From assembly GCF_963675165.1 (NCBI RefSeq), contig NC_087392.1:1441001-1505000 (forward strand): a stretch of DNA of 64,000 nt, read 5' to 3'. Below are positions 1 to 64,000 of this stretch, in pieces. Every line of letters starts with the position of its first letter. Position 1 is the first letter of the stretch. Origin of the DNA: Halichondria panicea. Its lineage: Eukaryota > Porifera > Demospongiae > Suberitida > Halichondriidae. The notes below the pieces were generated by a model that was not told the DNA's origin, ran no database searches, and saw only the letters and a list, made by a program, of their open reading frames with translations. Made by a program: the position numbers and the translations under genes.

Positions 1-3000
1 ACAAGTCTAAAGATGTTCCTCTGCTGGAGGAAGACAACGACGAGAAGTTACCGACAGCTAGCGAACCAGTGGGTCTGGAAGGTGAGTGATCCAATTGCCA
101 TGGATGTACATGTACTTACTCAGTAGATGCATTTGCCATACTAATTTACATGCCATGCATGTAGCAACATACATGTATGGCAGCTGACAGAGTCCCCAAA
201 CCATTGATTAGACGGGGGTAGGGGTATAGTTGAGCATCTTTCAACAGCCATAACTTTAGTACCGTTGATCCAATGTCAACAATTTTGTGATTTTCTGAAA
301 GCTTAGAAAGAGACCTTTCAAATGATGTGTTTAAACATTAGGGCCATAATTTTTCGGCTTTCGGCTTTGGACCATGGGTATGAGAAAATTGGCAAATACT
401 TTTATCAAAGTGAGATAACACCGTTTGAAAGGTCTCTTTCCAAGCTTTTTCAGAAAATAAAATTGAAATATTGGATCCACGGAATTTAAGTTACATGTAC
501 TATAGGCCTACAGTCACTGACAATACTATCGAAGAGTCATGACTAGCCTCTGTTTGCCCTCAGGCCAACTCCAGGCAGCACTGGAGAGACGACGATCATT
601 CGGTCGTGGACGTACCCTGGCAGTAGACGAGGAGGTGGCCCAGGGGGGAAGGAAAGAAAAGGGGCGTGGTGGGATGGGTGCCGTCGCTGATTTTATGAGG
701 CGAAGCTTCAAGAAAACAAAGAGCAGGGACGAGCCAAAATATGAGGAGAAAATTGTTGAGAATACAAAAATTGATGAGATTTCTTCAACAACAAAACCGC
801 CAGAAGAGGTTAGTTGTGATTAATTACTGCTGCAACACATAACATGAATTAAAAAAGTGTTAAGCTTTGTTCGTTCCTTATATGGAAAATGTTTCACTAC
901 AAAAATGTATCTACATGTACATGTATATAACAGAACCACAGTGTGTTTATTCCATATAAGGAACGTGCAATGCTCAATGCTTTTAGTGATGTATTACAGA
1001 GATTCTTTGCAAACTCCAATACAGGCTCACCAAGTAGTAGTGTCTGTTTGCTTAGGTTAGTTCACATCCCTAGTTTCTGGCTTAATGCTGCTAGCCCTCC
1101 TCCTTATAGCTAGCTTAGTCTGATCATAATACTAAATAGTGCACAGCACATAATGAATTGCAATTGTTCTGTAGGTGGTACCAAAACCTGTTACACCACC
1201 AGCACCGTCAAGGTCTCCTCGCAAACGTCTGGACAGTAAGGCTAGACGAGCCCCTCCCCCTCCCCCTACAGCAACTACGCCCACTACACAGGCTCCACCC
1301 ACTTCTACACAGTCTGAACCGTTGAAAGAAGAACCATTAAAAGAAGAGCCGTCCCCTACCAAAGCCAAAGATACTAAGCCACCAACACCTACGCCACAAA
1401 TACGCAAGACCAGCACGGCCGCGGAAGCGGTGAAAACAACTCGCTCATTCTCTACTGCTCAGCCTAACTCCACCCAACCCATGATCCGTCCACGTAAACG
1501 ACTCACAACAACTGCAGGGGGCACACAGAGAAGACAGCCACCACCACCTCCACCAAGTGCGGCCAAAGTTGCCACACCTCCTGTTACACCCTCTCATCAA
1601 GCCACATCCTCAGATACAACAATGATTGCCAGCAGCACTAGTGCAGAGGAAGTCAAGGCACCTGCTAGTGAAACGAAACAAGTAAAGATCCCACCTGTTC
1701 CACCGAGATCCTCGCTACGTCCAAGAGTTCAACGCGTCAAGCGACCAATCAGTCGAATGATCCCCCCACCTCCAAACATTCCTCTCCCTCCCCCTCCAAT
1801 AAGAAAGGCATCCAAAATTGAGGAAACAATTCCGGCTATCAACAATTCAGAGAAGAGAAAGTCAATAGACAAACCATCAGTGGCACCAAAACCAGCTCAC
1901 TTGCGCAGATACAGCACCCCGACATCACCTACAGTTGCTCAAACGAATACAGAGCCTCTGAAATCACCTAAACCAAAACCACCCCCTCCAATGAGAACTA
2001 GCAGTCTGGCTACTAGACCAGTACCGCCTGTAAGAAAAGTGCCTGCTCCCTCACATCTACCGAAGATCAAGGATGAAAGCGAAGAAGTTGATCCACCACA
2101 AGAGATCGCTGAAAACACTATCAACGACAAAGCGGCAAGGTCAGCACCACCGAGGCGGCCTCCCCCACCTAGACCCCCCAGTGCTGCCTCAGGCAAGATT
2201 AACAAGATTGAGGAGCAGCCCAGCGGTGCTAGTGCAGTGCCTGCAGGAGGTAGAGTGTTGTATAACTCCTCTGATGCTCAGCCAGAGGATAAAGATGGAC
2301 GGGGACATAGCATACGTTCAAAGGGCTCAAATCTAATGCAGTCACTAAAGAAGATGGTAACAAGAGATTCGAAAAAAGGAGCCGAAAAGAAAGCTGTTCC
2401 TGTATCAAGTGTAGCCACCAAAACAACACGAGATGAAGCAACAGATATCACGACATCAAAGCAAGACTCTTTTGGTACCAAACCTGCTCGACCACCCCCT
2501 CCGAAAACTCCTCCTACTCAACAAAAGAGGGACAGTCTTTCGTCGAGACTACTTCCCCCTAATATAGGGACTGAGAAAGAGACAAAACCAACTCCAGCAC
2601 CAAGGCAAAGTGAACCAGACCCCTCACAGCCTAAAGCTGCACCAAGGCTGAGTCTGTCTGACCCTCCACAGAAACCACAGCCAACGCCAGTACCTAGGCA
2701 AGAACCTGACCCCCCACAGCCTAAGCCTGCACCAAGGAAGAGTGAACCTGCCCTCCCACAGCTCATGCCCAACGGTGGAGAGGAAATAAAACCCACACCT
2801 GTACCAAGGCTTGTTGAGACCCCCTCCCAAGATACAAAACCTACACCATTACCTAGGCAACGTTCTGTCTCACCTGATGAAAAGTCACATGGTGCTGATG
2901 TAAAGCCACAAGACCAAAGTACAGCATCACCTGACCTCGGGTTACAAGTATCTACATCACCTTCGGATGCAAACTTTTATCGAGCAACAATGAAATACGA

Positions 3001-3148
3001 AGCCATGAATGATAAAGAGTTGTCTTTCTCCAAAGGAGATGTTCTCATTATTGTACAGAAGCAAGATGATGGCTTCCACTATGGAATGCTGGATGATGGA
3101 ACTACTGGACTTTTCCCATTGCATGCGGTTGAACCATTCTTAAGCTAG
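1..3148 (+). CDS. Proline-rich protein with C-terminal SH3 domain (5' end outside window)
   Basis: Exons are 1-81, 564-808 and 1175-3148, with phases that match across both introns. The gene enters from the left edge, so the N-terminus is missing. The visible part is a short acidic stretch, then a basic segment in exon 2, then a very long Pro/Lys/Ser-rich low-complexity region in exon 3. The last ~57 residues form an SH3 domain: an ALYDY-like MKYEAM, ELSFSKGD, DDGFHYG and GLFPLHAVE. The first Trp of the usual WW pair in the ligand groove is Phe here. Between about 2587 and 2860 the protein carries five PxPxPR motifs (for example KPTPAPR, QPTPVPR, KPTPLPR), the type bound by CIN85/CD2AP-family SH3 domains. 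It is probably a cytoskeletal or endocytic adaptor, but I do not recognise an ortholog. The stop is TAG at 3146-3148. Confidence 0.85.
248..495. mobile_element. MITE-like inverted-repeat element in SH3-gene intron
   Basis: Arms of about 75-80 bp at 248-325 and 420-495 are imperfect reverse complements. The best block reads AGAGACCTTTCAAA on one side and TTTGAAAGGTCTCT on the other. The centre is about 90 bp with no ORF, which is typical of a non-autonomous foldback element. No target duplication could be fixed. Confidence 0.6.
872..965. promoter_or_regulatory. Inverted pair of perfect CArG boxes in SH3-gene intron
   Basis: CCTTATATGG at 876-885 and CCATATAAGG at 952-961 both fit the SRF consensus CC(A/T)6GG. 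They lie inside a perfect 15-bp inverted repeat (872-886 and 951-965). The intron at 809-1174 holds nothing else recognisable. The pair may be SRF sites or just the arms of a small foldback element. Confidence 0.35.
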
Positions 3149-3453
3149 TTTTCACTTGCTGATTACATACGCTATATTAGATTTTTATAATTATATGATG
3201 CTGTAATTTTCAATCTTTTTATAATCCTTAAACTGTGTATTTATTCGTAATTATTACTTATTATTGGTTAGAAAGTAGTGTTACGAGAACATGATGAGAA
3301 TTAACATGATTGTACAAAGACAAAAAAGGACATAATATTAATTGTTTAATAAGTTCAATCCATTGTCATGTAATAGAAGAACTCTTACTCTTCTTTGATC
3401 TTTCACCAACCTACAGAATAAACGGTGTAATATGATTGCATGAATACATGTAG
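3149..3453. terminator. Convergent 3' ends of SH3 gene and KRR1
   Basis: This is AT-rich sequence without a gene. AATAAA at 3417-3422 on + can serve the SH3 gene. AATAAA on the minus strand at 3240-3245 can serve KRR1. If both are used, the two 3' UTRs overlap. Confidence 0.4.
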
Positions 3454-5703
<2,250 letters not shown>

Positions 5704-5712
5704 CTTTAACTC

Positions 5713-5718
5713 CACGTG
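5713..5718. promoter_or_regulatory. CACGTG E-box at KRR1 start
   Basis: A perfect palindromic E-box lies 10 bp upstream of the KRR1 ATG. It is kept at 7882-7887 in front of the duplicated KRR1 copy. Myc/Max or USF-type factors bind this site in animals. Use here is inferred from the gene's ribosome-biogenesis role. Confidence 0.4.
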
Positions 5719-6025
5719 AGTTGGTAAAGGTCGTAAGTGAATTTACTCAGGTCCGTTTGGTAAAGGTAATCAGACACTTAATTAGTAAACACTAAAAGGC
5801 CGATTTGTATCTAATGGAACGCATGCACCCCAGACACAAAACTGTTTCAAGTAAAGAGATTCAAGTAAAGAAAAGAAAATAGTAACACACATTACTGTTA
5901 TGGTGTGAGTGCTTGTGATAAAGCAAAATAACATTATTTTCCCAAAAAGAAAATGGAAAAGACTGTTTGAAGTGCAGCACAAGTCTTGAATGTGAATGAA
6001 TAGTAAAGAATTATACTAACGGCCT

Positions 6026-6101
6026 TTGTCTACCGAGACAGGAGGAGGTTGGAACACACTCTGTTGTCTACCGAGACAGGAGGAGGTTGGAACACACTCT
6101 G
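6026..6101. repeat. 38-bp tandem duplication in KRR1 pseudogene terminal exon
   Basis: Two adjacent copies (6026-6063 and 6064-6101) of the segment beginning TTGTCTACCGAGACAGG are present. The intact gene has it once, near 3567. Confidence 0.85.
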
Positions 6102-6373
6102 CCTCTCAGCTTTCCTCTGCTCAGACACAGTTGCTTGTTTGACCTGCACACACACACCACACACATATTCAACAATCACTATTAATAAGTGGAGTTCTGT
6201 CAGTCATACACTGCATTTGTACACTCAGTAGCTTTTTTTAATCTGTCTCTATAATTATAATGGTCACCCTTGGGCAGACAAACGGTGGCTGTATTGTGGC
6301 CTACTCATGTCTTAGGGGACATAAACCTGGCTGTATCATCGAGGGTGACCTGCTTACTGAAGTGTATACTTCA

Positions 6374-6622
<249 letters not shown>

Positions 6623-6900
6623 TCACAGGCTACGTTGTCTTGGAGAAGACGAGTGGCCTGTGAAGTGAAGAAGAAAGACAACCTTTACCCAATAGAGGTG
6701 TTTTCAAGCCAGAAATGCAGCACCAGTAGTGTAAAGTACATAAATGTCCCACAGAGCAAATTCCACCCCACACAAGGTCATATCACACACACGTGTGTGA
6801 AGTGTGGGGGGCGTGAAAGCAGTGGGAATACTCTCTGACTGCATAAAAAAATGCATGTAAGCTGAATCACGCACATGGAATAAATACAGTCAGTTAATTA

Positions 6901-7215
6901 CAGGTAATATTTTTTTAGGGACTCTTTCAGCTGCCCTAATGTTTGTATTCGATTTCAACGATTAATGCAGAGATCTTCCAATATTGGTTGCCAGTACTAA
7001 CAGTCTAACTACGTGTATGTGAGATAGGTATTTCAAAGGGCTACAAAAGACATAAATATTGTGAACAATCTTAACTAAAGTTGTAAGCATTCAAAGTCGC
7101 TATCAAAATGGCCCGTTTTCACCTTTAGAGTTTTCGGTATTGACATGAGTATTAAAATAGCCACTATTTGAAAATGTATAGGCAGATCCATGTCGGTGAT
7201 GATTATAATTTATTG
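6901..7215. other. Insertion in KRR1 pseudogene intron
   Basis: About 300 bp here have no counterpart in the matching intron of the intact KRR1 (around 4905-4950). I see no ORF and no clear terminal repeats. Confidence 0.5.
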
Positions 7216-7243
7216 CGTACTATATACTGTATATAAAGTATCA

Positions 7244-7432
<189 letters not shown>

Positions 7433-7468
7433 TCAAGAGGACCATTGTATACTAGGTTAACTTACTTA

Positions 7469-7564
<96 letters not shown>

Positions 7565-7871
7565 TTAGGGGCTGTGACATGTCTCCAGATTTAAACTCCT
7601 CTATCTTCCAGTGGTCAATGTCCTCACTGTCCCATGCTGAGAAAATCAATGCATATTAAAAGGGATCACACATAATTGTGTGTATGATTGTATCACATGC
7701 ACTCACGTTTGTCCTTTCTATATCTCTTGGATCGGGGCACCGCAGCTTCATCTATAAAGAGAGAACAGCCTAAATACTTGATAGGTACCTTTATTTAATT
7801 GATCCTTAGAAGAATGCTACTTACTACGCGCTCTAGCTATCTGACTAGTCTCCACTTCTGATGACTCCCAT

Positions 7872-8501
7872 TGCTCAGCTCCACGTGAGTTGGTAAAGGT
7901 CGTAGGTGCAGTTACACGGCTCAGATCTGTTAGGTAAAGGTCGTCAGACACTGAGAGAGTAAGCACCACAGAAGACCGATTTTTATCTAATGGAACGCAT
8001 GCACCCCCAAATATCTTGGACACAATCATTAGCAAACATCATGCACATAAATACACAATGAACATGTTTCAAGTAAAGAAGAGAAAATAGTAACACACAT
8101 TACTGTTATGGTGTGAGTGCTTGTGATAAAAGCAAAAAATGAAATGACATTTTTGTTCCCCAAATAGAAAATGGAACAGACTGTTTGAAGTGCAGCACAA
8201 GTCTTGAATGTGAATGAATAGCAAAGAATGAGATGCTAACATATATATCTTTGAGCATACCTAGGTTGGGACATTATTAAACTGGGAGTGCAAAATAAAA
8301 CAGGACAGAAAGCTTAATTAAATGGTGTTCATAGGTCTATGACAAAACACAGATTGAAATCACAGAGAAGAGAAAACGTACAACACTGAGCGAGAGCACT
8401 ATAAATACAAACCATGATGAATTTGAAATGAGTAGCCCATTCAGAAAGACAGTTAGAAGAATGAAACTAGACATTATTACAGTATTAAAGTTCCATTGTG
8501 G
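7872..8501. other. Duplicated KRR1 promoter flank, then CBP 3' downstream region
   Basis: Sequence from 7872 to about 8228 repeats the flank upstream of KRR1 (5704-6014), including the E-box and the CAAGTCTTGAATGTGAATGA end. The rest (8229-8501) is AT-rich with no gene. It should contain the CBP 3' UTR. Confidence 0.7.
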
Positions 8502-20299
<11,798 letters not shown>

Positions 20300-21037
20300 G
20301 GGCGATTTCTTGTCTTGCTCCACGGTAAAAAAAAATATTCCAGACAAACGAAGGCTTGATTACATTATAGGCACTATAGATCGCCTTTAAAGCTTCTTTA
20401 GGGACTTGCTGTAGTATCAGTAGCCGGCAGAGAGTCTTCAAAAGCCTTTACTTGACCTTTTTTTCAATTTTTAGGAGGGTGTAATTCAAACCTAGAGCTC
20501 CGTCTGTAGTAGCAAACGAAGAATTTCACAACTCTCAGCGAGTGAAAAATAATAGGAAATAGAAGATCAGATCTTGAAGGACTAATCTACAAAATAGAAC
20601 GATCAATTGTCTTGTAGCTTCCACTAGAACTAGCTATTTCTCTCTAACTTGTTCATTTCCCATCAAATGGTAGCCATTTTCTGTTTTGTGGTTTGCAGCG
20701 CTTTTGTAACCAATATACGGAAATATCTACTGGATAATCATGAATTCCAAGAATTTTATACCATTCCGTTCACGTTCTCTGTAAACCTTCAACAGTGGAC
20801 CACGTGACATCTTGGCAAGTAGTTTCCTAATTCCGTAGAAGCTGATTTCCTGCAAGTATTTTGCAACCAAAAGTACAGAAAGCAAGTGGCAAGCACTATA
20901 CAGAGAAAGAGTATGGAGGTTAAAGATGCTGGAAAGAGACTGAAGTTAGAAAAAATAACACAAAACCGTTTCCAAATGTCACGTGATTACCTCCACCTAG
21001 AAACAACACAGACTCTGGAAACAACAAAAGTTACCAC
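20300..21037. promoter_or_regulatory. Shared divergent promoter interval CBP / AMDHD2
   Basis: This interval separates the start codons of CBP (-) and AMDHD2 (+). CACGTG E-boxes lie at 20801-20806 and 20980-20985; the latter is embedded in TCACGTGA. A part around 20600-20690 recurs at about 39280-39360 and 55120-55205, upstream of the truncated CBP copies. CBP exon 1 and AMDHD2 do not recur. Confidence 0.6.
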
Positions 21038-24020
21038 ATGGCTAGTAAAGAAGGTCTGGTTACTCGCTTCAAGGGAGGAGATCTCATCCTAGAAGATGGC
21101 AGATTGGTCAGAGAGGATCTGTGGGTGAGAAATGGACGAATACTGGATCCGTTGCATCTGTTTTATGAGGAGAAGAAAAAGGCCGATGTCGTTGTCGATT
21201 GCTCTGGCTTGCTCATATCACCAGGATTCATTGATATCCAAATAAATGGTAAGGACACTTTATATCTGCATTCACTGGTATAAATACTCCATGATCTGTC
21301 AGTTCTACCTTGCATCAGTCAATTTAAGTATTTTTCTTTTTTAAATGTACACACAGGTGCATTTGGTGTGGACTTCTCGTCCCTAACAAAAGACAATGTT
21401 GACAGTGGTCTCTCTCGTGTTAGCAAGGGCCTGGTGCAACATGGAGTCACTGCATACGTCCCCACAATCGTCACCTCTGAATCAGATTACTACAAACGAG
21501 TGCTGCCTCTCTTAACTCCGCGTGCAGGTGGACGGGACGGTGCCGCTGTGCTGGGGGTCCATTGCGAAGGGCCGTTTATAAACATAGAGAAAAAAGGAGC
21601 TCACGAACAAGCATTCATTCAACCGTCTCTCTCACCCGCCCTTCTTCAAAATGTCTACGGCTCTCAACTGGACAACGTTCGACTGGTAACACTAGCACCT
21701 GAGCTGGAGGGGGGACTGGAGACAATAGCGTGGTTGAAAGAGAGAAGAAACGAGAAGGAGATCGTTGTTGCGATTGGTCACTCTATGGCTAATCTGAGAC
21801 AGGCTGAGGAAGCTGTGAGGAGTGGGGCCTCTCTCATCACTCACCTCTTCAATGCAATGCTGCCGGTAGGTTTACTCTGCACTGAATATGTGTATAGTAT
21901 AGTTATTGGAATTCAACAGCCTCTGGATAAATTAATGGCCACCCGTTTTACGGTGTACAGTGATTGTAAGCTCCCTATACACATATTTAACAACTCCTAC
22001 TGTTGATAATGTAATGCTACTTGTTTAACAGTTACTGTAAGCTTTCTCCCTCACGTGTATTGTAGTCTTTGCATAATATTATACCTGTATGATATTCATT
22101 TAGCATCACCACCCCCCCCCCCCCCCCCCTCAGTTCCATCACCGTGACCCTGGCATAGTGGGCCTACTTACAAGCCTCAAGCTGGAGGAGAGGAGTGTCT
22201 ACTATGGTCTCATAGCTGATGGTCTACACACTCATGAGACAGTTCAAAGAATAGCCTACACTGCCTTTCCTAAAGGTGCGATTGTATGTGGTAACTGTAT
22301 TTAATTCTTGTGCTTTATAGCAATAAGCTTTGTACAGTGTATCTATGGTGTATTGACTCACAAGTTTCTCTATACATTTCCGTTTAAATCAGGGTTTCAT
22401 ACAGGATTTTTAGCGGGAGGGGGAAACATTTAATTGAGGAGGGTCTGGGGGTCCTTTCCCGGAAAAATGTTTGAGGAATGGTTATCTGAGGTCCAATTTG
22501 GGTTTTGTGTGTGCTTCAAACTATACATTTACTAGTCTATAGTTTTATAGTTTTATTGATGAGATTATAGACATTTTTAAGGAGAAAAGTCATACATTTT
22601 TATTACCCGAGGCCGTGCCGTGGCCAGCGGGTATAGTAGTCTGTTGGTTTGTTTGTTTGTTTGTGATGGGGTTTTCTACTCACCTGGATGCCATAGCGCT
22701 GCGTTTGCAGCATAGATAGCCTTCACACAACAATATCTTGATTTAAATAGTGGCAGATTTTGATGTTAAAGTTTCTTTGTCGAATAAAAGCGAGCAAAAG
22801 CTAGACTTGCCCGTTGGCAGCTGCTAACTACACGCGGCCTTTATTCGAGATACCCTATATGTTACATTGTGATTTTTCCACATAGGTTACTTACAGCTGA
22901 CGTGATCCTATACCAGAAACAATGGAACAGGGTCACTAAAGTAGAAAGCTAGAATTACTACCTCTGCTGACTAGGTATTTGCAGCTGAAGTGATCCCGTG
23001 CCAAGAAAGTAGAATTGTGACTGGTTGTTGACTGACTCTGGATCCTATACTCTAGCCTGGAAGGAGCCATACTTCTCTTAGTCTAAGACTCCAGGCTGTG
23101 ATCCCAGTCCACAGTGCATGTCTCATGTGACATACTCAATGTTTCAGCATCCCTACAGTCTGGTTTAGTTTTATTGCTCTTGAGTTGCTGTGCTAGTCAT
23201 ACATGCTACATGCACACTCTTCTGGTTTCTTTATTATCATGTCACCAGCCGAGGGTTTGCACTTTAGTGCTGTAGTTATGACATCATTAATTTTAAGATT
23301 TCTAGGGAGGGAAATCCCAGGGCGCCTCCCCCGTATCCTGGTTTTACAGGCTGTGTACATGACTGTAAATGTTCTTTACTGTGGCTATGCTTTTCAGGTG
23401 CACTTTTGGTGACTGATGCTCTGGCTGCCATGGGTCTCCCTGACGGTACCCACCTTCTAGGCACTCACACTGTGGAGGTGAAGGATGGGGCAGCCAGGCT
23501 CACAGGGACCAACACACTAGCCGGAAGGTGAGGGGTGGGTAGAGTACATGTCGTGCAGTGCCCTAAGCTATGCTCCACAATTGATAAAGATAATGTTTAC
23601 GATCAAATACTCACTGCTGTTCGAGAGGGTTTCTCTATTGCAGTAGGTACAATGTTCGCCCATGTAGATCACATCCAGTAGGTATTTTAATTAGGATTTT
23701 GGCACCGTTTTTTACCCTATAGCAACTTTCACATTGCAAATGCTTTTTAGATATGACAATTACTATCTTTTCCCTGCAGTATTGCCTCAATGGATTTCTG
23801 TGTGAGGCACTTCAAAGATGCAACTGGTTGCTCCCTTGGTGAGGCTGTAGTCGCAGCCACTCTTCACCCGGCCCAAGCTCTAGGTCTGGAGAAAGAACGA
23901 GGAACTCTGTCTTACCGTGCTAGGGCCGATTTAGTTATTCTGAACTCTAGTCTAGTTGTGCAGGCCACCTGCATTGCAGGGGAGTTGGTCTGGTGTAGAC
24001 AGGGTAGCAGGTTTAATTAG
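21038..24020 (+). CDS. AMDHD2: N-acetylglucosamine-6-phosphate deacetylase
   Basis: Five exons: 21038-21248, 21357-21865, 22134-22275, 23398-23527, 23780-24020. They sum to 1233 bp, 410 aa, the same size as the human enzyme. The fold is an amidohydrolase TIM barrel. Landmarks are GFIDIQING, HCEGPFIN (metal-binding Glu), GHSMAN and THLFNAM (metal-binding His), ADGLHTH and VTDALAAMG (catalytic Asp). It removes acetate from GlcNAc-6-phosphate in the cytosol, returning amino sugar to glycolysis or to UDP-GlcNAc synthesis. The chosen ATG opens at the conserved N-terminal strand. An upstream ATG at 20886 is in a different frame. Intron 3 is unusually long and repeat-filled. Confidence 0.95.
22276..23397. 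repeat. Repeat-filled AMDHD2 intron 3
   Basis: From 22390 the sequence CAGGGTTTCATACAGGATTTTT matches the terminus of the CAGGG element seen at 17195. The other end is not clear. A block at about 22605-22860 (around CCCGAGGCCGTGCCGTGGCC) looks like another dispersed repeat. A poly-C tract (22110-22129) lies just upstream, before exon 3. No ORF is supported. Confidence 0.45.
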
Positions 24021-24176
24021 TCAACAAACTGTCTAGTTTCTTCTCTTTACAAGGATTTTTTAAGTTTTGCTTGTTTTGTGATTACCTGTACGTACTTATT
24101 ATTTATCGTCATGATGACATCATCATTTTTTACCCCATGTAAACAGCATGTTGATCAATGTCAATGTCAGTATGTA

Positions 24177-24182
24177 AATAAA
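24177..24182 (+). terminator. AMDHD2 polyadenylation signal
   Basis: AATAAA stands 157 bp downstream of the AMDHD2 stop codon, with no other candidate between them. Confidence 0.6.
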
Positions 24183-24757
24183 GGGTCATGACTGTTGAGC
24201 TCTTATCTTGGTGTAGAGGGATTCTAGACAGGCTAGACAAATTAGCTAGAGACAGGCTCCTAGCTATAGGCAACAACAACTAATTATAGACAAATTGACT
24301 TCACAGTGTAGCTTAACCAAATTCTTAGATTGAGAAGCAAACATCAACATACAGGGTAAAACGAAGTTAAAGTGAAGTGAGTCAAAAAAGGTAAACAAAA
24401 CCTTAAATACGTGGAGCAGGGCCCCAGAGGCTCGCACAACAACAAAGGGAGGAAGTGGAGCACTAACAATGAGAATTGTTAGAGAAGAGTATGATATCAA
24501 CATCAACATCAAATCATGGTTAAGGTAGTAGTAAATATTACATAACATAAGGTGTTAATAAGGTTCTAATAAATGTTAATTTAAAGTAAGGTACATTGAG
24601 CGTGAACAATGACTGTACGTATTTAATTAATAATAGATTAATTAATCTGAGAAACTGTACACAAAATAAATGTTGCTATTCCAACACAAAACAATGACAT
24701 TCATAATTAGCAGTCTACAAAAGAGTTCGACTAGCTCGAGTCCAGATGAGTGGCTGA
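24183..24757. other. Gene-free spacer running into AIFM1 3' flank copy
   Basis: I see no gene. From about 24640 the sequence matches the 3' flank of AIFM1 (about 55335-55456) and its copy at 39685-39800. This marks the left edge of the duplicated region. Confidence 0.65.
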
Positions 24758-24779
24758 TCATACTTCAGTCTCTTCGTGT
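24758..24779 (-). pseudogene. AIFM1 C-terminal scrap
   Basis: The last codons of AIFM1 (HEETEV and stop) are recognisable, joined after CTTCGTGT to the flank of the Roc/COR gene. The same junction sequence follows the larger AIFM1 fragment near 40595. Confidence 0.7.
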
Positions 24780-25299
24780 CTCATGATCATGTTGTTGAAC
24801 TGTACAGATCAAAAATAACTTTTTATAATAAACAATTTGGCAATCCACGTAGCTATACAAATAGATATAGCATGAGACCGAGTGTTGTAATGAAATAATT
24901 ATACATTGCATACAACACAAGGAGGTTTTTTTGTTACCTTTATAATTATGCATGGATTTTATATCACAACGACCCCTTACCAAATTATGCCTTGAGGGTA
25001 AGCGATCGTGTAATAAAAAATATTAGGGACTGGACTTTTATTACATGCTTGTAACCTTGACAACGTGAAATATAATATTATACTGAGCACACTATGACAC
25101 AATGGTTGGTTGTGTGGGGGACTACATTAGCAGCTACATGTACGTAGTTGAGTCGCTGCCTTACCTGTGAGGATGACAACATAACAGTCACATGAGACTC
25201 ACTTACATCAAGTATTATAAGTTGGTGCACCAAATATAATGAAATTAGGGATCAGACAGAATAAAATGTATAATGATACAAACATACCGTATCAGGTTC

Positions 25300-28200
25300 T
25301 CATGATAAATTGGTATGAGCAACTGCAGTTGCTGTGCTCACTTCAATTTCATCGGCTACATCGTTACGCTCAACAGCAGGACGCCTTAGGCATTCACATA
25401 TGTAAGGCCATGTGACCGGATGTTCTGGATCAGTAACTTCGAGACGCTTGCCTACCATCTCCATTAGGCGGCATTTATTACAAGGATATTGACCTTCGAT
25501 GTTTTTCAAATCAGTAAGCTTCACCCCGAGAGCCAATCCTAAATTGAACCAATCTTTGCTGGCACTGTTTCAGACTCTCACAAATTTTAAGAATATTCAT
25601 TTCAGTTAGAACGATCGTCTGGTTTGCACTTTCTCCTTTGTTTGGATCCTTTTCTGATGACAATTCTGTACACACATGTAAAGATTATTAATATACTCAG
25701 AGTCAGACTATTATAATTATACACATACATCTATAGATACTAAACCACGAAACTAAGACACTTAAATACTTTGACTATAATATAGTTCATGCATGACAAG
25801 CACACATTGGTTCTGCTGAGTATACTCTGTCTCATTACGCTTTACTGTAATGAATTATACCTTGTATAATGACATCATTCTTCTGACGCTTTAACAGAGT
25901 TTCAACTTCTTCATCTGATGGCAATAATCTTTTGCGCTTGCCTGAGGCTAGAGGATCTGTATGCAGTAGTAGTAATATAGTATTGTGTCGATAGAAGGCA
26001 TTAATGGCAGGTTCACAACAATTATTAAGTTATAGCCAGAGTTGTTACACTACTGAGCTGGTACATATGCTACATTGAGAAACCTATATAAGTATATACA
26101 TGTACAGACATGTATATGGGCCAGTACTATTATATAGGTCTCACCTTCCTCAGAAGTGTCATTTTCCAGAATTGATGGCTGCAATGAAAGTTCGCCTGCT
26201 ACATTCGTAGATGGGAAAAATACTGAGAGCCAATCTTTATGACCTTTTCCTAACATATATGTCATCTTTTTGCATTGAGTACACCTCATGGATTTGCCCT
26301 TTGAAACAACACGAGCTGGGTGGGGAACTTGGTGACTTGGACTTAATTCAGTTGAAGGTGGTTGAGATTCGGGCAATTCATGGGGACACAAAAATGCAAC
26401 TTCAGGATCCTCATACGTGTATTTCAGGGCTTGGTAAGCAGATTGCAAACCTAATCGAATATTTTCATTTATCATCAACAACATTTCTTTTAGATTGCTA
26501 CTGGAATGAATTTCGAGGAACGAAAACCAGTCAATTAGCGTGATAGTACAGTTTTCCTCTCGATGAAGGAATTGTACAAAGTTTCTACTCGGCTGGTGAT
26601 CCTCTATTTCAATTTCCCATTCACATTCTTTAATTAAATACACTTGGAGACAGCAAAACACCCCACAGCACTGCCAGTTGCTTTTAAACTGCAAAACAAG
26701 TGGGATTAATCCGGTCTTAAGCAGATCAGCTCGTTTTTCATTGACTTCCGTTGGTGGGAGCAAGGATAGAAGAGATGGCATATATAAACGCGTATCTTGA
26801 GTGACTTCTTGTGAGAAAAAACGAAATGGGGTGGCTATCAGCAGGTGCTTGAATATTTTAATGAGTTCAGTGGGTGCAAACAGTCTATCGACATAATGCT
26901 TTTCAAAATTCTTATTAGATAAAAGTTCAATTGTAATAATTCCTTTATTAGTAAAATTTAACCAGTCTCCTGACCCATGTATTGGAGTGTTACTTCCTCG
27001 CACATATGCAGCATGCTCGACAAGTTCTGTTACCTTATCGAGAAGAACTTGAGTATCACAAAACACCACATTTGGAAGAATTGCAGGATAATAGTGAAAG
27101 ATGTGATGCTCATGGAAGAATTTTAACGCTTCACAAAGAGCATCTTCGTGAAAATTATGTAATGCTTTTGCAATTTCTACACATTCAGTTTTGCTTAAAA
27201 CTTTTCTATTTTGATCGGTTGAAACCTTTTCGACAGTAATTTCTAAAAGAAACCACCAAAGAGGGAATAGGATTTCATTTTTAAGCTCTTGAGATCGTTC
27301 GTAAATAATTTCACGAATTGTCTTTGCTCTGTCCTTACTGTCAGAGTCGCAGTGCTTGCAATCCACAGGAAATATAATCTCTTTCTTTCCCAAATTGAAA
27401 AAATAAGTAAATTTCTGAATGTTATCTTTCTCTGCTAAGTTCAAAAAAGTTTTATTCTTGTCAGATAATGTTTCCGTGCATTCAGATTGACGGTCTTTGT
27501 GAGTACCAATGCATACCAGCTTGCAGTTTTCACTCTGAGATTGAATTGACTGGACGAGATACTTGAAGTTATCAAGAACTGAGAGATGTGATTTAAAACT
27601 TTTACTAACTGGCTCATTGTCCTTGTAGTATTCAACCAGCGGATGGTCGTCTAGGGATTCAGAGAGACGAAGGATATACAAAGCTATAGAAATCTTTGGC
27701 ATGAAGAGGGGCAGTAGATTATGAAAATGCGGTTGGCCTCCACTATCTATTATGTAGATCCAATGAGATCCAAATTTTTCTTGAATAGTAGTATGATCAT
27801 CGTCAGAAGAGTGCTGAATATTCATCAGTACATCTGAAACAATTTTAAGGAAATCTCTGCTCCCACCATATAAACTTTCTTGTTCATTATCTGATAGTTT
27901 AGTTGGACTAGCTCTTGAAGTCGAAGGAATTTCGTCAACCGGTTCATTGCTAGCTGGTTCATTGCTAGCTGGTTCATTGCTAGCTTCAAGTTGCTTCAGA
28001 GCAATGCTGAGTTCTTGTGGAATAACATATGTTTTAGAGTTAGGATCTGAGCTGGATACATGAGATTTAATAACATCAGCAACTATGCGTTGTAGGTCAT
28101 CACTAGCTATTGGTTTCCATGTTCTAGGGGAATCTTTTTGAGCTTCCATTTTCAGCTTTGTAGTGTCACGAATTTGTCGAATACATACCCTCTCTGCTGT

Positions 28201-28370
28201 GCTGGCTAATGGAGTGCTATTTCGGTCTTCAGGAGGAGGTAGTCCCAGAAGGAGATGCTTAGTGGAAGTTTTACCAGTACCCGCCATTCCAAAGAATAAT
28301 ATATTAGTAGTGTTCACACGGACAAATCCAGCCTTCATGGCTTCATCAAGGGCTTGTTTGGCCTTCAATT
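25300..28370 (-). CDS. Roc/COR-like GTPase with Death domain, copy 1 (Death exon frameshifted)
   Basis: Exons seen: 28370-26145 (2226 bp, open), 25956-25861, 25665-25300. The large exon holds a P-loop GMAGTGKTS, switch motif DSGGQPHF and IGTHKD, fitting a Roc-like GTPase. A COR-like winged-helix region (FHEHHIFHYY, VVFCDTQVLLDKV) and a CxxC pair near its end follow. The last exon encodes a Death domain (DLKNIEGQYP, TWPYICECLRR). Compared with copy 2 it has a net 4-bp gain near 25565-25600, giving a stop at 25511-25513 before most of the Death domain. The old frame ends at 25300. The 5' exon or exons are not found. The main exon begins one base into a codon after an acceptor AG, and the first ATG inside it is MKAGFVRV. 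Death-domain signalling is inferred from the family. Either the Death part is lost or this is a decaying gene. Confidence 0.75.
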
Positions 28371-28535
28371 CTGAATACAATGAGACTCAGTATAATCAAC
28401 TACGTTATATAAGGGACATAGCCAGGGGGATCCAGCACCCCCGTGGCTACGCACATAATAGTTGTACTTATACATGTACCACATGCAACAGTACACCTAT
28501 ACTCATGTACAATGGCCATACAACAATACTATTAT

Positions 28536-28720
28536 AAGTATAGCGGGTAATTTCGAGGGTATATAAATTGGCTATAATTATTTGTGAATTTTGCGTACAA
28601 ATATTCGAGGATAAGCGGACTTGTATATTGAACATGCATTATTGCAGTTTAAATTTTTATGGCTTGGTTGAATCCGCGAAAATATTACCCCTTGAAAATT
28701 ACCCACTATATATACGGTAT
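28536..28720. mobile_element. MITE of the TAGCGGGTAATTT family
   Basis: The left end TATAGCGGGTAATTTCGAGG pairs with the right end AAAATTACCCACTATA. There is no ORF. The unit 2 copy is at about 44434-44622. Confidence 0.65.
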
Positions 28721-29561
28721 ACTAACATATGTATAAATTATATATAGTACACGTATATATACGCTAAAGTATACAGTAACATATATATAGCCTTGTTCCC
28801 CGACCCGACTTTTCTCGAATGCTAGGTCGAAAGAGGACCTGTACTATACGTATTGTATGGGTGATAGTGCACATGCGCTTCAAATTACCCAGAATATGGG
28901 TACCGTATATCTTCTAATTTATCGGACACTTCTAATTACCCCGGACACTCTTTTGGGCAATTTCTAATACAACAGACACTCCAGTGCTTTAATATTACAA
29001 AGTTTGTTCAATATCCGAACAATACCTTGAAAAGTTGAGTTCTAATACAACAGACACTCCTCCAGTGCTTTAATATTACATTTTAATATTACATTTGTTC
29101 TAACCATATACAATACCTTGAAAAGTTGAGTTACATTCATAGACGGCAAGTAAGACTTAGAGTGCTGCAGTTAGATAGCTTTGAGTAGCTAGTTTTAGAT
29201 AGCTAGTGCAACTATTCAGTCGCGCATGCAGCTGCTTGCTTGTTCTAAACATTCCGGACACTTTGCATGCTCTATAAAAATCTGTTCCAATTATATTTCT
29301 GTCTAACTAGGAAGTAAGTATATGGATATTACAAATCGTGTATAATGCAAGGCCTCAAAGATCTACCACTAAATCATACTAGACCTATAAACATTAGGAC
29401 ATCAGATGCCAACCAGATTCAAGTGAGCATTCTGTTTGAGCTAGTAACGCGAACAGTTGACACTATTTCTCCCACACAAACAATACTTCTTGTATACCCT
29501 CGCACGCACGCACGCCGCACACACAGAGTTAGTTTTACCGTATTGACTACGGCTCGAGGCA

Positions 29562-30184
29562 TACAGTAGCAGCCAATATAAAGTATCCGTTCCGTTTACG
29601 TAGTACATCCGTAGTACGCTGGTACGTTGCAAAATAAACGCTAAAAGTACGGTCAAGATACGCTATGTACCGTTGCGTTTTTTTCTAATCAACCGTTGTT
29701 AAATTTTTCCTTCGGCCACACATGCAGCTCTGCATGCAGCTAGCTAGCTAGCTAGAACTTTTGCAGCAGTTAGCTTTTAGATATTATAGCTAGCTAGCTA
29801 GCGTTTTCTAACCTTGTAGAACAGAGATAGAACTCATATAGAGACTATATAGACATCCTTTTTGATGAGAAAGTTGAAGAAGAACCTGTGAATGCATGGT
29901 GCGTTTTATGTCTTTGTTGTAGATCTAGAGCTATAGGCTTACAGCTAGACATAGCCATAGCATAGCTAGGTAACTAGTCTAGCTACGACAGTCGAGATGA
30001 CCAGGATTGTTTCTTTGTTCATTTTCTAAAACTTTTCTGCAAAACGTACTTGCAATGTGCAACGGTAATTAGCAACGGTACGGTAAATTCCAAACGCTTT
30101 TAATACGGTGTCAAAACGGAAACGTTACGAATGTACTACGGACGTACTAAACGGAACGGGTACTTTATATTGACCGCTACAGTA
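29562..30184. mobile_element. ~620-bp element with ~65-bp terminal inverted repeats
   Basis: The left arm CAGTAGCAGCCAATATAAAG and the reverse complement of the right arm (CTGTAGCGGTCAATATAAAG) align for about 65 bp through CCGTTCCGTTTA. The interior has no transposase ORF and carries GCTAGCTAGCTAGC runs. The unit 2 copy is at 45369-45990. It sits about 100 bp from the truncated end of CBP fragment B. Confidence 0.75.
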
Positions 30185-31262
30185 TAAATATAGTAAACTA
30201 GTAACTTTCCGTAATATATTTTATTTCCCTTCCTGTCTATAATCGGCCAGGACCGAGGCTAACATGCACATACATAACACTTTACCTCTGCTCTTGTTTC
30301 TTTTTCTGTCTTCCAGCTCTTTCCTGATGAGGTAGATCTTCTGAGCTATTAGTTTGTAGTACTCCTCTCTGTTCTGAGCTGCCTCAAACATCACCTTCTC
30401 AACCTGAAGGGAGAACATTCCCATAGTTCAACTCTACACTACAGTACATGGAACACACCGTATAAGAGTACAGATACGTGTACACATGCATACTGTACAG
30501 TGTTGTTTTGCTTTCTTAGATCCACTTTACATATGAGACATCAACCGTTATTTTGAATGCGATGTTCTAAATAATACCCACCTTCATGGAATACTGGATA
30601 AGACTCTTGACTCGAGCATCTCTCAAAGCAATGGGATCATGTACAGGGTAGATGGCCTCCACTCTATAGTAGTGAGAGAAAAAGGAATTACTAGGGGTAC
30701 ATTAATGCAATTAAATCACTGAGCGAAGGTTGATCTGGTAAGAATTGATCTCGTGGGAGTTGATCTCGTGAAATTGATCTCGTGTGCACACACCGAATTA
30801 AATACCGAGTGATAAGAATAGCATCACAATAATAATTGATATATGAGTTCAGATCATTGAGTTCAGGTGATTAAATTTTATCTAGAATGAATTTTGGATT
30901 GAGTTCAGGTCATTGAGTTACGTTGTATATACACCAGAAAGAGATTGAAGTGCTAATAATCGTCACATAAAAAGCTAGGTCTACGTGCATTCAATCTGGT
31001 AAAGACGTCTAATGGTTGACACATGAGAAAAATTTAGGTGCGACCGTCCAGTCCAGTTTAGTCACTCCTGGCTGTAGCTGAGGTCTAAGACTGTGAGCCG
31101 ACGTCCCTCAGCATCTGCCAAGATTTCACGCCGAGTATCAAAGTCTACATGTCCACCAGAGTCCAGATAGAGCTACTTTTGCCTCGACGTCAACAACCAC
31201 CATGGAAAATCTCGAATAGGACCTAGACATAACCTCGCTTTGCTCGGAATAAGTATAGGATA

Positions 31263-31395
31263 GACTACACCTAAGAGTAGAATATGCGTCTATGTAACCT
31301 CCGCGGTTGCGGTTAGCCCGAGGCGCAAAGCCGAGGGAATCTAACCGTAACCAAGGTGGTTACTAAAACGCATATTCTATGAGTGGGTGTGGTCT
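31263..31395. mobile_element. Foldback element with ~55-bp arms
   Basis: TAGAATATGCGTCTATGTAACC on the left pairs imperfectly with GGTTACTAAAACGCATATTCTA on the right, and a short GAGGCGCAAAGCCGAGG loop lies between. The unit 2 copy is at about 47069-47200. Confidence 0.75.
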
Positions 31396-31938
31396 ATCTA
31401 ACTTGGACTTCATTGCGCATGCGCGAGGCGTGGTTATAAAAGGCAAGTTGGTGCGTAGCAACAGAAATTGAATTTGTGCGAGCTGGACGAGCTGGAGAGG
31501 TGTGAGAGACACCAGTTGACAGAAAAAGACAAGAAGACGGCTTCAAAACTACAGTAAAACTTAGTAGAGCTTGTGAAACTCTTCTTGAAGATACTGGAAA
31601 GAACAGACAAGTAAAAAGAACCTAGAACTGACTGCAACACTACAAGAAGAAGAAAGAAGCTCTGTGGTGGAGTGGAGGGGGGTATAGAGTAGACTTGACC
31701 GGCATGGAACCTTGAAAAACTCAATAGAAAGTGTCAAACGACTGCTGAAGTGTTTTTGATGCTTCCTGGCCCCCCTTGCCCATGCCCAACTGGAAAAAGC
31801 AATACAAAGCAACAGTGGACATGGAAAGAATGGATATTGACTGAACAAACTATTGCATTCTGTAAAAAAAAGTCATCTTCTTGTCACTTTCACTAAAAAT
31901 TTCATTCCAACTTTTGAGAACTTTCTGCAAATTATTGT

Positions 31939-32026
31939 CACTTCCTGTAGAATATGTGTCCATTTCCTGTAGAATATGAGCCCATTTCCTGTAGAATATG
32001 CGTCCACTTCCTGTAGAATAAGTACC
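31939..32026. repeat. 22-bp minisatellite, four units
   Basis: Units start at 31939, 31961, 31983 and 32005, with core TTCCTGTAGAATATG. A decayed fifth unit follows. The unit 2 copy is at 47744-47831. Confidence 0.9.
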
Positions 32027-32203
32027 TTCTTGTAGATTATGCTTCCATGTAATCTACTGTTTTTAGCCAATCAGATCAATTACAGATGATGTAGTGTAGT
32101 CTAAATACAAAGAAAGTATGAAATTGATCATAATGTAACCCACTTACATTGTGTACATGCATATAATTATGGCTCGGTGCGCATGCGCAAGCGAGGTATA
32201 CGG

Positions 32204-32205
<2 letters not shown>

Positions 32206-32253
<48 letters not shown>
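32206..32253. repeat. (TG)n microsatellite
   Basis: About 24 TG units. The unit 2 copy near 48010-48029 is much shorter, so this tract changes fast. Confidence 0.95.
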
Positions 32254-32254
<1 letters not shown>

Positions 32255-33080
32255 GATTTTAATTTGTGGATTTGCAAAATAATGCTTCGTTCTCGAGTTA
32301 TGCCTATAGTTTTGCTTACTTGGAATGCCATATTGCAGCCTTTTCAGAAGAGCACGTAGCCAAACTTGTTTACCGAGTGTTGCTACTCCACTTAGTAGTT
32401 AGCTCTGCACTAGAACGCTAGCTATTGGTAGCTGCAAGGCTCTGCTGATGGCAGCCATTAATAATAAAGACTTGAACTTTTGGCATCGATCGTTTTTAAC
32501 AACGATCATTCGATCATTACCCACTAATTGAGTTTGCATGCAGCAAATTAATGTTCATCATGTGTATAAAAGCTATATTAGTAGCTTTATGTTATGTAGC
32601 TTTGGCATCTCCACCGAGGTATCAGCACCTGCGGTGCTTTCATAATACATGTACATGTACATTGTGCAGGACAAAACCACTTGGACGTACGTACAACACA
32701 CAACAAACACTTTGGTTGTACAACGTACAGTGTTCTAACGAGGTGCTGCCTGAGGTCAGGACTCACAAGAGAGTGCCACGCTTGAGTAGGATTGCTCGTG
32801 ATCCTGTGCAAATTAGTTACAAATCTTTTGCATGCATGCATGTTCATGTACACTGTCTTTAACACATTATACACATGTACAGTATGCTGTTACACATGCA
32901 TGTACAGCCAGTAAACGCTCTGTAATCCAACTTAGACGACTCAAACATCCATTGAGATGATCGATCGACTCACTGTGGAATGGGAAGAAAGAAGCTTGAT
33001 TGCGGCGGTCCTCCCAGGCCAGGATTTGCTCCAGGATTGTAGCCTGTGTTTCCCTGCCCTGGCCCTGGAAACACAGTGGG

Positions 33081-34197
33081 GGTGCATTAATTATATAGGC
33101 CCAGTTTCCTATCTAATAGTACATTGTAATTGGCTGTCTGTAAATTACACGATGCATACTAATGTACACATATATATTCAGAGGAGGTTGGTCACAATTA
33201 AACAGAGGAATGTGCGTGCACGGAGAAAAGACATACGGAAACGTACAGAGAAGAGCATGAAAAGTAGCTATCCTAGCTAAAGCCAGAAAGCTGCAAACGA
33301 TTGTAGCACTCTATACTAGTAGCAAATGATGCTAACAATACCCAGTAAGTGAGTATATAGCATAGTCACACTCGAAGCAATGAGCCAGAAACTAAGTTAA
33401 CCACAAACTACCAGTTGTTACTGTACTACTTTCCTTGGTTCTTTGACTCCTGTCTTAATGTAGCAGGTATATATAGCAATGATAGGTTTACACTACTACG
33501 ATTCTTAACTAACAGGAGATGTAATACAAGAGAGATAACATAAGACAAATGCTCAGGAATGCAATAATGAGACAAAAGTGCTGACTCAGCGGGTTGAAGA
33601 AGGGTTGAAGGCGAATTCGAGGCCAAACACTGCTTGCATAGCATGTCTCATTAAATCGTGACCAACCTCTCCTCTGATGTATACCGTATAGCGGGTAATT
33701 TTCGTGAGGTAAATATTCGTTATTTTCGTGGGCAAGCTGACCTACACAAAATGTTAACGTAGGCGTGGCTTACCAGAACGTAGGAATGCAGTGCAGGCAA
33801 CGAGACTAAACAAAATTTTTGCTCACGAAAACTACCGTTTCTCGAGTTGAACGAATTTTTTACCCCACGAAACTTACCCACTATACGGTAATCACTCCTG
33901 GTAAAATAATTATACATGTACAGAAAATTGCAGGTTGGTTTTGTCTGGTTAAATTACAGTGTTACACTATTCTCTGTGGTCAATTTTGCCTTGCACATTG
34001 CTATACAGGTACAAGCATGCACAAGCACTGCGGTACACCGTAGGCGTAATTGGGCTAATTACATGTACTAGAGTTCACTGTTTGCTATATAGTAATTGCA
34101 CTGATTTTCAAACTGCACGCACTTACATGAATAAATACTATACATGTACATAATTATATGTAGAATAATCTCTCTGCATGACATTGTATAAACTCAC
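33081..34197. other. Replaced exon 6 region in CBP fragment B
   Basis: This span lies between copies of exons 7 and 5, where exon 6 should be. No match to exon 6 is visible. The DNA is largely unrelated to the intact CBP introns and includes one MITE (33682-33890). Confidence 0.6.
33682..33890. mobile_element. MITE with TACCGTATAGCGGGTAA ends
   Basis: Starts TACCGTATAGCGGGTAATTT and ends CCCACTATACGGTA, with TA at both borders and GTTTTCGTG-rich arms. The unit 2 copy is at 49472-49680. Confidence 0.85.
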
Positions 34198-35157
34198 GTG
34201 TATGTTGTTGCTTGACAGGTAGACACACAGGACAGTCAGCACGCACACAGTTCCTCCAGTGATTGATGATCTGATGAGACGTGGCACAGTGTGTATCTGT
34301 ATATCGATACAAGGGCATAAACACATCAAATACAGTACATACATGTGTATACATTGTATGTGTAGTGTATATGTACTCGTTCTAAGTTTGTGCTTTAATT
34401 TACTGTACGAGCTTGAAAAGCGAACAGTTTGGCAAGCTGCGAGTTCCTAAAATATAATCATGCAATAATCTGTAGCATTGAGAAAACGTCATGTACATGT
34501 ACATGTACGTGCTGTTAGTCCTGATTTACGTGCACTTACAGGTGCAGGATCTTCCTGCCTGACACCCAGCCATGTGATTGAGCACACTCTTCATGGTCTT
34601 GCAGTGAGGGACGGTACAGGGTTGATAGTCATCGCTTGCCTGTTGATCTCTATCGCACTTGTGAGCATGGAGTAGGAGCACCAACTGCTGTTGAATCTGC
34701 TTCACCTTCTCAGAGTCCACAGTCTGGTTAGGGGGAGCCCCCGGTGGTAGCTTGTTTCCGCCGCCTGGGAATAGATTCTGTACGTGGATGGATCCAGGAG
34801 GGGGTGGGGTGGGGACACGGTGGTAGTACATCCCCCCAGTTGCTTGAGAGGTTGTCTGCTGTTGCTGCTGCTGATTCTGAGACAATAGATTATCATCAAC
34901 CTGCAGAAACATTCGGTTTGAAAAAGCAGTTCGTGAAGCTGAGATTCAAACTCAGGACTTACGAATGAATGCACAATGCACACATGTATTTTATATGCAC
35001 AGTACATGTGTGCGACTAAAATTTACACACACAGTACATACTATAATTATGCATGCAGGCGATAATTTTAGTTACATGTAGTGTACGCACACGAACATGT
35101 ACTACATGCACAATCGGAACAGGATGTACACCATAAAAACTTCTTTAAATGCTATTA

Positions 35158-35766
35158 TACCATGCACCTACGTCATCACTAATTGATCTCATTAGTCAAC
35201 AGCTGTAGGATATATAGAATATTATCATACAGCCCCAGGGGTGCACAGTTTTTCGTTTTTTCACTTGTTTAAGAAAGTAAGCAAAGAGAAAAGAGTCATG
35301 CTTGACAGTACTAAGACCCAAAGCGATGGCAGAAACACAGAAGGTGGTCTCCAACAAGATGGCTAAGCTTTCATAGGTCCATGGGCGTGGTTTAGATACA
35401 TTCTATCCAAGAAGAGCTTGCAACTCCAGTAAGGGACGTCGAATGGTCAACGCTTGGACCAAAGAAGCTCTTGAGCATCTATAGGAGTCGACGTGTTGCT
35501 CAACTAGTTCTTTTACGGCTGCAAAATCCGGCATAGTCTTGTTCTTTTGCAGTCTGCATCGTGGATTGAATTGTTGCTAGGGGGAGGTCCTTTTATAGTG
35601 CTGCCGTCACGTGGTATAAATCAGATATGCCACACCTACTCGGAGGATATGCATCCCAAATATCCTCCGCTACCATGATTACACATACCCTCGGAGTAGC
35701 CATGGTAGCGGAGGATATATGGGTGCATATCCTCCTCTTAGGTGTGGTATATCCTATACTTATAGG
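35158..35766. mobile_element. ~600-bp insertion with long hairpin in CBP fragment B
   Basis: Absent from the same intron in the intact CBP and in fragment C. Its right part (35610-35757) is a near-perfect foldback: GGATATGCATCCCAAATATC pairs with GATATATGGGTGCATATCC, and TCCGCTACCATG with CATGGTAGCGGA. The left part has no recognisable ORF. Confidence 0.7.
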
Positions 35767-36029
35767 ACTCACGGAAGTCATTTCCTGCATGTTGGTGCGT
35801 CCTGGGAGAGAAGGGGTCCCACCAGTTGAGCCTGGTAGGACATTGTTGGGCGTGGTCTGCTGGGAAGTGGGAGGGGCTTGGGATACAGCTCCACCTAGAA
35901 GAGGGCCACTGCTCTGAGGGATGCCTGTACAAACACAAAAAGTAGTACATAAAATTTATCACAATGAGAAAATATACATAATGCCATCCACCTAAAAATG
36001 TTCAGCCAAGAAGACCAGATATACATGTA

Positions 36030-36231
36030 CCGTATTACTAGAATGTTTTGCGAGCATCGAACATTTGCGAACTTTGCGAGGGTTGATCAATTTGCAACAA
36101 TAAAATCTGCAAAACCTAGTAAATATACATGTACATGTACACGATCCTTGCCAGAACGCAATAGTTGGATCGCAAAGGGTCAACTTGCTGATTTGGCTAA
36201 ATCGCAAAGGTTTTTCACCAGCAAAATATTC
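36030..36231. mobile_element. TA-flanked MITE, present only in CBP fragment B
   Basis: About 202 bp inserted at a TA (36028-36029 and 36232-36233). The intact CBP (near 18530) and fragment C (near 51195) show the empty site CATGTAGCTGAAA. The ends TAGAATGTTTTGC and GCAAAATATTCTA are inverted. TA duplication points to a Tc1/mariner-type mobiliser. Confidence 0.9.
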
Positions 36232-37562
36232 TAGCTGAAAAGAGTACTTGCACTAGCTACTGTATACTAAATAATAGAAAGAAGACGTACGTATTGTACA
36301 ATACAAACAAACGTACAGCTCTACAAAAGTCAATAGGCAGCTCAAAGAAAAATTATAGCAAACACGTTGTCACTCACCTTGATGTGGCTGTTGTCCACTG
36401 AAAGAAGAGTCATTCTGAGCCATTGGTACACCCTGGGAGGTTGCTGGATTGCCAGCGACTGGAACTGGTGGCCATAATGCATTACTCTGCTGCATATGAG
36501 ACGTTTGCTCGGGAGTTGGAGTGAATCCACAGTGGTTGGTTTGGATCTGATTCTGAGGTGGTCCCACGTTATACATTGCTCCAGGAGGTCTGCCGTGCAT
36601 CATTCCACCAGGGACGGCCATTCTCATCCCCCCAGGACTCATTACTTGCTGGCCACTGTGCACCTGTCTTCTCATCCCAGGATGCATTCCAGGGTTCATG
36701 TGCACGGGGTTTTGCATTGTTCTGTGCTGCTGAACGTAGTTGTACTGGGCTCGCATTTGAGGGTGCATGCCCTGAGGGCTCATCTGTGGGACCATTCTAG
36801 GCCGTCCTATTTGTCCACCGTCCATCGGCATCCCTGGGTGGTTAACGTGACGTGTCATTGCACCTCGCATTGTCGGTCCCATTATTCCTCCGCCTTGTTG
36901 TAACCGCATTTGGCTGGGGTGCATATCAGGGTGACTACCTTGGTAGCCTTGAGGCATCACCATTCTCGTTCCAGGGCTAGGGTACATGGGAGCCATGCCC
37001 CCCATTCCAGGTGAATTTGTCATCATAGGAGCAACATTTCTGGCCATCGGGTCAAAGTTTTGCATCGAGCTCAAGGGTGCCATGGACACAATTCCGTGAG
37101 CAGGGGTGGAGCTGACTGACGGTAGAGCAGGTGTGGGGTCAGTTAAAGTGCTGACTGCTATCGGTTGAGGACTCGGAGCGTTGCCCGAAGCATTGTAACT
37201 GGAATACATCGAGGAATTGACATCTCCACGAGGGCTGTTGTTGTACATGTTAACGGTGGCATTCGGAGTAGCATGGTTCATAGAGGGTGGCTGCGTTTGA
37301 GGAGGTGTAGCACTATAGGGGGTGGGTACTTGACTCGCAACAGGTGGTGTGACACTTGGGGAGACGTTGGACCTTTGATGATTCTGAGTTGGAGTGACAG
37401 TGACAGAGGCGTTCGGAACATTCTGCTGCTGAAAAGATAGAGAAGGGTTTGCATTTATGGTCGAATTAACGAGACCACTCGTATTGTTCCCAGCAAGATC
37501 GTCCAGAGAGGAGAGATCGGGTAGGTTGTCTAAATCGTCCCGAAACTGACTCAGCACTTGTG

Positions 37563-38184
37563 CAGTGAGAGAAAAACTTATGTTACGTACATGTGTGTGT
37601 CGGTGTGGAAATAATTGCACTACAAAGGGGGATACAGGTAGCTGCCTGTGAAGGATGAGGATTCTTTGTTTAGAACAGCTTGATTTCTTGAACAACACTG
37701 TAGCCAGTTAGCTACTGAGCGTTTATCATGCAGCATACACGTGCTATTGTTATTACGAAATGAAACTGGGTAATTTCCGTACCGCTTAATGAGCAGGCCT
37801 TCCGTTTCCGTTCCGACGCAAACGTTTTTACGGTAGAGAACGGAAACTTTTATTTGAGGGCTACTGTATATACATACCACAACGAAAAGTACATAATGCC
37901 ATCCACAATTTGCAGCCAAGAACACCATGCTGACAAACAAGTGGGTGGACTAGTCTAAGTTTACCATACATGTATACAAGGTGCAACAAGAACTCTTACA
38001 AGCATCGGTGGGTTAACAGGAAGTGCATAATAATTATGATATACATGGAGCAGAATAGAGTACTTGCACTAACTATTGTATGGTAAACGATGAAGTACAT
38101 ACTGTATAATATAAATTTAACTTGGCAAAGACAATATACGTACAGAGTCAATAAGCAGCTCATAGCAAACACGTTGTCACTCAC
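37563..38184. other. Spacer between the two exon 2 copies in fragment B
   Basis: No gene. Part of it (37690-37870) has CCGTTCCG-rich DNA similar to the interior ends of the ~620-bp element family. The rest resembles the intron 2 flank that precedes the second exon 2 copy. Confidence 0.5.
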
Positions 38185-39429
38185 CTTGATTTTGCTGTTG
38201 TCCACTGTTGAAAGAAGAGTCATTCTGAGCCATTGGTACACCCTGGGAGGTTGCTGGATTGCCAGTGACTGGAACTGGTGGCTGACTCATAGCATTACTC
38301 TGCTGCATATGAGACGTCTGCTCGGGAGTTGGAGTAAATCCACGGTGGTTCGCTTGGATCTGATTCTGAGGTGGTCCCACGTTGTACATTGCTCCAGGAG
38401 GTCTGCCGTGCATCATTCCACCAGGGTTGGCCATTCTCATTCCAGGACTCTGGCCACCAGGTGACATGTGCACCTGTCTTCTCATCCTGGGATGCATTCC
38501 AGGGTTCATGTGCACGGGGTTTTGCATTGTTCTTTGCTGCTGAACGTAGTTGTACTGGGCTCGCATTTGAGGGTGCATGTCCTGAGGGCTCATCTGTGGG
38601 ACCATTCCAGGCCATCTTATTTGTCCATCGTCCATCGGCATCCCTGGGTGGTTAACGTGATGTGTCATTGCAGCTTGCATCGGTCCTATCATTTCTCTGC
38701 CTTGCATCTGACCGGGCATTCCGGCATACATTCCAGGGTGGTACATCCCAGGATGACCACCTTGATAGCCTTGAGGCATCGCCATTCTCGTTTCAGGGCT
38801 GGGAACCCCACTCATCATTCCAGACATAAAGGATAAATTAGTCATCATTGGAGTTCTGACCATCGGGTCAAAGTTTTGCATCGAGCTCGAGGGTGCCATG
38901 GACACAATTCCGTGAGCAGGGGTGGAGCTGACTGACGGTAGGGCAGGTGTGGGGTCAGCTAAAGTGCTGACCGCTATCGGTTGAGGGCTCGGAGCGCCGC
39001 CTGAAGCATTGTAACTGGAATACATCGAAGAATTGACGTCTCCACGAGGGCTGTTGTTATACATGTTAATGGTGGCATTCGAAGTAGCGTTGTTCGTATA
39101 GGGTGGCTGCGTTTTGAGGAAGTGTTTTGAGGAGGTGTAGCACTATAGAGGGTGGATACTTGACTCACAACAAGTGGTGGACATTTGGGGAGACGTTGGA
39201 CCTTTGATGATTCCGCAGTACACTATGCAGTACTAGTACTAGTAGCAGACAAGAATTTAAAAAAATAAGTACAAAACAATTGTCTTGTATATAGCTTCCA
39301 TGATCCACTAGAACTATCTAACTAGTTCATTTCCCATCAAATGGTAGCCATTTTCTGTTTTTGTTCTCAGACCGAGTTGTCTTTAAAATAACGCGATCTG
39401 GCAAAGTACTAGCTTCGAATCCAGGCCAA

Positions 39430-39659
39430 TACCGTATAGCGCGAAATTTTCGAGGCACTTATATTTCGTGGATTGGCCTCTAAAAGCCATTTCGTTGCAC
39501 AATGTTCGCAGAATGACTGCTTACCGGAAGCCACGCCTTTAAATCTTGCACGTTATAGCAGGTAAAGAACGATTTTCGTGGACTTAATTTTCGTGTAGGA
39601 TTGCTAACCCACGAAATCCACGAAAATTAAGCCCCTCGAAAATTTCGCGCTATACGGTA
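39430..39659. mobile_element. MITE with TACCGTATAGCGCGAAATTT ends
   Basis: Starts TACCGTATAGCGCGAAATTT and ends AAATTTCGCGCTATACGGTA. The arms are near perfect. Unit 2 shows the empty site at about 55272-55282 (CCTATATAATTTTGCC). TA is the likely target duplication. Confidence 0.9.
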
Positions 39660-39800
39660 CTTATTTTGCCAGGCCCATTAGATTAATCTGAGAAACTGTA
39701 CACAAAATAAACGTTGCTCTTCCAACACAAAACATCATAAGAAGTCTACAAAAGAGTTCGACTAGCTCTTAGAAGTGAGTCCAGATGAGTGGCTGATCAA

Positions 39801-40582
39801 TCACACCTCAGTCTCTTCGTGTATCTTAAACTTGGCTGACAGTGACCCAATATCTCCATTAGCTTTCTCTTCAGCTATGATCTGGACAGAACAGAGTACA
39901 GTAGTCAACAACAAGTACCAGTGTACAATACAGCTCTACCTGTTTCGCCAGATCCATCTTTCCAAACAGATTCCATGTAAGGACTCCAACTATTTTGCCG
40001 TCTGGTTTGTTGAGATAAAACACCACCCCTTTAGAATAATCATCCACAGGCAACTCGGATTCCTGAGATAAAGTGATAAAATTGTTAGTATAGTGTGTGT
40101 GTGTACAGTTTAATAATTGTACAGTTTTAACCGCTTAAACGTAGCAGATCTCAGTACAGCACAACTATACACCCACCTCACTGGTCTTCCTAGCCCATAC
40201 GCCCACTGTGGGGAGTTTGCTGTCAACCAGGCCCGTGGCTTCAAACCCAACCTCGGGGCCGACATCACTCCTGCACGGAACCAATAGAGTAGTATCACTT
40301 CAAACACATCTTATCATAAAGCAATTACATTCATGTACAAGCCTGACACCACACTGACCTGACCTCATGCACGTCATCAACTCTTGACTTCATGTATATA
40401 CATGATCACATGTGTATGATAATAGTCATTAATTAGTTTATACAGCTTGTAGTCCCAAATTAAAATAAAAAATTAACCAGTACAGATTGTCAATAGCTGA
40501 TAACTTACCAAAACATGGACTGGTGTGTGAATCTGTTGTGCTCCCCTGTCATGTTCTCTCCTGCCAGACGACCGCTTACGTC
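39801..40582 (-). pseudogene. AIFM1 fragment: last four exons
   Basis: Matches the terminal AIFM1 exons at 39881-39801 (stop codon kept), 40062-39940, 40270-40177, and part of a fourth (40582-40509). The fourth breaks off inside the RLAGENMTG-coding exon. Splice borders of the three whole exons are intact. No upstream exons or promoter exist, so it cannot encode the enzyme. Confidence 0.92.
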
Positions 40583-41143
40583 ACACTTTAAGTCTCTTCG
40601 TGTCTCATGTTGTTGAACTGTACAGATCAAAAATAACTTTTTATAATAAACAAGCAATACTATTTGGCAATCCACGTAGCTATACGAATAGATATAGCAT
40701 GAGACCGAGTGTTGTATGAAATATACAGGTACAAGCCTGAGGGTGAGCCTGTATAATTATATTGCATACAACACAAGGATTCTCATGCTACCTTTATAAT
40801 TATGGGTTTTATATCACAACGACCCCTTACCGATTATGCCTTGAGGCTAAGCGATCGTGTAATATAAAATATTAGGGACTAGACTTTTATTACACGCTTG
40901 TAACCTTGACAACGTGAAACAATATACTGAGCACACTACCTAATACCTGACTCAAGGGTTGGTTGTGTTGGTTGTGTGGGGGACTACATTAGCAGCTACA
41001 TGTAGTTAAGTCGCTGCATTACCTGTGAGGATGACAACATAACATTCACATGAGACTCACTTACAGCAATTATTATAAGTTGGTGCACCATTTTATAGGG
41101 ATCAGACAAAATAAAATGTATAATATGGTACAAACATACCCTG
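40583..41143. other. Spacer between AIFM1 fragment and Roc/COR copy 2
   Basis: No gene. It is the 3' flank of the Roc/COR gene and matches about 24775-25299. A short AIFM1 tail (AGTCTCTTCGTGT) survives at 40590-40605. Confidence 0.6.
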
Positions 41144-44100
41144 TCAGGTTGTATTGGTATGAGCAACTGCAGTTGCTGTCCTCACACAGTTTGCTTCAAT
41201 TTCATCGGCTACATCGTTACGCTTAACAGCAGGACGCCTTAGGCATTCACATATGTAAGGCCATGTGACCGGATGTTCTGGATCAGTGACTTTAAGACGC
41301 TTGGCCACCATATCCACTAGGCGGCGTTGATTAGTAGGGTATTGGTCTTCGATGTCTTTCAAATCATTATACTTCACCCCGAGAGCCAATCCTAAATTGA
41401 ACCAATCGTTGCTTGCACTGTTCAAACTATCAGAAATTATACTATTCATTTCAGTTAGAACAATCGGCTGGTTTGCACTTTCTCTTTTGTTTGGACCCTT
41501 TTCTGATGACAATTCTGTACACATGTAAAGATCATTAATACTCAAAGTCTACAGAGTCAGACTATATATAAATTATACACATACATCTAGACACTAGACC
41601 ACATAATACATTGAAATTAAGATACTTAAATACTTTGACTATAGTTCATGACAAGCACACATTTCTGCTGAGTATACTCTGTCTCATTACGCTTTACTGT
41701 AATGAATCATACCTTGTACAATGACATCATTCTTCTGACGCTTTAACAGAGTTTCAACTTCTTCATCTGATGGCAATAATCTTTTGCGTTTGCCTGAGGC
41801 TAGAGGATCTGTATGCAGTATAATATAGTAGTGATATAATCTTGTGTCGATATAGAAGGCATTAAAGAATGAAATGGCAGGTTCACAAAAATTATTAAGT
41901 TATAACCAGAGTTGTTACACTACTGAGCTGGCTACAATTTTATACATAATTATGCTACATTGAGAAACCTATAATTATATACATTATATATACATACATG
42001 TATGGGCCAGTACTATTATATAGGTCTCACCTTCCTCAGAAGTGTCATTTTCCAGAATTGATGGCTGCGATGAAAGTTCGCTTGCTACATTCGTAGATGG
42101 GCAACATACTGAGAGCCAGTTTTTATGACCTTTTCCTAACGTATATGTCATCTTATTGCATTGAGTACACCTCATAACATTGCCATTTGCAAGAACATGA
42201 GCTGGGTGGGGCACTTGGTGACTTGCACTTGTTTCAGTTGAAGGTGGTTGAGATTTGGGCAATTCATGGGGACACAAAAATGCAACTTCAGGATCCTCAT
42301 ATGTGTATTTCAGGGCTTGGTAAGCAGATTGCAAACCTAATCGAACGTTTTCATTTATCATAAACAACATTTTTTTAACATGACTACTGGAATGAATTTC
42401 GAGGAACGAAAACCGGTCAATTAGCATGATAAAACAGTCTTCCTTTCGATGAACGAATTGTACAAAGTTTCTACTCGGCTGGTGATCCTCCATTTCAATT
42501 TTCCATTCACATTCTTTAATTAAATACACTTGGAGACAGCAAAACACCCCACAGCACTGCCAGTTGCTTTTAAACTGCAAAACAAGTGGGATTAATCCGG
42601 TCTCAAGCAAAACAGCTCGTTTTTCATTGACTTCACTTGGTGGGAGCAAGGATAGAAGAGATGGCATATATAAACGCGTATCTTGAGTGATTCCTTGTGA
42701 GAATAAACGAAATGGGGTGGCTATCAGCAAGTACTTGAATATTTCAATGAGATCAGTGGGTGCAAACAGTCCATTGACATAATGCTTCTCAAAAGTCTTA
42801 TCAGACAGAAGTTCAATTGTAATAATTCCTTTATCAGTAAAATTTAACCAGTCTCCTGACCCATGTATTGGAGTGTTACTTCCTCGCACGTATGCAGCAA
42901 ACTCAACAAGTTCCGTTACCTTATCGAGAAGAACTTGAGTATCACAAAATACCACATTTGGAAGAATTTCAGGATAATAGTGAAAGATGTGATGCTCATG
43001 GAAGAATTTTAAAGCTTCACAAAGAGCATCTTCGTGAAAATTATGCAATGCTTTTGCAATTTCAACACATTCAGTCTTGCTTAAAACTTTTCTATTTTGA
43101 TTGGTTGAAACCTTTTCGACAATAATTTCTAAAACAAACCACCAAAAAGGGAACAAGATTTCATTTTTAAGCTTTTGAGATCGTTCGTAAATAATTTCAC
43201 GAATTGTCTTTGCTATGTCCTTACTGTCAGAGTCGCAGTTCTTGCAATCCATAGGAAATATAATCTCCTTCTTCTTCTTTGCCAAGTTGAAAAAATAAGT
43301 AAATTTCTGAATGTTATCTTTCTCTGCTAAGTTCAAAAAAGTTTTATTCTTGTCAGATAATGTTTCCATGCATTCAGATTGACGGTCTTTGTGAGTGCCA
43401 ATGCATATCAGCTTGCAGTTTTCACTCTGAGATTGAATTGACTGGACGAGATACTTAAAGTTATCAAGAACTGAGAGATGTGATTTAAAACTTTTACTAA
43501 CTGGCTCATCGTCCTTGTAGTATTCAACCAGCGGATGGTCGTCTAGGGATTCAGAGAGACGAAGGATATACAAAGCTATAGAAATCTTTGGCATGAAGAG
43601 GGGCAATAGATTATGAAAATGCGGTTGGCCTCCACTGTCTATTATGTAGATCCAATGAGATCCAAATTTTTCTTGAATAGCAGTACGATCATCGTCAGAT
43701 AACCGCTGAATATTCATCATTACATCTGAAATAATGTTAAGGAAATCTCTGCTCCCACCATCTAAACTTTCTTGTTCATTATCTGATAGTTTAGTTGGAC
43801 TAGCTCTTGAAGTCAAAGGAATTTCGTCAACCGGTTTATTGCTAGCTGGTTTATTGCTAGCTGGTTCATTGCTAGCTGGTTCATTCCTGGCTTCAAGTTG
43901 CTTCAGAGCAATGCTGAGTTCTTGTGGAATAATAGAGTTAGAATCTAAGCTGGATACATGCGATTTAATAACATCAGCAACTATGCTTTGTACGTCATCA
44001 CTAGCTATTGGTTTCCATGTTCTAGGGGAATCTTTTTGAGCTTCCATTTTCAGCTTTGTAGTGTCACGAATTTGTCGAATACATACCCTCTCTGCTGTGC

Positions 44101-44268
44101 TGGCTAATGGAGTGCTATTTCGGTCTTCGGGAGGAGGTAGTTCCAGAAGGAGATGCTTAGCGGAAGTTTTACCAGTACCCGCCATTCCAAAGAATAATAT
44201 ATTAGTAGTGTTCACACGGACAAATCCAGCCTTCATGGCTTCATCAAGGGCTTGTTTGGCCTTCAAGT
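41144..44268 (-). CDS. Roc/COR-like GTPase with C-terminal Death domain, copy 2 (intact)
   Basis: Exons: 44268-42031 (2238 bp), 41808-41713 (96 bp), 41514-41144 (371 bp, stop at 41144). Phases match throughout. The order is P-loop GMAGTGKTS, DSGGQPHF, IGTHKD, then a COR-like region (FHEHHIFHYY; CDTQVLLDKVTELV), a CTQC pair, a Lys/Arg-rich linker (GKRKRLLPSDEE), and a full Death domain (DWFNLGLALGVKYNDLKDIE through TWPYICECLRR). NEPAS/NKPAS repeats sit in the GTPase insert, with one more unit than in copy 1. The 5' exon was not found. The large exon starts one base into a codon. Roc-COR proteins are nucleotide-regulated scaffolds, and the Death domain suggests apoptosis or innate immune signalling (family knowledge). 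Actual partners are unknown. Confidence 0.85.
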
Positions 44269-44433
44269 CTGAATACAATGAGACACAGTATAATCAACTA
44301 CGTTATATAAGGGACATAGCCAGGGGGATCCAGCACCCCCGTGACTACGCACATAATAGTTGTAGTTATACATGTACCACATGCAACAGTACACCTATAC
44401 TCACGTACAATGGCCATACAACAATACTATTAT

Positions 44434-44622
44434 AAGTATAGTGGGTAATTTCGAGGGTATATAAATTGGCTATAATTATTTGTGAATTTTGCGTACAAAT
44501 ATTCGAGGATAAGCGGACTTGTATATTGAACATGCATTATTGCAGTTTAAATTTTTATGGCTTGGTTGAATCCGCGAAAATATTAGCCCTTGAAAATTAC
44601 CCACTATATATACAGTATACTA
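44434..44622. mobile_element. MITE of the TAGCGGGTAATTT family, unit 2 copy
   Basis: Counterpart of 28536-28720. One end reads TATAGTGGGTAATTTCGAGG. Confidence 0.6.
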
Positions 44623-45368
44623 ACAAGTCATATGTATAAATTATATATAGTACACGTATATATACGCTAAAGTATACAGTAACATATATATAGCCTTGTT
44701 CCCCGACCCGACTTTTCTCGAATGCTAGGTCGAAAGAGGACCTATAGTATACGTATTGCATAGGTGATAGTGCACATGCGCTTCAAATTACCCAGAATAT
44801 GGGTACCGTATATCTAATTTATCGGACACTTCTAATTACCCCGGACACTCTTTTGGGCAATTTCTAATACAACAGACACTCCAGTGCTTTAATATTAAAA
44901 AGTTTGTTCAATATCCGAACAATACCTTGAAAAGTTGAGTTATATTCATAGACGGCAAGTAAGACTTAGAGTGCTGCAGTTAGATAGCTTTAAGTAGCTA
45001 GTTTTAGATAGCTAGTGCAACTATTCAGTCGCGCATGCAGCTGCTTGCTTGTTCTAATCATTCCGGACACTTTGCATGCTCTATAAAAATCTGTTCCAAT
45101 TATATTTCTGTCTAACTAGGAAGTAAGTATGGATATTACAAATCGTGTATAATGCAAGGCCTCAAAGATCTACCACTAAATCATACTAGACCTATAAACA
45201 TTAGGACATCAGATGCCAACCAGATTCAAGTGAGCATTCTGTTTGAGCTAGTAACGCGAACAGTTGACACTATTTCTCCCACAAAAACAATACTTCTTGT
45301 ATACCCTCGCACGCACGCACGCCGCACACACAGAGTTAGTTTTACCGTATCGACTACGGCTCGAGGCA

Positions 45369-45990
45369 TACAGTAGCAGCCAATATAAAGTACCCGTTCC
45401 GTTTACGTAGTACATCCGTAGTACGCTGGTACGTTGCAAAATAAACGCTAAAAGTACGGTCAAGATACGCTATATGTACCGTTGCGTTTTTTTTCTAATC
45501 AACCGTTGTTAAATTTTTCCTTCGGCCACACATGCAGCTCTGCACGCAGCTAGCTAGCTAGCTAGAACTTTTGCAGCAGTTAGCTTTTAGATATTATAGC
45601 TAGCTAGCTAGCGTTTTCTAACCTTGTAGAACAGAGATAGAACTCATATAGAGACTATAGACATCCTTTTTGATGAGAAAGTTGAAGAAGAACCTGTGAA
45701 TGCATGGTGTGTTTTATGTCTTTGTTGTAGATCTAGAGCTAGGCTTACAGCTAGACATAGCCATAGCATTGCTAGGTAACTAGTCTAGCTACGACAGTCG
45801 AGATGACTAGGATTGTTTCTTTGTTCATTTTCTAAAACTTTTCTGCAAAACGTACTTGCAATGTGCAACGGTAATTAGCAACGGTACGGTAAATTCAAAA
45901 CACTTTTAATACGGTGTCAAAACGGAAACGTTACGAATGTATACGGACGTACTAAACGGAACGGGTACTTTATATTGACCGCTACAGTAT
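45369..45990. mobile_element. ~620-bp long-TIR element, unit 2 copy
   Basis: Counterpart of 29562-30184. Both ~65-bp arms (CCAATATAAAGTACCCGTTC and its inverse) are kept. Confidence 0.75.
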
Positions 45991-46496
45991 AAATATAGTA
46001 AACTAGTAACTTTCCGTAATATACTTTATTCCCCTTCCTGTCTATAATCGGCCAGGACCGAGGCTAACATATCGCACATACAAAACACTTTACCTCTGCT
46101 CTTGTTTCTTTTTCTATCCTCTAGATCTTTCCTGATGAGGTAGATCTTCTGAGCCAATAGTTTGTAGTACTCCTCTCTGTTCTGAGCTGCCTCAAACATC
46201 ACCTTCTCAACCTGAAGGGAGAACATTCTCATAGTTCAACTCTACACTACAGTACATGGAACACACCGTATAAGAGTACAGATACGTGTACACATGCATA
46301 CTGTACAGTGTTGTTTTGCTTTCTTGGATCCACTTTACATGAGACATCAACCGTTATTTTGAATGCGATGTTCTAAATAATACCCACCTTCATGGCATAC
46401 TGGATAAGACCCTTGACTCGAGGATCTCTCAAAGCAAAGGGATCATGTATAGGGTAGATGGCCTCCAATCTATAGTAGTGAGAGAAAAAGGAATTA

Positions 46497-48440
46497 CTAG
46501 GGGTACATTAATGCAATTAAATCACTGAGCGAGGGTTGATCTGGTAAGAATTGATCTCGTGGGAGTTGATCTCGTGAAATTGATCTCGTGTGCACACACC
46601 GAATTAAATACCGAGTGATAAGAATAGCATCACAATAATAATTGATATATGAGTTCAGATCATTGAGTTCAGGTGATTAAATTTTATCTAGAATGAATTT
46701 TGGATTGAGTTCAGGTCATTGAGTTACGTTGTATATACACCAGAAAGAGATTGAAGTGCTAATAATCGTCACATAAAAAGCTAGGTCTACGTGCATTCAA
46801 TCTGGTAAAGACGTCTAATGGTTGACACATGAGAAAAATTTAGGTGCGACCGTCCAGTCCAGTTTAGTCACTCCTGGCTGTAGCTGAGGTCTAAGACTGT
46901 GAGCCGACGTCCCTCAGCATCTGCCAAGATTTCACGCCGAGTATCAAAGTCTACATGTCCACCAGAGTCCAGATAGAGCTACTTTTGCCTCGACGTCAAC
47001 AACCACCATGGAAAATCTTGAATAGGACCTAGACATAACCTCGCTTTGCTCGGAATAAGTATAGGATAGACTACACCTAAGAGTAGAATATGCGTCTATG
47101 TAACCTCCGCGGTTGTGGTTAGCCCGAGGCGCAAAGCCGAGGGAATCTAACTGTAACCAAGGTGGTTACTAAGACGCATATTCTACGAGTGGGTGTGGTC
47201 TATCTAACTTGGACTTCATTGCGCATGTGCGAGGCGTGGTTATAAAAGGCAAGTTGGTGCGTAGCAACAGAAATTGAATTTGTGCGAGCTGAACGAGCTG
47301 GAGAGCTGTGAGAGACACCAGTTGACAGAAAAAGACAAGAAGACGGCTTCAAAACTACAGTAAAACTTAGTAGAGCTTGTGAAATACTTCTTGAAGATAC
47401 TGGAAAGAACAGACAAGTAAAAAGAACCTAGAACTGACTGCAACACTACAAGAAGAAGAAAGAAGCTCTGTGGTGGAGTGGAGGGGGGTATAGAGTAGAC
47501 TTGACCGGCATGGAACCTTGAAAAACTCAATAGAAAGTGTCAAACGACTGCTGAAGTGTTTTTGATGCTTCCTGGCCCCCCTTGCCCATGCCCAACTGGA
47601 AAAAGCAATACAAAGCAACAGTGGACATGGAAAGAATGGATATTGACTGAACAAACTATTGCATTCTGTAAAAAAAGTCATCTTCTTGTCACTTTCACTA
47701 AAAATTTCATTCCAACTTTTGAGAACTTTCTGCAAATTATTGTCACTTCCTGTAGAATATGTGTCCACTTCCTGTAGAATATGAGCCCATTTCCTGTAGA
47801 ATATGCGTCCACTTCCTGTAGAATAAGTACCTTCTTGTAGATTATGCTTCCATGTAATCTACTGTTTTTAGCCAATCAGATCAATTACAGATGATGTAAT
47901 GTAGTCTAAATACAAAGAAAGTATGAAATTGATCATAATGTAACCCACTTACATTGTGTACATGCATATAATTATGGCTCGGTGCGCATGCACAAGCGAG
48001 GTATACGGTGGTGTGTGTGTGTGTGTGTTGATTTTAATTTGTGGATTTGCAAAATAATGCTTCGTTCTCGAGTTATGCCTATAGTTTTGCTTACTTGGAA
48101 TGCCATATTGCAGCCTTTTCAGAAGAGCACGTAGCCAAACTTGTTTACCGAGTGTTGCTACTCCACTTAGTAGTTAGCTCTGCACTAGAACGCTAGCTAT
48201 TGGTAGCTGCAAGGCTCTGCTGATGGCAGCTATTAATAATAAAGACTTGAACTTTTGGCATCGATCGTTTTTAACAACGATCATAGTCGATCATTACCCA
48301 CTAATTGAGTTTGCATGCAACAAATTAATGTTCATCATGTGTATAAAAGCTATATTAGTAGCTTTATGTTATGTAGCTTTGGCATATGTAGCTTTGGCAT
48401 CTCCACCGAGGTATCAGCACCTGCGGTGCTTTCATAATAC
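46497..48440. mobile_element. ~1.95-kb insertion in KIX intron of CBP fragment C
   Basis: Same insertion as at 30690-32640, including the foldback element (47069-47200) and the 22-bp minisatellite (47744-47831). The TG tract is shortened. No recognisable ORF. Confidence 0.7.
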
Positions 48441-48863
48441 ATGTACATGTACATTGTGCAGGACAAAACCACTTGGACGTATGTACAACACACAACAAAC
48501 ACTTTGGTTGCAAAACGTACATTCTTTTAACAAGGTGCTGCCTGAGGTCAGGGATCACAAGAGAGTGCCACGCTTGAGTAGGATTGCTCGTGATCCTGTG
48601 CAAATTAGTTACAAATCTTTTGCATGCATGTATGTTCATGTACACTGTCTTTAACACATTATACACATGTACAGTATGCTGTTACACATGCATACAGCCA
48701 GTAAACGCTCTGTAATCCAACTTAGACGACTCAAACATCCATTGAGATGATCGATCGACTCACTGTGGAATGGGAAGGAAGAAGCTTGATTGCGGCGGTC
48801 CTCCCAGGCCAGGATTTGCTCCAGGATTGTAGCCTGTGTTTCCCTGCCCTGGCCCTGGAAACA

Positions 48864-49981
48864 CAGTGGGGGTGCATTAATTATATAGGCCCAGTTTCCT
48901 ATCTAATAGTACATTGTAATTGGCTGTCTGTAAATTACACGATGCATACTAATGTACACATATATATTCAGAGGAGGTTGGTCACAATTAAACAGAGGAA
49001 TGTGCGTGCACGGAGAAAAGACATACGGAAACGTACAGAGAAGAGCATGAAAAGTAGCTATCCTAGCTAAAGCCAGAAAGCTGCAAACGATTGTAGCACT
49101 CTATACTAGTAGCAAATGATGCTAACAATACCCAGTAAGTGAGTATATAGCATAGTCACACTCGAAGCAATGAGCCAGAAACTAAGTTAACCACAAACTA
49201 CCAGTTGTTACTGTACTACTTTCCTTGGTTCTTTGACTCCTGCCTTAATGTAGCAGGTATATATAGCAATGATAGGTTTACACTACTACGATTCTTAACT
49301 AACAGGAGATGTAATACAAAAGAGATAACATAAGACAAATGCTCAGGAATGCAATAATGAGACAAAAGTGCTGACTCAGCGGGTTGAAGAAGGGTTGAAG
49401 GCGAATTCGAGGCCAAACACTGCTTGCATAGCATGTCTCATTAAATCGTGACCAACCTCTCCTCTGATGTATACCGTATAGCGGGTAATTTTCGTGAGGT
49501 AAATATTCGTTATTTTCGTGGGCAAGCTGACCTACACAAAATGTTAACGTAGGCGTGGCTTACCAGAACGTAGGAATGCAGTGCAGGCAACGAGACTAAA
49601 CAAAATTTTTGCTCACAAAAACTACCGTTTCTCGAGTTGAACGAATTTTTTACCCCACGAAACTTACCCACTATACGGTAATCACTCCTGGTAAAATAAT
49701 TATACAGAAAATTGCAGGTTGGTTTTGTCTGGTTAAATTACAGTGTTACACTATTCTCCGTGGTCAAATTTGCCTTGCACATTGCTATACAGGTACAAGC
49801 ATGCACAAGCACTGCGGTACACCGTAGGCGTAATTGGGCTAATTACATGTACTAGAGTTCACTGTTTGCTATATAGTAATTGCACTGATTTTCAAACTGC
49901 ACGCACTTACATGAATAAATACTATACATGTACATAATTATATGTAGAATAATCTCTCTGCATGACATTGTATAAACTCAC
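48864..49981. other. Replaced exon 6 region in CBP fragment C
   Basis: Copy of 33081-34197 with very few changes. It lacks CBP exon 6 and contains one MITE (49472-49680). Confidence 0.6.
49472..49680. mobile_element. MITE with TACCGTATAGCGGGTAA ends, unit 2 copy
   Basis: Counterpart of 33682-33890. Same ends and same position. Confidence 0.85.
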
Positions 49982-52899
49982 GTGTATGTTGTTGCTTGAC
50001 AGGTAGACACACAGGACAGTCAGCACGCACACAGTTCCTCCAGTGATTGATGAGCTGACGAGACGTGGCACAGTGTGTATCTGTATATCGATACAAGGGC
50101 ATAAACACATCAAATACAGTACATACATGTGTATACATTGTATGTGTAGTGTATATGTACTCGTTCTAAGTTTGTGCTTTAATTTACTGTACGAGCTTGA
50201 AAAGCGAACAGTTTGGTAAGCTGCGAGTTCCTAAAATATAATCATGCAATAATCTGTAGCATTGAGAAAACGTCATGTACATGTACATGTACGTGCTGTT
50301 AGTCCTGATTTACGTGCACTTACAGGTGCAGGATCTTCCTGCCTGACACTCAGTCATGTGATTGAGCACACTCTTCATGGTATTGCAGTGTAGGAGGGTA
50401 CACGGCCGATAGTCACCGCTCGCCTGTTGATCTCTCTCGCACTTGTCAGCATGGAGTAGGAGCACCAACTGCTGTTGAATCTGCTTCCTCTTCTCAGGGT
50501 CCAAGGTCTGGTTAGGGGGAGCCCCCGGTGGTAGCTTGTTTCCGCCGCCGTGGATGGATCCAGGAGGGGGTGGGGTGGGGACATGGTGGTTAGGCATCCC
50601 CCCAGTTGCTTGAGAGGTTGTCTGCTGTTGCTGCTGTTGCTGCTGCTGCTGATTCTGAGACAATAGATTATCATCAACCTGCAGAAACATTCGGTTTTGA
50701 AAAAACAGTTCATAAAGCTGAAATTCAAACTCAGGACTTACAAACGAATACACACTGCACACACGTATTGTATACGTACAGTACATGTGTGTGACTAAAA
50801 TTTACACACACAGTACATGTACACACGACGTACATACTATAATTATGCAGGCGATAATTGTACTGTACACACACGTACTACATGTAAAATCGGAACAGGC
50901 TGTATATCACGAAAATTTCTTTATAAATGCTATTATAGACTCACAGAAGTCATTCCCTGCATGTTGGTGCGTCCTGGGAGAGAAGGGGTCCCACCAGTTG
51001 AGCCTGGCAGGGCATTGTTGGGCGTGGTCTGCTGAAAAGTGGGGGGGGCTTGGGATACAGCTCCACCTAGAAGAGGGCCACTGCTCTGAGGGATGCCTGT
51101 ACAAACACAAAAAGTAGTATATAAAATTATCACAATGACAATATATAATGCCATCCACCTAAAAATGTTCAGCCAAGAAGACCAGATATACATGTAGCTG
51201 AAAGAGTACTTGCACTAGCTACTGTATACTAAATCTAACAAAAAGAAGTGCGTATTGTACAATACATTATACGTACAGCTTACAAAAGTCAATATAGGCA
51301 ACTCAAAGAAAAATTATAGCAAACACGTTGTCACTCACCTTGATGTGGCTGTTGTTCACTGTTGAAAGAAGAGTCATTCTGAGCTATTGGTACACCCTGG
51401 GAGGTTGCTGGATTGCCAGCGACTGGAACCGGTGGCTGACTCATAGCATTACTCTGCTGCATATGAAACGTCTGCTTGGGAGTTGGAGCGAATCCACGGT
51501 GATTGGTTTGGATCTGATTCTGAGGTGGTCCCACGTTGTACATTGCTCCAGGAGGTCTGCCGTGCATCATTCCACTAGGGTTGGCCATTCTCATCCCAGG
51601 ACTCATTACTTGCTGGCCACCAGGTGACATGTGCACCTGTCTTCTTGTTCTGTGCTGCTGAACGTAGTTGTACTGGGCTTGCATTTGAGGGTGCATGTCC
51701 TGAAGGCTCATCTGTGAAACCATTCTAGGCCATTCTATTTGTCCACCGTCCATTAGCATCCCTGGGTGGTTAACGTAACGTGTCATTGCAGCTCGCATCG
51801 GTCCCATCATTCCTCCGCCTTGTTGTAATTGCATCTGACCAGGCATTCCGGCATATATTCCAGGGTTGTACATCCCAGGATGACCACCTTGGTAGCCTTG
51901 AGGCATCGCCATTCTCGTTCCAGGACTAAGGTACATGGGAGCCCCATCCACCTTTCCAGACATATAAGATAAATTAGTCATCATTGGAGTTCTGATCATC
52001 GGGTCAAAGTTTTGCATCGAGCTCGAGGGTGCCATGGATACAATTCTGTAAGCAGGGGTGGAGCTGACTGACGGTAGGGCAGGTGTGGGGTCAGCTAAAG
52101 TGCTGACCGCTATCGGTTGAGGGCTCGGAGCGTTGCCCGAAGCATTGTAACTGGAATACATCGAGGAATTGACATCTCCACGAGGGCTGTTGGTGTACAT
52201 GTTAATGGTGGCATTCGGAGTAGCGTGGTTCATAGAGGGTGGCTGCGTTTGAGGAGGTGTAGCACTATAAGGGGTGGGTACTTGACTCGCAACAGGTGGT
52301 GTGACACTTGGGGAGACGTTGGACCTTTGATGATTCTGAGTTGGAGTGAGAGTGACAGAGGCGTTCGGAACATTCTGCTGCTGAAGAGATAGAGAAGGGT
52401 TTGCATTTAAGGTCGAATTAACGAGACCACTCGTATCGTTCCCAGCAAGACCGTCCAGAGAGGAGAGATCGGGTAGGTTGTCTAAATCGTTCCGAAACTG
52501 ACTCAGCACTTCTGCAGTGAGAGTAAAATACATTGTTACGTACATGTGTGTGTCAGTGTGGAGGTAATTGCACTACAAAGGGGGATACAGGTAGCTGCCT
52601 GTGAAGGATGAGGATTCTTTGTTTAGTAGAACAGCTTGATTTCTTGAACAACACTGTAGCCAGTTAGCTACTGAGCGTTTATCACGCAGCAAACACAAGC
52701 TATCGTTATTACGAAATGAAACTGGCCGTACCGTTTTAATTTTAATGAGCAGGTCTTCCGTTTCCATTCCGTTTCGACACAAACGTTTTACAGTACGGAA
52801 CGGGAACTTTTATTTGAGGGCTACTGTATACATATCACAATACATAATTATAATACCATCCACAATTTGCAGCCAGAAAAGAGTACTTGTATATTATAG

Positions 52900-53039
52900 T
52901 TAAACAATGGCCTCGAGTGGTACTGGTATATTGATTTACACACGAGAGTAATCTGATAAACCACGAGGCGCAGCCGAGTTGGTTTATCTGATTACTCGAG
53001 CGTGTAAAGCAAATATACCACGAGAGGCCATAGTTTAAC
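52900..53039. mobile_element. Palindromic ~140-bp foldback element
   Basis: GTTAAACAATGGCCTCGAGT at the left pairs with AGAGGCCATAGTTTAAC at the right. The arms run about 60 bp to a small centre (GAGGCGCAGCCGAG). It is not present in fragment B. Confidence 0.8.
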
Positions 53040-53740
53040 TGGCTTGTACTATGTTTAGAACTGTACTACTATGTTTAGCTACTTCCTGTCATGCTTCTTC
53101 AATGAATATGCTTACAACTACTGTTTGCCGTCACTGTTGCTATAGCTATGCAATGAATTTGCTATCATTAATTTTTTAAAAAGCGATGGCTGATTCAAGC
53201 AAGCGTCTATGATTCAAGCAAGCAATTGTGAAGGCTGTGTTTCTGCATCTTTATAGAAGGCTCTTCAAGAAAGTACACTGGTGCTACTTGTCTACAAAGA
53301 GTGCAAATGTACCCGAAAATATCATTCCACAAGCCTACTATACTGCACTGTACTGGCCCAGTGCAGTGCAGTCTCTTTAGTCTGAGGAATTGTGAAGGAA
53401 CCAGATAAACACTTGGCAGTCTGGACCCTTCTTACTGCCATGCAGCAATGTAATAAGCAGGTTGTGACAACCAATGTTGAAAGTTGGAAAAAAAAACACA
53501 AACAAACCAGTATCGTTTACGAGTTCTTCCAAATTTGCCTCCCTTTTTGGAACTATTTATCGCTCGAACTTGGCTCTTTTTATGTTGACTAAAATCATTA
53601 GTAGTCTGTTTTGTATTGAATTCTCTCTAGCTCTAATATTGATTGAATTGAGTAGTGTGTCATTGTTTTAATTGAAACAGTGTGTCAATTTTGTTGCAAA
53701 GGTGGGATACTGTATTCAGTTCTAGCTGTACATGTAGTTT

Positions 53741-53807
53741 GACCACAAGCCATGGTATATGGCAGTTATACACTAGGGTATAACTGCCATATACCATGGC
53801 TGTAGTC
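53741..53807. repeat. Near-perfect hairpin, ~29-bp stem and 8-nt loop
   Basis: The left arm 53741-53770 and right arm 53779-53807 contain a perfect core (AGCCATGGTATATGGCAGTT and its complement) with loop CACTAGGG. The size resembles a small-RNA precursor, but a tiny foldback element is just as likely. Confidence 0.7.
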
Positions 53808-55052
53808 AGACAGGTTGTATAAGTAGTATAAACTACAACTGAAGCCTTTGATCTTTGGTGCAACCATAGTACAAAGCTATATATTGTATGGTAAAACAAA
53901 ATAGTACATAATTATTATTGTATAATACAAATTTAACTTAGCAAAGACATTATACGTACAGCTCTACAAAAGTCAATAAGCAGCTTATAGCAAACACGTT
54001 GTCACTCACCTTGATTTTGCTGTTGTCCACTGTTGAAAGAAGAGTCATTCTGAGCCATTGGTACACCCTGGGAGGTTGCTGGATTGCTAGCGACTGGAAC
54101 TGGAACTGGTGGCTGACTCATAGTATTACTCTGCTGCATATGAGACGTCTGCTCAGGAGTTGGAGTAAATCCACAGTGATTGGCTTGAATCTGATTCTGA
54201 GGCGGTCCCACGTTGTACATTGCTCCAGGAGGTCTGCCGTGCATCATTCCACTAGGGTTGGCCATTCTCATCCCAGGACTCTGGCCACCAGGTGACATGT
54301 GCACCTGTCTTCTCATCCCGGGATGCATTCCAGGGTTCATGTGCACAGGGTTTTGCATTGTTCTGTGCTGCTGAACGTAGTTGTACTGGGCTCGCATTTG
54401 AGGGTGCATGCCCTGAGGGCTCATCTGTGGGACCATTCCAGGCCGTCTTATTTGTTCATCGTCCATCGGCATCCCTGGGTGGTTAATGTGATGTGTCATT
54501 GCAGCTCGCATCGGTCCTATCATTTCTCTGCCTTGCATCTGACCGGGCATTCCGGCATACATTCCAGGGTGGTACATCCCAGGATGACCACCTTGATAGC
54601 CTTGAGGCATCGCCATTCTCGTTTCAGGGCTAGGGTATATGGGAGCCCCACTCATCATTCCAGGCATAAAGGATAAATTAGTCATCATTGGAGTTCTGAC
54701 CATCGGGTCAAAGTTTTGCATCGAGCTCGAGGGTGCCATGGACACAATTCCGTGAGCAGGGGTGGAGCTGACTGACAGTAGGGCAGGTGTGGGGTCAGCT
54801 AAAGTGCTGATCGCTATCGGTTGAGGGCTCGGAGCGCCGCCTGAAGCATTGTAACTGGAATACATTGAGGAATTGACGTCTCCACGAGGGCTGTTGTTGT
54901 ACATGTTAATGGTGGCATTCGAAGTAGTGTTGTTCGTAGAGGGTGGCTGCGTTTTAAGGAAGTGTTTTGAGGAGGTGTAGCACTATAGGGGGTGGATACT
55001 TGACTCGCAACAAGTGGTGGACATTTGGGGAGACATTGGACCTTTGATGATT

Positions 55053-55456
55053 CCGCAGTACACTGTACAGTACTAGTAGCAGACAAGAATTTCAAAAAAT
55101 AAGTACAAAATAGAGCAATTAATTGTCTTGTAGCTTCCACTAGAACTAGCTATTTCTCTCTAACTTGTTCATTTCCCAACAAAATAATGGTAGCCATTTT
55201 CTGTTTTCTTTCTCAGACCGAGTTGTCTCTAAAATAACGCGATCTGGCAAAGCACTAGCTTCGAATCCAGGCCTATATAATTTTGCCAGGCCCAAACTTA
55301 TTATCCCCATAACAATTATTATTAGCAAAAATAATTATTAATCTGAGAAACTGCACACAAAATAAACCGTTGCTCTTCCAACACAAAACAATGACATTCA
55401 TAAGAAGTCTACAAAAGAGTTCGACTAGCTCTAAGTGAATCCAGATGAGTGGCTGA
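55053..55456. other. CBP promoter scrap joined to AIFM1 3' flank
   Basis: About 55120-55205 matches the CBP/AMDHD2 promoter (about 20600-20690), including CATTTTCTGTTTT. The rest is AIFM1 3' flank. AMDHD2 is missing at this junction. Confidence 0.75.
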
Positions 55457-58400
55457 TCACACCTCAGTCTCTTCGTGTATCTTAAACTTGGCTGACAGTG
55501 ACCCAATATCTTCATTAGCCTTCTCTTCAGCTATGATCTGGACAGAACAGAGTACAGTAGTCAACAACAAGTACCAGTGTACAATACAGCTCTACCTGTT
55601 TCGCCAGATTCATCTTTCCAAACAGATTCCATGTGAGGACTCCAACTATTTTGCCGTCTGGTTTGTTGAGATAAAACACTACCCCTTTAGAATAATCATC
55701 CACAGGCAACTCGGATTCCTGAGATAAAGTGATAAAATTGTTAGTATAGTGTGTGTGTGCAGTTTAATAATTGTACAGTTTTAACCGCTTAAACGTAGCA
55801 GATCTCAGTACAGCACAACTATACACCCACCTCACTGGTCTTCCTAGCCCATACGCCCACTGTGGGGAGTTTGCTGTCAACCAGGCCCGTGGCTTCAAAC
55901 CCAACCTCGGGGCCGACATCACTCCTGCACGAGAACCAATAGAGTTCAAACACATCATAATTATCATAAAGCAATTACATTCATGTACAAGCCTGACACC
56001 ACACTGACCTGACCTCATGCACGTCATCAACTCTTGACGTCATGTATATACATGATCACACGTGTATGATAATAGTCATTAATTAGTTTGTTCAGCTATT
56101 AAAATTAACCAGTACAGATTGTCAATAGCCGATAACTTACCAAAACATGGACTGGTGTGTGAATCTGTTGTGCTCCCCTGTCATGTTCTCTCCCGCCAGA
56201 CGACCGCTTACGTTGGCATGGTCGTGATGCTCCACCCTCCTCCGTCCGAGGTAGGGGTCAAAGAAACAGGCCGCATCTCCAGCCTGTAAGGAACAGTATA
56301 TGTACATATAAAACAACGCCATCTAGCATGTATGTGAGGGGCACATTCAGTAGAGTGCATTTCTAGAAGTGGATTGTCTAGGCTTTCAAACGTTAGGCTC
56401 AGTATGATATAGAGCTCTTGAATTGTAGAGGGAGCAGATAGGAAATGACAGAAGTACTCAGTACTGTGTTTAAGCTCACCGCCCAGATATCTGAACAGGC
56501 CTGCAACTCAGAGTTAACTCTGTATCCTCCAAACTGTGGGTCTGTCTCCAATTTAGCCGACTTGGATAGCTCCGTGTTGGGCTGAAGACCCACGGCAACC
56601 ACCACATGATCAGCTGTAAGCTGTGTGTGAGCGCGCGTGTGTGTGTGTGTGGTAAAATAAGTGTAATGCAAATTGTATGTCAATTAGTGTGTTGTTTGAC
56701 ACTGTGCAACATTTTCATGTATATGCACATGCATAGACACTTGTCCTATGTTCAGAGGCTCACTAGATATAATATTCATATACTCACTTCTTCTCCATTG
56801 GACAGAGTGACCTTGACCTTCCCCTCCTCCACACCAGCCTTGGAGATGAGTGTCCCAGGGTGTACAGCCACACCCACCTTGCGAACTTTATCAGTGGTCC
56901 ACTTACAGAGGTCAGACGGTAGAACCAGCCCGAGGTTACCGCCCTCAGGAAACACCTGCGTCACTGACAATCCACGCCCCTTTCCTAGAGAACAAATATT
57001 AGCCATCATAATTATCAGTACTGCCGATACGTAGTAAACAATTCTACGAGCGTCAACCATACACAGACAAAGTTAATACACTCCATTTCTAAGCTGGGGC
57101 CTCCATGTACATGTCCAGCATAATAATAAAGCATAATATTAAACCCACAATGCAATGAATGCTCTATCTAACTCAGTTCAACATAGAGAGAAAGTACTAT
57201 TGAACACACCTCTGCTGGCCATCCCGACTGCGAGCTCACTGCCGAGGAACCCTCCTCCCACCACCAGAATAGACTCCACACTGCTGGCCACTTTGTCCAG
57301 GGATAGGTAATCTGGGATCTGAAAGGATTCAATCAATAATATTGCTACTTGTGACTAACCACAACATACTGTTCTGTATAGAGACACTCTCTCCTTGAGA
57401 TCAGCTGAGGCTTCAGAGAATATCGGGAGGTTCCTTGGCCGGCCACCAGTCGCTAGAAGACATTTGTCGTATGTGATCTCTGATCCATTCTCAAATTGGA
57501 TTGTTTTCGTAGTGGGGTTGAGGCCAACCGCCTGTTGTTAAAAATGTGTCAGTAGAGGACAGTATATAGGCTGTGTTTGAGCTCTTACCTTTGTTCCAGT
57601 GAGGACAGCCACACCTCCATTCTCTTTACCGGGCAGTTCTTTAGGATCACAAAAGTTCCATTTGTACAGTGGGCTATAGAGACGACACAATAATAAGACA
57701 ACCAGAACCCAAATTACGGTCGCTCAATTATGCTAAAAGTACTGTTTGCATAGGCCCTAAAGCGAGAATTTCGACTATTGATAACTTGAGCTCTAGTGAT
57801 GCAATTTTCAATTTTTGCGAAGCCATGAACACTAGCAAAGTTCACAAATGGTAATTTGATGTAATACAGTATGGGCCGACACTTACTCCACAAGCTTGCC
57901 ACCACTCCAAGAGGCCTTGAATTTAAGCTGTTTTGTAGCTTCGTGATCTTCATACAACCAGAGCTGCTTGGAGAGAGGGGGCCTACTGTATGGAGTGTAC
58001 GTCTCCTCTCCTATGATGAGGACCTGTTGTGTAGGATAGACAATATCACATCACTACTGGTTTCCCAACGATACCAAACATCGCCAAATCGTAGTACATG
58101 GTGATCTCTAAGTATGTGATCAGGGTAGTTATACTCAAAGTGGACGCTCTAAGTGATCAGGCAATAAAATTATTGGGTAAAGTGAAGCCTACAAACGTAG
58201 CAGTTAAGTACACACGCAGTAGAACTTTTTTCTCCTGTGGATAGCAAAACGAAAAACATAATAACACATAATAGACCTTTGCTTTAGGATCCTTTTCTCT
58301 GATTGCTTTGGCTGCTGCAAAAGAGGCTGTACCTGCTCCAACCAACACATAAGGTACATGTTCTGTGAGGAGATGATAACACATGAATGCAATATGTTGA

Positions 58401-58963
58401 ATAGCTTGGAACAATGCACACACAACAGGGTGGACAATTGACATACTAGGCAGCTCAAGTGCAGTCACATCAGGAGTCTTGATGAGGACATCACCAACTA
58501 CCTCTGTGGAAATAATAGGAGTAGAAGGGGGCGTGTCTGGTACTGAGGTGGGGGCTATCAACTTCTCTGCTTCAGCTGCAAATAGACCAGTCAATATGAT
58601 TATTAGTGGATATGGATGGGGGGTTAGCTCACCTTCGGGATGGGTGGCTCCAGCTTTACTGTACTCAGACACACGAGTCTGATTCATGCTTTTGATTCCA
58701 GCATTCTTCTGGTTACGATGAGATCGCCACATCTGCAATCGATGAGTGATATTTTAGCACCATGTTGGCTAGCTAGGCATACTCACAGCAAATGTGGTGA
58801 CCCCAGCAATTCCAACTCCTGCAGCTATGATAAGGTTCACGCTATTGCCTCCTCCGGCTCCAGCAGTGGAGGCAGCCCTCCTCCCATTGATGACACCTCC
58901 TCTCACTCCTCTCCCAGAGCGTACAGCCACTTGGAAAGAGCTTCTCCACAGACTTGTAGCCAT
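55457..58963 (-). CDS. AIFM1: Apoptosis-inducing factor 1, mitochondrial (FAD/NADH oxidoreductase)
   Basis: Fourteen exons: 58963-58787, 58732-58633, 58575-58447, 58362-58277, 58023-57887, 57673-57589, 57531-57370, 57318-57210, 56984-56788, 56620-56480, 56283-56141, 55924-55831, 55718-55596, 55537-55457. They sum to 1764 bp, 587 aa (human 613), with all phases consistent. The N-terminus is Arg/Ser-rich (mitochondrial targeting), followed by a hydrophobic segment [17 protein letters not shown] for the inner membrane. FAD-binding [42 protein letters not shown]-binding [41 protein letters not shown] and the AIF C-terminal domain ([20 protein letters not shown]) follow in order. It supports respiratory-chain assembly and, when released, caspase-independent death (family knowledge). 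It lies beside Death-domain genes, but the order may be accidental. Confidence 0.96.
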
Positions 58964-59175
58964 TTGTAGCGTGTGTATTCTAGTCTTTTGTTGTAGCTAG
59001 GAAGCCATCCAACACAAGAACATGTGGCTCCTAATATCCGATTAGAATACGGTATCTACATCTTATTGCCTCAATACACAACCGCCCTCTCACTCAGCAA
59101 TAATTATCATTGGACACACAAAAATAATACAAGTAGGCTATAAACATGGGGCATACATAGGAAGAAAAATGTACA

Positions 59176-61229
59176 TTAAATGTTATTGTCCGACAAGCCG
59201 TAGTCATCGACGTCTTCTTCCTTGTTATTAGTGTTGCCAGGGAAGGCCATATTTGTGACTGTCATATTAGCCTCCGTAGTGGGCAGGGCAGTTGTGGGCA
59301 TAGTTGTAGGTGCAGCAGTGGTTGAGGGAGGAGTGGTTGGGGGAGGGATGGTAGGAACGAAAGGTTGACACTTACCATAGTCGAAATTTTGTGGCATGAG
59401 GACACCACCGACTTCGTGGATGACTCCATTACTAGCAGGAATATCAGCGGTGGTGACAGCAATCTGATCACCGAGCTCACCCAGAAATAGTGTTCCATTC
59501 TCAGCTGCAAGAACTAGAAGTGATCGTGGTCCATTGTAATCGGTGAACAGACTGAAAGCACTCTGTCGGAGACCCAAAACTTGCGAGTAGTCCGTTTGTT
59601 TCGAGATGTGATACAAGATCAGATTTGTGAGAGGAACTCGCATGTAGCTAGTGAGACAGTTGAAGAGCTCGGGAGGAATATCTCTCTCAAACACATCGTT
59701 GGTTGGTGCAAAGACAGTGTGGGATGATGAGCTTTCGTTGAGAAAGTTGAATGTACCAGCAAACATCAGCGCTTCAACAAACATTGAGTATTGAGGGTCG
59801 TTTACCAAAATATTCGCAATCGTTTCGCTACCTGGCATAAGTACTCGGTTGACAATATGCAGTGTTCCGTTGAGTGTCTTGCAAGCATCAGGATTCTCAA
59901 TCCCAGCTCCATTTATGAACCTCATCTAAGTACCAAAAAAATGTGATCAGGTGATGCATACAAGACAAGACAACAAGAGACTTACCTCTCTAAACCGCAC
60001 TTCACTATTCGAGGAGTGTTTACTGCTAGCCTGATAAGTGATGACACTATAGTCTGGGAAATGAATTAGCGTAGAGTGTAGTGCTAATCCAATCACATTC
60101 ATAATTCTTGTCCTGTGTTGTAAGTCAGATTCGGAGACAATTCCAGTGATAATGTGATTCCCAACCAGCATGTCAATATCAGTCATGGAGAGCAGGTCAG
60201 GGTCGACCAGGTTAAACGCCTCGTTCGTGGGGGCAAAAACAGTTACCCCTGAATTATTTGAGTTGATTAGATCTCTATAAGAGCTCTGCTCAACAAATTC
60301 CAGAAATCGTGTCAAGTTTTGCAGCCTCAGGCAATCAGCAATGGACTCTCCAACAGCTGTATATACAAAGAAAATCGTTGTTATTTGTATTTTAAACTCA
60401 AACGCCTATAAATTATTATAAATGGAGTGTGAAATCAGTATTACAACTCAGGGATATGGACACTCAATTCATAATTAGCTGATGAAAGAGTGTGATCAGT
60501 TACGGCTACACTTATGTACCAAGAGGGCATCCAGTTGGTTCAGTATTGAGTGGAGTGTAGTGCTGCTGGTAGTAACTGTTGTAGTGTGATTTGGGTGCCA
60601 CAGGGCGTGTTTGGAACCCCGGACAGCAGTTGACACCGGACGTCTCGATAGTTTGATTCCGGTTGCTACACACACGAGTTGGCTGGCATATTAGTCTGCA
60701 GGGGGGGACAAGAACGCACCAAAATCAATAATTAATAGTATATTGCAATTAAAATCTTTATCAAGCTGTGTATCTATTAGTGTGCATATGGTCTAGTCTA
60801 CTACTAATACTTACTGACACTGCATCACCCAGCTGCCATAGTAGTTCTTCTCGTCGTACACCCAATTACAATACTTCCGATACTCATAGTCCACTTCATT
60901 TACTCGAAGGTTTCGAACAAATCGACATGTGTTTGGCCTGCACAAAGAACATGTATAGCATGCAGTAACCAGAGCTATTAAATTAGATATGTGAACAGGC
61001 TATTCAAGCAATTGGCTTACCCATAAACAAATGATGGAGCAGGAGAAACTACTTCTGTGAGTGTCTCGTAGGCTCCACAAGAGTTGGGCCTGAAACCAAA
61101 TGGAGGTCGACAAGCGGTCCCCACAAAACTGTCATATGGATTTTGCGATGCAGGCTTTGGAGTTGACCCTGCAGACAGATGCAAACAGCAGAGCAGTACT
61201 GCTGCTGATATAGCTATTTGGCCAGCCAT
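59176..61229 (-). CDS. Secreted EMI-like / twin FAS1 (fasciclin) matrix protein, paralog 1
   Basis: Five exons: 61229-61021, 60937-60815, 60695-60520, 60356-59986, 59925-59176. They sum to 1629 bp, 542 aa. A signal peptide (MAGQIAISAAVLLCCLHLSAG) leads into a Cys-rich region with CNWVY and VNCCPGF, resembling the EMI module of TGFBI/periostin. Two FAS1 domains follow: VTVFAPTNEAF with VGNHIITGIV, then HTVFAPTNDVF with LILYHISKQTD and ADIPASNGVIHEV. The tail is Thr/Pro-rich (probable O-glycosylation) and ends in an acidic stretch. Probably an extracellular matrix adhesion protein of the TGFBI/periostin/fasciclin type. The gene is a tandem paralog of the next one, with the same 209-bp first exon and same exon count. 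Confidence 0.88.
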
Positions 61230-61492
61230 GTTTGTGTCCCATCCGTGGTGGTGAGGCAGGCCTTATTGTGTTTTTGCGCAGGCCGCTGCAGACCGCAAAG
61301 GAAAGCCTTCATGCATTAGCCTTAGGGGGTGGGGCTGCTCTAGCGTGGGTGTTGTGTAAAATTCCTGATTTTTATTCAGATTTCACAACTTTATAATTTT
61401 CAAAGCATAACTTTTTATTCATGCAAAATTGGTATCCAAACATGAGCTTAATAAAATCAAGAAATCATGCAGCAGTTATTGTCAGTTCAATT
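61230..61492. other. Spacer between the two FAS1 genes
   Basis: About 260 bp that must hold the promoter of paralog 1 and the 3' end of paralog 2. No clear signal is visible apart from AT-rich DNA. Confidence 0.5.
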
Positions 61493-63164
61493 TCAGTTCT
61501 TAGCGACCGACGGAGGTGTCGCTGGCTCCATGATAGCTGTGATGCCTGGACAAAATCGCTGCAACAGTTTATCGGTAAACTTGATGATCTCGGGGATGGC
61601 ATGGATCACACCGTTACGAGCAGGGATGTCAGTACCGTCAAGAGGGATATAATCATTGGTAATGCTCACTACTTGTTTGGCTAAATTAACTTTAAGAGAC
61701 TGGTAGGTGAATCTTGGGACATACTTACGCTCAGAAAGAGTGGCTATGAACTCAGCAGGATAGGAGATATGAAGGAGAACAAAAGCAGAAAGATATCTTT
61801 CATTGCCATCCTCAAGTAGACAATCAACAAAATCTGGATCAAAGGCATCGTTTGTAGGGGCAAAAACAGTTTGAGATTTCTGCGGAACATCTAAGAGTTC
61901 AGCAATATCAGCTTTTTCTGCCAGTTGCTGGAAAATGCTGAAACGAGAAGACTGCTGAGTTAAAACGTCCTTAATGGTGTCTGAGGAAAAGGGCAGAAAA
62001 TTATCGACAATGTGCACTACACCATTGCGAGCTTGGCAGGCATTTGGTTGAGAAATCCGCACTCCATTCACGTAGAATACCTAATTGAAAACAGGAAAGC
62101 AATAATTATAGTTAACAGTACACATTGACAACCTCTATACTAGAAAATACAATACCTTGACAGTACTATTTCTAGTTTTTCCAATATGAAGAGACACGTT
62201 GGAGGCTAGTGTTTGTATCAGCTGGCCATTGAACAATTTATTCTCTGGAATACTTCCTTCTCCGATATGTGCAGAAATAATTGTCTCTCTGGTAATTATA
62301 TTGAACAGCAGAGCTCGTGTAATATCGTTCAGACCTGCAAATGCTTCGTTGGAAAGAGCAAACACTGTAATTGGGTCAGTTTCTGACTCAAATCTCTCAA
62401 CAATGTCTGGCAGTTCATTAGTTTCTGTCAGGAATTCATTTAGAGCCAGCTCGTTCAAACAATCCATAACGTTTTCCCTCAGCACTAAGCAGGAGAACAA
62501 AAAATGTAATTATGATTATAGTAATTTTCAAGTCACTTACTGACAGGGCATCCCTCAGTTCTCAAGGAAATGCGATTCCTATATCTCCTAATGAAATCAA
62601 AACTCTCTCCAGCTGCCACAGCCGCTGACTCCATGGATTCACCTTGAGCACATCCGTCACAGCAATCAATAGTGTTATCGGTGAAGTTGACCATCGTACC
62701 ATTGCATTGATTAGTGACAAAACAGTCAGTACTGTATTTATAGGGAATCAGTGATAAAAAAAATAGTATGTGCAAAATAATTAGTGTGTCATAAAACTTA
62801 CAAAGAAAAGCCTCTAAAGATTCGAAACTCTTGATATGTGTAGCCTCGTGTTTGCTGCATGTAGATCTTGGACACTCGACACACATTCGGTCTGCAGAGT
62901 TAAAGAATGGATACATGCATGTACCATATACAGCCGGCTAATTTTGTACACTAACCCTTCGATTCCATCTGTTTCACCTAGCTCAGCCTCAGTTTGCCCA
63001 ATAAGAGTTGCCTCTCCACATCTTTTAGCTATAGAGTGTCGTCTGGGGGTGCAGCTGTCCCCAAGCTGTGCTCCGTTGGGAAGACCAGTTGGTCTATATC
63101 CTTGTGCATTAGCGACACCAGCAAACAGTGCAATGCAAAGCACCACAAATCGTAGAGTTGCCAT
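61493..63164 (-). CDS. Secreted EMI-like / twin FAS1 (fasciclin) matrix protein, paralog 2
   Basis: Five exons: 63164-62956, 62891-62802, 62731-62541, 62484-62156, 62080-61493. They sum to 1407 bp, 468 aa. A signal peptide (MATLRFVVLCIALFAGVANA) is followed by a Cys-rich segment (PNVCRVSK, IDCCDGC) in place of the CCPGF of paralog 1. The first FAS1 domain is divergent (ITVFALSNEAFAGL, ETIISAHIGEG), and the second is well kept (QTVFAPTNDAF, VLLHISYPAEF, GTDIPARNGVIHAI). No Thr/Pro tail is present. The role is likely cell-matrix adhesion, by family. Confidence 0.88.
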
Positions 63165-63918
63165 TGTTGAGTAATTTTGACTGCGACTACTTTGCAAAAT
63201 GATTGCATTGGCTCTGCCAGCTACTTTTATACACTAGCAATGTACACAGTGTTGGCAGAACACCTTATTAAGAAATGGACACTTGCTAATGGAGTTTGTC
63301 ATGGTTGCATTTACAATACAGCACAAGAACTTGTGGTAAATGACTTCAAGGGCTTTGATCATAAGTTTTTTGATCATACATTATTTTGACATGAACAAAT
63401 AATTATGGTTTAAGGACACTTTCTTATACACCTACCTAAAGCTTGGAGATCATAATGAGGTAGCAAACCACACTCACTATTGTTGAACCACAGATCATGC
63501 ATAACAATATACAGTACACATGCATGCACAGCTAAGATCATTACACACTAATTAGATCAATCTTTATAGTTATGCCCACTTCACTAAATGCTGTGACACA
63601 GGCGTAGCGTAGGGGTGGTGTTGCTCATAGCTTGCAACACTTGGTTTCAACATATCATTACCCTACCAACAAACGAAGCTGTGTCTCTACCCCCTCTTCC
63701 CTTTAACCCTGACGATCGTAAATAGAGCATTCAATGTATAGGAAAGGTTCCTCAAGACACATCCGCTTATCTAAAGAAACAGGTGCCATAGCTTCCCTGA
63801 TTCAAAAAGTTGATGACACGATTAGCTACTGCTCAATCTATTCGTGACTGTGTATAAGACTAGGGAAGTACAATGAAAAAAGACATAGAATGATACTATA
63901 GTCAAGCTCTTCACGTAC
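63165..63918. other. Gene-free upstream region of FAS1 paralog 2
   Basis: No ORF with recognisable content. It contains a short palindrome TTGATCATAAGTTTTTTGATCA near 63356-63377 and AT-rich DNA. Confidence 0.5.
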
Positions 63919-64000
63919 GTGTCAATCTTAGCTGGGCGAAGGAACTTGAGAGCATCTCCTGGTTTCTCTATCAAACCCGACATGACCAAATTAAGCAAAA
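63919..64000 (-). CDS. Exon of an unidentified gene at window edge
   Basis: One frame is open across 27 codons and ends at a good 5' splice site (GACAC|GTACGTG). It reads LLNLVMSGLIEKPGDAL then KFLRPAKID. The pattern L..GL...KP.D.L.FL recalls RIIa/Dpy-30-like docking helices and the N-termini of some adenylate kinases. An ATG lies inside it. This is one exon only, so identity is open. Confidence 0.4.

Follow-up and report, generated by a model that had tools for sequence, protein, structure and literature searches.

Proteins of the DAPK1-type ROCO class are arranged as kinase-ankyrin-Roc-COR-Death. In brown algae, ROCO proteins are described as a large repertoire of candidate immune receptors, in which variable exons are shuffled ahead of the GTPase under diversifying selection (PMC11378527). 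Host-derived domains attached to a signalling receptor are described for the integrated decoys of plant NLRs (PMC4246468) and for mammalian decoys of the NLRP1B/CARD8 type (PMC11781737). In the sponge Amphimedon, lineage-specific Death/TRADD-N expansions with many unique architectures and rapid domain reshuffling are reported in the accessible sections of another study (PMC8195603).

Here we analysed a 64,000-nt stretch of the sponge Halichondria panicea (NC_087392.1, positions 1,441,001 to 1,505,000), called the window, whose own numbering is used throughout. In contrast to the brown algal ROCO proteins, whose variable part consists of LRR exons (PMC11378527), the part lying ahead of the GTPase is here a piece of a host co-activator. 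The plant NLR and NLRP1B/CARD8 decoys (PMC4246468, PMC11781737) belong to another receptor class than the putative decoys of the window. The Amphimedon expansions are similar in the lineage-specific growth of death-related proteins and in domain reshuffling, but they concern another domain family, and capture of CBP is not described in the accessible sections of that study (PMC8195603). The open-access literature yielded no paper on a KIX domain together with ROCO, and none combining integrated decoy, invertebrate and death domain; on Roc-COR with death domains in sponges it offered one review, of DAPK1.

Results

Self-BLAST of the window revealed two tandem units of about 15.8 kb beside one complete CBP gene, unit A at 24764-40581 and unit B at 40588-56213 (both minus strand), in each of which the 5′ half of CBP is combined with a Roc/COR-like GTPase-Death gene and with 3′ sequence of AIFM1. 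The segment 24764-29044 was 90.3% identical to 40588-44944 and 29040-35159 was 95.6% identical to 44862-50937; pieces of the CBP 5′ half within 15512-20006 matched both units at 81-94%. The CBP-AIFM1 repeats of the original prediction were thus recovered as real duplicated blocks, but not the graded series of three states that it had read into them, units A and B being tandem duplicates of each other.

The complete, parental CBP gene (O) occupies 8505-20299 on the minus strand and, by Pfam, PDB and exon scan, comprises the N-terminus, TAZ1, KIX, bromodomain, ZZ, TAZ2 and a C-terminal tail. Pfam profiles for TAZ (TAZ1 and TAZ2), ZZ and bromodomain were matched, the KIX domain matched PDB 6dmx/1sb0, and an ATG/donor scan placed exon 1 at 20236-20299. 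No Pfam match was obtained in 10311-11093, which we take to be the HAT stretch. The coding exons of AMDHD2 lie between 21284 and 24017 on the plus strand; its exon 21284-22003 matched N-acetylglucosamine-6-phosphate deacetylase (7nut, E 4.7e-44), and amidohydrolase profiles were matched in 23757-24017. Beside it, self-BLAST located an AIFM1 tail, i.e., the last codons (HEETEV-stop) and 3′ flank, at 24629-24782 (minus strand). A full CBP gene with AMDHD2 and a scrap of AIFM1 alongside, as had been claimed, is therefore borne out by the domain matches, the 7nut match and the HEETEV-stop tail.

The full AIFM1 gene was recognised by AIF_C and its last exon at 55327-58996 (minus strand), and an AIFM1 3′ part was found in unit A at 39682-40581 (minus strand) by self-BLAST and the AIF_C profile. 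AIF_C matched within 55530-55763 of the full gene and within 39874-40134 of unit A; genome-wide there were three matches, all inside the window, at two loci. Pyr_redox stayed below cut-off in two AIFM1 exons, and no Pfam match was found in 58160-58753; the N-terminal exon of the full gene is presumably AIFM1. CBP, AMDHD2 and AIFM1 each occur in one complete copy in the window.

In both units, sequence like that upstream of CBP (20588-20687) was found by self-BLAST at 55104-55207 and 39277-39361, 120-320 bp from the AIFM1 3′ flank and with AMDHD2 absent in between, so that the predicted abutment of promoter-proximal CBP sequence on this flank holds for both. The 3′ end of AMDHD2 adjoins that of AIFM1. 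With this adjacency and these junctions, the proposed ancestral CBP-AMDHD2-AIFM1 block with loss of AMDHD2 in the copy is compatible; a fitting order of events would be duplication of the block, loss of AMDHD2 from the duplicate and, last, tandem duplication of the unit. Each unit has its own junctions, A and B differ by several percent outside a block of 1% divergence, and private gaps (606, 205 and 328 nt among others) separate them.

All five copies of the CBP N-terminal exon lie in the window (five matches, 8 of 8 candidates scored). Unit A (minus strand) contains an open copy, A1, at 36378-37557, where the acceptor AG of the parent is lost and the next AG lies 3 nt downstream, and a 5′-truncated second copy, A2, at 38185-39142, open over its 3′ part. 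The other exons of this unit are N2 (35773-35924), TAZ1a (34540-34900), TAZ1c (34198-34296), the linker K0 (32974-33064) and the KIX exons K1 (32729-32803), K2 (30582-30663) and K3 (30286-30403), the last with a phase-1 donor. Unit B (minus strand) has an open N-terminal exon, B1, at 51339-52509 with its acceptor kept, a 5′-truncated B2 at 54010-54982 that is likewise open over its 3′ part, and, within 46094-51096, N2 (50945-51096), TAZ1a (50324-50678), TAZ1c (49982-50080), K0 (48764-48854), K1 (48521-48595), K2 (46388-46469) and K3 (46094-46211). The 5′ parts of A2 and B2 are out of frame.

The CBP frame runs unbroken across eight exons, for 719 codons in unit A and 714 in unit B, without a stop. 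The exon absent from both copies measures 210 nt and has equal end phases, so the reading frame survives its loss. Nearly all splice sites are kept, the exception being the acceptor of the unit A N exon. The TAZ1 and KIX domains of CBP/p300 are present in both units, and the likeness to the N-terminal region of CBP/p300 (KAT3) is close: the alignment of spliced TAZ1 with CBP structures is gapless, the modelled splice junction included, and KIX could be aligned along its length (Pfam E = 2.9e-25 and 2.5e-24 in the two units). Self-BLAST homology to the parent stops just 3′ of KIX3, so, in contrast to CBP/p300, the bromodomain, ZZ, TAZ2 and C-terminal exons are missing; neither unit showed a bromodomain match, nor the HAT or TAZ2 of CBP/p300. 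Exon 1, sought window-wide by protein and DNA, was found in the parent and in neither copy, and no start codon was found for the copies of units A and B. These copies are fragments of CBP, not CBP.

Exon indels were all multiples of three (11/11 for each of O-A, O-B and A-B); in four collinear introns this held for 2 of 13 in O-A and 1 of 11 in O-B, counting events under 60 nt. From the introns, 17.3 (O-A) and 12.3 (O-B) exon indels of 1-2 nt were expected in the more than 2.1 kb of exon per copy; none was observed in either. Many indels of the N exon and polyQ fall in codon repeats, where triplet changes are common even without selection. Among the five N exons, compared from NMYNNSPRG onward only, eight pairs had multiples of three exclusively, and A1-A2 and A1-B2 had 5 of 7 and 6 of 8, the exceptions in each being a 14-nt and a 1-nt gap that sum to 15. 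The dN/dS of the CBP exons was 0.43 (O-A), 0.49 (O-B) and 0.60 (A-B), pairwise values that by themselves do not exclude weak constraint; it was 0.37 for A2-B2 over the 3′ part of the N exon. As the copies kept their reading frame, their domains and almost every splice site after duplication, the comparison shows that both CBP fragments have, by all appearances, been under coding constraint since then. The copies had been regarded as structural remnants, and this is contradicted by their frames and splice sites.

The GTPase exon, with a phase-1 acceptor, lies at 26145-28370 in unit A (acceptor at 28370) and 42031-44268 in unit B (acceptor at 44268), both on the minus strand. A following exon and a Death-like exon are found at 25303-26029 in unit A, the latter with a +1 frameshift relative to B, and at 41147-41899 in unit B (ORFs 41690-41899 and 41147-41548), where the Death-like exon is open; all are on the minus strand. 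Pfam Death scores were 17.0 bits (E 0.0066) for unit B and 12.2 bits (E 0.2) for unit A, below the cut-off of 22.6. The dN/dS of the GTPase exon was 0.67 for A-B (p 0.056).

The module belongs to a large paralog family, for which a first look gave 333 candidates. GMAGTGKTS, DSGGQP and THKD, presumably the Ras-like GTPase motifs G1, G3 and G4, are invariant in 8/8 close members, and the core GTPase residues are invariant in a 10-member alignment including six distant ones. A weak Roc profile was seen in 4 of 8 close and 5 of 6 distant members scanned; none of these, two of the close ones coming from the window, reached the Pfam cut-off of 27 bits (best 16.2). No COR match appeared in the window exons or in the close and distant members. 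A confident Roc/COR identity was sought in Pfam and PDB with single sequences and an 8-member profile, and no confident relative emerged; the six distant members did no better. With Roc below cut-off, COR unmatched and no confident relative of solved structure, we call the exon Roc/COR-like and do not file it as ROCO. It resembles the DAPK1-type proteins in its GTPase motifs, weak Roc profile, Death-like exon and the ankyrin ORFs upstream of some paralogs, but differs in the unreached Roc cut-off, the unmatched COR profile and an N-terminus of TAZ1-KIX.

Some family members have other modules upstream. Among 16 paralog loci, with Pfam applied to picked ORFs only and with L026 and L027 lying mostly, and L028 and L029 partly, outside the survey, upstream ORFs encoded ankyrin in at least four (L035 below cut-off), SH3 in at least two (L029 by Pfam, L030 by similarity) and NACHT in at least one; in seven, no module was recognised by eye among the ORFs listed. 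The start pattern located the beginning of the GTPase exon in 14 of the 16 loci, and a phase-1 AG was present in these 14, along with AGs of other phases.

In units A and B, the KIX3 donor, which does not differ between O, A and B, lies on the same strand as the acceptor of the GTPase exon, and both are in phase 1; such an agreement in phase alone has a chance of 1 in 3. The Roc/COR-Death module does stand beside the CBP copies, as had been noted; "inserted between" them falls short, since the module shares the strand of the KIX exons, is situated 3′ of them and matches them in intron phase. KIX3 and the GTPase exon of unit A are 1.8 kb apart, and two interspersed repeats, one at about 29562-30184 and one at about 29039-29295, make up roughly half of this distance. 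The other half is unexplained sequence and could hide a first exon of the GTPase. In a simple scan for such an exon, by ATG and phase-1 donor, each unit yielded a single weak candidate that spans the edge of a repeat. If the KIX3 donor is read through, the frame of both units stays open for about 20-21 codons and then meets a stop.

Between A and B, the KIX exons differ at 18 of 275 nt (6.5%) and the surrounding noncoding sequence at 56 of 5562 nt (1.0%); among 200,000 random placements the maximum was 12 differences, short of the 18 observed. Each KIX exon is raised (6/75, 6/82, 6/118), and the neighbouring K0 (1/91) and TAZ1c (2/99) are not. The A-B dN/dS of KIX was 0.58, so in the island both kinds of divergence are in excess, and not replacements alone. 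Repeating the test on an SH3-GTPase pair gave no exon excess (20/423 versus 134/2418, p 0.56).

Discussion

The arrangement suggests two chimeric genes, CBP(TAZ1-KIX)::GTPase-Death, rather than decaying duplicates, a reading to which we give about even weight. Pointing to the fusion are the intact frames, the matching phase, the common strand, the repeat-filled half of the gap, the single weak alternative first exon, the raised A-B divergence of the KIX exons and the other modules upstream of some paralogs. Counting against it are the lost N-exon acceptor and Death frameshift of unit A, the failure to find exon 1 in the copies, Roc and Death scores below curated cut-offs, a KIX dN/dS below 1, and the lack of exon excess in the SH3-GTPase pair. 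Segmental duplication would have carried the CBP 5′ half, from the N-terminus through TAZ1 to KIX, together with part of its upstream flank into a unit with the GTPase-Death module on its 3′ side, and tandem duplication of that unit would have followed. Splicing of KIX3 onto the GTPase exon would yield two chimeric proteins; the one from unit B would be complete starting with the N exon, and the one from unit A would carry the frameshift of its Death exon.

A stand-alone truncated CBP, in which read-through of the KIX3 donor gives a TAZ1-KIX protein without HAT that acts as a competitive inhibitor while the GTPase is a separate gene, would account for the open tail in both units, and conservation of the CBP frame needs no fusion; we rate it as rather unlikely, because the KIX3 donor is identical in all three copies and the GTPase exon has an acceptor with but one weak alternative first exon by simple scan. 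Recent non-functional segmental duplicates, with CBP pseudogenes in decay and unrelated GTPase neighbours, appear improbable. The missing exon 1, the lost A1 acceptor, the frameshifted Death exon of unit A and the out-of-frame 5′ parts of A2 and B2 agree with decay, as does a dN/dS near one half, which a free copy compared with a constrained parent would give; yet neither CBP frame holds a stop, the expected 1-2 nt indels are absent, and A2-B2 dN/dS is low over the 3′ part of the exon.

An assembly artefact, with A and B as haplotypes left unmerged or as the product of a misjoin, is highly improbable, given the single full copies of CBP, AMDHD2 and AIFM1, the units' own junctions, their divergence outside the 1% block and their private gaps. 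A further explanation concerns the KIX islands only and is compatible with every other: conversion tracts falling at random among O, A and B, without selection on KIX binding, would produce both the islands and introns of low divergence. The unit B introns N-N2 and N2-TAZ1a are 2.5-3% from O, which makes conversion with the parent likely; the nearest copy switches along the N exon, and KIX dN/dS is below 1. Such tracts are however not expected to follow exon limits, and three separate KIX exons are raised while noncoding sequence, K0 and TAZ1c are not, which makes randomness unlikely. The island may possibly stem from retained older divergence with conversion of its flanks.

In the chimeric proteins, the TAZ1/KIX part would be a captured bait, and its engagement would be passed to the GTPase-Death tail. 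The TAZ1/KIX surface is used by many transcription activators and is often targeted by pathogens, including viruses. The KIX difference between units would follow if the two receptors are kept distinct in their binding; that the bait works in this way, signalling through the tail, is a tentative and somewhat doubtful suggestion. For the integrated-decoy criterion of a host-derived domain in the receptor's transcript, strand, phase and intact frames fit, as far as genomic sequence goes. More doubtful still is a wider reading, in which this animal would have its own version of the integrated-decoy receptors of plants: a promiscuous GTPase-Death tail that might take up the 5′ halves of host genes at a phase-1 intron (CBP TAZ1-KIX, ankyrin repeats, NACHT and, from an adaptor with three SH3 domains, the first SH3s) and use them as baits, those from CBP having diversified at KIX between the tandem genes.

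To our knowledge, partial duplicates of CBP, a hub among co-activators, seldom arise and persist. TAZ1-KIX fragments that are retained would naturally compete with CBP, and, if joined to a GTPase-Death tail, an interaction surface would have been turned into a sensor. With the parent and two copies side by side, the window offers a clean natural experiment, and through the wider GTPase family the idea of integrated decoys could be put to the test in a non-vertebrate animal.

Organization and history of the duplicated region

The window (C16:1441001-1505000 of a 131-Mb assembly in 39 contigs) was confirmed to hold a duplicated structure of CBP, two tandem units and AIFM1. The complete CBP gene (O; 8505-20299, minus strand) is followed by AMDHD2 on the plus strand and by the last codons and 3′ flank of AIFM1 (24629-24782); then come unit A (24764-40581), unit B (40588-56213) and the full AIFM1 gene. 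On the minus strand both units read AIFM1 3′ part, CBP upstream sequence, a second, 5′-truncated CBP N-terminal exon (A2 or B2), the N-terminal exon (A1 or B1), N2, TAZ1, linker, KIX, a gap of 1.8 kb that contains two interspersed repeats, then a GTPase exon, a short exon, a Death-like exon and a piece of the AIFM1 tail, and the right-hand AIFM1 part of unit B runs unbroken into the full gene. The GTPase module is named Roc/COR-like because all scores of the Roc and Death profiles were below cut-off. In genome searches, the five matches of the CBP N-terminal exon and the three of KIX all fell inside the window, and AIF_C matched only the unit A piece and the full AIFM1 gene.

Other features were also seen in the window: a further tandem duplication left of CBP (3563-8229; 6205-6898 against 4222-4901 at 90%, 7435-8229 against 5262-6011 at 80%), where the single ORF tried gave no Pfam match; a long CA/TG microsatellite between CBP coding stretches (10311-10656), visible as repeat ORFs; and one or more Fasciclin-domain genes right of AIFM1 (59179-62080).

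The ancestral order CBP-AMDHD2-AIFM1 of the original prediction fits both the AIFM1 tail adjoining AMDHD2 and the CBP upstream sequence adjoining the AIFM1 3′ flank in both units. AMDHD2 is missing from units A and B. Self-comparison of the window showed that homology of the copies to O stops at 30261, just 3′ of the third KIX exon (KIX3), and the GTPase module sits past this end. Identity of A and B is 98-99.8% through the greater part of the middle and for the most part 84-97% elsewhere, so conversion has probably acted between them; conversion of B with the parent O is suggested as well, because two introns of B differ from O by 2.5-3% and two others by 11-17%.

Evidence for coding constraint on the CBP copies

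There was strong evidence that the CBP fragments are under coding constraint. With exons delimited by the parent's splice sites, the N exon through KIX3 formed a single stop-free frame (A, 719 codons; B, 714; O, 822); the 210-nt CBP exon had no match in either unit, and the frame survives its loss because its two ends have equal phase. Exon indels were multiples of three in 11/11 cases for each of O-A, O-B and A-B, against 2/13 (O-A) and 1/11 (O-B) in four collinear introns (events under 60 nt). Indels of 1-2 nt are the better measure, as triplet indels arise easily in repeats; 0 and 0 were observed in exons, with 17.3 and 12.3 expected from the intron rate. When 128 or 123 substitutions were placed randomly, about 1% of trials stayed stop-free, and about 10% with half as many. 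The 3′ parts of A2 and B2 differed from O by in-frame indels throughout (6/6 each; A2-B2 dN/dS 0.37), and their 5′ parts were out of frame. In both units the modelled junction of TAZ1 was spanned by a gapless alignment to CBP structures. The dN/dS values (O-A 0.43, O-B 0.49, A-B 0.60; GTPase exon A-B 0.67, p 0.056) are by themselves weak evidence for constraint.

A 3-residue insertion in TAZ1 of the parental CBP (17626-18016) is missing from both copies and from the CBP of PDB 5hou, to which unit B aligns gaplessly; the copies may thus preserve an older state at this site.

Noncoding sequence of the 28.4-34.5 kb block differed between A and B at 56/5562 positions (1.0%), and the KIX exons at 6/75 (K1), 6/82 (K2) and 6/118 (K3), with 1/91 in the linker exon K0 and 2/99 in the TAZ1c exon. 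In 200,000 random placements of three segments the count never rose to these 18 differences, and Fisher's test against nearby introns (26/2500) gave p = 5e-8. The majority of changes in K1 and K2 lay on the B side. Counted by codon, A and B differed in K2 by seven replacements and no silent change, but dN/dS was 0.58 for the whole KIX. We read this as KIX exons that retain older divergence with flanks homogenised around them. That the boundaries fall at three exons would be explained most simply by selection for difference, though this is not the sole explanation.

Putative KIX3-GTPase junction

The KIX3 donor (AGAG/GTAAAG) is in phase 1, and so is the GTPase exon of both units, which starts after TTGTATTCAG; such a match has a chance of 1/3. 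Phase 1 is kept in the following exons, the terminal Death-like exon being open in unit B and carrying a one-base insertion in unit A. A phase-1 AG also stood at the exon start in 14 of the 16 fetched paralog loci, those where this start was found, along with AGs in other phases. About half of the intervening gap consists of a repeat of ~620 bp (29562-30184; inverted ends of ~55 bp, many copies genome-wide) and one of ~260 bp (29039-29295; many further copies), and a simple scan for an alternative first exon there gave one weak candidate, across the edge of the first repeat. CBP exon 1 was sought in units A and B and found in neither; in the N exon of unit A the acceptor AG of the parent is gone, and another AG stands in frame three bases downstream. 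Judged from these sequence features, splicing of KIX3 onto the GTPase exon, which would give chimeric CBP(TAZ1-KIX)::GTPase-Death proteins, appears slightly more likely than its rivals.

GTPase paralogs and their upstream modules

The GTPase exon had at least 59 genome matches including the window's two, a lower bound as 58 of 333 first-look candidates were scored; among the matches listed, 23 besides those two were 75-79% identical, mostly on C1. Among the upstream stretches fetched for 16 paralog loci, close paralogs had same-strand ORFs with ankyrin at L028, L035 (below cut-off), L038 and L040 and with SH3 at L029 and L030; at L033, NACHT lay within the GTPase ORF itself. No module was recognised in seven of the 16 stretches, and two others were covered only in small part. 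Kinase and Death-like ORFs were also present upstream at L040.

The SH3 piece occurs at eight genome places (≥82% identity). One, L057 (C16:2654500-2663000), carries three SH3 domains without a GTPase match within 8.5 kb; it is apparently the parent adaptor. At L058-L060 the piece lies ahead of a GTPase relative that is distant (22-24% identity); at L061 the stretch fetched contained no such relative. The SH3 adaptor-like gene may be a second host gene with its 5′ half captured. Repeated on the SH3 pair L029/L030, the exon-excess test was negative, a result that argues against diversified baits as a general rule.

The open-access literature searched held nothing on 'KIX domain' together with 'ROCO'. 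Speculatively, the putative CBP-GTPase fusions might serve as decoys, with the captured host domain as bait on a receptor, a role that could be tested.
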